DNA of 64,000 nucleotides, taken from NCBI GenBank assembly GCA_037893245.1, contig JBAIAA010000262.1, forward strand, positions 992,001 through 1,056,000, given 5' to 3'. Under the pieces are notes generated by a model, which had not been told where the DNA came from, made no database searches, and worked only from the letters and a program-made list of their open reading frames with translations. Every line of letters begins with the position of its first letter. The first letter of the stretch is position 1. This DNA comes from Crossaster papposus. Its lineage: Eukaryota; Echinodermata; Asteroidea; Velatida; Solasteridae. Shown here one piece after another: positions 1 through 64,000 of this stretch. Both the position numbers and the translations under genes were made by a program.

Positions 1-1943
1 AAAAATACCTCTTTAGCAGAGCGAGGTTTCGATCTTCGGACCTCTGGGTTATGGGCCCATCACGCTTCCACTGCGCCACTCTGCTCCATGTGAATTAAGA
101 AACAGAAAACAAAATTAAAAGAAAAAATTGTAAAAACATTCTAAAATATTTATTACATTTGAATAACAGTGAAGCAAAAATACCTCTTTAGCAGAACGAG
201 GTTGTGGTCCTCGGACATCTTGGTTATGGGCCCAGCACGCTCCCACTGCTCCACTATGCGTAACTATTTTTAATGAAAATGAAATCACTATTAAGGAAAT
301 AATTATCCTGAGCAGACCGAGGTTGTGGTCATCCGACCTCTCCGTTACTGACCAAGAAAGTGTCTACTTCGTCACTCTGAGTAGAGTACCACAAGTCATA
401 CCAAAAACTTGTTAGCAGAGCGAGGTTTCGATCCTCTGACCTCTGGGTTATGGGTCCAGCACGCGTCCACTGCGCCACTCTGCTTCATGTGAATTTAGAA
501 ACAACAAACAAAATTAAAGCAGACATTCTAAAAACATTCTAAAATATGTATTACATTTGAATAACAGTGAAGCAAAAATACCTATTTAGCCGAGCGAGGT
601 TTTGGTCATCGGACCTCTGGGTTATAGGCCCAACACGCTCCCACTGATCCACTATGGGTAACTATTTTTTAATGAAAATTAAATCACTATCAAGGAAATA
701 ATTATCTGGAGCAGACCGAGGTTGTGGTCATCCGAACTCTCGGTTACTTACCAAGAAAGTGTCTACTTCGTCACTCTGAGTCGAGTACCTCAAGTCATAC
801 CAAAAACTTGTTAGAAGAGCGATGTTTCGATCCTCGGACCTCTGGGTTATGGGCCCATCACGCTAACACTGCGCCACGCTGCTTCATGTGAATTTAGAAA
901 CAGCAAACAAAATTAAAGCACACATTGTAAACACATTCTAAAATATTTATTAAATTTGAATAACAGTGAAGCAAAAATACCTCTTTAGCAGAGCGAGGTT
1001 TCGATCTTCGGACCTCTGGGTTATGGGCCCATCACGCTTCCACTGCGCCACTCTGCTCCATGTGAATTAAGAAACAGAAAACAAAATTAAAAGAAAAAAT
1101 TGTAAAAACATTCTAAAATATTTATTACATTTGAATAACAGTGAAGCAAAAATACCTCTTTAGCAGAACGAGGTTGTGGTCCTCGGACATCTTGGTTATG
1201 GGCCCAGCACGCTCCCACTGCTCCACTATGCGTAACTATTTTTAATGAAAATGAAATCACTATTAAGGAAATCATTATCCTGAGCAGACCGAGGTTGTGG
1301 TCATCCGACCTCTCCGTTACTGACCAAGAAAGTGTCTACTTCGTCACTCTGAGTAGAGTACCACAAGTCATACCAAAAACTTGTTAGCAGAGCGAGGTTT
1401 CGATCCTCTGACCTCTGGGTTATGGGCCCAGCACGCGTCCACTGCGCCACTCTGCTTCATGTGAATTTAGAAACAACAAACAAAATTAAAGCAGACATTC
1501 TAAAAACATTCTAAAATATGTATTACATTTGAATAACAGTGAAGCAAAAATACCTATTTAGCCGAGCGAGGTTTTGGTCATCGGACCTCTGGGTTATAGG
1601 CCCAACACGCTCCCACTGCTCCACTATGGGTAACTATTTTTTAATGAAAATGAAATCACTATCAAGGAAATAATTATCCGGAGCAGACCGAGGTTGTGGT
1701 CATCCGAACTCTCGGTTACTTACCAATAAAGTGTCTACTTCGTCACTCTGAGTCGAGTACCTCAAGTCATACCAAAAACTTGTTAGAAGAGCGATGTTTC
1801 GATCCTCGGACCTCTGGGTTATGGGCCCATCACGCTAACACTGCGCCACGCTGCTTCATGTGAATTTAGAAACAGCAAACAAAATTAAAGCACACATTGT
1901 AAAAACATTCTAAAATATTTATTACATTTGAATAACAGTGAAG
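1..1943 (-). repeat. 972-bp higher-order repeat, 2 copies
   Basis: Bases 1-971 recur at 973-1943 with very few differences; for example the unusual tagaagagcgatg module is at 812 and 1784. Divergence resumes where the next unit begins ctctatagc. Confidence 0.85.
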
Positions 1944-3103
1944 CAAAAATACCTCTATAGCAGAACGAGGTTTTGGTTCTCGGACCTCTTGGTTATGGGC
2001 CCAGCACGCTCCCACTGCGCCACTCTGCTTCATGTGAATTTAGAAACAACAAACAAAATTAAAGCAGACATTCTAAAAACATTCTAAAATATGTATTACA
2101 TTTGAATAACAGTGAAGCAAAAATACCTCTTTAGCCGAGCGAGGTTTTGGTCCTCGGACCTCTGGGTTATGGGCCCAGCACGCTCCCACTGCTCCACTCT
2201 ACTTCTTGTGAATTTAGAAACTGCAAACAAAATGAAAGCAGACATTCTAAAAACATTCTAATATATTTATTAAATTTGAATAACAGTGAAGCAAAAATAC
2301 CTCTTTAGCAGAGCGAGGTTTGGGTCTTCGGACCTCTAGGTTATGGGCCCAGCACGCTCCCACTGCAACACTCTCTGTAACTATTTTTTCATGAAAATGA
2401 AATCACTATCAAGGAAATAATTATCCGGAGCAGACCGAGGTTGTGGTCATCCGAACTCTCGGTTACTGACTTAGAAAGTGTCTACTTCGTCACTCTGAGT
2501 CGAGTACCTCAAGTCATACCAAAAACTTGTTAGCAGAGCGAAGTTTCGATCTTCGGACCTCCGGGTTATGGGCCCATCACCCTTCCACTGCGCCACTCTG
2601 CTTCATGTGAATTTAGAAACAGCAAACAAAATTAAAGCACACATTGTAAAAACATTCAAAAATATTTATTACATTTGAATAACAGTGAAGCAAAAATACC
2701 TCTTTAGCCGAGCGAGATTTTGGTTCTCGGACCTCTGGGTTATGGGCCCAGCACGCTCCCACTGCTCCACTCTACTTCTTGTAAATTTAGAAACAGAAAA
2801 CAAAATGAAAGCAGACATTCTAAAAACATTCTAAAATATTTATCATATTTGAATAACAGTGAAGCAAAAATACCTATATAGCAGAGCGAGATTTGGGTCT
2901 TCGGACCTCTGGGTTATGGGCCCAGCACGCTCCCACTGCAACACTCTGCGTAGCTATTGTTTAATGAAAATGAAATCACTATCAAGGAAATAATTATCCT
3001 GAGCGGACCGAGGTTGTGGTCATCCGAACTCTCGTTTACTGACCAAGAAAGTGGCTACTTCATCACTCTGAGTCGAGTACCTTAAGTCATACCAAAAACT
3101 TGT

Positions 3104-3175
3104 TAGCAGAGCGAGGTTTCGATCCTCGGACCTCTGGATTATGGGCCCAGCACGCTTCCACTGCGCCACTCTGCT
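3104..3175 (-). tRNA. tRNA-iMet: tRNA-iMet (CAT), near-canonical
   Basis: One difference from the canonical copy, a G-U wobble at the innermost anticodon-stem pair. Anticodon CAT, initiator T-loop ATCGAAA, perfect acceptor stem and T5 terminator are kept. Confidence 0.85.
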
Positions 3176-3888
3176 TCATGTGAATTTAGAAACAGCAAAC
3201 AAAATTAAAGCACACATTCTAAAAACATTATAAAATATTTATTACATTTAAATAACAGTGAAGCAAACATACCTCTTTAGCAGAACGAGGTTTTGGTCCT
3301 CAGACCTCTTGGTTATGGGCCCAGCAAGCTCCCACTGCTCCACTATGCGTAACTATTTTTAATGAAAATGAAATCACTATTAAGGAAATAATTTGCCTGA
3401 GCAGACCGAGGTTGTGGTCATCCGACCTCTCCGTTACTGACCAAGAAAGTGTCTACTTCGTCACTCTGAGTAGATTACCTCAAGTAATACCAAAAACTTG
3501 ATAGCAGAGCGAGGTTTCAATCCTCGGACCTCTGGGTTATGGGCCCAGCAGGCTTCCACTGCGCCACTCTGCTTCATGTGTATTTAGAAACAACAAACAA
3601 AATTAAAGCAGACATTCTAAAATATTTATTAAATTTGAATAACAGTGAAGCAAAAATACCTCTTTAGCAGAGCGAGGTTTGGGTCTTCGGACGTCTGGGT
3701 TATGGGCCCAGCACGCTCCCACTGCAACACTATGCGTAACTATTTTTAATGAAAATGAAATCACTATTAAGGAAATAATTATCCTGAGCAGACCGAGGTT
3801 GTGGTCATCCGACCTCTCCGTTACTGACCAAGAAAGTGTCTACTTCGTCACTCTGAGTCGAGTACCTTAAGTCATACCAAAAACTTGT

Positions 3889-3960
3889 TAGCAGAGCAAG
3901 GTTTCGATCCTCGGACCTCTGGGTTATGGGCCCAGCACGCGTCCACTGCGCCACTCTGCT
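3889..3960 (-). tRNA. tRNA-iMet: tRNA-iMet (CAT), CCTTG T-stem type
   Basis: T-stem CGAGG/CCTTG contains one G-U pair, as in some insect initiator genes. The D-loop reads AGTGGACGC. CAT anticodon, acceptor stem, T-loop and T5 terminator are intact. This subtype recurs at 6442, 10554, 12722, 17645 and 20199. Confidence 0.82.
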
Positions 3961-6441
3961 TCATGTGAATTTAGAAACAACAAACAAAATTAAAGCAGAC
4001 ATTCTAAAAACATTCTAAAATATGTATTACATTTGAATAACAGTGAAGCAAAAATACCTCTTTAGCCGAGCGAGGTTTTGGTCCTCGGACCTCTGTGTTA
4101 TGGATCCAGCACGCTCCCACTGCTCCACTCTACTTCTTGTGAATTTAGAAACAGCAAACAAAATGAAAGCAGACATTCTAAAAACATTCTAAAATATTTA
4201 TTAAATTTGAATAACAGTGAAGCAAAAATACCTCTTTAGCAGAGCGAGGTTTGGGTCTTCGGACATCTGGATTATGGGCCCAGCACGCTCCCACTGCAAC
4301 ACTCTGCGTAACTATTTTTTCATGAAAATGAAATCACTATCAAGGAAATAATTATCCGGAGCAGACCGAGGTTGTGGTCATCCGACCTCTCCGTTACTGA
4401 CCAAGAAAGTGTCTACTTCGTCACTCTGAGTAGAGTACCTCAAGTCATACCAAAAACTTGTTAGCAGAGCGAGGTTTCGATCCTCGGACCTCTGGATTAT
4501 GGGCCCAGCACGCGTCCACTGTGCCACTCTGCTTCATGTGCATTTAGAAACAACAAACAAAATTAAAGCAGACATTATAAAAACATTCTAAAATATGTAT
4601 TACATTTGAATAACAGTTAAGCAAAAATACCTCTTTAGCCGAGCGAGGTTTTTGTCCTCGGACCTCTGGGTTATGGGCCCAACACGCTCCCACTGCTCCA
4701 CTATGGGTAACTATTTTTAATGAAAAGGAAATCACTATTCAGGAAATAATTATCCTGAGCAGACCGAGGTTGTGGTCATCCGACCTCTCCGTTACTGACC
4801 AAGAAAGTGTCTACTTCGTCACTCTTAGTAGAGTACCTCAAGTCATACCAAAAACTTGTTAGCAGAGCGAGGTTTCGATCCTCGGACCTCTAGGTTATGG
4901 GCCCAGCACGCTTCCACTGCGCCACTATGCTTCATGGGAATTTAGAAACAACAAACAAAATTAAAGCAGACATTCTAAAAAAATTCTAAAATATTTATTA
5001 AATTTGAATAACAGTGAAGAAAAAATACCTCTTTAGCAGAGCGAGGTTTGGGTCTTCGGACCTCTGGGTTATGGGCCCAGCACGCTCCCACTGCTCCACT
5101 GTGCGTAACTATTTTTAATGAAAAGGAAATCACTATTAAGGAAATAATTATCCTGAGCAGACCGAGGTTGTGGTCATCCGAACTCTCGGTTACTGACCAA
5201 GAAAGTGTCTACTTCGTCACTCTGAGTCGAGTACCTTAAGTCATACCAACAACTTGTTAGCAGAGGGAAGTTTCGATCTTCGGACCTCCGGGTTATGGGC
5301 CCATCACGCTTCCACTGCGCCACTCTGCTTCATGTGAATTTAGAAACAGCAAACAAAATTAAAGCACACATTGTAAAAACATTCTAAAATATTTATTACA
5401 TTTGAATAACAGTGAAGCAAAAATACCTCTTTAGCAGAACGAGGTTTTGGTCCTCGGACCTCTTGGTTATGGGCCCAGCACGCTCCCACTGCTCCACTGT
5501 GCGTAACTATTTTTAATGAAAAGGAAATCACTATTAAGGAAATAATTATCCTGAGCAGACCGAGGTTGTGGTCATCCGACCTCTCCGTTACTGACCAAGA
5601 AAGTGTCTACTTCGTCACTCTGAGTAGAGTACCTCAAGTCATACCAAAAACTTGTTAGCACAGCGAGGTTTCAATCCTCGGACCTCTGGGTTATGGGCCC
5701 AGCACGCTTCCACTGCGCCACTCTGCTTCATGTGAATTTAGAAACAACAAACAAAATTAAAGCAGACATTCTAAAATATTTATTAAATTTGAATAACAGT
5801 GAAGCAAAAATACCCCTTTAGCAGAGCGAGGTTTGGGTCTACGGACCTCTGGGTTATGGGCCCAGCACGCTCCCACTGCAACACTATGCGTAACTATTTT
5901 TAATGAAAATGAAATCACTATTAAGGAAATAATTATCCTGAGCAGACCGAGGTTGTGGTCATCCGACCTCTCCGTTACTGACCAAGAAAGTGTCTACTTC
6001 GTCACTCTGAGTCGAGTACCTCAAGTCATACCAAAAAGTTGTTAGCAGAGCGAAATTTCGATCTTTGGACCACTGGGTTATGGGCCCATCACGCTTCCAC
6101 TGCGCCACTCTGCTTCATGTGAATTTAGAAACAGCAAACAAAATTAAAGGAAAAAATTGTAAAAACATTCTAAAATATTTATTACATTTCAATAACAGTG
6201 AAGCAAAAATACCTCTTTAGCAGAACGAGGTTTTGGTCCTCGGACATCTTGGTTATGGGCCCAGCACGCTCCCACTGCTCCACTATCCGTAACTATTTTT
6301 AATGAAAATGAAATCACTATTAAGGAAATAATTATCCTGAGCAGACCGAGGTTGTGGTCATCCGACCTCTCCGTTACTGACCAAGAAAGTGTCTACTTCG
6401 TCACTCTGAGTCGAGTACCTTAAGTCATACCAAAAACTTGT

Positions 6442-6513
6442 TAGCAGAGCAAGGTTTCGATCCTCGGACCTCTGGGTTATGGGCCCAGCACGCGTCCACT
6501 GCGCCACTCTGCT
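6442..6513 (-). tRNA. tRNA-iMet: tRNA-iMet (CAT), CCTTG T-stem type
   Basis: Same subtype as 3889-3960: G-U in the T-stem, D-loop A-to-C change, all other identity elements intact, T5 downstream. Confidence 0.82.
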
Positions 6514-7014
6514 TCATGTGAATTTAGAAACAACAAACAAAATTAAAGCAGACATTCTAAAAACATTCTAAAATATGTATTACATTTGAATAACAGTGAA
6601 GCAAAAATACCTCTTTAGCCGAGCGATGTTTTGGTCCTCGGACCTCTGTGTTATGGGCCCAGCACGCTCCCACTGCTCCACTCTACTTCTTGTGAATTTA
6701 GAAACAGCAAACAAAATGAAAGCAGACATTCTAAAAACATTCTAAAATATTTATTAAATTTGAATAACAGTGAAGCAAAAATACCTCTTTAGCAGAGCGA
6801 GGTTTGGGTCTTCGGACCTCTGGATTATGGGCCCAGCACGCTCCCACTGCAACACTCTGCGTAACTATTTTTTCATGAAAATGAAATCACTATTAAGGAA
6901 ATAATTATCCTGAGCAGACCGAGGTTGTGGTCATCCGACCTCTCCGTTACTGACCAAGAAAGTGTCTACTTCGTCACTCTTAGAAGAGTACCTCAAGTCA
7001 TACCAAAAACTTGT

Positions 7015-7086
7015 TAGCAGAGCGAGGTTTCGATCCTCGGACCTCTAGGTTATGGGCCCAGCACGCTTCCACTGCGCCACTCTGCT
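7015..7086 (-). tRNA. tRNA-iMet: tRNA-iMet (CAT), near-canonical
   Basis: Differs from the canonical copy only by a G-U wobble in the middle of the anticodon stem (plus strand ctagg). A box, B box, acceptor stem and T5 terminator are intact. Confidence 0.87.
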
Positions 7087-7800
7087 TCATGTGAATTTAG
7101 AAACAACAAACACAATTAAAGCAGACATTCTAAAATATTTATTAAATTTGAATAACAGTGAAGCAAAAATACCTCTTTAGCAGAGCGAGGTTTGGGTCTA
7201 CGGACCTCTGGGTTATGGGCCCAGCACGCTCCCACTGCAACACTATGCGCAACTATTTTTAATGAAAATGAAATCACTATTAAGGAAATAATTATCCTGA
7301 GCAGACCGAAGTTGTGGTCATCCGACCTCTCCGTTACTGACCAAGAAAGTGTCTACTTCGTCACTCTGAGTCGAGTACCTCAAGTCATACCAAAAACTTG
7401 TTAGCACAGCGAGGTTTCAATCCTCGGACCTCTGGGTTATGGGCCCAGCACGCTTCCACTGCGCCACTCCGCTTCATGTGAATTTAGAAACAACAAACAA
7501 AATTAAAGCAGACATTCTAAAAACATTCTAAAATATTTATTAAATTTGAATAACAGTGAAGAAAAAATACCTCTTTAGCAGAGCGAGGTTTGGGTCTTCG
7601 GACCTCTGGGTTATGGGCCCAGCACGCTCCCACTGCAACACTCTGCGTAACTATTTTTTAATGAAAATTAAATCACTATCAAGGAAATAATTATCCGGAG
7701 CAGACCGAGGTTGTGGTCATCCGAACTCTCGGTTACTGACCAAGAAAGTGTCTACTTCGTCACTCTGAGTCGAGTACCTCAAGTCATACCAACAACTTGT

Positions 7801-7872
7801 TAGCAGAGGGAAGTTTCGATCTTCGGACCTCCGGGTTATGGGCCCATCACGCTTCCACTGCGCCACTCTGCT
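7801..7872 (-). pseudogene. alpha2-type degenerate iMet (representative)
   Basis: Representative of the commonest degraded alpha class. Plus-strand hallmarks are gagggaag, cctccgggtta and gcccatcac. They break T-stem pair 49-65 and the outer anticodon-stem pair but keep CAT and the T-loop. Many copies also have the terminator changed from TTTTT to TTGTT. The class recurs at 8199, 11527, 12324, 13695, 14890, 15288, 19015, 22989, 23786, 25779, 28171, 29366, 30561, 31745, 32143, 32939 and others. Confidence 0.7.
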
Positions 7873-8596
7873 TCATGTGAATTTAGAAACAGCAAACAAA
7901 ATTAAAGCACACATTGTAAAAACATTCTAAAATATTTATTACATTTGAATAACAGTGAAGCAAAAATACCTCTTTAGCAGAACGAGGTTTTGGTCCTCGG
8001 ACCTCTTGGTTATGGGCCCAGCACGCTCCCACTGCTCCACTGTGCGTAACTATTTTTAATGAAAAGGAAATCACTATTAAGGAAATAATTATCCTGAGCA
8101 GACCGAGGTTGTGGTCATCCGAACTCTCGGTTACTGACCAAGAAAGTGTCTACTTCGTCACTCTGAGTCGAGTACCTCAAGTCATACCAACAACTTGTTA
8201 GCAGAGGGAAGTTTCGATCTTCGGACCTCCGGGTTATGGGCCCATCACGCTTCCACTGCGCCACTCTGCTTCATGTGAATTTAGAAACAGCAAACAAAAT
8301 TAAAGCACACATTGTAAAAACCTTCTAAAATATTTATTACATTTGAATAACAGTGAAGCAAAAATACCTCTTTAGCAGAACGAGGTTTTGGTCCTCGGAC
8401 CTCTTGGTTATGGGCCCAGCACGCTCCCACTGCTCCACTGTGCGTAACTATTTTTAATGAAAAGGAAATCACTATTAAGGAAATAATTATCCTGAGCAGA
8501 CCGAGGTTGTGGTCATCCGACCTCTCCGTTACTGACCAAGAAAGTGTCTACTTCGTCACTCTGAGTAGAGTACCTCAAGTCATACCAAAAACTTGT

Positions 8597-8668
8597 TAGC
8601 ACAGCGAGGTTTCAATCCTCGGACCTCTGGGTTATGGGCCCAGCACGCTTCCACTGCGCCACTCTGCT
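8597..8668 (-). pseudogene. alpha3-type iMet, C56 changed (representative)
   Basis: Plus strand tagcacag and tttcaat: one acceptor mismatch, and T-loop C56 changed to T inside the B box, a position normally essential for TFIIIC binding and D-loop/T-loop contact. Also at 5656, 7402, 8984, 11925, 14093, 15686, 16073, 19413 and 30959. Confidence 0.65.
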
Positions 8669-9370
8669 TCATGAAAATTTAGAAACAACAAACAAAATTA
8701 AAGCAGACATTCTAAAATATTTATTAAATTTGAATAACAGTGAAGCAAAAATACCTCTTTAGCAGAGCGAGGTTTGGGTCTACGGACCTCTGGGTTATGG
8801 GCCCAGCACGCTCCCACTGCAACACTATGCGCAACTATTTTTAATGAAAATGAAATCACTATTAGGGAAATAATTATCCTGAGCAGACCGAAGTTGTGGT
8901 CATCGGACCTCTCCGTTACTGACCAAGAAAGTGTCTACTTCGTCACTCTGAGTAGAGTACCTCAAGTCATACCAAAAACTTGTTAGCACAGCGAGGTTTC
9001 AATCCTCGGACCTCTGGGTTATGGGCCCAGCACGCTTCCACTGCGCCACTCTGCTTCATTTGAATTTAGAAACAACAAACACAATTAAAGCAGACATTCT
9101 AAAATATTTATTCAATTTGAATAACAGTGAAGCAAAAATACCTCTTTAGCAGAGCGAGGTTTGGGTCTACGGACCTCTGGGTTATGGGCCCAGCACGCTC
9201 CCACTGCAACACTATGCGCAACTATTTTTAATGAAAATGAAATCACTATTAAGGAAATAATTATCCTGAGCAGACCGAAGTTGTGGTCATCCGACCTCTC
9301 CGTTACTGACCAAGAAAGTGTCTACTTCGTCACTCTGAGTCGAGTACCTCAAGTCATACCAAAAACTTGT

Positions 9371-9442
9371 TAGCACAGCGAGGTTTCGATCCTCGGACCT
9401 CTGGGTTATGGGCCCAGCACGCTTCCACTGCGCCACTCTGCT
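9371..9442 (-). tRNA. tRNA-iMet: tRNA-iMet (CAT), one acceptor mismatch
   Basis: Canonical except for one acceptor-stem change on the 3' strand (plus strand tagcacag), giving a G-G mismatch. The T-loop is intact, unlike most copies with this acceptor change, which also carry a C56 change. Confidence 0.72.
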
Positions 9443-10553
9443 TCATGTGAATTTAGAAACAACAAACAAAATTAAAGCAGACATTCTAAAAACATTCTAA
9501 AATATTTATTAAATTTGAATAACAGTGAAGCAAAAATACCTCTCTAGCAGAACGAGGTTTTGGTCCTCGGACATCTTGGTTATGGGCCCAGCACGCTCCC
9601 ACTGCTCCACTATGCGTAACTATTTTTAATGAAAATGAAATCACTATTAAGGAAATAATTATCCTGAGCAGACCGAGGTTGTGGTCATCCGACCTCTCCG
9701 TTACTGACCAAGAAAGTGTCTACTTCGTCACTCTGAGTAGAGTACCTCAAGTCATACCAAAAATTGTTAGCGGAGCGATGTTTCAATCCTCGGACCTCTG
9801 GGTTATGGGCCCAGCACGCTTCCACTGCGCCACTCTGCTTCATGTGAATTTAGAAACAACAAACAAAATTAAAGCAGACATTCTAAAATATTTATTAAAT
9901 TTGAACAACAGTGAAGCAAAAATACCTTTTTAGCAGAGCGAGGTTTGGGTCTACGGACCTCTGGGTTATGGGCCCAGCACGCTCCCACTGCAACACTATG
10001 CGTAACTATTTTTAATGAAAATGAAATCACTATTAGGGAAATAATTATCCTGAGCAGACCGAGGTTGTGGTCATCCGACCTCTCCGTTACTGACCAAGAA
10101 AGTGTCTACTTCGTCACTCTGAGTCGAGTACCTCAAGTCATACCAAAAAGTTGTTAGCAGAGCGAAATTTCGATCTTCGGACCTCTGGGTTATGGGCCCA
10201 TCACGCTTCCACTGCGCCACTCTGCTTCATGTGAATTTAGAAACAGCAAACAAAATTAAAGGAAAAAATTGTAAAAACATTCTAAAATATTTATTACATT
10301 TCAATAACAGTGAAGCAAAAATACCTCTTTAGCAGAACGAGGTTTTGGTCCTCGGACATCTTGGTTATGGGCCCAGCACGCTCCCACTGCTCCACTATCC
10401 GTAACTATTTTTAATGAAAATGAAATCACTATTAAGGAAATAATTATCCTGAGCAGACCGAGGTTGTGGTCATCCGACCTCTCCGTTACTGACCAAGAAA
10501 GTGTCTACTTCGTCACTCTGAGTCGAGTACCTTAAGTCATACCAAAAACTTGT

Positions 10554-10625
10554 TAGCAGAGCAAGGTTTCGATCCTCGGACCTCTGGGTTATGGGCCCAG
10601 CACGCGTCCACTGCGCCACTCTGCT
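10554..10625 (-). tRNA. tRNA-iMet: tRNA-iMet (CAT), CCTTG T-stem type
   Basis: Same subtype as 3889-3960, with T5 downstream. It is duplicated at 12722 by the 2168-bp higher-order repeat. Confidence 0.82.
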
Positions 10626-11127
10626 TCATGTGAATTTAGAAACAACAAACAAAATTAAAGCAGACATTCTAAAAACATTCTAAAATATGTATTACATTTG
10701 AATAACAGTGAAGCAAAAATACCTCTTTAGCCGAGCGATGTTTTGGTCCTCGGACCTCTGTGTTATGGGCCCAGCACGCTCCCACTGCTCCACTCTACTT
10801 CTTGTGAATTTAGGAAACAGCAAACAAAATGAAAGCAGACATTCTAAAAACATTCTAAAATATTTATTAAATTTGAATAACAGTGAAGCAAAAATACCTC
10901 TTTAGCAGAGCGAGGTTTGGGTCTTCGGACCTCTGGATTATGGGCCCAGCACGCTCCCACTGCAACACTCTGCGTAACTATTTTTTCATGAAAATGAAAT
11001 CACTATTAAGGAAATAATTATCCTGAGCAGACCGAGGTTGTGGTCATCCGACCTCTCCGTTACTGACCAAGAAAGTGTCTACTTCGTCACTCTTAGTAGA
11101 GTACCTCAAGTCATACCAAAAACTTGT

Positions 11128-11199
11128 TAGCAGAGCGAGGTTTCGATCCTCGGACCTCTAGGTTATGGGCCCCGCACGCTTCCACTGCGCCACTCTGCT
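11128..11199 (-). tRNA. tRNA-iMet: tRNA-iMet (CAT), position 26-27 variant
   Basis: Like 7015-7086 but with cccgcac in place of cccagcac on the plus strand, which costs the second anticodon-stem pair. The same diagnostic change is at 13296-13367, 2168 bp away. Confidence 0.7.
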
Positions 11200-12721
11200 T
11201 CATGTGAATTTAGAAACAACAAACAAAATTAAAGCAGACATTCTAAAAACATTCTAAAATATTTATTAAATTTGAATAACAGTGAAGAAAAAATACCTCT
11301 TTAGCAGAGCGAGGTTTGGGTCTTCGGACCTCTGGGTTATGGGCCCAGCACGCTCCCACTGCAACACTCTGCGTAACTATTTTTTAATGAAAATTAAATC
11401 ACTATCAAGGAAATAATTATCCGGAGCAGACCGAGGTTGAGGTCATCCGAACTCTCGGTTACTGACCAAGAAAGTGTCTACTTCGTCACTCTGAGTCGAG
11501 TACCTCAAGTCATACCAACAACTTGTTAGCAGAGGGAAGTTTCGATCTTCGGACCTCCGGGTTATGGGCCCATCACGCTTCCACTGCGCCACTCTGCTTC
11601 ATGTGAATTTAGAAACAGCAAACAAAATTAAAGCACACATTGTAAAAACATTCTAAAATATTTATTACATTTGAATAACAGTGAAGCAAAAATACCTCTT
11701 TAGCAGAACGAGGTTTTGGTCCTCGGACCTCTTGGTTATGGGCCCAGCACGCTCCCACTGCTCCACTGTGCGTAACTATTTTTAATGAAAAGGAAATCAC
11801 TATTAAGGAAATAATTATCCTGAGCAGACCGAGGTTGTGGTCATCCGACCTCTCCGTTACTGACCAAGAAAGTGTCTACTTCGTCACTCTGAGTAGAGTA
11901 CCTCAAGTCATACCAAAAACTTGTTAGCACAGCGAGGTTTCAATCCTCGGACCTCTGGGTTATGGGCCCAGCACGCTTCCACTGCGCCACTCTGCTTCAT
12001 GTGAATTTAGAAACAACAAACAAAATTAAAGCAGACATTCTAAAAAAAATCTTAAATATTTATTAAATTTGAATAACAGTGAAGAAAAAATACCTCTTTA
12101 GCAGAGCGAGGTTTGAGTCTTCGGACCTCTGGGTTATGGGCCCAGCACGCTCCCACTGCAACACTCTGCGTAACTATTGTTTAATGAAAATTAAATCACT
12201 ATCAAGGAAATAATTATCCGGAGCAGACCGAGGTTGTGGTCATCCGAACTCTCGGTTACTGACCAAGAAAGTGTCTACTTCGTCACTCTGAGTCGAGTAC
12301 CTCAAGTCATACCAACAACTTGTTAGCAGAGGGAAGTTTCGATCTTCGGACCTCCGGGTTATGGGCCCATCACGCTTCCACTGCGCCACTCTGCTTCATG
12401 TGAATTTAGAAACAGCAAACAAAATTAAAGCACACATTGTAAAAACATTCTAAAATATTGATTACATTTGAATAACAGTGAAGCAAACATACCTCTTTAG
12501 CAGAACGAGGTTTTGGTCCTCGGACCTCTTGGTTATGGGCCCAGCACGCTCCCACTGCTCCACTGTGCGTAACTATTTTTAATGAAAATGAAATCACTAT
12601 TAAGGAAATAATTATCCTGAGCAGACCGAGGTTGTGGTCATCCGACCTCTCCGTTACTGACCAAGAAAGTGTCTACTTCGTCACTCTGAGTCGAGTACCT
12701 TAAGTCATACCAAAAACTTGT

Positions 12722-12793
12722 TAGCAGAGCAAGGTTTCGATCCTCGGACCTCTGGGTTATGGGCCCAGCACGCGTCCACTGCGCCACTCTGCT
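12722..12793 (-). tRNA. tRNA-iMet: tRNA-iMet (CAT), CCTTG T-stem type
   Basis: Same subtype as 3889-3960; T5 terminator present. Confidence 0.82.
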
Positions 12794-13295
12794 TCATGTG
12801 AATTTAGAAACAACAAACAAAATTAAAGCAGACATTCTAAAAACATTCTAAAATATGTATTACATTTGAATAACAGTGAAGCAAAAATACCTCTTTAGCC
12901 GAGCGATGTTTTGGTCCTCGGACCTCTGTGTTATGGGCCCAGCACGCTCCCACTGCTCCACTCTACTTCTTGTGAATTTAGGAAACAGCAAACAAAATGA
13001 AAGCAGACATTCTAAAAACATTCTAAAATATTTATTAAATTTGAATAACAGTGAAGCAAAAATACCTCTTTAGCAGAGCGAGGTTTGGGTCTTCGGACCT
13101 CTGGATTATGGGCCCAGCACGCTCCCACTGCAACACTCTGCGTAACTATTTTTTCATGAAAATGAAATCACTATTAAGGAAATAATTATCCTGAGCAGAC
13201 CGAGGTTGTGGTCATCCGACCTCTCCGTTACTGACCAAGAAAGTGTCTACTTCGTCACTCTTAGTAGAGTACCTCAAGTCATACCAAAAACTTGT

Positions 13296-13367
13296 TAGCA
13301 GAGCGAGGTTTCGATCCTCGGACCTCTAGGTTATGGGCCCCGCACGCTTCCACTGCGCCACTCTGCT
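13296..13367 (-). tRNA. tRNA-iMet: tRNA-iMet (CAT), duplicate of 11128 copy
   Basis: Identical in diagnostic positions to 11128-11199, including the cccgcac change. Confidence 0.7.
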
Positions 13368-16300
13368 TCATGTGAATTTAGAAACAACAAACAAAATTAA
13401 AGCAGACATTCTAAAAACATTCTAAAATATTTATTAAATTTGAATAACAGTGAAGAAAAAATACCTCTTTAGCAGAGCGAGGTTTGGGTCTTCGGACCTC
13501 TGGGTTATGGGCCCAGCACGCTCCCACTGCAACACTCTGCGTAACTATTTTTTAATGAAAATTAAATCACTATCAAGGAAATAATTATCCGGAGCAGACC
13601 GAGGTTGAGGTCATCCGAACTCTCGGTTACTGACCAAGAAAGTGTCTACTTCGTCACTCTGAGTCGAGTACCTCAAGTCATACCAACAACTTGTTAGCAG
13701 AGGGAAGTTTCGATCTTCGGACCTCCGGGTTATGGGCCCATCACGCTTCCACTGCGCCACTCTGCTTCATGTGAATTTAGAAACAGCAAACAAAATTAAA
13801 GCACACATTGTAAAAACATTCTAAAATATTTATTACATTTGAATAACAGTGAAGCAAAAATACCTCTTTAGCAGAACGAGGTTTTGGTCCTCGGACCTCT
13901 TGGTTATGGGCCCAGCACGCTCCCACTGCTCCACTGTGCGTAACTATTTTTAATGAAAAGGAAATCACTATTAAGGAAATAATTATCCTGAGCAGACCGA
14001 GGTTGTGGTCATCCGACCTCTCCGTTACTGACCAAGAAAGTGTCTACTTCGTCACTCTGAGTAGAGTACCTCAAGTCATACCAAAAACTTGTTAGCACAG
14101 CGAGGTTTCAATCCTCGGACCTCTGGGTTATGGGCCCAGCACGCTTCCACTGCGCCACTCTGCTTCATGTGAATTTAGAAACAACAAACAAAATTAAAGC
14201 AGACATTCTAAAAAAAATCTTAAATATTTATTAAATTTGAATAACAGTGAAGAAAAAATACCTCTTTAGCAGAGCGAGGTTTGAGTCTTCGGACCTCTGG
14301 GTTATGGGCCCAGCACGCTCCCACTGCAACACTCTGCGTAACTATTGTTTAATGAAAATTAAATCACTATCAAGGAAATAATTATCCGGAGCAGACCGAG
14401 GTTGTGGTCATCCGAACTCTCGGTTACTGACCAAGAAAGTGTCTACTTCGTCACTCTGAGTCGAGTACCTCAAGTCATACCAACAACTTGTTAGCAGAGG
14501 GAAGTTTCGATCTTCGGACCTCCGGGTTATGGGCCCATCACGCTTCCACTGCGCCACTCTGCTTCATGTGAATTTAGAAACAGCAAACAAAATTAAAGCA
14601 CACATTGTAAAAACATTCTAAAATATTGATTACATTTGAATAACAGTGAAGCAAACATACCTCTTTAGCAGAACGAGGTTTTGGTCCTCGGACCTCTTGG
14701 TTATGGGCCCAGCACGCTCCCACTGCTCCACTGTGCGTAACTATTTTTAATGAAAAGGAAATCACTATTAAGGAAATAATTATCCTGAGCAGACCGAGGT
14801 TGTGGTCATCCGAACTCTCGGTTACTGACCAAGAAAGTGTCTACTTCGTCACTCTGAGTCGAGTACCTTAAGTCATACCAACAACTTGTTAGCAGAGGGA
14901 AGTTTCGATCTTCGGACCTCCGGGTTATGGGCCCATCACGCTTCCACTGCGCCACTCTGCTTCATGTGAATTTAGAAACAGCAAACAAATTGAAAGCACA
15001 CATTGTAAAAACATTCTAAAATATTTATTACATTTGAATAACAGTGAAGCAAAAATACCTCTTTAGCAGAACGAGGTTTTGGTCCTCGGACCTCTTGGTT
15101 ATGGGCCCAGCACGCTCCCACTGCTCCACTGTGCGTAACTATTTTTAATGAAAAGGAAATCACTATTAAGGAAATAATTATCCTGAGCAGACCGAGGTTG
15201 TGGTCATCCGAACTCTCGGTTACTGACCAAGAAAGTGTCTACTTCGTCACTCTGAGTCGAGTACCTCAAGTCATACCAACAACTTGTTAGCAGAGGGAAG
15301 TTTCGATCTTCGGACCTCCGGGTTATGGGCCCATCACGCTTCCACTGCGCCACTCTGCTTCATGTGAATTTAGAAACAGCAAACAAAATTAAAGCACACA
15401 TTGTAAAAACATTCTAAAATATTTATTACATTTGAATAACAGTGAAGCAAAAATACCTCTTTAGCAGAACGAGGTTTTGGTCCTCGGACCTCTTGGTTAT
15501 GGGCCCAGCACGCTCCCACTGCTCCACTGTGCGTAACTATTTTTAATGAAAAGGAAATCACTATTAAGGAAATAATTATCCTGAGCAGACCGAGGTTGTG
15601 GTCATCCGACCTCTCCGTTACTGACCAAGAAAGTGTCTACTTCGTCACTCTGAGTAGAGTACCTCAAGTCATACCAAAAACTTGTTAGCACAGCGAGGTT
15701 TCAATCCTCGGACCTCTGGGTTATGGGCCCAGCACGCTTCCACTGCGCCACTCTGCTTCATGTGAATTTAGAAACAACAAACACAATTAAAGCAGACATT
15801 CTAAAATATTTATTAAATTTGAATAACAGTGAAGCAAAAATACCTCTTTAGCAGAGCGAGGTTTGGGTCTACGGACCTCTGGGTTATGGGCCCAGCACGC
15901 TCCCACTGCAACACTATGCGCAACTATTTTTAATGAAAATGAAATCACTATTAAGGAAATAATTATCCTGAGCAGACCGAAGTTATTGTCATCCGACCTC
16001 TCCGTTACTGACCAAGAAAGTGTCTACTTCGTCACTCTGATTCGAGTACCTCAAGTCATACCAAAAACTTGTTAGCACAGCGAGGTTTCAATCCTCGGAC
16101 CTCTGGGTTATGGGCCCAGCACGCTTCCACTGCGCCACTCTGCTTCATGAAAATTTAGAAACAACAAACAAAATTAAAGCAGACATTCTAAAATATTTAT
16201 TAAATTTGAATAACAGTGAAGCAAAAATACCTCTTTAGCAGAGCGAGGTTTGGGTCTACGGACCTCTGGGTTATGGGCCCAGCACGCTCCCACTGCAACA

Positions 16301-17644
16301 CTATGCGCAACTATTTTTAATGAAAATGAAATCACTATTAGGGAAATAATTATCCTGAGCAGACCGAAGTTGTGGTCATCCGACCTCTCCGTTACTGACC
16401 AAGAAAGTGTCTACTTCGTCACTCTGAGTCAAGTACCTCAAGTCACACCAAAAACTTGTTAGCAGAGCGATATTTCGATCTTCGGACCTCTGGGTTATGG
16501 GCCCATCACGCTTCCACTGCGCCACTCTGCTTCATGTGAATTTAGAAACAGCAAACACAATTAAAGGAAAAAATTGTAAAAACATTCTAAAATATTTATT
16601 ACATTTGAATAACAGTGAAGCAAAAATACCTCTTTAGCAGAACGAGGTTTTGGTCCTCGGACATCTTGGTTATGGGCCCAGCACGCTCCCACTGCTCCAC
16701 TATGCGTAACTATTTTTAATGAAAATGAAATCACTATTAAGGAAATAATTATCCTGAGCAGACCGAGGTTGTGGTCATCCGACCTCTCCGTTACTGACCA
16801 AGAAAGTGTCTACTTCGTCACTCTGAGTAGAGTACCTCAAGTCATACCAAAAACTTGTTAGCAGAGCGATGTTTCAATCCTCGGACCTCTGGGTTATGGG
16901 CCCAGCACGCTACCACTGCGCCACTCTGCTTCATGTGAATTTAGAAACAACAAACAAAATTAAAGCAGACATTCTAAAATATTTATTAAATTTGAATAAC
17001 AGTGAAGCAAAAATACCTCTTTAGCAGAGCGAGGTTTGGGTCTACGGACCTCTGGGTTATGGGCCCAGCACGCTCCCACTGCAACACTATGCGTAACTAT
17101 TTTTAATGAAAATGAAATCACTATTAAGGAAATAATTATCCTGAGCAGACCGAGGTTGTGGTCATCCGACCTCTCCGTTACTGACCAAGAAAGTGTCTAC
17201 TTCGTCACTCTGAGTCGAGTACCTCAAGTCATACCAAAAACTTGTTAGCAGAGCGAAATTTCGATCTTCGGACCTCTGGGTTATGGGCCCATCACGCTTC
17301 CACTGCGCCACTCTGCTTCATGTGAATTTAGAAACAGCAAACAAAATTAAAGGAAAAAATTGTAAAAACATTCTAAAATATTTATTACATTTGAATAACA
17401 GTGAAGCAAAAATACCTCTTTAGCAGAACGAGGTTTTGGTCCTCGGACATCTTGGTTATGGGCCCAGCACGCTCCCACTGCTCCACTATGCGTAACTATT
17501 TTTAATGAAAATGAAATCACTATTAAGGAAATAATTATCCTGAGCAGACCGAGGTTGTGGTCATCCGACCTCTCCGTTACTGACCAAGAAAGTGTCTACT
17601 TCGTCACTCTGAGTCGAGTACCTTAAGTCATACCAAAAACTTGT

Positions 17645-17716
17645 TAGCAGAGCAAGGTTTCGATCCTCGGACCTCTGGGTTATGGGCCCAGCACGCGTCC
17701 ACTGCGCCACTCTGCT
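17645..17716 (-). tRNA. tRNA-iMet: tRNA-iMet (CAT), CCTTG T-stem type
   Basis: Same subtype as 3889-3960; T5 terminator present. Confidence 0.82.
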
Positions 17717-18217
17717 TCATGTGAATTTAGAAACAACAAACAAAATTAATGCAGACATTCTAAAAACATTCTAAAATATGTATTACATTTGAATAACAGT
17801 GAAGCAAAAATACCTCTTTAGCCGAGCGAGGTTTTGGTCCTCGGACCTCTGTGTTATGGGCCCAGCACGCTCCCACTGCTCCACTCTACTTCTTGTGAAT
17901 TTAGAAACAGCAAACAAAATGAAAGCAGACATTCTAAAAACATTCTAAAATATTTATTAAATTTGAATAACAATGAATCAAAAATACCTCTTTAGCAGAG
18001 CGAGGTTTGGGTCTTCGGACCTCTGGATTATGGGCCCAGCACGCTCCCACTGCAACACTCTGCGTAACTATTTTTTCATGAAAATGAAATCACTATCAAG
18101 GAAATAATTATCCGGAGCAGACCGAGGTTGTGGTCATCCGACCTCTCCGTTACTGACCAAGAAAGTGTCTACTTCGTCACTCTGAGTAGAGTACCTCAAG
18201 TCATACCAAAAACTTGT

Positions 18218-18289
18218 TAGCAGAGCGAGGTTTCGATCCTCGGACCTCTGGATTTTGGGCCCAGCACGCGTCCACTGTGCCACTCTGCT
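18218..18289 (-). tRNA. iMet-like tRNA with CAA anticodon
   Basis: Body as in the 4462/20598 copies, but the anticodon loop is CCCAAAA instead of CCCATAA, so the anticodon reads CAA (Leu-type) in an initiator scaffold. It is a single point change and the only CAA copy I saw. It is probably a pseudogene or non-initiating variant. Confidence 0.6.
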
Positions 18290-18615
18290 TCATGTGCATT
18301 TAGAAACAACAAACAAAATTAAAGCAGACATTATAAAAACATTCTAAAATATGTATTACATTTGAATAACAGTTAAGCAAAAATACCTCTTTAGCCGAGC
18401 GAGGTTTTTGTCCTCGGACCTCTGGGTTATGGGCCCAACACGCTCCCACTGCTCCACTATGGGTAACTATTTTTAATGAAAAGGAAATCACTATTAAGGA
18501 AATAATTATCCTGAGCAGACCGAGGTTGTGGTCATCCGACCTCTCCGTTACTGACCAAGAAAGTGTCTACTTCGTCACTCTTAGCTAAGTACCTCAAGTC
18601 ATACCAAAAACTTGT

Positions 18616-18687
18616 TAGCAGAGCGAGGTTTCGATCCTCGGACCTCTAGGTTATGGGCCCAGCACGCTTCCACTGCGCCACTCTGCT
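18616..18687 (-). tRNA. tRNA-iMet: tRNA-iMet (CAT), near-canonical
   Basis: One G-U wobble in the anticodon stem; otherwise identical to the 59939 copy, with T5 terminator. Confidence 0.88.
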
Positions 18688-20198
18688 TCATGTGAATTTA
18701 GAAACAACAAACAAAATTAAAGCAGACATTCTAAAAACATTCTAAAATATTTATTAAATTTGAATAACAGTGAAGAAAAAATACCTCTTTAGCAGAGCGA
18801 GGTTTGGGTCTTCGGACCTCTGGGTTATGGGCCCAGCACGCTCCCACTGCAACACTCTGCGTAACTATTTTTTAATGAAAATTAAATCACTATCAAGGAA
18901 ATAATTATCCGGAGCAGACCGAGGTTGTGGTCATCCGAACTCTCGGTTACTGACCAAGAAAGTGTCTACTTCGTCACTCTGAGTCGAGTACCTCAAGTCA
19001 TACCAACAACTTGTTAGCAGAGGGAAGTTTCGATCTTCGGACCTCCGGGTTATGGGCCCATCACGCTTCCACTGCGCCACTCTGCTTCATGTGAATTTAG
19101 AAACAGCAAACAAAATTAAAGCACACATTGTAAAAACATTCTAAAATATTTATTACATTTGAATAACAGTGAAGCAAAAATACCTCTTTAGCAGAACGAG
19201 GTTTTGGTCCTCGGACCTCTTGGTTATTGGCCCAGCACGCTCCCACTGCTCCACTGTGCGTAACTATTTTTAATGAAAAGGAAATCACTATTAAGGAAAT
19301 AATTATCCTGAGCAGACCGAGGTTGTGGTCATCCGACCTCTCCGTTACTGACCAAGAAAGTGTCTACTTCGTCACTCTGAGTAGAGTACCTCAAGTCATA
19401 CCAAAAACTTGTTAGCACAGCGAGGTTTCAATCCTCGGACCTCTGGGTTATGGGCCCAGCACGCTTCCACTGCGCCACTCTGCTTCATGTGAATTTAGAA
19501 ACAACAAACACAATTAAAGCAGACATTCTAAAATATTTATTAAATTTGAATAACAGTGAAGCAAAAATACCTCTTTAGCAGAGCGAGGTTTGGGTCTACG
19601 GACCTCTGGGTTATGGGCCCCGCACGCTCCCACTGCAACACTATGCGCAACTATTTTTAATGAAAATGAAATCACTATTAAGGAAATAATTATCCTGAGC
19701 AGACCGAAGTTGTGGTCATCCGACCTCTCCGTTACTGACCAAGAAAGTGTCTACTTCGTCACTCTGAGTCGAGTACCTCAAGTCATACCAAAAACTTGTT
19801 AGCAGAGCGAAATTTCGATCTTCGGACCTCTGGGTTATGGGCCCATCACGCTTCCACTGCGCCACTCTGCTTCATGTGAATTTAGAAACAGAAAACAAAA
19901 TTAAAGGAAAAAATTGTAAAAACATTATATAATATTTATTACATTTGAATAACAGTGAAGCAAAAATACCTCTTTAGCAGAACGAGGTTTTGGTCCTCGG
20001 ACATCTTGGTTATGGGCCCAGCACGCTCCCACTGCTCCACTATGCGTAACTATTTTTAATGAAAATGAAATCACTATTAAGGAAATAATTATCCTGAGCA
20101 GACCGAGGTTGTGGTCATCCGACCTCTCCGTTACTGACCAAGAAAGTGTCTACTTCGTCACTCTGAGTCGAGTACCTTAAGTCATACCAAAAACTTGT

Positions 20199-20270
20199 TA
20201 GCAGAGCAAGGTTTCGATCCTCGGACCTCTGGGTTATGGGCCCAGCACGCGTCCACTGCGCCACTCTGCT
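20199..20270 (-). tRNA. tRNA-iMet: tRNA-iMet (CAT), CCTTG T-stem type
   Basis: Same subtype as 3889-3960; T5 terminator present. Confidence 0.82.
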
Positions 20271-20995
20271 TCATGTGAATTTAGAAACAACAAACAAAAT
20301 TAAAGCAGACATTCTAAAAACATTCTAAAATATGTATTACATTTGAATAACAGTGAAGCAAAAATACCTCTTTAGCCGAGCGAGGTTTTGGTCCTCGGAC
20401 CTCTGTGTTATGGGCCCAGCACGCTCCCACTGCAACACTCTGCGTAACTATTTTTTCATGAAAATGAAATCACTATCAAGGAAATAATTATCCGGAACAG
20501 ACCGAGGTTGTGGTCATCCGACCTCTCCGTTACTGACCAAGAAAGTGTCTACTTCGTCACTCTGAGTAGAGTACCTCAAGTCATACCAAAAACTTGTTAG
20601 CAGAGCGAGGTTTCGATCCTCGGACCTCTGGATTATGGGCCCAGCACGCGTCCACTGTGCCACTCTGCTTCATGTGCATTTAGAAACAACAAACAAAATT
20701 AAAGCAGACATTATAAAAACATTCTAAAATATGTATTACATTTGAATAACAGTTAAGCAAAAATACCTCTTTAGCCGAGCGATGTTTTTGTCCTCGGACC
20801 TCTGGGTTATGGGCCCAACACGCTCCCACTGCTCCACTATGGGTAACTATTTTTAATGAAAAGGAAATCACTATTAAGGAAATAATTATCCTGAGCAGAC
20901 CGAGGTTGTGGTCATCCGACCTCTCCGTTACTGACCAAGAAAGTGTCTACTTCGTCACTCTTAGTAGAGTACCTCAAGTCATACCAAAAACTTGT

Positions 20996-21067
20996 TAGCA
21001 GAGCGAGGTTTCGATCCTCGGACCTCTAGGTTATGGGCCCAGCACGCTTCCACTGCGCCACTCTGCT
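20996..21067 (-). tRNA. tRNA-iMet: tRNA-iMet (CAT), near-canonical
   Basis: One anticodon-stem G-U wobble; all other elements and the T5 terminator are intact. Confidence 0.88.
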
Positions 21068-21394
21068 TCATGTGAATTGAGAAACAACAAACAAAATGAA
21101 AGCAGACATTCTAAAAACATTCTAAAATATTTATTAAATTTGAATAACAATGAAGCAAAAATACCTCTTTAGCAGAGCGAGGTTTGGGTCTTCGGACCTC
21201 TGGATTATGGGCCCAGCACGCTCCCACTGCAACACTCTGCGTAACTATTTTTTCATGAAAATGAAATCACTATCAAGGAAATAATTATCCGGAGCAGACC
21301 GAGGTTGTGGTCATCCGACCTCTCCGTTACTGACCAAGAAAGTGTCTACTTCGTCACTCTGAGTAGAGTACCTCAAGTCATACCAAAAACTTGT

Positions 21395-21466
21395 TAGCAG
21401 AGCGAGGTTTCGATCCTCGGACCTCTGGGTTATGGGCCCAGCACGCGTCCACTGTGCCACTCTGCT
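21395..21466 (-). tRNA. tRNA-iMet: tRNA-iMet (CAT), D-arm variant
   Basis: D-stem GCAC/GTGC is fully Watson-Crick here (the canonical copy has a G-U), and the D-loop carries GGACGC. Acceptor, anticodon and T arms match the canonical copy. T5 terminator present. Confidence 0.8.
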
Positions 21467-22589
21467 TCATGTGCATTTAGAAACAACAAACAAAATTAAA
21501 GCAGACATTATAAAAACATTCTAAAATATGTATTACATTTGAATAACAGTTAAGCAAAAATACCTCTTTAGCCGAGCGAGGTTTTGGTCCTCGGACCTCT
21601 GGGTTATGGGCCCAACACGCTCCCACTGCTCCACTATGGGTAACTATTTTTAATGAAAAGGAAATCACTATTAAGGAAATAATTATCCTGAGCAGACCGA
21701 GGTTGTGGTCATCCGACCTCTCCGTTACTGACCAAGAAAGTGTCTACTTCGTCACTCTTAGTAGAGTACCTCAAGTCATACCAAAAACTTGTTAGAAGAG
21801 CGAGGTTTCGATCCTCGGACCTCTAGGTTATGGGCCCAGCACGCTTCCACTGCGCCACTCTGCTTCATGTGAATTGAGAAACAACAAACAAAATTAAAGC
21901 AGACATTCTAAAAACATTCTAAAATATTTATTAAATTTGAATAACAGTGAAGAAAAAATACCTCTTTAGCAGAGCGAGGTTTGGGTCTTCGGACCTCTGG
22001 GTTATGGACCCAGCACGCTCCCACTGCAACACTCTGCGTAACTATTTTTTAATGAAAATTAAATCACTATCAAGGAAATAATTATCCGGAGCAGACCGAG
22101 GTTGTGGTCATCCGAACTCTCGGTTACTGACCAAGAAAGTGTCTACTTCGTCACTCTGAGTCGAGTACCTCAAGTCATACCAACAACTTGTTAGCAGAGG
22201 GAAGTTTCGATCTTCGGACCTCCGGGTTATGGGCCCATCACGCTTCCACTGCGCCACTCTGCTTCATGTGAATTTAGAAACAGCAAACAAAATTAAAGCA
22301 CACATTGTAAAAACATTCTAAAATATGTATTACATTTGAATAACAGTTAAGCAAAAATACCTCTTTAGCCGAGCGAGGTTTTTGTCCTCGGACCTCTGGG
22401 TTATGGGCCCAACACGCTCCCACTGCTCCACTATGGGTAACTATTTTTAATGAAAAGGAAATCACTATTAAGGAAATAATTATCCTGAGCAGACCGAGGT
22501 TGTGGTCATCCGACCTCTCCGTTACTGACCAAGAAAGTGTCTACTTCGTCACTCTTAGTAGAGTACCTCAAGTCATACCAAAAACTTGT

Positions 22590-22661
22590 TAGCAGAGCGA
22601 GGTTTCGATCCTCGGACCTCTAGGTTATGGGCCCAGCACGCTTCCACTGCGCCACTCTGCT
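22590..22661 (-). tRNA. tRNA-iMet: tRNA-iMet (CAT), near-canonical
   Basis: One anticodon-stem G-U wobble; T5 terminator present. Confidence 0.88.
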
Positions 22662-24183
22662 TCATGTGAATTTAGAAACAACAAACAAAATTAAAGCAGA
22701 CATTCTAAAAACATTCTAAAATATTTATTAAATTTGAATAACAGTGAAGAAAAAATACCTCTTTAGCAGAGCGAGGTTCGGGTCTTCGGACCTCTGGGTT
22801 ATGGGCCCAGCACGCTCCCACTGCAACACTCTGCGTAACTATTTTTTAATGAAAATTAAATCACTATCAAGGAAATAATTATCCGGAGCAGACCGAGGTT
22901 GTGGTCATCCGAACTCTCGGTTACTGACAAAGAAAGTGTCTACTTCGTCACTCTGAGTCGAGTACCTCAAGTCATACCAACAACTTGTTAGCAGAGGGAA
23001 GTTTCGATCTTCGGACCTCCCGGTTATGGGCCCATCACGCTTCCACTGCGCCACTCTGCTTCATGTGAATTTAGAAACAGCAAACAAAATTAAAGCACAC
23101 ATTGTAAAAACATTCTAAAATATTTATTACATTTGAATAACAGTGAAGCAAAAATACCTCTTTAGCAGAACGAGGTTTTGGTCCTCGGACCTCTTGGTTA
23201 TGGGCCCAGCACGCTCCCACTGCTCCACTGTGCGTAACTATTTTTAATGAAAAGGAAATCACTATTAAGGAAATAATTATCCTGAGCAGACCGAGGTTGT
23301 GGTCATCCGAACTCTCGGTTACTGACCAAGAAAGTGTCTACTTCGTCACTCTGAGTCGAGTACCTCAAGTCATACCAAAAACTTGTTAGCAGAGGGAAGT
23401 TTCGATCTTCGGACCTCCGGGTTATGGGCCCATCACGCTTCCACTGCGCCACTCTGCTTCATGTGAATTTAGAAACAGCAAACAAAATTAAAGCACACAT
23501 TGTAAAAACATTTTAAAATATTTATTAAATTTGAATAACAGTGAAGAAAAAATACCTCTTTAGCAGAGCGAGGTTTGAGTCTTCGGACCTCTGGGTTATG
23601 GGCCCAGCACGCTCCCACTGCAACACTCTGCGTAACTATTTTTTAATGAAAATTAAATCACTATCAAGGAAATAATTATCCGGAGCAGACCGAGGTTGTG
23701 GTCATCCGAACTCTCGGTTACTGACCAAGAAAGTGTCTACTTCGTCACTCTGAGTCGAGTACCTCAAGTCATACCAACAACTTGTTAGCAGAGGGAAGTT
23801 TCGATCTTCGGACCTCCGGGTTATGGGCCCATCACGCTTCCACTGCGCCACTCTGCTTCATGTGAATTTAGAAACAGCAAACAAAATTAAAGCACACATT
23901 GTAAAAACATTCTAAAATATTTATTACATTTGAATAACAGTGAAGCAAAAATACCTCTTTAGCAGAACGAGGTTTTGGTCCTCGGACCTCTTGGTTATGG
24001 GCCCAGCACGCTCCCACTGTTCCACTGTGCGTAACTATTTTTAATGAAAAGGAAATCACTATTAAGGAAATAATTATCCTGAGCAGACCGAGGTTGTGGT
24101 CATCCGAACTCTCGGTTACTGACCAAGAAAGTGTCTACTTCGTCACTCTGAGTCGAGTACCTCAAGTCATACCAAAAACTTGT

Positions 24184-24255
24184 TAGCAGAGCGAGGTTTC
24201 GATCCTCGGACCTCTAGGTTATGGGCCCAGCACGCTTCCACTGCGCCACTCTGCT
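24184..24255 (-). tRNA. tRNA-iMet: tRNA-iMet (CAT), near-canonical
   Basis: One anticodon-stem G-U wobble; T5 terminator present. Its 2790-bp partner is 26974-27045. Confidence 0.88.
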
Positions 24256-25379
24256 TCATGTGAATTTAGAAACAACAAACAAAATTAAAGCAGACATTCT
24301 AAAAACATTCTAAAATATTTATTAAATTTGAATAACAGTGAAGAAAAAATACCTCTTTAGCAGAGCGAGGTTCGGGTCTTCGGACCTCTGGGTTATGGGC
24401 CCCAGCACGCTCCCACTGCAACACTCTGCGTAACTATTTTTTAATGAAAATTAAATCACTATCAAGGAAATAATTATCCGGAGCAGACCGAGGTTGTGGT
24501 CATCCGAACTCTCGGTTACTGACAAAGAAAGTGTCTACTTCGTCACTCTGAGTCGAGTACCTCAAGTCATACCAACAACTTGTTAGCAGAGGGAAGTTTC
24601 GATCTTCGGACCTCCCGGTTATGGGCCCATCACGCTTCCACTGCGCCACTCTGCTTCATGTGAAGTTAGAAACAGCAAACAAAATTAAAGCACACATTGT
24701 AAAAACATTCTAAAATATTTATTACATTTGAATAACAGTGAAGCAAAAATACCTCTTTAGCAGAACGAGGTTTTGGTCCTCGGACCTCTTGGTTATGGGC
24801 CCAGCACGCTCCCACTGCTCCACTGTGCGTAACTATTTTTAATGAAAAGGAAATCACTATTAAGGAAATAATTATCCTGAGCAGACCGAGGTTGTGGTCA
24901 TCCGAACTCTCGGTTACTGACCAAGAAAGTGTCTACTTCGTCACTCTGAGTCGAGTACCTCAAGTCATACCAAAAACTTGTTAGCAGAGGGAAGTTTCGA
25001 TCTTCGGACCTCCGGGTTATGGGCCCATCACGCTTCCACTGCGCCACTCTGCTTCATGTGAATTTAGAAACAGCAAACAAAATTAAAGCACACATTGTAA
25101 AAACATTCTAAAATATGTATTACATTTGAATAACAGTTAAGCAAAAATACCTCTTTAGCCGAGCGAGGTTTTTGTCCTCGGACCTCTGGGTTATGGGCCC
25201 AACACGCTCCCACTGCTCCACTATGGGTAACTATTTTTAATGAAAAGGAAATCACTATTAAGGAAATAATTATCCTGAGCAGACCGAGGTTGTGGTCATC
25301 CGACCTCTCCGTTACTGACCAAGAAAGTGTCTACTTCGTCACTCTTAGTAGAGTACCTCAAGTCATACCAAAAACTTGT

Positions 25380-25451
25380 TAGCAGAGCGAGGTTTCGATC
25401 CTCGGACCTCTAGGTTATGGGCCCAGCACGCTTCCACTGCGCCACTCTGCT
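25380..25451 (-). tRNA. tRNA-iMet: tRNA-iMet (CAT), near-canonical
   Basis: One anticodon-stem G-U wobble; T5 terminator present. Its 2790-bp partner is 22590-22661. Confidence 0.88.
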
Positions 25452-26973
25452 TCATGTGAATTTAGAAACAACAAACAAAATTAAAGCAGACATTCTAAAA
25501 ACATTCTAAAATATTTATTAAATTTGAATAACAGTGAAGAAAAAATACCTCTTTAGCAGAGCGAGGTTCGGGTCTTCGGACCTCTGGGTTATGGGCCCAG
25601 CACGCTCCCACTGCAACACTCTGCGTAACTATTTTTTAATGAAAATTAAATCACTATCAAGGAAATAATTATCCGGAGCAGACCGAGGTTGTGGTCATCC
25701 GAACTCTCGGTTACTGACAAAGAAAGTGTCTACTTCGTCACTCTGAGTCGAGTACCTCAAGTCATACCAACAACTTGTTAGCAGAGGGAAGTTTCGATCT
25801 TCGGACCTCCCGGTTATGGGCCCATCACGCTTCCACTGCGCCACTCTGCTTCATGTGAATTTAGAAACAGCAAACAAAATTAAAGCACACATTGTAAAAA
25901 CATTCTAAAATATTTATTACATTTGAATAACAGTGAAGCAAAAATACCTCTTTAGCAGAACGAGGTTTTGGTCCTCGGACCTCTTGGTTATGGGCCCAGC
26001 ACGCTCCCACTGCTCCACTGTGCGTAACTATTTTTAATGAAAAGGAAATCACTATTAAGGAAATAATTATCCTGAGCAGACCGAGGTTGTGGTCATCCGA
26101 ACTCTCGGTTACTGACCAAGAAAGTGTCTACTTCGTCACTCTGAGTCGAGTACCTCAAGTCATACCAAAAACTTGTTAGCAGAGGGAAGTTTCGATCTTC
26201 GGACCTCCGGGTTATGGGCCCATCACGCTTCCACTGCGCCACTCTGCTTCATGTGAATTTAGAAACAGCAAACAAAATTAAAGCACACATTGTAAAAACA
26301 TTTTAAAATATTTATTAAATTTGAATAACAGTGAAGAAAAAATACCTCTTTAGCAGAGCGAGGTTTGAGTCTTCGGACCTCTGGGTTATGGGCCCAGCAC
26401 GCTCCCACTGCAACACTCTGCGTAACTATTTTTTAATGAAAATTAAATCACTATCAAGGAAATAATTATCCGGAGCAGACCGAGGTTGTGGTCATCCGAA
26501 CTCTCGGTTACTGACCAAGAAAGTGTCTACTTCGTCACTCTGAGTCGAGTACCTCAAGTCATACCAACAACTTGTTAGCAGAGGGAAGTTTCGATCTTCG
26601 GACCTCCGGGTTATGGGCCCATCACGCTTCCACTGCGCCACTCTGCTTCATGTGAATTTAGAAACAGCAAACAAAATTAAAGCACACATTGTAAAAACAT
26701 TCTAAAATATTTATTACATTTGAATAACAGTGAAGCAAAAATACCTCTTTAGCAGAACGAGGTTTTGGTCCTCGGACCTCTTGGTTATGGGCCCAGCACG
26801 CTCCCACTGTTCCACTGTGCGTAACTATTTTTAATGAAAAGGAAATCACTATTAAGGAAATAATTATCCTGAGCAGACCGAGGTTGTGGTCATCCGAACT
26901 CTCGGTTACTGACCAAGAAAGTGTCTACTTCGTCACTCTGAGTCGAGTACCTCAAGTCATACCAAAAACTTGT

Positions 26974-27045
26974 TAGCAGAGCGAGGTTTCGATCCTCGGA
27001 CCTCTAGGTTATGGGCCCAGCACGCTTCCACTGCGCCACTCTGCT
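26974..27045 (-). tRNA. tRNA-iMet: tRNA-iMet (CAT), near-canonical
   Basis: One anticodon-stem G-U wobble; T5 terminator present. Confidence 0.88.
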
Positions 27046-30000
27046 TCATGTGAATTTAGAAACAACAAACAAAATTAAAGCAGACATTCTAAAAACATTC
27101 TAAAATATTTATTAAATTTGAATAACAGTGAAGAAAAAATACCTCTTTAGCAGAGCGAGGTTCGGGTCTTCGGACCTCTGGGTTATGGGCCCCAGCACGC
27201 TCCCACTGCAACACTCTGCGTAACTATTTTTTAATGAAAATTAAATCACTATCAAGGAAATAATTATCCGGAGCAGACCGAGGTTGTGGTCATCCGAACT
27301 CTCGGTTACTGACAAAGAAAGTGTCTACTTCGTCACTCTGAGTCGAGTACCTCAAGTCATACCAACAACTTGTTAGCAGAGGGAAGTTTCGATCTTCGGA
27401 CCTCCCGGTTATGGGCCCATCACGCTTCCACTGCGCCACTCTGCTTCATGTGAAGTTAGAAACAGCAAACAAAATTAAAGCACACATTGTAAAAACATTC
27501 TAAAATATTTATTACATTTGAATAACAGTGAAGCAAAAATACCTCTTTAGCAGAACGAGGTTTTGGTCCTCGGACCTCTTGGTTATGGGCCCAGCACGCT
27601 CCCACTGCTCCACTGTGCGTAACTATTTTTAATGAAAAGGAAATCACTATTAAGGAAATAATTATCCTGAGCAGACCGAGGTTGTGGTCATCCGAACTCT
27701 CGGTTACTGACCAAGAAAGTGTCTACTTCGTCACTCTGAGTCGAGTACCTCAAGTCATACCAAAAACTTGTTAGCAGAGGGAAGTTTCGATCTTCGGACC
27801 TCCGGGTTATGGGCCCATCACGCTTCCACTGCGCCACTCTGCTTCATTTGAATTTAGAAACAGCAAACAAAATTAAAGCACACATTGTAAAAACATTCTA
27901 AAATATTTATTAAATTTGAATAACAGTGAAGAAAAAATACCTCTTTAGCAGAGCGAGGTTTGAGTCTTCGGACCTCTGGGTTATGGGCCCAGCACGCTCC
28001 CACTGCAACACTCTGCGTAACTATTTTTTAATGAAAATTAAATCACTATCAAGGAAATAATTATCCGGAGCAGACCGAGGTTGTGGTCATCCGAACTCTC
28101 GGTTACTGACCAAGAAAGTGTCTACTTCGTCACTCTGAGTCGAGTACCTCAAGTCATACCAACAACTTGTTAGCAGAGGGAAGTTTCGATCTTCGGACCT
28201 CCGGGTTATGGGCCCATCACGCTTCCACTGCGCCACTCTGCTTCATGTGAATTTAGAAACAGCAAACAAAATTAAAGCACACATTGTAAAAACATTCTAA
28301 AATATTTATTACATTTGAATAACAGTGAAGCAAAAATACCTCTTTAGCAGAACGAGGTTTTGGTCCTCGGACCTCTTGGTTATGGGCCCAGCACGCTCCC
28401 ACTGCTCCACTGTGCGTAACTATTTTTAATGAAAAGGAAATCACTATTAAGGAAATAATTATCCTGAGCAGACCGAGGTTGTGGTCATCCGAACTCTCGG
28501 TTACTGACCAAGAAAGTGTCTACTTCGTCACTCTGAGTCGAGTACCTCAAGTCATACCAAAAACTTGTTAGCAGAGGGAAGTTTCGATCTTCGGACCTCC
28601 GGGTTATGGGCCCATCACGCTTCCACTGCGCCACTCTGCTTCATTTGAATTTAGAAACAGCAAACAAAATTAAAGCACACATTGTAAAAACATTCTAAAA
28701 TATTTATTAAATTTGAATAACAGTGAAGAAAAAATACCTCTTTAGCAGAGCGAGGTTTGAGTCTTCGGACCTCTGGGTTATGGGCCCAGCACGCTCCCAC
28801 TGCAACACTCTGCGTAACTATTTTTTAATGAAAATTAAATCACTATCAAGGAAATAATTATCCGGAGCAGACCGAGGTTGTGGTCATCCGAACTCTCGGT
28901 TACTGACCAAGAAAGTGTCTACTTCGTCACTCTGAGTCGAGTACCTCAAGTCATACCAACAACTTGTTAGCAGAGGGAAGTTTCGATCTTCGGACCTCCG
29001 GGTTATGGGCCCATCACGCTTCCACTGCGCCACTCTGCTTCATGTGAATTTAGAAACAGAAAACAAAATTAAAGCACACATTGTAAAAACATTCTAAAAT
29101 ATTTATTACATTTGAATAACAGTGAAGCAAAAATACCTCTTTAGCAGAACGAGGTTTTGGTCCTCGGACCTCTTGGTTATGGGCCCAGCACGCTCCCACT
29201 GCTCCACTGTGCGTAACTATTTTTAATGAAAAGGAAATCACTATTAAGGAAATAATTATCCTGAGCAGACCGAGGTTGTGGTCATCCGAACTCTCGGTTA
29301 CTGACCAAGAAAGTGTCTACTTCGTCACTCTGAGTCGAGTACCTCAAGTCATACCAACAACTTGTTAGCAGAGGGAAGTTTCGATCTTCGGACCTCCGGG
29401 TTATGGGCCCATCACGCTTCCACTGCGCCACTCTGCTTCATGTGAATTTAGAAACAGCAAACAAAATTAAAGCACACATTGTAAAAACATTCTAAAATAT
29501 TTATTACATTTGAATAACAGTGAAGCAAAAATACCTCTTTAGCAGAACGAGGTTTTGGTCCTCGGACCTCTTGGTTATGGGCCCAGCACGCTCCCACTGC
29601 TCCACTGTGCGTAACTATTTTTAATGAAAAGGAAATCACTATTAACGAAATAATTATCCTGAGCAGACCGAGGTTGTGGTCATCCGAACTCTCGGTTACT
29701 GACCAAGAAAGTGTCTACTTTGTCACTCTGAGTCAAGTACCTCAAGTCATACCAACAACTTGTTAGCAGAGGGAAGTTTCGATCTTCGGACCTCCGGGTT
29801 ATGGGCCCATCACGCTTCCACTGCGCCACTCTGCTTCATGTGAATTTAGAAACAGCAAACAAAATTAAAGCACACATTGTAAAAACATTCTAAAATATGT
29901 ATCACATTTGAATAACAGTTAAGCAAAAATACCTCTTTAGCCGAGCGAGGTTTTTGTCCTCGGACCTCTGGGTTATGGGCCCAACACGCTCCCACTGCTC

Positions 30001-30161
30001 CACTATGGGTAACTATTTTTAATGAAAAGGAAATCACTATTAAGGAAATAATTATCCTGAGCAGACCGAGGTTGTGGTCATCCGACCTCTCCGTTACTGA
30101 CCAAGAAAGTGTCTACTTCGTCACTCTTAGTAGAGTACCTCAAGTCATACCAACAACTTGT

Positions 30162-30233
30162 TAGCAGAGCGAGGTTTCGATCCTCGGACCTCTAGGTTAT
30201 GGGCCCAGCACGCTTCCACTGCGCCACTCTGCT
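30162..30233 (-). tRNA. tRNA-iMet: tRNA-iMet (CAT), terminator altered
   Basis: The body is near-canonical (one G-U wobble), but the downstream T5 is broken to TTGTT (plus strand accaacaactt). A transcript would need a later terminator. Confidence 0.8.
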
Positions 30234-32129
30234 TCATGTGAATTTAGAAACAACAAACAAAATTAAAGCAGACATTCTAAAAAAATTCTAAAATATTTAT
30301 TAAATTTGAATAACAGTGAAGAAAAAATACCTCTTTAGCAGAGCGAGGTTTGAGTCTTCGGACCTCTGGGTTATGGGCCCAGCACGCTCCCACTGCAACA
30401 CTCTGCGTAACTATTTTTTAATGAAAATTAAATCACTATCAAGGAAATAATTATCCGGAGCAGACCGAGGTTGTGGTCATCCGAACTCTCGGTTACTGAC
30501 CAAGAAAGTGTCTACTTCGTCACTCTGAGTCGAGTACCTCAAGTCATACCAACAACTTGTTAGCAGAGGGAAGTTTCGATCTTCGGACCTCCGGGTTATG
30601 GGCCCATCACGCTTCCACTGCGCCACTCTGCTTCATGTGAATTTAGAAACAGCAAACAAAATTAAAGCACACATTGTAAAAACATTCTAAAATATTTATT
30701 ACATTTGAATAACAGTGAAGCAAAAATACCTCTTTAGCAGAACGAGGTTTTGGTCCTCGGACCTCTTGGTTATGGGCCCAGCACGCTCCCACTGCTCCAC
30801 TGTGCGTAACTATTTTTAATGAAAAGGAAATCACTATTAAGGAAATAATTATCCTGAGCAGACCGAGGTTGTGGTCATCCGACCTCTCCGTTACTGACCA
30901 AGAAAGTGTCTACTTCGTCACTCTGAGTAGAGTACCTCAAGTCATACCAAAAACTTGTTAGCACAGCGAGGTTTCAATCCTCGGACCTCTGGGTTATGGG
31001 CCCAGCACGCTTCCACTGCGCCACTCTGCTTCATGTGAATTTAGAAACAACAAACACAATTAAAGCAGACATTCTAAAATATTTATTAAATTTGAATAAC
31101 AGTGAAGCAAAAATACCTCTTTAGCAGAGCGAGGTTTGGGTCTACGGACCTCTGTGTTATGGGCCCAGCACGCTCCCACTGCAACACTATGCGCAACTAT
31201 TTTTAATGAAAATGAAATCACTATTAAGGAAATAATTATCCTGAGCAGACCGAAGTTGTGGTCATCCGACCTCTCCGTTACTGACCAAGAAAGTGTCTAC
31301 TTCGTCACTCTGAGTCGAGTACCTCAAGTCATACCAAAAACTTGTTAGCACAGCGAGGTTTAAATTCTCGGACCTCTGGGTTATGGGCCCAGCACGCTTC
31401 CACTGCGCCACTCTGCTTCATGTGAATTTAGAAACAACAAACAAAATTAAAGCAGACATTCTAAAAACATTCTAAAATATTCATTAAATTTGAATAACAG
31501 TGAAGAAAAAATACCTCTTTAGCAGAGCGAGGTTTGGGTCTTCGGACCTCTGGGTTATGGGCCCAGCACGCTCCCACTGCAACACTCTGCGTAACTATTT
31601 TTTAATGAAAATTAAATCACTATCAAGGAAATAATTATCCGGGGCAGACCGAGGTTGTGGTCATCCGAACTCTCGGTTACTGACCAAGAAAGTGTCTACT
31701 TCGTCACTCTGAGTCGAGTACCTCAAGTCATACCAACAACTTGTTAGCAGAGGGAAGTTTCGATCTTCGGACCTCCGGGTTATGGGCCCATCACGCTTCC
31801 ACTGCGCCACTCTGCTTCATGTGAATTTAGAAACAGCAAACAAAATTAAAGCACACATTGTAAAAACATTCTAAAATATTTATTACATTTGAATAACAGT
31901 GAAGCAAAAATACCTCTTTAGCAGAACGAGGTTTTGGTCCTCGGACCTCTTGGTTATGGGCCCAGCACGCTCCCACTGCTCCACTGTGCGTAACTATTTT
32001 TAATGAAAAGGAAATCACTATTAAGGAAATAATTATCCTGAGCAGACCGAGGTTGTGGTCATCCGAACTCTCGGTTACTGACCAAGAAAGTGTCTACTTT
32101 GTCACTCTGAGTCGAGTACCTCAAGTCAT

Positions 32130-33720
32130 ACCAACAACTTGTTAGCAGAGGGAAGTTTCGATCTTCGGACCTCCGGGTTATGGGCCCATCACGCTTCCAC
32201 TGCGCCACTCTGCTTCATGTGAATTTAGAAACAGCAAACAAAATTAAAGCACACATTGTAAAAACATTCTAAAATATTTATTACATTTGAATAACAGTGA
32301 AGCAAAAATACCTCTTTAGCAGAACGAGGTTTTGGTCCTCGGACCTCTTGGTTATGGGCCCAGCACGCTCCCACTGCTCCACTGTGCGTAACTATTTTTA
32401 ATGAAAAGGAAATCACTATTAAGGAAATAATTATCCTGAGCAGACCGAGGTTGTGGTCATCCGAACTCTCGGTTACTGACCAAGAAAGTGTCTACTTCGT
32501 CACTCTGAGTCGAGTACCTCAAGTCATACCAATAACTTGTTAGCAGAGCGAAGTTTCGATCTTCGGACCTCTGGGTTATGGGCCCTGCACGCTCCCACTG
32601 CTCCACTCTACTTCTTGTGAATTTAGAAACAGCAAACAAAATGAAAGCAGACATTCTAACAACATTCTAAAATATGTATTAAATTTGAATAAAAGTGAAG
32701 CAAAAATACATCTTTAGCAGAGTGAGGTTTTGGTCTTCGGACCTCTGGGTTATGGGTCCAGCACGCTCCCACTGCAACACTCTGCGTAACAATTTTTTAT
32801 GAAAATGAAATCACTATCAAGGAAATAATTATCCTGAGCAGACCGAGGTTGTGGTCATCCGAACTCTCGGTTACTGACCAAAAAAGTGTCTACTTTGTCA
32901 CTCTGAGTCGAGTACCTCAAGTCATACCAACAACTTGTTAGCAGAGGGAAGTTTCGATCTTCGGACCTCCGGGTTATGGGCCCATCACGCTTCCACTGCG
33001 CCACTCTGCTTCATGTGAATTTAGAAACAGCAAACAAAATTAAAGCACACATTGTAAAAACATTCTAAAATATTTATTACATTTGAATAACAGTGAAGCA
33101 AAAATACCTCTTTAGCAGAACGAGGTTTTGGTCCTCGGACCTCTTGGTTATGGGCCCAGCACGCTCCCACTGCTCCACTGTGCGTAACTATTTTTAATGA
33201 AAAGGAAATCACTATTAAGGAAATAATTATCCTGAGCAGACCGAGGTTGTGGTCATCCGAACTCTCGGTTACTGACCAAGAAAGTGTCTACTTCGTCACT
33301 CTGAGTCGAGTACCTCAAGTCATACCAATAACTTGTTAGCAGAGCGAAGTTTCGATCTTCGGACCTCTGGGTTATGGGCCCTGCACGCTCCCACTGCTCC
33401 ACTCTACTTCTTGTGAATTTAGAAACAGCAAACAAAATGAAAGCAGACATTCTAACAACATTCTAAAATATGTATTAAATTTGAATAAAAGTGAAGCAAA
33501 AATACATCTTTAGCAGAGTGAGGTTTTGGTCTTCGGACCTCTGGGTTATGGGTCCAGCACGCTCCCACTGCAACACTCTGCGTAACAATTTTTTATGAAA
33601 ATGAAATCACTATCAAGGAAATAATTATCCTGAGCAGACCGAGGTTGTGGTCATCCGAACTCTCGGTTACTGACCAAAAAAGTGTCTACTTTGTCACTCT
33701 GAGTCGAGTACCTCAAGTCG
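32130..33720 (-). repeat. 796-bp higher-order repeat, 2 copies
   Basis: Two consecutive 796-bp blocks share the hybrid module (32541 and 33337) and the spacer marker gaataaaagtgaagc. Confidence 0.8.
32541..32612 (-). tRNA. Hybrid iMet with compensatory T-stem
   Basis: The T-stem is CGAAG/CTTCG, a pair-preserving double change relative to CGAGG/CCTCG, with the ATCGAAA loop intact. The 5' half is beta-like (AGTAGAG acceptor strand pairing through one U-G). One anticodon-stem mismatch. Copied at 33337-33408 by a 796-bp repeat. Confidence 0.55.
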
Positions 33721-34879
33721 TACCAAAAACTTGTTAGCAGAGCGAGGTTTCGATCCTCGGACCTCTGGGTTATGGGCCCATCACCCTTCCACTGCGCCAC
33801 TCTGCTTCATGTGAATTTAGAAACAGAAAACAAAATTAAAGCACACATTGTAAAAACATTCTAAAATATGTATTACATTTGAATAACAGTGAAGCAAAAA
33901 TACCTCTTTAGCCGAGCGAGGTTTTGGTCCTCGGACCTCTGGGTTATTGGCCCAGCACGCTCCCACTGCTCCACTCTACTTCTTGTGAATTTAGAAACAG
34001 CAAACAAAATGAAAGCAGACATTCTAAAAACATTCTAAAATATTTATTAAATTTGAATAACAGTGAAGCAAAAATACCTCTTTAGCAGAGCGAGGTTTGG
34101 GTCTTCGGACCTCTGGGTTATGGGCCCAGCACGCTCCCGCTGCAACACTCTGCGTAACAATTTGTTCATGAAAATGAAATCACTATCAAGGAAATAATTA
34201 TCCGGAGGAGACCGAGGTTGTGGTCATCCGAACTCTCGGTTACTGACCAAGAAAGTGTCTACTTCCTCACTCTGAGTCGAGTACCTCAAGTCATACCAAA
34301 AACTTGTTAGCAGAGCGAAGTTTCGATCTTCGGACCTCCGGGTTATGGGCCCATCACCCTTCCACTGCGCCACTCTGCTTCATGTGAATTTAGAAACAGC
34401 AAACAAAATTAAAGCACACATTGTAAAAACATTCAAAAATATTTATTACATTTGAATAACAGTAAAGCAAAAATACCTCTTTAGCCGAGCGAGGTTTTTG
34501 TCCTCGGACCTCTGGGTTATGGGCCCTGCACGCTCCCACTGCTCCACGCTACTTCTTGTGAATTTAGAAACAGCAAACAAAATGAAAGCAGACATTCTAA
34601 CAACATTCTAAAATATGTATTAAATTTGAATAACTGTGAAGCAAAAATACATCTTTAGCAGAGTGAGGTTTTGGTCTTCGGACCTCTGGGTTATGGGTCC
34701 AGCACGCTCCCACTGCAACACTCTGCGTAACAATTTTTTATGAAAATTAAATCACTATCAAGGAAATAATTATCCTGAGCAGACCGAGGTTGTGGTCATC
34801 CGAACTCTCGGTTACTGACCAAAAAAGTGTCTACTTTGTCAGTCTGAGTCGAGTACCTCAAGTCGTACCAAAAACTTGT

Positions 34880-34951
34880 TAGCAGAGCGAGGTTTCGATC
34901 CTCGGACCTCTGGGTTATGGGCCCAGCACGCTTCCACAGCGCCACTCTGCT
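34880..34951 (-). tRNA. tRNA-iMet: tRNA-iMet (CAT), A14 variant
   Basis: Canonical except for one base at the D-stem/D-loop boundary (plus strand ccacagcg), which changes A14 inside the A box. All stems pair; T5 terminator present. Confidence 0.75.
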
Positions 34952-36073
34952 TCATGTGAATTTAGAAACAGCAAACAAAATTTAAGCAGACATTCTAAAA
35001 ACATTTTAAAATATGTATTACATTTGAATAACAGTGAAGCAAAAATACCTCTTTAGCCGAGCGAAGTTTTGGTCCTCGGACCTTTGGGTTATGGGCCCAG
35101 TACGCTCCAACTGCTCCACTCTGCGTTACTATTTTTAATGAAAATGAAATCACTTTCAAGGAAATAATTATCCTGAGCAGACCGAGGTTGTGGTCATCCA
35201 AACTCTCGGGTACTGACCAAGAAAGTGTCTACTTCGTCACTCTGAGTCGAGTATCTCAAGTCATACCAAAAACTTGTTAGCTGAGCGAGGTTTCAATCCT
35301 CGGACCTCTGGGTTATGTGCCCAGCACGCTTCCACTGCGCCACCCTTTTTCACGTAAATTTAGAAACAGAAAACAAAATAAAAGCAGACATTCTAAAAAC
35401 ATTCTAAAATATTTTTTAAATTTCAATAACAGTGAAGCAAAAATACCTCTTTAGCAGAGCGAGGTTTTGGTCCTCGGACCTCTGGGTTATGTGCCCAGCA
35501 CGCTCCCACTGCAACACTCTGCGCAACTATTTTTAATGAAAATGAAATCACTATCAAGGAAATAATTATCCTGAGCAGACCGAGGTTGTGGTCATCCGAA
35601 CTCTCGGTTACTGACCAAGAAAGTGTCTACTTTGTCACTCTGAGTCGAGTACCTCAAGTCATACCAAGAACTTGTTAGCAGAGCGAGGTTTCGATTCTCG
35701 GACCTCTGGGTTATGGGCCCAGCACGATTCCACTGCGCCACTCTGCTTCATGTGAATTTAGAAACAGAAAACACAATTAAAGCACACATTATAAAAACAT
35801 TCTAAAATAGTTATTATATTTGAATAACAGTGAAGCAAACATACCTCTTTAGCAGAGCGAAGTTTTGGTCTTCGGACCTCTGGGTTATGGGCCCAGCACG
35901 CTCCCACTACACCACTCTGCGTAAATATTTTTAATGAAAATGAAATCACTATCAAGGACATAATTATCCTGAGCAGACCGAGGTTGTGGTCATCCGAAAT
36001 ATCGGTTACTGGCCAAGAAAGTGTCTACTTTGTTACTCTGAGTCGAGTACCTCAAGTAATACCAAAAACGTGT

Positions 36074-36145
36074 TAGCAGAGCGAGGTTTCGATCTTCGGA
36101 CCTCTGGGTTAAGGGCCCAGCACGCTTCCCCTGTGCCACTCTGCT
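36074..36145 (-). tRNA. iMet-body tRNA with CTT anticodon
   Basis: The anticodon loop is CCCTTAA, so the anticodon is CTT (Lys-type), while the intact CTGGG/CCCAG stem with its three G-C pairs and the AGCAGAG acceptor are initiator features. The T-stem has one C-A mismatch and the D-loop one change. The same type is at 37842 and 39610 through the 1768-bp repeat. Confidence 0.65.
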
Positions 36146-36472
36146 TCATTTGAATTTAGAAACAGCAAACAAAATGAAAGCAGACATTCTGAAAACATTC
36201 TAAAATAGTTATTATATTTGAATAACAGTGAAGCAAACATACCTCTTTAGCAGAGCGAAGTTTTGGTCTTCGGACCGCTGGGTTAAGGGCCCAGCACACT
36301 TCCACTGCAACACTCTGCGTAACTATTTTTAATGAAAATGAAATCACTATCAAGGAAATAATTATCCTGAGCAGACCGAGGTTGTGGTCATCCGAACTCT
36401 CGGTTACTGACCAAGAAAGTGTCTACTTCGTCACTCTGAGTCGAGTACCTCAAGTCATACCAAAAAAATTGT

Positions 36473-36544
36473 TAGCAGAGCGAGGTTTCGATCCTCGGAC
36501 CTCTGGGTTAAGGGCCCTGCACGCTTCCACTGCGCCACTCTGCT
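36473..36544 (-). tRNA. iMet-body tRNA with CTT anticodon
   Basis: CTT anticodon in an otherwise intact initiator body with perfect acceptor and T arms and canonical T-loop. One anticodon-stem mismatch arises from ccctgcac on the plus strand. Duplicated at 38241-38312. Confidence 0.65.
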
Positions 36545-36646
36545 TCATTTGAATTTAGAAACAGCAAACGAAAATAAAGCACACATTCTCAAAACATTTT
36601 AAAATATTTATCACATTTGAATAACAATGAAGCAAAAACACCTTTT

Positions 36647-36718
36647 TAGCAGAGCGAGGTTTCGATCCTCGGACCTCTAGGTTATGAGCCCAGCACGATT
36701 CCACTGCGCCACTCTGCT
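36647..36718 (-). tRNA. tRNA-iMet (CAT) with T33
   Basis: The anticodon loop is CTCATAA, so position 33 is T as in elongator tRNAs instead of the animal-initiator C33. The anticodon is still CAT. The preceding spacer is cacctttttagc instead of the usual T5-bearing one. Same in 38415-38486. Confidence 0.6.
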
Positions 36719-38240
36719 TCATTTGAATTTAGAAACAGCAAACAAAATTTAAGCAGACATTCTAAAAACATTTTAAAATATGTATTACATTTGAATAACA
36801 GTGAAGCAAAAATACCTCTTTAGCCGAGCGAAGTTTTGGTCCTCGGACCTTTGGGTTATGGGCCCAGTACGCTCCAACTGCTCCACTCTGCGTTACTATT
36901 TTTAATGAAAATGAAATCACTTTCAAGGAAATAATTATCCTGAGCAGACCGAGGTTGTGGTCATGCAAACTCTCGGGTACTGACCAAGAAAGTGTCTACT
37001 TCGTCACTCTGAGTCGAGTATCTCAAGTCATACCAAAAACTTGTTAGCTGAGCGAGGTTTCGATCCTCGGACCTCTGGGTTATGTGCCCAGCACGCTTCC
37101 ACTGCGCCACCCTTTTTCACGTAAATTTAGAAACAGCAAACAAAATAAAAGCAGACATTCTAAAAACATTCTAAAATATTTTTTAAATTTCAATAACAGT
37201 GAAGCAAAAATACCTCTTTAGCAGAGCGAGGTTTTGGTCCTCGGACCTCTGGGTTATGTGCCCAGCACGCTCCCACTGCAACACTCTGCGCAACTATTTT
37301 TAATGAAAATGAAATCACTATCAAGGAAATAATTATCCTGAGCAGACCGAGGTTTTGGTCATCCGAACTCTCGGTTACTGACCAAGAAAGTGTCTACTTT
37401 GTCACTCTGAGTCGAGTACCTCAAAGTCATACCAAGAACTTGTTAGCAGAGCGAGGTTTCGATTCTCGGACCTCTGGGTTATGGGCCCAGCACGATTTCA
37501 CTGCGCCACTCTGCTTCATGTGAATTTAGAAACAGAAAACACAATTAAAGCACACATTATAAAAACATTCTAAAATAGTTATTATATTTGAATAACAGTG
37601 AAGCAAACATACCTCTTTAGCAGAGCGAAGTTTTGGTCTTCGGACCTCTGGGTTATGGGCCCAGCACGCTCCCACTACACCACTCTGCGTAAATATTTTT
37701 AATGAAAATGAAATCACTATCAAGGACATAATTATCCTGAGCAGACCGAGGTTGTGGTCATCCGAAATATCGGTTACTGGCCAAGAAAGTGTCTACTTTG
37801 TTACTCTGAGTCGAGTACCTCAAGTAATACCAAAAACGTGTTAGCAGAGCGAGGTTTCGATCTTCGGACCTCTGGGTTAAGGGCCCAGCACGCTTCCCCT
37901 GTGCCACTCTGCTTCATTTGAATTTAGAAACAGCAAACAAAATGAAAGCAGACATTCTGAAAACATTCTAAAATAGTTATTATATTTGAATAACAGTGAA
38001 GCAAACATACCTCTTTAGCAGAGCGAAGTTTTGGTCTTCGGACCGCTGGGTTAAGGGCCCAGCACACTTCCACTGCAACACTCTGCGTAACTATTTTTAA
38101 TGAAAATGAAATCACTATCAAGGAAATAATTATCCTGAGCAGACCGAGGTTGTGGTCATCCGAACTCTCGGTTACTGACCAAGAAAGTGTCTACTTCGTC
38201 ACTCTGAGTCGAGTACCTCAAGTCATACCAAAAAAATTGT

Positions 38241-38312
38241 TAGCAGAGCGAGGTTTCGATCCTCGGACCTCTGGGTTAAGGGCCCTGCACGCTTCCACTG
38301 CGCCACTCTGCT
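38241..38312 (-). tRNA. iMet-body tRNA with CTT anticodon
   Basis: A 1768-bp partner of 36473-36544 with the same anticodon change and the same anticodon-stem mismatch. Confidence 0.65.
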
Positions 38313-41110
38313 TCATTTGAATTTAGAAACAGCAAACGAAAATAAAGCACACATTCTCAAAACATTTTAAAATATTTATCACATTTGAATAACAATGAAG
38401 CAAAAACACCTTTTTAGCAGAGCGAGGTTTCGATCCTCGGACCTCTAGGTTATGAGCCCAGCACGATTCCACTGCGCCACTCTGCTTCATTTGAATTTAG
38501 AAACAGCAAACAAAATTTAAGCAGACATTCTAAAAACATTTTAAAATATGTATTACATTTGAATAACAGTGAAGCAAAAATACCTCTTTAGCCGAGCGAA
38601 GTTTTGGTCCTCGGACCTTTGGGTTATGGGCCCAGTACGCTCCAACTGCTCCACTCTGCGTTACTATTTTTAATGAAAATGAAATCACTTTCAAGGAAAT
38701 AATTATCCTGAGCAGACCGAGGTTGTGGTCATGCAAACTCTCGGGTACTGACCAAGAAAGTGTCTACTTCGTCACTCTGAGTCGAGTATCTCAAGTCATA
38801 CCAAAAACTTGTTAGCAGAGCGAGGTTTCGATCCTCGGACCTCTGGGTTATGTGCCCAGCACGCTTCCACTGCGCCACCCTTTTTCACGTAAATTTAGAA
38901 ACAGCAAACAAAATAAAAGCAGACATTCTAAAAACATTCTAAAATATTTTTTAAATTTCAATAACAGTGAAGCAAAAATACCTCTTTAGCAGAGCGAGGT
39001 TTTGGTCCTCGGACCTCTGGGTTATGTGCCCAGCACGCTCCCACTGCAACACTCTGCGCAACTATTTTTAATGAAAATGAAATCACTATCAAGGAAATAA
39101 TTATCCTGAGCAGACCGAGGTTTTGGTCATCCGAACTCTCGGTTACTGACCAAGAAAGTGTCTACTTTGTCACTCTGAGTCGAGTACCTCAAAGTCATAC
39201 CAAGAACTTGTTAGCAGAGCGAGGTTTCGATTCTCGGACCTCTGGGTTATGGGCCCAGCACGATTTCACTGCGCCACTCTGCTTCATGTGAATTTAGAAA
39301 CAGAAAACACAATTAAAGCACACATTATAAAAACATTCTAAAATAGTTATTATATTTGAATAACAGTGAAGCAAACATACCTCTTTAGCAGAGCGAAGTT
39401 TTGGTCTTCGGACCTCTGGGTTATGGGCCCAGCACGCTCCCACTACACCACTCTGCGTAACTATTTTTAATGAAAATGAAATCACTATCAAGGACATAAT
39501 TATCCTGAGCAGACCGAGGTTGTGGTCATCCGAAATATCGGTTACTGGCCAAGAAAGTGTCTACTTTGTTACTCTGAGTCGAGTACCTCAAGTAATACCA
39601 AAAACGTGTTAGCAGAGCGAGGTTTCGATCTTCGGACCTCTGGGTTAAGGGCCCAGCACGCTTCCCCTGTGCCACTCTGCTTCATTTGAATTTAGAAACA
39701 GCAAACAAAATGAAAGCAGACATTCTGAAAACATTCTAAAATAGTTATTATATTTGAATAACAGTGAAGCAAACATACCTCTTTAGCAGAGCGAGGTTTT
39801 GGTCTTCGGACCTCTGGGTTATGGGCCCAGCACGCTCCCACTGCAACACTCTGCGTAACTATTTTTAATGAAAATGAAATCACTATCAAGGACATAATTA
39901 TTCTGAGCAGACCGAGGTTGTGGTCATCCGAAATATCGGTTACTGGCCAAGAAAGTGTCTACTTCGTCACTCTGAGTCGTGTACCTCAAGTCATACCAAA
40001 AACGTGTTAGCAGAGCGAGGTTTCGATCTTCGGACCTTGGGTTAAGGGCCCAGCACGCTTCCACTGCGCCACTCTACTTCATGTAAAGTTAGAAACAGCA
40101 AACAAAATGAAAGCAGACATTCTAAAAACATTCTAAAATATGTATTACATTTGAATAACAGTGAAGCAAAAATACCTCTTTAGCAGAGCGAGGTTTTGGT
40201 CTTCGGACCTCTGGGTTAAGGGCCCAGCACGCTCCCACTGCACCACTCTGCGTAACTATTTTTAATGAAAATGAAATCACTATCAAGGACATAATTATCC
40301 TTAGCAGACCGAGGTTGCGGTCATCCGAAATATCGGTTACTGGCCAAGAAAGTGTCTACTTCGTCACTCTGAATCGAGTACCTCAAGTCATACCAAAAAC
40401 TTGTTAGCAGAGCCAGGTTTCGATTCTCGGACCTCTGGGTTATGGGCCCAGCACGCTTCCACTGCGCCACTCTGCTTCATGTGAATTTGGAAACAGCAAA
40501 CAAAATTAAAGCAGACATTCTAAAAACATTATAAAATATGTATTACATTTGAATAACAGTGAAGCAAAAATACCTCTTTAGCAGAGCGAGGTTTTGGTCC
40601 TCGGACATCTGGGTTATGGGCCCAGCACGCTCCCACTGCTCCACTCTACTTCATGTAAATTTAGAAACAGCAAACAAAATGAAAGCAGACATTCTAAAAA
40701 CATTCTAAAATATTTATTAAATTTGAATAACAGTGAAGCAAAAATACCTCTTTAGCAGAGCGAGGTTTTGGTCCTCGGACATCTGGGTTATGGGCCCAGC
40801 ACGCTCACACTGCTCCACTCTACTTCATGTAAATTTAGAAACAGCAAACAAAATGAAAGCAGACATTCTAAAAACATTCTAAAATATGTATTAAATTTGA
40901 ATAACAGTTAAGCAAAAATCCCTCTTTAGCAGAGCGAGGTTTTGGTCTTCGGACCTCTGGGTTATGGGCCCAGCACGCTCCCATTGCAACACTCTGCGTA
41001 ACTATTTTTAATGAAAATGAAATCACTATCAAGGAAATAATTATCCTGAGCAGACCAAGGTTGTGGTCATCCGAACTCTCGGTTACTGACCAAGAAAGTG
41101 TCTACTTCGT

Positions 41111-41185
41111 AAACTATTTATATCGCTTCATTGTTCCTTAGCGGGCTCCAGAATCTACAATGCTTAGATATGGGTTTGATAGATT
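41111..41185 (-). repeat. Split direct repeat A, outer copy
   Basis: 75 bp identical to 41438-41512. It begins aaactatttatatcgct directly after the GT that joins it to the tRNA array. Confidence 0.9.
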
Positions 41186-41371
41186 TTACGTAGAAACCGG
41201 AACCCGCGGCGGAACTCCGCGCGGGAAAAAGGGGTTGGGTGGGTGGGAAAACCGTTGATAAACTCACCACCACACTGCAACTTCTAAGTGTGCCAAACAA
41301 GAGATATTTACTCACCTCTGACGAGCTGAACTCTTACCCCGCATAGCCCTGAGAACTCCACGCCATCGGTC
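41186..41371. other. Spacer between split repeats
   Basis: 186 bp of unique sequence containing a G-rich stretch (ggggttgggtgggtggg near 41230) and GC-rich inverted segments around 41207-41226. No gene seen. Confidence 0.6.
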
Positions 41372-41435
41372 CGCCAGAATCACGAATGGCTTGATGTTTC
41401 TTCTGTCGCCCTCATTGTCTTGAGCGGTACAAATA
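41372..41435 (-). repeat. Split direct repeat B, inner copy
   Basis: 64 bp matching 52385-52449 with one 1-nt indel (cacgaatgg versus cacggaatgg). It ends gagcggtacaaata before the junction GT. Confidence 0.9.
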
Positions 41436-41454
41436 GTAAACTATTTATATCGCT
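41423..41454. other. Putative tyrosine-recombinase junction site
   Basis: Where the two inner repeats abut, 13-bp imperfect inverted arms (AGCGGTACAAATA and TATTTATATCGCT, 11 of 13 matching) flank a 6-bp spacer GTAAAC. This resembles a lox/dif-type recombinase core site. Each outer end of the element keeps one arm. Function is inferred from geometry. Confidence 0.6.
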
Positions 41455-41512
41455 TCATTGTTCCTTAGCGGGCTCCAGAATCTACAATGCTTAGATATGG
41501 GTTTGATAGATT
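41438..41512 (-). repeat. Split direct repeat A, inner copy
   Basis: 75 bp identical to 41111-41185; divergence starts immediately after gatagatt. Confidence 0.9.
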
Positions 41513-44141
41513 ATTACCGAAGCCCCATCCGAGCTTGAGTCCCCTAAACCCTTAATATAATACTCACCATTCCACCCATCTCTCATCCCAACTCTTAGAC
41601 AAAAGCCTCTCCTATCCTTAAATAGAGCACGGAGAGGGGGGTTACTTTGTTGCAGTCGTTGCAAACTCCGGGTTTGTTTTGTTTTAACCTTCTTTTCCTT
41701 TTTTAAAAATATTTTCTAAGTTTACATACATATACACACTCATTATTTTAGCACATGACGTTATGGGGACATTTCAGAAAGTTGGTGTGCCTAAAACCTC
41801 TCTAAACTCAAACTCTGAACATTATTTCGATCTACACTTTTCAACATCACCCCAATTTGTCTTCTGTTATTATCCCTAACCCAATTCTACCCCTAGACCC
41901 CTTCACCAGAGACCCAAAATATTATAGGGACAGTTAATTTCCCCACAACTTTGTCAGGTTTTTTAGTATTATCATTTTTTATTTATTTTTTAAGAAAGGG
42001 TCCCTATACATATCTCGATATATGCCTACCTATGTTATTTATGTAAATATATATAGAGACGTAAACCCACATTATGCGTACAATATATGTCTCCGCAGGA
42101 TAGGACAGCGCCGTTTGAAAACTATGCGTCTGTACCATGTCGCGAACCCTGTCAAACCTGCTGCGTCGCCAACATGAAACATGTTCATTTGCAAACACCA
42201 GCTAATGTAAATACATTTTAGTGAAGAATAATGATCTTAGTTATATCTTGATAATGATTTGACCTCTAGTAATGGGGTAGTCCCTGTACTATATGTCAAA
42301 AGAAAGTGTTACTTATATATATCTATATTACCCTCCTACATGTTCTTTATATTATTACTGTTACTTAATTCTAAGAAGGATCTACTGGACTTGATGCCCG
42401 ACACTTTGTAAGTTCAAAAACCATTCTTGATTTTCGAATGCTATGGAAAGGCGCTGAACTGCGTCGTGCAGGAACTGCACCGTTTGTTTACGCCTGGTTA
42501 TTGTTTACAACTCAGTGTAGCGTTTAGGCCTATTATGTTTTGTTTTTCGGAAGCCCATCTGCAGTGATTCATATCTTCACCTATTTCTAAGCTCCGCGGA
42601 TGCGTAAAGTGTCAGCGACCCCCGCACGGTACCAACAAAAGGCTTTGTAACGGCGGAAAGTTGAAATAGCGCCCTCAAGTGGCTGTACCCCTTCTGTATT
42701 CTAGAAACTTCACAATTTGTATGTGCCAGGACATGGTGCGATCATTGCTCATGTAAATTTCGTCATTGTTGCCGCTAAGAACTTCAAAGAATGCAACAGT
42801 TGGTTAGTTAACTTATCCATTGTTATAAACAGACACTCCCGCATGTGTATTTTGTACAAGTTGGGATAATTTAATGGTAAATATGGCAACATTTAGATGC
42901 GTTTCTGTTATCCACGTGTGTGGAAATACATGGTTATGAATTGTTGACAATGACTGTACGTGTTTATTGTCGACACATCATGCCCATTTAAGTGTATGCA
43001 AATGGCTGGGTTGCATAGTAACTTACCTATGATTTATATGTTCATTTATAATTAGTATGTTTATGTTGATTGAATAATTCAATCATAAGGCAGATGATTG
43101 TCCGCTTTAACCAGATGATACTGCCACTTGTTCCACAATTAATAATTGTGATATGATTGTTTATATAGATATTGTTGACGAGATGTTTGCGATCTTACGT
43201 TGACAGCAGAAAATGTTTAGGCTGTAGTCGTGGGACCCTGCCGCCTCGACCCAGCTGTTGACTGCACCAGGCTGGGTCTAAATCCCATGATGAATCATCT
43301 AACTTTGGGAAGATAATGAAAGAAGAACTGGACTAATCTCTAACCGTCTTTCCAATCGTGTGGTTGAAGAGAAGTCGCCTCCCTCTCGCACGTCTTTGTC
43401 CGTCCAAAGTCTCCAGCCCTAACGCCTAAGTTGTCACATCCAACAGCGTGGACTTGCTTCTTTTCTTTAGAATCCCTATCTACTAGGAAGGAGACAATGC
43501 TGCGTGAAAGATATTTTCTTCTGTTTGATATCCTTCGCCTTGATGATTATGGATAAAAAATCCTCGAGTGATGCCACTAAATATATAACTTAATTTTCTG
43601 CTTGTCGTATGCCCGCCTTTCTAAAAAGGCTGTTCAGCAACTTCAACCTTGCCAATACTCCATTATGCTTGAAGAAGCCAATATATGCACAAATGTTAGC
43701 CACTGTGTACTACTAGAAACAAGATATGTCGGGGGGAGAAAGCAGGCGCAAAGTTGATCTTAAAACCATATGTAGCCTGCGGTGAAGCTTCAGATGGACA
43801 GATGGACGTCGTATATTAGATCAACTTGCATAATGTAATCATTCGAGAGAAAGACCCAGGCAGTGTTACTACATGGCTCTTAGTCTTAGGGCCTTGTTGA
43901 CCATGGCTACAGAACAATTTACTTTCACCAGCTTAGTTTGGCAGATTGATGACAAGATGAAGATACAGTCCGAAAACTCTACCTGAAGGCTGAAGCCGAA
44001 CGGTGGCTGCGCGAAAGACTCCTATGACCTCTCGTGCTCCTGTCTGGCAATTGCTAACCTGCTGAAATAGTTAATTACTTTGTGTAAAACTACTGCATGC
44101 TGTCGGCATGTAGCTGCCACCGCTCTACATAATGATGCAAT
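41513..44141. other. Element interior without recognisable gene
   Basis: AT-rich, with stop codons in all frames. On the minus strand this is where a recombinase gene would be expected 3' of RNase H, but I recognised no catalytic R, HxxR or Y motifs. Either it is too decayed to read by eye or it is absent. Confidence 0.5.
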
Positions 44142-44402
44142 CTAACTCCAGTTAGCGACTAGCTGCACATTAAGATTTGAAGGCCAGCTGAAACCTTTAA
44201 GGCTCCTACCCATGGAGCCCGACATGAGGAGGACATTGTTAAACTTTGACGGCGGAAATTTCATCTGATCCTTTGTGGAGTCGGAAAAGAAAAATTTAAA
44301 GGCCCGGAGTTCAAAGGGCAGGCCCTGCATATTTGGCTGGTAACCCTTAACTGATGAATATTCACGGAGCTCCATATGTCCCACCTTAGACAGACGTATC
44401 AA
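44142..44402 (-). pseudogene. Uncharacterised 86-codon ORF downstream of RNase H relic
   Basis: An open stretch just 3' of the RT-RNase H relic on the same strand. It contains GLPFELRAFKFFF and PPSKFNNVLLMSG. I do not recognise a family. It could be a continuation of the element polyprotein or chance. Confidence 0.25.
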
Positions 44403-44494
44403 GCGATTCGTAAAAGAAGACAGACGCGGCCACCATGGCTACGGGTGAGGGTGTTTGGCACCACCATAGTAACCTTCACGTAACCCCATACCTG

Positions 44495-45899
44495 TTACGG
44501 TCGAATGAGTGAAGCAATCATAACGAAAGGTGGAAAACAAAGCTCTTCACCAACTGGGCACTGCTGGGCAAATACATTTACTCCCGACGACCCGGGCACT
44601 GGATCCCTCGAGTAATGCAGACCCGCTAATCCTGTCGGCACATTTAAAGGAAGTGCCATCAAGTCAAACATGAAGCCGCGAGCGCCTCTCAACTCCTTCT
44701 GAAGCAGCTTCCAGACTGAATTGGATAACTGAGCGTCAGCTCGCGATAATTCTCTTGAATGGACGTCTGCTGGGTTTGCTTAAACGGGATCCATCTCGAA
44801 TGCAAAGTGCAGTTGCCCTCTAAGATCAGGGTGAAAATCGACTTAAACAAGGGGTTGCCAAAACTGTTGACTTTGCTCTGCGATTGCTCCAAACGTTGAA
44901 GAGAGCCAAAGAGTCAGCTGTCACGTCAACACGCCTATCCCACAATGAGTCTGAAACTGACTGCAGGTCAAAATACAAAGCAAACACCTCCTTGCAGCAG
45001 ATGTCTGCCCCAACTAGAATTTCTGGAGACCAGTAATCTCTAAAACTAGCGTTTCCTAACGGATCCACCACTGATACTCCTCCCCAATGAAAGTGTCTGA
45101 ACTCATCAAGTCACTGGCGCATGGTGTTCCATTTTCCAAGGTATTGGCTGTAAGAATGAATTTATAAAACGCCAGAAAGAATTCTCGGCTCGCACTTTTG
45201 TGTGAGCGGAGTGAGGTAGACATTGTCTAGTCTCGAAATGGATGCACAACACTCCCTTACATGTATAAACAAAGATGTGGCTGGGAAAACCAATGTGAAG
45301 CTTTGACATTTTCCAAAGAAGCGTTGAAGCTGCTTTAAGACAACCCAGACTGCGAAAACAAATCTTTTTTTCTTTTCTTTTTTACCAGATTTCCCAGACC
45401 CAGATGAATCATGCTAGAGGATGGGTGAAGATGACTCTTTTCCAGATTGAAGAAGAACCCAAAATGTGAGTTTATGTAGCAAACCACACAAAGCGATATC
45501 AGAGCCCTGTCAAAAGCCTTGCCATCTCTGAGTACTGTGAAACGAATACAAGTGAAACGGCCATCAATCTAAACCTCAGTGTGGATAGCCCGGTGCTTTA
45601 GCCATGATGAAAATCACAAACCAAATAGTAACTTGCCCACTCGAGGCCACAAAGGGTTTGACAATTCCGACAAAAGTATTTGCTTGTAACCTCGTGCATC
45701 ATTAGTGGCTGAAAAGGAAGAATCCATTATTGTCAATGAACTTGGCAATCTCGCCCAAGGGAACTAATTTGAAAGGTGTGTCTTTACACCAAAGATTTGG
45801 CCCCTTCATCGACATAACTACATGTAGTCTTGGCTTTTGGGGTTCAATGGATGGGACATTTACACATCTGGGCGGTTGAATTTCGCTCGTCTTCCCCAA
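44495..45899 (-). pseudogene. Degenerate reverse transcriptase-RNase H
   Basis: Retroelement pol relic spread over at least five frame changes. In order on the minus strand: RT entry motif with KPRLHVVM and PFKLVPLGEI (about 45850-45730); motif A-like FFSATNDARGY in the next frame (about 45710-45675), with N where the first D is usual; CGLEWASYYLVCDF (about 45630); a connection segment FNLEKSHLHPSS (about 45440); RNase H with RDYWSPE, KEVFALYFDL and DVTADSLALFNVW (about 45040-44895); WIPFKQTQQ; then the post-RNase H segment FDLMALPLNVP, GVNVFAQQ and CFPPFVMI (about 44670-44510). A YxDD-type active site was not found intact. It is inactive. The RT-RNase H order fits DIRS-class elements; I could not place the lineage more closely. 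Confidence 0.7.
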
Positions 45900-46193
45900 A
45901 AGCTACACGGAACTTTGTATAAGCCTCTTAGTTAGGGTCTCATTTATGAAGGGAACGAACTTGCAACACAAAGGGGCGTTTGCAAAATACTTTTGTGGGG
46001 GCATGTCGAATTGTAGATTTGTTTATATATATTGTTCTTTCTTTTAATCTCTACCCCTTTACGCTGCCATCTAGATACAACGGGACCATCCACGACTCAC
46101 CGAAAACGAAGTCCCAAAGATTCGGGCTCACATTCGAGGCTATCCAGCTACTAAATGGTCTGGATCTCTAAACAGCAGTGCTTGCACATCTGG

Positions 46194-46245
46194 TAAGGCA
46201 CGACCTGAAATGACATCTAGAAAGGCACGACCTGAAATGACATCT
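46194..46245. repeat. 26-bp tandem duplication
   Basis: The segment beginning aaggcacgacctgaaatgac occurs twice in direct succession. Confidence 0.8.
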
Positions 46246-47204
46246 AGAGGGTTTGGCGCACACAAGCTAGGTACACTTACGGGTTTCCCGGATATGTCCA
46301 CCCAACCGAGGATTTTCTTTCTCGCTCTCCTGCTTGGGCTGCGAAGAGATCGAAACACCGAATAAAGGACCTCTCCCACGCGTGACGCTTCACTACTGCT
46401 AAGTATCGCAAAGTTACTATTAGTATTAAAAGGGTAGGAACGTTATACCTATGTGCCCCCGAGAAAGGACAACTAGAAAACATGATTCTTTTACGTCATT
46501 CATAGTTTTATTTTGATATCTATCTCTATGCCTCTCCAAGGCCAACAAAATGCATCTCGTGCTCATAAATAAGTTTATTAACGCATTGTATATGTTCCAG
46601 CCAAATATTAAAATACCCAAGGCTATGCACTATAAAGGAGAGGCCATATACTTTCTCCGCCTACAAAAGGGTGTAAATAACCCATCATCGAAAGCCCATG
46701 GACCAAACCTGTCAGCATTTTATGTTAAAATGATCTTCCAATGCTTACAAAATTGACCAACCCTGCAATTTAACACGTTTTTCTCTCTGACCGTAACCCC
46801 GACCATGTTGGCCCTGCCGAGAATTTTCTCCAGGCCATTAGCCCTGTTTCAAGGGTCTAAACACACCCCTTTCACGCCTTAGTGTCGGCCGAAAAGGGCG
46901 TTCAAACCTAAATGCTTAAAGGGCAAACCTTGACCGTTTGTCAGAATCTTTACCCGATACTTGGTCAGAATCTTTAGCTATATCCTGAACCTTGGATTCC
47001 ATGGTTTTGTTTGTGCCACTATGTGAGAATATTTAGTACATCTGTTTTACTTTGATGTCGGCGATGGACAGTGGCGTGAATTTGTCAACATACTTCCTGA
47101 AAATGGACATCACATATGCCATGTAGCCAGTGACAGTACAACCTTTAAGAAGCTACCGACGCTTAGTTTGTAGACCTCCAAAGCGGATTTCGCCTGCATT
47201 CACA

Positions 47205-47245
47205 TAAACAAACAAACAAACACCCCAACAAACAAACAAACAAAC
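47205..47245. repeat. Microsatellite, (caaa)n type
   Basis: Runs of acaaacaaacaaac interrupted by accccaac. Confidence 0.85.
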
Positions 47246-48119
47246 GCCGACGGAACGTGCCACTAGCAGGCAAAAATAATGTGGATGGATAATACTGTTG
47301 TATCTGCCTAAACTCCACCGTACCAATGTAGAGCGCATTCATCGCTCTTTACAAAATTGCTTCAAGTGTAATCTCTTTGCTATACACCAGTCTTGGCTCA
47401 CCCCAGTAAACAGACGAGAGTTCATCCGCCCTGCATGTATCCCTAGGCTACCAGAGCTACGTACATGCACACCCAAATTAAAATGACTTGAATAAGGGGG
47501 AAGGGGGCAGCCACATTTATTATGTTGCCTGCAATGCTAAGGGCACTCTGGTGACATCGAGTGATAATCGACCTCTTCAAGTTACTTTACATGATGTTTT
47601 AAATGTAAATACATGTACATGAAGATGCATCTGCCTATGCAATCTTATTCTCCTTATATTACAAATATCACCTGTGTATTTATTGTTAATGTAATTGACA
47701 AGCCCACAAATTCATGTATTTTCTATGAATCTATGAGTTGATCGAGGCTCAGCCCTTTTGAGCTCAGATACATCATCTCAATTTAAAGCAGGTGCAGCTC
47801 TATATTAAGTTTCATTTCTGTGATTGAAATTGAATATGCCGGAAGGTACAATGGTTAAAATAGCCCATTCTGGACTTCTAAGCTCGGTATAATCGGTTAT
47901 TATCACTGTTATGAGTACATGTACACTGTACACCTGTTAATTTAAAAATGGTAATACCTCTCGTGAAAATATGGCTGTACCCTACCCCAGAATATATTTT
48001 ATCGGTAAATACCAGTAATAATTTACACTCCTCAGTAGCGGCCGTTCTTCATGATTTGTCTGTCAACTTCGGGGATTTATCTCCTCACCATAACCCATTC
48101 CGGGCAAAGCCCAAGTATA

Positions 48120-50260
48120 CTTTGAGGTCCAACCTCGGATCCAAAATTCATGAAACTCTAAACTCAAATATAGGGTCTCGTCCTCTTACTTCCTTGGCGC
48201 CTAAAACTGGAATCCTTTAACAACGCTACCTTGGGAATTAAATTGGGACCCAGAACCTTAATTAATCAAACAATTTTGGCCTCCTGCCCAGTGCATCCTA
48301 AGGCCCAGTCTCGGCTCTAAATTTCGGTATGCCATCACTTATTATAAACAAATTGAAACATTGTTAATTTTTAGCCGATTTATTTGCCGAAGCGCTAACA
48401 ATGCGCGCACACCGACGCACACACGTATCGGTACTGTGCATATGTACATAACATGTGTTTACTCAAGGCGCTGCAAATATCATCAATTGCAGACCCAAAG
48501 GGCATAGACCCGCCAACCTTAATCAGTGTTCTTTAGGCTCATCCTCGGATTTACCAAATTTATCAGATTTCTTAAAGGGAACCCAACCTATTTATTTGAG
48601 GTTCAACCGGTAAATCAACATTTTACTTTGATATATCACATTTCTTTCAGGGGTGACCTGCCTATTGTTACCCCGAGGTCCAAACTCGGCATCTGAACTC
48701 AATTTGGTTAACAGGATTTCTTTCGGGAACCCTGCCCATAGCCAACTCGAGGTCCAACCTCGATATCTATACTTAATTTGGTTAAAGGCTTTCTTTCTGG
48801 GGACCATTCCCTCGCACTTCGAGGTCCCACCTCGGCTTTTAAACTTAATTTGATCACAATGATTTATTTCGGGAACCCTAGCCCTTGCACCTTGACGTCC
48901 ACTCTCGGCATCTTACCCTAATTAGATAGAAGGGTTTTCTTTTTGGGACCCAGCCCCGTGGCACTTCGAGGTCCCACCTCGGCATCTGAACTCAATTTGG
49001 TCAAAATTATTTCCTTAGGGGAACCCAGCCCCGTGGCACTTCGAGGTCCCACCTCGGCACCTGAACTCAATTTTGTCAAAATTATTTATTTCTGGGGACC
49101 CAGCCCATGGCACTTCGAGCTCACACCTCGTCATATGAACTCAATTTGGTCAAAATTATTACTTTCTGGGGACCCAGTCCCGAGGCACTTCGAGGTCCCA
49201 CCTCGGCATCTGAACCTAATTTGGTCAACATTTCTTTTTGAGGACCCAGCCCCTTACCATCTCGAGGTCCAACCTCGGAATCTGAACTGAATTTAGTTTT
49301 AAGGATTTCCTTTGGGAACCATGCCCCTTGCCCTATCGAGGTGCTACCCCGGCATCTGAACTTAATTGGTCAAAGTTATTTCTTTCTGGGGACCCAGCCC
49401 CATGGCACTAAGAGGTCCCACCTCGCCATCTGAACTTAATTTGGTCAAATGTATTTTGTTTTGGGGGGACCCAGCCCTTTGCGACCTTGAGATCCAACCT
49501 TGGAATCTGAACTAACTCTGGTTTACAAGTTTTCTTTTAGGGACCCAGCCCATTGCCACTACGAGGTCCAACCTCGAAATCTGAACTAACTCTGGTTTAC
49601 AAGTTTTCTTTTAGGGACCCAGCCCCTTGCCACTACGAGGTCCAACCTCGAAATCTGAACTAACTCTGGTTTACAAGTTTTCTTTTAGGGACCCAGCCCC
49701 TTGCCACTACGAGGTCCAACCTCGAAATCTGAACTAACTCTGGTTTACAAGTTTTCTTTTAGGGACCCAGCCCCTTGCCACTACGAGGTCCAACCTCGAA
49801 ATCTAAACTAACTCTGGTTTACAAGTTTTCTTTTAGGGACCCAGCCCCTTGCCACTACGAGGTCCAACCTCGGAATCTGCTCAATTTATTAAAATGATTT
49901 ATTTCGGAGGACCCTGCCCTTTGCCCCCTTGAGGTCCAACCTCGGCATCTGAACTTGTACAATTTCTTTCGGGAGCCCCTATCTTACTGCCTCGAGGTCC
50001 AACCTAAGAATTTGAATCTGATTAATCAAATTATTTAATGGAAACCTACCCCTTATGAGGCCATTGCAAGCTCTGAATAGAAACCTAAATTTAACTCATC
50101 CTGTTTCTTCTTGAGCAATTCGGACCCTTTTCATCTCTAGGTCCGACCCTAAACCAAAACAAACTTTCAGTGAATCTCCACAGGGTTTTGTGTGGATTTA
50201 TAATAATTTCGCCAAATATCATTGCCCATCTCCGTTTAAACTCGAGGTCTAACCTCAGAT
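48120..50260. repeat. Degenerate 75-90 bp minisatellite with hairpin core
   Basis: About 25 diverged units sharing gacccagcccc, then a short palindromic core of the form CGAGGTCCAACCTCG, then gaatctgaactaat. Outer units are very diverged; inner ones become regular towards 49540. Open reading frames across it (for example 48943-49290 plus) are repeat translations. Confidence 0.8.
49540..49909. repeat. Homogenised 74-bp tandem repeat, 5 units
   Basis: Unit starts are at 49540, 49614, 49688, 49762 and 49836, exactly 74 bp apart and nearly identical. This is the youngest, most homogenised part of the surrounding minisatellite. Confidence 0.9.
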
Positions 50261-50900
50261 CTAACCTTTTACAATCCACGCTCCTGTGGGTTCGAGACCG
50301 AACTCGTATCAAAATAACATTTCACAGTACGTGTTCGGTTTTTAATCAAACTATCGGCTCAAAATTTGGCTACAGATACTTTCATGGAGTTTCTCAAACC
50401 CTTCCCCATAATTTATATACATTGTCTCTGGGGTATAGACTCAAGATGTAAGGGACTCCAGATCAAAATCTAAGCTCAACGAATTGTCTTTGTTCCATCT
50501 GCCAATAATGTTAAATGTATTCCTATCCAGCACGATCTCCATAATATATTGGGTCTGTAATTTGAAAAGGTCTTACTTGCGAATGTCACATACGTACCAG
50601 AATACCACAACTATAAACCACTGCCTTATTCACCATTTTACACATGTATATCGCAATTAGACTTAATGTATAAATACTTAATTCACCTGTAAGTCCGAGG
50701 TGGATGCAGTCCCCTGGACGACGACGTCAGCCGTTGACGTACTGTGAGTCAGACCCGGGGGCCTGATCCTTGCAGTGCCGGTGTGTCAAGCCCCGGTGCC
50801 AGTGTGAGTTTTACGCAGTTTGGTCGGCCTGCCGAAAAACTGTTCACCGAGTGGGCCGGCCTCCACACGAGCCAACAGCCGCTTGAAATTTTGCCGCTTA
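50260..50900. other. Element interior, no gene seen
   Basis: Unique AT-rich sequence; short ORFs without domains. Confidence 0.4.
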
Positions 50901-50901
50901 C

Positions 50902-51072
50902 CCCCTTTCGGAGCCAGGGTCAAAGGGTGGCCGAGCCATCCCTTGTCCAGACCGAACAACTGGTCTACGTCTTCCCAGCCGTCTTGACGCAGGTTCTCAA
51001 AATACTTGGCAGAGATTTTGAACGCAGCACAAAGCCCTTTAGAAGCATGCCCTCGTAGGCGCCCGGCTTCTC
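50902..51072 (-). other. Candidate exon or gag-like coding fragment
   Basis: On the minus strand a GC-richer open segment of about 57 codons (containing CAAFKISAKYFENLRQDGW and GHPLTLAPKGG) is preceded by a pyrimidine tract plus AG (tttccatttccag) and followed by GTAAGC, giving plausible splice sites. The same frame stays open further to 50786. I do not recognise the protein. Alternatives are a gag-like region of the surrounding element, since it lies 5' of RT on the same strand, or a captured host exon. Confidence 0.3.
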
Positions 51073-51400
51073 CTGGAAATGGAAAGACGTTGATAATTGA
51101 AATACGAACACAAAAGGGCAAAAACGGAATGGCTAAGAGTGCCAACTGCTGTCAGTGTTTAAATAATATCACGGACTTATATAGCCACTTGACTGTTAAA
51201 ACCTATGCACTGTGATAAACACATGTTCCGTAACCTACGCTTGGAATGTATGAAATTGGGATCAAATGGAGCCGATCCCAAACTTCGCCCGACTATATAA
51301 AATGAGATTATATGTGTATATACATGAGGGTCACACGGTACGAAACAGTCTGTCCATAAATAAATATGCCAAAGTTATTATAACTCGTATCCTGAATTTA

Positions 51401-51501
51401 TTTCATATATATATATATATATTTATATATCTCCAATGAAATCGGCATCTATCACAATTCAAAGTGCTCGTCGGCCTTCTATTTTTTTTTTTTTTTTTTG
51501 C
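51401..51501. repeat. (TA)n tract and oligo-T run
   Basis: An alternating at tract around 51405-51430 and a run of about 18 T at about 51482-51499. Confidence 0.8.
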
Positions 51502-51725
51502 TAGCAAAAATATGTTAAATCTCAAAACAATGGAGCATCAAATATAGGCTAGGGTAAACACAACCCGCTATTGTGTACAACCGGGAGCCTTGAGAATGCA
51601 ATATTATCCACTTTGTGCTAACCTTCTGCACATGCCAATGACGCCTTGTGTTCCTGCGCCTATTTAATTTGAAATCTATAAGCACAATTTGTAAATCGAA
51701 TATCTTCGAAATATAAATGATGAGG

Positions 51726-52049
51726 CTATCTTACCTCCACAATATCGTACGTGATGTCCATGTTTGGCGTTCTGAAACATCTAACGGAGATCGAGAGAAT
51801 TATAGCACCCGACGCAGCCGGGATTAGGGGGAATAGGGAGCGCACTCTGCGGCCACGCCCTACCGTTGGAATTCGACAAATGCCGAACAGATTACTCGAG
51901 CGCGACCATGCGTGCCCACCGACAGCGCTGACTTCACGGCCCGTCGACTCACAATAAAAACGAACGCCCGAGCATGTTATTGACGCAACTGGAAAATCAT
52001 GCCACCATATACATGTACCAGCGCCGTACTGTGCTATGAAATACGGCAA
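51726..52049 (-). other. Possible first exon with donor site
   Basis: A minus-strand open frame of 107 codons. Near its end an ATG in good context opens MDITYDIVE, followed directly by a strong donor GAG|GTAAGA at about 51736. The phase does not match the 50902-51072 candidate exon directly. Weak evidence for a spliced gene; no family recognised. Confidence 0.2.
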
Positions 52050-52384
52050 ATGTTGAGTTTTGCGACAGCTCTAAAATAATAAGAACTAACAAGAATGATC
52101 AAACTATACATATCAGCCGTACCTTTCGGTACTGTAGGAACCCACAACACAACATTTAATTTACCAAGAAAACTCGCCAAGTAATTTGGCAGGACAAGCT
52201 GATCTACCCCACTTTCCATTTTATAAAAGGAACAGTCTTACCAGCTATTTGTTTCCAACAGGTCCACTCCAACATGCCGACAAACTACACATTACTCTCC
52301 CGATCCCATTTCCCCAAAATATCATAAAGTCCACAGGGAATCACAAATATCGCCAGCGAGGCACAAGAGCACCCGCTGGCGTGG

Positions 52385-52449
52385 CGCCAGAATCACGGAA
52401 TGGCTTGATGTTTCTTCTGTCGCCCTCATTGTCTTGAGCGGTACAAATA
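52385..52449 (-). repeat. Split direct repeat B, outer copy
   Basis: 65 bp matching 41372-41435. It marks the right plus-strand edge of the element, and is followed by GT and the rest of the interrupted gamma module. Confidence 0.9.
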
Positions 52450-52451
52450 GT

Positions 52452-53570
52452 CACTCTGAGTCGAGTACCTCAAGTGATACCAAAAACTTGTTAGCAGAGC
52501 GAGGTTTCAATCCTCGGACCTCTGGGTTATGGGCCCAGCACGCTTCCACTGCGCCACTCTGTTTCATGTGAATTAAGAAACAGCAAACAAAATGAAAGCA
52601 GACATTCTAAAAACATTCTAAAATATTGATTACATTTGAATAACAGTGAAGCAAAAATACCTCTTTAGCAGAGGGAGGTTTTGGTCTTCGGACATCTGGG
52701 TTATGGGCCCAGCACGCTCCCACTGCAACACTCTGCGTAACTATTTTTAATGAAAATGAAATCACTATCAAGGAAATAATTATTCTGAGCAGACCGAGGT
52801 TGTGGTCATCCGAACTCTCGGTTACTGACCAAGAAAGTGTCTACTTCGTCACTCTGAGTCGAGTACCTCAAGTCATACCAAAAACTTGTTAGCAGAGCGA
52901 GGTTTCGATCTTTGGACATCTTGGTTAAGGGCCCAGCACGCTTCCACTGCGCCACTCTACTTCATGTAAAGTTAGAAACAGCAAACAAAATAAAAGCAGA
53001 CATTCTAAAAACATTCTAAAATATGTATTACATTTGAATAACAGTTAAGCAAAAATCCCTCTTTAGCAGAGCGAGGTTTTGGTCTTCGGACCTCTGGGTT
53101 ATGGGCCCAGCACGCTCCCACTGCAACACTCTGCGTAACTATTTTTAATGAAAATGAAATCACTATCAAGGAAATAATTATCCTGAGCAGACCAAGGTTG
53201 TGGTCATCCGAACTCTCGGTTACTGACCAAGAAAGTGTCTTCTTCGTCACTCTGAGTCGAGTACCTCAAGTGATACCAAAAACTTGTTAGCAGAGCGAGG
53301 TTTCGATCCTCGGACCTCTGAGTTATGGGCCCAGCACGCTTCCACTGCGCCACTCTGCTTCATGTGAATTAAGAAACAGAAAACAAAATGAAAGCAGACA
53401 TTCTAAAAACATTCTAAAATATTTATTACATTTGAATAACAGTGAAGCAAAAATACCTCTTTAGCAGAGGGAGGTTTTGGTCTTCGGACATCTGGGTTAT
53501 GGGCCCAGCACGCTCCCACTGCAACACTCTGCGTAACTATTTTTAATGAAAATGAAATCACTATCAAGGA
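52452..53570 (-). repeat. Initiator tRNA-Met tandem array, middle block
   Basis: A 1.1 kb continuation of the array between two mobile elements. It resumes with the last nine bases of the gamma module interrupted at 41,110 and stops in the beta-to-gamma spacer, where the second element is inserted. Alpha-position modules lie at 52492-52563 (T-loop C56 altered, one acceptor mismatch), 52890-52961 (CTT anticodon) and 53288-53359 (near-canonical CAT). Confidence 0.93.
53288..53359 (-). tRNA. tRNA-iMet: tRNA-iMet (CAT), near-canonical
   Basis: One anticodon-stem G-U wobble (plus strand ctgagtta); all other elements and the T5 terminator are intact. It lies just left of the 53,571 retroelement. 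Confidence 0.87.
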
Positions 53571-53752
53571 AAATGTTGATGTATTCGTTTGAGTACCGGG
53601 GCGAATTAGAATGCATCTATTTTATCATTGATATGTTAATGTGTATGCTCCAGTGGTCAGGGCGGGTATTTTGAATGGGTGCGGTAGGCACTGCTAGTGG
53701 GAGTAATGTGTCACTTCACGCTTGCTAGCAGCAACGACAACACATACAATTT
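53571..53752 (+). repeat. Split direct repeat A1
   Basis: 182 bp starting aaatgttgatgtattcg; 180 of 182 positions match A2. Confidence 0.92.
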
Positions 53753-53783
53753 TATGCTGTTGCAATTCTCCATACGTTTCAAC

Positions 53784-54443
53784 ATGTCAACCCCAGCTAC
53801 CAAAGAGGACATTAAGGAGTTATTGGCTCAATTCACCTCTAGTCAGACCAAGATTGTCGAAGACAAATTAGCTGAAGCTTCTGCTAACTTCGACGCAAAA
53901 CTTAAATCGGCCACCAACACCAAGTTAACCTGGAAAAGGGAGGGTCATAAACGACAATTTAACTCCAATCAGTCGGTATTGAATCACGTCGTCGAGGCCG
54001 AACGTAATTATCCTGAAGTTCAGCAGGAGCTGACTAGCATAAAAACATTGCTCGAGCACCGTCAAAAACTAATCCGACTCGCAGATACCAGCCCCTCTGG
54101 GTGGGCGACAGTCGAGGAATACGAGAACAACGAGTTAGCAAACGACTCCGACGATGACAAGAAGATTACACGGGCAGAAGGCAGGGCAGCTAGGAAGCTC
54201 AAAGCTTCATCCATCAAGAAGTCTGGAGTCAAGAGGTTCAAGACCGGTGATTACCAGCTTCCTGCTCCCGCTCCTTCCTCTGTCCCTCCTGCAATACAAC
54301 ACCAGTCTTTTCGTGGTCAACGATTCTCGGCCAGCAAAGACATGTGCTTCGCTTGCGGAGGCCAAGGTCACTGGAGGAAAACCTGTCCCAACATCAACAG
54401 AAGACAAGACAAGACCTATCACCCCTCGGGTTTCTCCGCCTAG
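53784..54443 (+). CDS. Gag-like protein with CCHC zinc knuckle
   Basis: A 219-residue ORF. The frame is open upstream to an ATG at 53697, but that lies inside repeat A1, so the ATG at 53784 (MSTPATKEDIKELL) is preferred. The N-terminal third is helical and charged; a basic segment (KKITRAEGRAARKLK) and a Pro/Ser-rich linker follow. A zinc knuckle has ligands C188, C191, H196 and C201 (C-x2-C-x4-H-x4-C, read as CFACGGQGHWRKTC). In YR retrotransposons the first ORF is Gag-like and binds element RNA. The pol frame is +1 relative to this ORF and overlaps its 3' end. Confidence 0.75.
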   Translation: MSTPATKEDIKELLAQFTSSQTKIVEDKLAEASANFDAKLKSATNTKLTWKREGHKRQFNSNQSVLNHVVEAERNYPEVQQELTSIKTLLEHRQKLIRLADTSPSGWATVEEYENNELANDSDDDKKITRAEGRAARKLKASSIKKSGVKRFKTGDYQLPAPAPSSVPPAIQHQSFRGQRFSASKDMCFACGGQGHWRKTCPNINRRQDKTYHPSGFSA

Positions 54444-55800
54444 CAAGGACATCGCAGCAAGCACGTCAAGAAATATCAATAAAGTTGAGTTAAATTATTT
54501 AACTGATAATTACTTTGAGTACGAAGAAAGGTGTTCCATAGGTTGCAACATTCAAGTGTCTGGTCGTTTGCATCAACACTATGAATTCTGGAATTCAATT
54601 AAAGCCAATTCCTTTGTTCTAGATATAATAAAGAACGGTTACATGCTGCCGTTCTATGAAACACCTCCACGTACCCCAAGAGTAGAAAAAGTCAATTACG
54701 GGGTGAATAATCGTCCGGCTATCAATAACAACAATTTTGTTACCGAGGCCATTTCAGACTTATTAGAAACGCAGTGTGTTTTGATTTGTACCGAGCAACC
54801 ATTTATAATTAACCCATTGTCGGTTTCAGTACAGAAATCAGGTAAGCGGAGACTGATATTAGATTTAAGAGAAGTGAATAAGTATTTGTGGAAACAATCC
54901 GTCAAGTTTGAAGATATGCGTACAGCTCTGATATATCTTTCGAAGGGCGGATCTATGTTCCAGTTTGACCTCAAATCGGGATACCATCATATCAGCATTC
55001 GACCAGAACACCAACAATTTTTGGGATTTTCTTGGATTTACAACGGCTCGTTTACATTTTTCAAGTTTACTGTTTTACCGTTCGGTTTATCCACTGCCCC
55101 GTATGTTTTCACTAAAGTGGTAAGGCCATTAGTACAACAGTGGAGAAGCGAAGGAAAACAAATAGTAGTGTTTCTAGATGATGGTTTGGGATGTGCAGAT
55201 TGCTTTCAGAAAGCCAAAGAGCACAGTGCTCAAGTTAAAGTTGACCTGGTCAACGCGGGGTTCGTACCCAATATACAAAAGAGTATTTGGGATCCGGTCT
55301 CAGAGACCGAGTGGTTAGGTTTAACAATTAACCTTAACAATGGCTCCCTTGTTTTACCACACAGACGGATAAGCAGTATCAAGGAAGGAATCCAAGAACT
55401 GTTGACTCCCAAGTTAGCAGGTTCGTTAACCTGGGTCAAAGCCAAGGATCTAGCTAGTGTAGCTGGTAGGATCATTTCATCATATTTAGTAGTGGGATCA
55501 ATGAGTAGGATCATGACCAAAGCTATGCATTGTGCAATCGAATCCAGAGATTCGTGGAATTCCAAAGTTCTCATTTCAGAGCAAGCTAAAGAAGAACTTC
55601 TTTTCTGGCAGAACAACTTAGATAATCTAAAGGAAACTCCAATAAATGTCAATCCCATGTGTTCAAGAATAGTGTTTTCCGATGCAAGCAAATCCGGGTT
55701 TGGAGGTTACATAGTAAATGCCAACGACTCCATTAGTCACGGACTGTGGTCAGAAAACGAACAGAAAATGAGCTCGACCTGGAGAGAATTAAAGCAATAG
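54154..55800 (+). pseudogene. RT and N-terminal RNase H of YR retrotransposon
   Basis: A 548-codon frame; the first 100 or so codons overlap the gag ORF and may not be coding, with homology-like content starting near 54480. RT motifs: KRRLILDLREVNKYL, motif A FQFDLKSGYHH with D272, motif B LPFGLSTAPYVF, motif C FLDD at residues 340-343 (F in place of the usual Y), then WLGLTINL. RNase H begins with FSDASKSGFGGY (D510). The frame stops at 55798-55800 one residue after WRELK, where RNase H should continue; the rest lies in another frame. It copies element RNA into cDNA in the family. Broken by a single-base loss in an A-run or by an assembly error there. Confidence 0.8.
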
Positions 55801-56489
55801 AAATTGTTCTTACCTCTCAAATAAACAAGTTCAAAAACAATAGAGTAAAATGGTTTTCTGACAATCAAGCAGTTACAAGAATAGTTTCCAATGGCAGCAT
55901 GAAGCCAGAGTTGCAGTCTATTGCGCCAGACATATGTCGTACTTGTTTACGTAATGGATTATTTCTAGAATTGGAATGGGTGCCGAGAGCAAAGAATGAA
56001 AAGGCAGATTTTCTAAGTAAGATAGTTGATTATGACGATTGGCAGACTTCAGATGAAATGTTCTCTGTACTCGATCGCAATTGGGGACCTTTTACTATCG
56101 ATCGGTTTGCCAGCTATTATAATTCCAAATTAAGTTGTTTTAATTCTAGGTACTGGAACCCAGGCACACAGGCAACCGACGCATTTACACAAGATTGGAC
56201 AGGGCATAATAACTGGATGGTTCCCCCTATTCATTTGGTTCCAAGAGTTATTCAACAGCTATTGGCCAGTAAAGCTGAGGGTACATTAATATGCCCTGCT
56301 TGGAGATCCGCCCCTTATTGGGTGTTACTATTTCCAGATGGTTACAATCCAATATCCGAAATTACTGATATTTATGAATTTGTGAGTCCTTTCCCACTAT
56401 TTGAAAACGGGCGAAGTGATAACTCTAAGTTTATTTACAATATTGTACGCAGTACAGTACTAGCGCTGAGGTTCAGCAGGTATGAATGA
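55746..56489 (+). pseudogene. RNase H C-terminal half and post-RNase H domain
   Basis: Continuation of pol after the frameshift, meaningful from about 55790. RNase H features: DNQAV, then LEWVPRAKNEKADFLSK, whose terminal D is catalytic in the family. A conserved DIRS/Ngaro-type segment follows with FTIDRFASYYNSK, ATDAFTQDW, NNWMVPPIHLVPRVI and CPAWRSAPYWVLL. The stop at 56487-56489 is probably the natural end of pol. The ATG at 55746 is out of context and is not the real start. Confidence 0.75.
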
Positions 56490-56951
56490 GTTTCCCGTTT
56501 AACAACGTTCATAACGTTAACGAGCAACTTGCGCTCGATGGTGCACCTGGTGCACCTGGTGCAGGGACCCCCAGCGGGTCAGTTCCTAAATTGAGGAAAA
56601 GTGATTGAACATTCAATACAGCGTTCATAATTTATTAACTGAGAGTTTTAACAAATGTTGTTTAATTTTCTTCGTCAAGCTAATTTTCAACACCGACAAC
56701 TGGAGACACCGTTTCACTCGGAGTGCCAACAGTCCAGATCTGAACAATCTCGCCAAACAGCTGTCCTCCATATTGGTGAACTCAAGAGCCTCAATTTAAG
56801 ATCCGGAGGAGCCTCAGAGGCCGCCAAGGCTGGTATAGCCGATAGACTGTTCAAGCGCCATGGTCGCTGGAAGTCGGAGACGGCTAAAGATTCCTATGTT
56901 CAAGAAAGCTTCCATAATTTATTATCCGTTTCCAAGCGGTTATGTATCTAA
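56490..56951 (+). pseudogene. Truncated tyrosine recombinase
   Basis: Only the C-terminal catalytic part is readable (frame ending at 56951): LRSGGASEAAKAG supplies the second Arg region, FKRHGRW the H/W-containing box, and KDSYV the nucleophile Tyr, typical of DIRS-class recombinases. The N-terminal domain and the first catalytic Arg box are missing, and the usual HxxR has no His at R-3. Upstream, 56520-56585 encodes a Gly-Ala-Pro repeat (ggtgcacct three times) that may be the residue of the recombinase N-terminus. At about a third of the expected size it cannot be functional. Confidence 0.7.
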
Positions 56952-56978
56952 CATCTACTCGTTCTTTATTTTGTTCAT

Positions 56979-57059
56979 GCCGGTTGCTGCAGCTCGCACA
57001 ATACCAAAATGATTGGGTATGCTGTGTTTTGTTTGTGTATACGATGATTTAAATGATAA
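56979..57059 (+). repeat. Split direct repeat B1
   Basis: 81 bp from gccggttgctgcagc to aaatgataa; one mismatch to B2 (57648-57728). It abuts A2 with a shared AA. Confidence 0.92.
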
Positions 57060-57239
57060 ATGTTGATGTATTCGTTTGAGTACCGGGGCGAATTAGAATG
57101 CATATATTTTATCATTGATATGTTAATGTGTATGCTCCAGTGGTCAGGGCGGGTATTTTGAATGGGTGCGGTACGCACTGCTAGTGGGAGTAATGTGTCA
57201 CTTCACGCTTGCTAGCAGCAACGACAACACATACAATTT
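57058..57239 (+). repeat. Split direct repeat A2
   Basis: 182 bp matching A1 except for a c/a and a g/c substitution. Confidence 0.92.
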
Positions 57240-57647
57240 AATTTAATTGTCTATATTGTATATAATAATTAATCACTAGATTAATTTTGCTCTTATAATT
57301 ATTGAATTATGTTGACAAGCGAAGCTCCCTTTATATGCCTTATATTGTTTAGCTAGCCTGAGAGTGGCGATCTGCATTGGTCAGGCATACGTTTCCACTT
57401 TTCCCAAAATTATAAAAAGATAGGTTTTTGTGGTTTTTCGTATCTGGCGATCGCTATAAACAATATGTCGAATTCAACTTAACTTATAACGTTGAAAAAT
57501 ATATCGATATATATACATGTATAAGTATACAGTTATTGGCAATGTGGTGTTTTGCCCAAGTTGAAGCAGTAATGTCGAAGTAATAATGTTGTCGTAGTAG
57601 TAGTAGAAGTAGTAGTAGTAGTAGTATTTAAAGTGGGCGGGTTCTAC
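57240..57647. other. A2-B2 spacer with (TAG)n microsatellite
   Basis: 408 bp, AT-rich, no gene. A tag trinucleotide run spans 57594-57627. A spacer here is normal for the split-repeat layout. Confidence 0.8.
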
Positions 57648-57728
57648 GCCGTTTGCTGCAGCTCGCACAATACCAAAATGATTGGGTATGCTGTGTTTTG
57701 TTTGTGTATACGATGATTTAAATGATAA
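57648..57728 (+). repeat. Split direct repeat B2
   Basis: 81 bp right end of the element; the array resumes with taattattctgagcagacc. Confidence 0.92.
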
Positions 57729-58397
57729 TAATTATTCTGAGCAGACCGAGGTTGTGGTCATCCGAACTCTCGGTTACTGACCAAGAAAGTGTCTACTTCG
57801 TCACTCTGAGTCGAGTACCTCAAGTCATACCAAAAACTTGTTAGCAGAGCGAGGTTTCGATCTTTGTACATCTTGGTTAAGGGCCCAGCATGCTTCCACT
57901 GCGCCACTCTACTTCATGTAAAGTTAGAAACAGCAAACAAAATGAAAGCAGACATTCTAAAAACATTCTAAAATATGTATTACATTTGAATAACAGTGAA
58001 GCAAAAATACCTTTTTAGCAGAGCGAGGTTTTGGTCTTCGGACCTCTGGGTTATGGGCCCAGCACGCTCCCACTGCAACACTCTGCGTAACTATTTTTAA
58101 TGAAAATGAAATCACTATCAAGGAAATAATTATTCTGAGCAGACCGAGGTTGTGGTCATCCGAACTCTCGGTTACTGACCAAGAAAGTGTCTACTTCGTC
58201 ACTCTGAGTCTAGTACCTCAAGTCATACCAAAAACTTGTTAGCAGAGCAAAATGAAAATGAAAATGAAATCACTATCAAGGACATAATTATCATGAGCAG
58301 ACCAAGGTTGTGGTCATCCGAAATATCGGTTACTGGCCAAGAAAGTGTCTACTTCGTCACTCTGAGTCGAGTACCTCAAGTCATACCAAAAACGTGT

Positions 58398-58467
58398 TAG
58401 CAGAGCGAGGTTTCGATCTTCGGACCTTGGGTTAAGGGCCCAGCACGCTTCCACTGCGCCACTCTAC
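58398..58467 (-). tRNA. Shortened iMet-body tRNA with CTT anticodon
   Basis: CTT-anticodon copy with two bases missing at the variable loop/anticodon-stem border (plus strand ggaccttgggttaagg). It is representative of 40008, 60893, 61448, 62401 and 62956. The acceptor contains a G-U (ctctact). Probably a pseudogene, but strongly amplified in the right block. Confidence 0.5.
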
Positions 58468-59938
58468 TTCATGTAAAGTTAGAAACAGCAAACAAAATGA
58501 AAGCAGACATTATAAAAACATTCTAAAATATTTATTAAATTTGAATAACAGTTAAGCAAAAATCCCTCTTTAGCAGAGCGAGGTTTTGGTCTTCGGACCT
58601 CTGGGTTATGGGCCCAGCACGCTCCCACTGCAACACTCTGCGTAACCATTTTTAATGAAAATGAAATCACTATCAAGGAAATAATTATCCTGAGCAGACC
58701 GAGGTTGTGGTCATCTGAACTCTCGGTTACTGACCAAGAAAGTGTCTACTTCGTCACTCTGAGTCGAGTACCTCAAGTCATACCAAAAACTTGTTAGCAG
58801 AGCGAGGTTTCGATCTTCGGACCTCTGGGTTATGGGCCCAGCACGCTTCCACTGCGCCAATCTGTTTCATGTGAATTTAGAAACAGAAAACAAAATGAAA
58901 GCAGACATTCTAAAAACATTCTAAAATATGTATTACATTTGAATAACAGTGAAGCAAAAATACCTCTTTAGCAGAGCGAGGTTTTGGTCTTCGGACCTCT
59001 GGGTTAAGGGCCCAGCACGCTCCCACTGCACCACTCTGCGTAACTATTTTTAATGAAAATGAAATCACTATCAAGGACATAATTATCCTTAGCAGACCGA
59101 GGTTGCGGTCATCCGAAATATCGGTTACTGGCCAAGAAAGTGTCTACTTCGTCACTCTGAGTCGAGTACATCAAGTCATACCAAAAACTTGTTAGCAGAG
59201 CCAGGTTTCGATTCTCGGACCTCTGGGTTATGGGCCCAGCACGCTTCCACTGCGCCACTCTGCTTCATGTGAATTTAGAAACAGCAAACAAAATTAAAGC
59301 AGACATTCTAAAAACATTCTAAAATATGTATTACATTTGAATAACAGTGAAGCAAAAATACCTCTTTAGCAGAGCGAGGTTTTGGTCCTCGGACATCTGG
59401 GTTATGGGCCCAGCACGCTCCCACTGCTCCACTCTACTTCATGTAAATTTAGAAACAGCAAACAAAATGAAAGCAGACATTCTAAAAACATTCTAAAATA
59501 TTTATTAAATTTGAATAACAGTGAAGCAAAAATACCTCTTTAGCAGAGCGAGGTTTCGGTCCTCGGACATCTGGGTTATGGGCCCAGCACGCTCACACTG
59601 CTCCACTCTACTTCATGTAAATTTAGAAACAGCAAACCAAATGAAAGCAGACATTCTAAAAACATTCTAAAATATGTATTAAATTTGAATAACAGTTAAG
59701 CAAAAATCCCTCTTTAGCAGAGCGAGGTTTTGGTCTTCGGACCTCTGGGTTATGGGCCCAGCACGCTCCCACTGCAACACTCTGCGTAACTATTTTTAAT
59801 GAAAATGAAATCACTATCAAGGAAATAATTATCCTGAGCAGACCAAGGTTGTGGTCATCCGAACTCTCGGTTACTGACCAAGAAAGTGTCTACTTCGTCA
59901 CTCTGAGTCGAGTACCTCAAGTGATACCAAAAACTTGT

Positions 59939-60010
59939 TAGCAGAGCGAGGTTTCGATCCTCGGACCTCTGGGTTATGGGCCCAGCACGCTTCCACTGCG
60001 CCACTCTGCT
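59939..60010 (-). tRNA. tRNA-iMet: tRNA-iMet (CAT), canonical copy
   Basis: The best copy in the window. On the minus strand it folds into 7-bp acceptor AGCAGAG/CTCTGCT, 5-bp anticodon stem CTGGG/CCCAG with loop CCCATAA (anticodon CAT, C33 as in animal initiators), and T-stem CGAGG/CCTCG with loop ATCGAAA. A60/A54-type initiator T-loop features, an intact A box (TGGCGCAGTGG) and B box (GGATCGAAACC) are present. The discriminator is A, and a TTTTT Pol III terminator lies 5 nt downstream. It delivers initiator methionine to the 40S ribosome. Confidence 0.95.
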
Positions 60011-60112
60011 TCATGTGAATTAAGAAACAGCAAACAAAATGAAAGCAGACATTCTAAAAACATTCTAAAATATTTATTACATTTGAATAACAGTGAAGCA
60101 AAAATACCTCTT

Positions 60113-60184
60113 TAGCAGAGCGAGGTTTTGGTCTTCGGACATCTGGGTTATGGGCCCAGCACGCTCCCACTGAAACACTCTGCG
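60113..60184 (-). pseudogene. beta module, iMet-like (representative)
   Basis: A 72-nt module collinear with iMet. Anticodon CAT is kept, but the T-loop reads ACCAAAA (T55 changed to C), weakening the B box, and the 5' acceptor/D-arm segment differs (here CGCAGAG, mismatched at pair 1-72; elsewhere AGTAGAG or CGCATAG). A T5 run lies 9 nt downstream on the minus strand. One such module occurs in nearly every unit. Confidence 0.7.
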
Positions 60185-63150
60185 TAACTATTTTTAATGA
60201 AAATGAAATCACTATCAAGGAAATAATTATTCTGAGCAGACCGAGGTTGTGGTCATCCGAACTCTCGGTTACTGACCAAGAAAGTGTCTACTTCGTCACT
60301 CTGAGTCGAGTACCTCAAGTCATACCAAAAACTTGTTAGCAGAGCGAGGTTTCGATCTTTGGACATCTTGGTTAAGGGCCCAGCACGCTTCCATTGCGCC
60401 ACTCTACTTCATGTAAAGTTAGAAACAGAAAACAAAATGAAAGCAGACATTCTAAAAACATTCTAAAATATTTATTACATTTGAATAACAGTGAAGCAAA
60501 AATACCTCTTTAGCAGAGCGAGGTTTTGGTCTTCGGACCTCTGGGTTATGGGCCCAGCACGCTCCCACTGCAACACTCTGCGTAACTATTTTTAATGAAA
60601 ATGAAATCACTATCAAGGAAATAATTATTCTGAGCAGACCGAGGTTGTGGTCATCCGAACTCTCGGTTACTGACCAAGAAAGTGTCTACTTCGTCACTCT
60701 GAGTCGAGTACCTCAAGTCATACCAAAAACTTGTTAGCAGAGCGAAATGAAAATGAAAATGAAATCACTATCAAGGACATAATTATCCTGAGCAGACTGA
60801 GGTTGTGGTCATCCGAAATATCGGTTACTGGCCAAGAAAGTGTCTACTTCGTCACTCTGAGTCGAGTACCTCAAGTCATACCAAAAACGTGTTAGCAGAG
60901 CGAGGTTTCGATCTTCGGACCTTGGGTTAAGGGCCCAGCACGCTTCCATTGCGCCACTCTACTTCATGTAAAGTTAGAAACAGCAAACAAAATGAAAGCA
61001 GACAATCTAAAAACATTGTAAAATATGTATTACATTTGAATAACAGTGAAGCAAATATACCTCTTTAGCAGAGCGAGGTTTTGGTCTTCGGACCTCTGGG
61101 TTAAGGGCCCAGCACGCTCCCACTGCACCACTCTGCGTAACTATTTTTAATGAAAATGAAATCACTATCAAGGACATAATTATCCTTAGCAGACCGAGGT
61201 TGCGGTCATCCGAAATATCGGTTACTGGCCAAGAAAGTGTCTACTTCGTCACTCTGAGTCGAGTATCTCAAGTCATACCAAAAACTTGTTAGCAGAGCGA
61301 AATGGAAATGACAATGAAATCACTATCAAGGACATAATTATCCTGAGCAGACCGAGGTTGTGGTCATCCGAAATATCGGTTACTGGCCAAGAAAGTGTCT
61401 ACTTTGTCACTCTGAGTCGAATACCTCAAGTCATACCAAAAACGTGTTAGCAGAGCGAGGTTTCGATCTTCGGACCTTGGGTTAAGGGCCCAGCACGCTT
61501 CCACTGCGCCACTCTACTTCATGTAAAGTTAGAAACAGCAAACAAAATGAAAGCAGACATTCTAAAAACATTCTAAAATATTTATTAAATTTGAATAACA
61601 GTTAAGCAAAAATCCCTCTTTAGCAGAGCGAGGTTTTGGTCTTTGGACATCTGGGTTATGGGCCCAGCACGCTCCCACTGAAACACTCTGCGTAACTATT
61701 TTTAATGAAAATGAAATCACTATCAAGGAAATAATTATTCTGAGCAGACCGAGGTTGTGGTCATCCGAACTCTCGGTTACTGACCAAGAAAGTGTCTACT
61801 TCGTCACTCTGAGTCGAGTACCTCAAGTCATACCAAAAACTTGTTAGCAGAGCGAGGTTTCGATCTTTGGACATCTTGGTTAAGGGCCCAGCACGCTTCC
61901 ATTGCGCCACTCTACTTCATGTAAAGTTAGAAACAGAAAACAAAATGAAAGCAGACATTCTAAAAACATTCTAAAATATTTATTACATTTGAATAACAGT
62001 GAAGCAAAAATACCTCTTTAGCAGAGCGAGGTTTTGGTCTTCGGACCTCTGGGTTATGGGCCCAGCACGCTCCCACTGCAACACTCTGCGTAACTATTTT
62101 TAATGAAAATGAAATCACTATCAAGGAAATAATTATTCTGAGCAGACCGAGGTTGTGGTCATCCGAACTCTCGGTTACTGACCAAGAAAGTGTCTACTTC
62201 GTCACTCTGAGTCGAGTACCTCAAGTCATACCAAAAACTTGTTAGCAGAGCGAAATGAAAATGAAAATGAAATCACTATCAAGGACATAATTATCCTGAG
62301 CAGACTGAGGTTGTGGTCATCCGAAATATCGGTTACTGGCCAAGAAAGTGTCTACTTCGTCACTCTGAGTCGAGTACCTCAAGTCATACCAAAAACGTGT
62401 TAGCAGAGCGAGGTTTCGATCTTCGGACCTTGGGTTAAGGGCCCAGCACGCTTCCATTGCGCCACTCTACTTCATGTAAAGTTAGAAACAGCAAACAAAA
62501 TGAAAGCAGACATTCTAAAAACATTGTGAAATATGTATTACATTTGAATAACAGTGAAGCAAATATACCTCTTTAGCAGAGCGAGGTTTTTGTCTTCGGA
62601 CCTCTGGGTTAAGGGCCCAGCACGCACCCACTGCACCACTCTGCGTAACCATTTTTAATGAAAATGAAATCACTATCAAGGACATAATTATCCTTAGCAG
62701 ACCGAGGTTGCGGTCATCCGAAATATCGGTTACTGGCCAAGAAAGTGTCTACTTCGTCACTCTGAGTCGAGTATCTCAAGTCATACCAAAAACTTGTTAG
62801 CAGAGCGAAATGGAAATGACAATGAAATCACTATCAAGGACATAATTATCCTGAGCAGACCGAGGTTGTGGTCATCCGAAATATCGGTTACTGGCCAAGA
62901 AAGTGTCTACTTTGTCACTCTGACTCGAGTACCTCAAGTCATACCAAAAACGTGTTAGCAGAGCGAGGTTTCGATCTTCGGACCTTGGGTTAAGGGCCCA
63001 GCACGCTTCCACTGCGCCACTCTACTTCATGTAAAGTTAGAAACAGCAAACAAAATGAAAGCAGACATTCTAAAAACATTCTAAAATATTTATTAAATTT
63101 GAATAACAGTTAAGCAAAAATCCCTCTTTAGCAGAGCGAGGTTTTGGTCT
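60140..63150 (-). repeat. 1508-bp higher-order repeat, 2 copies
   Basis: Two blocks, each containing two cut-and-joined units (60742 and 61297 versus 62250 and 62805). They share the markers gaaacactctgcg, gcttccattgcg and gacaatgaaatc. Confidence 0.82.
60234..60305 (-). pseudogene. gamma module, fossil tRNA (representative)
   Basis: A 72-nt segment that aligns gap-free to iMet: T-arm region cgagg-ttgtggt-catcc, anticodon stem ctcgg/ccaag with loop ttactga on the plus strand. In RNA the anticodon stem still forms 5 pairs, with loop TCAGTAA (position 34-36 AGT). Only 4 of 7 acceptor and 3 of 5 T-stem pairs remain, B-box A58 is lost, and no T4 or longer run follows. Probably not transcribed by Pol III. 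Confidence 0.65.
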
Positions 63151-63352
63151 TTGGACCTCTGGGTTATGGGCCCAGCACGCTCCCACTGCAACACTCTGCG
63201 TAACTATTTTTAATGAAAATGAAATCACTATCAAGGAAATAATTATCCTGAGCAGACCGAGGTTGTGGTCATCCGAACTCTCGGTTACTGACCAAGAAAG
63301 TGTCTACTTCGTCACTCTGAGTCGAGTACCTCAAGTCATACCAAAAACATGT

Positions 63353-63424
63353 TAGCAGAGCGAGGTTTCGATCCTCGGACCTCTGGGTTATGGGCCCAGC
63401 ACGCTTCCACTGCGCCACTCTGTT
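63353..63424 (-). tRNA. tRNA-iMet: tRNA-iMet (CAT), one acceptor mismatch
   Basis: The body is canonical apart from the 5' acceptor base (plus strand ctctgtt), which gives an A-C mismatch at pair 2-71. T5 terminator present. Confidence 0.75.
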
Positions 63425-64000
63425 TCATGTGAATTTAGAAACAGCAAACAAAATGAAAGCAGACATTCTAAAAACATTCTAAAATATGTATTACATTTGA
63501 ATAACAGTGAAGCAAAAATACCTGTTTAGCAGAGCGAGGTTTTGGTCTTCGGACCTCTGGATTAAGGGCCCAGCACGCTCCCACTGCACCACTCTGCGTA
63601 ACTATTTTTAATGAAAATGAAATCACTATCAAGGACATAATTATCCTTAGCAGACCGAGGTTGCGGTCATCCGAAATATTGGTTAATGGCCAAGAAAGTG
63701 TCTACTTCGTCACTCTGAGTCGAGTACCTCAAGTCATACCCAAAACTTGTTAGCAGAGCCAGGTTTCGATTCTCGGACCTCTGGGTTATGGGCCCAGCAC
63801 GCTTCCACTGCGCCACTCTGCTTCATGTGAATTTAGAAACAGCAAACAAAATTAAAGCAGACATTCTAAAAACATTATAAAATATTTATTAAATTTGAAT
63901 AACATTTAAGCAAAAATCCCTCTTTAGCAGAGCGAGGTTTTGGTCTTCGGACCTCTGGGTTATGGGCCCAGCACGCTCCCACTGCTCCACTCTACTTCAT

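What the first reader, a model, noticed from the sequence alone, without database searches (positions are those of the whole stretch)
1..64000. Initiator tRNA genes amplified as a satellite-like tripartite array
About 48.5 kb of the window is one strictly oriented array with a 398-bp unit carrying three collinear 72-nt iMet-derived modules, about 115 of them alpha-type. Animal genomes usually carry a modest number of iMet genes. Tandem tRNA arrays are known (for example the Xenopus 3.18-kb tDNA repeat and Entamoeba tDNA arrays), but a mono-isotype initiator satellite with built-in fossil copies is unusual. It may raise initiator tRNA output, act as a Pol III/TFIIIC chromatin domain, or simply be selfish satellite DNA.
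Basis: partly seen in the sequence, partly recalled or inferred. Interest (0 to 1): 0.9.

Follow-up and report, generated by a model that had tools for sequence, protein, structure and literature searches.

The report
Megabase satellite made of initiator-tRNA genes
In this animal genome, probably an echinoderm, the gene for the tRNA that starts every protein has been turned into a megabase-scale tandem repeat with over a thousand perfect copies and many decayed ones, while a small ordinary cluster of the same gene elsewhere shows the conservation expected of working genes.

Summary
The window holds about 48.5 kb of array, all on the minus strand: 115 alpha, 128 beta and 117 gamma modules, most often as a 398-bp alpha-gamma-beta unit. 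114 of 115 alpha copies pass Rfam's tRNA cut-off.

The window's own genome could be searched (1.02 Gb, 1841 contigs). The array spans about 2.3 Mb of contig C262 (20 of 20 sampled points), parts of C146 (7 of 20), and was found on 14 contigs (4 by a 26-mer only). The exact 72-nt initiator tRNA occurs 1,281 times.

In the array alpha is no better conserved than its flanks (divergence ratio 1.20), and the window's commonest alpha has two broken stem pairs and usually no terminator. Five stand-alone iMet genes on C885 are 72/72 identical despite diverged flanks, a built-in positive control.

Best reading: a satellite born from an initiator-tRNA gene, spread by unequal exchange rather than kept for tRNA output; a new variant of a known kind (tRNA-related satellites). 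Mitochondrial evidence points to an echinoderm. Transcription, chromatin state and any centromere role are untested.

The parts
1..41109 (-). main block of the iMet satellite in the window (alpha-gamma-beta units, modal 398 bp)
   Evidence: runs off the left edge (array also fills the adjoining stretch L013)
52450..53570 (-). array segment between the two insertions
57729..64000 (-). array segment to the right window edge; array also in the adjoining stretch L014
59939..60010 (-). the only exactly canonical alpha module of the window (72/72 iMet; best Rfam score of the window, 58.7 bits), followed by ACAAGTTTTT
59835..59907 (-). gamma module of the same unit (fossil iMet; gamma copies have 22 or more changes, none has an exact A or B box)
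59714..59785 (-). beta module of the same unit (beta copies have about 8 changes; exact A or B box in 0 of 128)
5258..5329 (-). example of the commonest window alpha haplotype (26 copies): C26A, A41G, G51A, C61T, G64C; two unpaired stem positions; TTGTT instead of TTTTT downstream in 21 of 26
21865..31816 (-). higher-order region: unit types A and B largely alternate; best self-match lag 797 bp (measured on 21001-31000)
34952..40078 (-). higher-order region: L-K-J-M, L-K-J-M, L-K-J-Q; best self-match lag 1768 bp
41110..52449 (.). insertion in the array (end sequences repeated inside it; 74-bp tandem repeat at 48674-49956); 6 ORFs tried, no Pfam match
53571..57728 (+). DIRS/PAT-like retrotransposon with split direct repeats inserted in the array

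Best explanation
This is a satellite DNA that arose from an initiator-tRNA gene. An iMet gene was duplicated in tandem; one copy decayed early (gamma), another later (beta), a third stayed intact (alpha), and the three-module unit then spread by unequal exchange, partly with crossovers inside the tRNA-like modules, into higher-order repeats and megabase blocks, beside other satellites. Shown here: homology of the modules, tandem and higher-order structure, scale, hybrid modules, and no alpha-specific constraint. Inferred: the order of events, unequal exchange as the mechanism, a heterochromatic place, and that the array is largely silent. The cell most likely draws its initiator tRNA from ordinary genes such as the C885 cluster (inference); many array copies could be transcribed if the chromatin allowed it.
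For: Modules: mean changes from canonical alpha 3.5, beta 8.3, gamma 22.9. Scale: 20 of 20 sample points from 0.30 to 2.60 Mb on C262 are array (16 of 1 kb; 4 of 300 bp); 7 of 20 1-kb samples on C146; 1,281 exact iMet genome-wide, the five C885 genes included; 3,094 exact gamma cores; satellite on 14 contigs, 10 read and 4 by an exact 26-mer. Higher-order repeats, 22 unit types at 3%. Hybrid alpha/beta modules at 14, 986, 1958, 36647, 38415, 32541, 33337. No alpha constraint: deviation per site alpha .0385, sp1 .0251, sp2 .0279, sp3 .0381, gamma .0230, beta .0451 in 289 units; alpha/flank pairwise divergence 1.20. Commonest window alpha is defective. Positive control: five C885 iMet genes 72/72 identical, 100-bp flanks 43-91% identical. 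217-, 86- and 67-bp satellites on the same contigs.
Against: Over a thousand perfect copies survive, and canonical is the commonest alpha in the 264 kb sampled (67 of 566). 126 of 566 alpha have all stems paired, CAT, exact A and B boxes and a T4 run, so transcription capacity may remain. Against base-specific spacer rates alpha changes at 0.75 of expectation, which could be weak constraint, though gamma (0.50) and spacer 1 (0.64) are lower still. Stretch C146:6.396-6.446 Mb is richer in intact copies (31 of 138 canonical). The sample was not random. No chromatin or expression data.
Confidence: 0.83

Rival explanations
1. A functional gene amplification: the array supplies initiator tRNA in bulk, for instance in oocytes or early embryos, and selection keeps enough intact copies.
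For: 1,281 exact copies genome-wide; 203 of 566 sampled alpha have exact A box, B box and a T4 run; a T run starts 5 nt after 78 of 115 window alpha; some stretches are rich in canonical copies (12 of 28 in L028).
Against: Alpha is not more conserved than its flanks; the commonest window haplotype is defective and in 21 of 26 copies lacks the terminator; 15 of 115 window alpha read CTT; a separate conserved iMet cluster exists, and an upstream motif shared by four of its five genes is absent from the window.
Confidence: 0.1
2. A chromosome element: the array's A/B boxes bind TFIIIC/Pol III and form a boundary, condensin site or centromere/pericentromere domain; the tRNA sequence serves as a binding site, not as a gene.
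For: Megabase blocks with higher-order repeats, orientation switches and satellite neighbours; 424 of 566 sampled alpha keep the exact A box and 287 the exact B box.
Against: The exact B box is in 287 of 566 sampled alpha and in 0 of 128 window beta, with no excess conservation of alpha; no binding data; contigs are not placed on chromosomes.
Confidence: 0.2
3. An assembly artefact: copies multiplied or joined wrongly.
For: Satellites are hard to assemble; exact lengths could be wrong. Read depth was not available.
Against: 71 distinct sequences among 91 window units, insertions with clean edges, presence on 14 contigs with distinct subfamilies, transitions into other satellites.
Confidence: 0.04
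4. A SINE-derived satellite: the unit came from a tRNA-headed retroposon and not from a gene duplicate.
For: Precedents in reptiles (PMC10702118, passages).
Against: The alpha consensus is a complete canonical tRNA, both ends included; the unit shows no SINE body or tail by inspection (no library of SINEs was searched); the five stand-alone iMet copies fetched align to the unit for at most about 10 bp beyond the tRNA, apart from one AT-rich 68% extension of L081 against gamma's flank. Dispersed single units were not searched for systematically.
Confidence: 0.05

Closest known systems
PolIII/TAN (Hirt) tandem repeat of the newt Cynops, ~360 nt with a tRNA-related sequence; Rana/polIII; Xenopus OAX (as described in PMC10702118, passages read)
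   Same: Tandem repeats with a tRNA-related, Pol III-type sequence; the newt unit is of similar length
   Different: In the passages these are tRNA-related or only partly tRNA-like sequences; here alpha is an exact initiator tRNA present in over a thousand perfect copies, with three modules of different age per unit and a conserved stand-alone gene cluster in the same genome
Large tDNA clusters of animals (zebrafish, stickleback, Nematostella; PMC2888827, abstract and passages)
   Same: Many clustered tRNA genes and pseudogenes; clusters of fifty and more members reported
   Different: The passages read mention no initiator-tRNA satellite; here megabases with higher-order repeats and satellite neighbours
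Xenopus 3.18-kb tDNA repeat (recalled; one search listed only one paper, on trypanosomatid tRNA genes, which I did not open) and Entamoeba tRNA arrays (PMC2652664, listing and abstract start)
   Same: tRNA genes in tandem repeat units
   Different: Units with several tRNA genes (Entamoeba up to 5 per unit by the abstract; Xenopus several isotypes, recalled); here one isotype with two fossil modules per unit
SINE-derived satellites of scaled reptiles (PMC10702118, passages)
   Same: Short Pol III-related unit turned into satellite
   Different: Derived from SINEs with body and LINE-derived region; here a full tRNA gene sequence with a terminator

Membership tests
Metazoan initiator tRNA (features recalled) | CAU anticodon, A1:U72 pair, three G-C pairs in the anticodon stem, A54 and A60 in the T loop, internal A and B boxes | tested here: met
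   Canonical alpha 59939-60010 shows these by reading; 58.7 bits to RF00005; identical to five stand-alone genes on C885
Working initiator-tRNA gene set | Body more conserved than flanks | tested here: not met
   For array alpha as a group: alpha/flank divergence 1.20; the C885 genes do show constraint
Satellite DNA | Long head-to-tail arrays, megabase scale | tested here: met
   20 of 20 sample points over 0.30-2.60 Mb of C262; insertions occur inside (window, L009)
Satellite DNA | Higher-order repeats / local homogenisation | tested here: met
   797-bp and 1768-bp higher-order periods
Satellite DNA | Heterochromatic, centromeric or telomeric location | not testable with these tools
   Only other satellites nearby shown
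Multi-isotype tDNA repeat (Xenopus type, recalled) | Several different tRNA genes per unit | tested here: not met
   All 360 modules found by the iMet-based queries are iMet-like; ARAGORN's Lys/Leu calls are anticodon mutants of iMet bodies
SINE-derived satellite | Related dispersed SINE with body and tail | tested here: inconclusive
   Five stand-alone iMet copies lack unit spacers; no systematic search for dispersed units
Echinoderm (host) | Mitochondrial code 9 and nad4L between cox1 and cox2 (order recalled) | tested here: met
   7 of 10 AAA codons of COX1 fall at Asn of the mammalian chain, 2 at Lys; no AGA of 8 at Arg; ATA mostly at Ile (counted by eye); nad4L between cox1 and cox2. Flatworms share code 9; the tRNA between cox1 and nad4L was not called
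PAT-like DIRS retrotransposon (53571-57728) | RT, methyltransferase-like domain, split direct repeats, tyrosine recombinase | tested here: inconclusive
   RVT_1 and Dam over cut-off, zinc knuckles below cut-off, no recombinase match; split repeats A1/A2 98.4%, B1/B2 98.8%

The most novel reading that the evidence does not exclude
The initiator-tRNA satellite is the centromeric or pericentromeric DNA of several chromosomes of this animal, with its thousands of A/B boxes used as TFIIIC/Pol III sites, and with over a thousand perfect iMet genes held silent in the soma and perhaps opened in the germ line.
Probability: 0.2. Interest if true: 0.9.

Novelty: new variant of a known kind. Interest (0 to 1): 0.75.

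Why it matters
An essential gene, the initiator tRNA, has become megabase satellite DNA, with working-type genes, decaying copies and fossils in one genome. That allows direct tests of how a cell copes with over a thousand perfect copies of an initiator tRNA gene (silencing of Pol III in satellite DNA, dosage control), of how satellites are born, and of whether TFIIIC sites can take part in a centromere-type domain in an animal. It also warns that tRNA gene counts from such genomes may say little about tRNA supply.

Tried and rejected
Dosage amplification was tested by conservation: alpha against spacers in 289 units and in 4,000 random pairs, with C885 as positive control; not supported. Compensatory change: G51A/C61T restores a pair in the commonest haplotype, but two other pairs are broken in it; not pursued further, and the alignment of 46 alpha copies was not used for pair counts. 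Related sequence elsewhere: exact gamma and iMet patterns gave 0 matches in viral contigs and genome contigs, whose answers warn that records of the window's genome may be left out. Ten paper searches (one search listed 30 of 91 papers) listed no description of an initiator-tRNA satellite; open-licence PMC papers only, so this is no proof of absence. PMC10886601 (passages) concerns LTR elements with tRNA-like sequences and does not match; PMC11955569 (passages) mentions fish satellites with tRNA-derived parts. Intron-permitting ARAGORN gave 'intron' tRNAs spanning two modules and was discarded. The 11.3-kb insertion gave no Pfam match in the six ORFs tried.

Limits: the 264 kb read were chosen around known hits, not at random; the 40 one-kb and 12 300-bp samples were at positions I chose. 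C885 genes were found by an exact 33-nt 5' half, so only 39 nt of each body are unbiased evidence. L001-L008, L086 and the non-array 1-kb samples L050-L055 were not analysed further. An earlier count said '8/20' for C146; one search shows 7 of 20.
Full report
What is in the window. The iMet array covers about 48.5 kb (1-41109, 52450-53570, 57729-64000) and runs off both ends. All 360 modules lie on the minus strand: 115 alpha, 128 beta, 117 gamma. In transcription order a unit is alpha, mostly 31 bp, gamma, 49-50 bp, beta, mostly 101-102 bp (90 bp in 11 cases), next alpha; 91 complete units have a 398-bp consensus whose alpha part is exactly the canonical initiator tRNA. Rfam's tRNA model reaches its gathering score on 137 modules: 114 of 115 alpha and 23 of 128 beta. 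Mean changes from canonical are 3.5 (alpha), 8.3 (beta) and 22.9 (gamma); exact A and B boxes are together present in 32 of 115 alpha and in no beta or gamma; a T4 run lies within 25 nt after 86 of 115 alpha, 115 of 128 beta and 0 of 117 gamma.

State of the alpha copies. There are 48 alpha haplotypes in the window; one copy (59939-60010) is exactly canonical. The commonest haplotype (26 copies) has five changes, two unpaired stem positions, and in 21 of 26 a TTGTT in place of the TTTTT terminator. Fifteen alpha and seven beta read CTT, one alpha CAA, and four beta AAT or TAT; this accounts for ARAGORN's nine Lys and one Leu calls.

How it spreads. Clustering 91 units at 3% gives 22 types; types A and B largely alternate (best lag 797 bp in 21-31 kb) and L-K-J-M recurs with a lag of 1768 bp. 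The module string also holds 4 alpha-alpha, 15 beta-beta, 5 gamma-gamma and 2 beta-gamma junctions, and some modules are hybrids, one type's body with the other's 3' flank, for example 14-85, 986-1057, 1958-2029, 32541-32612. Unequal exchange within the tRNA-like modules would leave this (inference).

Scale. The window is C262:992001-1056000 of a 1.023-Gb assembly in 1841 contigs. Of twenty 1-kb samples on C262, 16 are array, all those from 0.40 to 2.48 Mb; 300-bp samples at 0.30, 0.35, 2.56 and 2.60 Mb are array, those at 0.25, 2.65, 2.70 and 2.75 Mb are not, so the block is about 2.3 Mb, with insertions (two in the window, one of 9.3 kb in L009). On C146, 7 of 20 1-kb samples are array and 0 of 4 edge samples. 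Orientation flips between sub-arrays. The exact 72-nt iMet occurs 1,281 times genome-wide, the five C885 genes below included, and the exact 41-nt gamma core 3,094 times; reversed-pattern controls gave 0. In 264 kb read (window plus 20 stretches of 10 kb) there are 566 alpha, 562 beta, 523 gamma; scaling by the exact counts gives roughly 3.6 to 5.0 Mb of array and some 10,000 alpha, a rough figure from a non-random sample that leaves diverged subfamilies out. Array sequence was read on ten contigs (C13, C79, C146, C163, C255, C262, C271, C723, C783, C833) and marked on four more (C424, C648, C784, C815) by one exact 26-mer. The two main contigs also hold a 217-bp satellite (C146 at 4.0, 4.2, 4.8, 5.2 Mb and the start of L021), an 86-bp satellite near the right ends of both, and a 67-bp satellite (C262, 2.8 Mb).

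Is the tRNA kept by selection? In 289 aligned units from the window and 19 of the 20 fetched 10-kb stretches, deviation from consensus per site is alpha .0385, beta .0451, gamma .0230, spacers .0251.0279 and .0381; a bootstrap over loci puts alpha above the spacer mean by .0076 (.0014 to .0126). G+C sites vary more; against base-specific spacer rates the observed/expected ratios are alpha 0.75, beta 0.89, gamma 0.50, spacers 0.64, 0.90 and 1.18, so any slowing of alpha is not special to the tRNA. In 4,000 random pairs between loci, alpha/flank divergence is 1.20; in the 725 pairs with flank divergence of 8% or more alpha differs by 7.9%, and 3 of 725 have identical alpha. The same genome supplies a positive control: five stand-alone canonical iMet genes on C885 (between 563 and 575 kb; found) are 72/72 identical while their 100-bp flanks are 43-91% identical. 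They were found by an exact 33-nt 5' half, so 39 nt are unbiased. Four of the five share an upstream motif that does not occur in the window at the mismatches allowed. Against this: canonical is still the commonest alpha in the sample (67 of 566), 203 of 566 alpha have exact A box, B box and T4, and 126 of 566 also have all stems paired and CAT. Many copies could be transcribed if accessible.

Host. On the mitochondrial contig C1841, 7 of 10 AAA codons of COX1 fall where the mammalian chain has Asn (2 where it has Lys), AGA never at Arg (0 of 8), ATA mostly at Ile, which fits code 9; nad4L lies between cox1 and cox2. From recall this order marks echinoderms; flatworms share the code.

Verdict. 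The most likely reading is a satellite born from an initiator-tRNA gene and spread by unequal exchange; supply of the tRNA most likely rests on ordinary genes such as C885 (inference). Satellites with tRNA-related sequences are known (newt, frogs, reptiles; PMC10702118, passages), and large tDNA clusters are known in fish and Nematostella (PMC2888827, passages). What differs here: an exact initiator tRNA, over a thousand perfect copies, three modules of different age, megabase blocks, many contigs. Ten paper searches listed no such case, within open-licence PMC only. Chromatin state, expression and chromosomal place remain open.

Noticed in passing
window 53571-57728: DIRS/PAT-like retrotransposon (RT and methyltransferase-like matches, weak zinc knuckle) with split direct repeats 98-99% alike, so probably a young insertion.
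   Followed up: partly
window 41110-52449: 11.3-kb insertion whose end sequences recur inside it (41109-41189 like 41436-41517; 41372-41437 like 52385-52451), as if two elements stood in tandem; class unknown.
   Followed up: partly
window 48674-49956: 74-bp tandem repeat, 17.4 copies, inside that insertion, with a short inverted motif like CGAGGTCC..CCTCGG.
   Followed up: no
L059, L060, L062, L063 and L021:1-2624 (C146): A 217-bp satellite on C146 beside and between iMet blocks.
   Followed up: partly
L048 and L068: The same 86-bp satellite near the right ends of both C262 and C146.
   Followed up: no
L047 (C262 at 2.80 Mb); L029 (C262 start): A 67-bp satellite (96% matches) and a roughly 177-bp repeat.
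   Followed up: no
L009:420-9710: 9.3-kb insertion in the array with several open frames of up to 291 aa; 178 bp are 68% like the window's 11.3-kb insertion.
   Followed up: no
L017:5781-7669, L021:3272-5655, L021:6128-7688: Three copies, about 89-93% alike, of an inserted repeat of 1.6-2.4 kb; the L017 copy carries an 18-bp tandem repeat.
   Followed up: no
C8:5208663-5210009 (L086): A COX1-family match without inner stops on C8, unlike the mitochondrial one with 13 TGA; C8 may be a bacterial contig in the assembly.
   Followed up: no
window 36074, 36473, 58398 and others: iMet bodies with anticodon CTT (15 alpha, 7 beta); if expressed, an initiator body that would read a Lys codon.
   Followed up: partly
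L081-L084 (C885): Four iMet genes share an upstream element about 35-75 bp before the gene, a candidate external promoter.
   Followed up: partly
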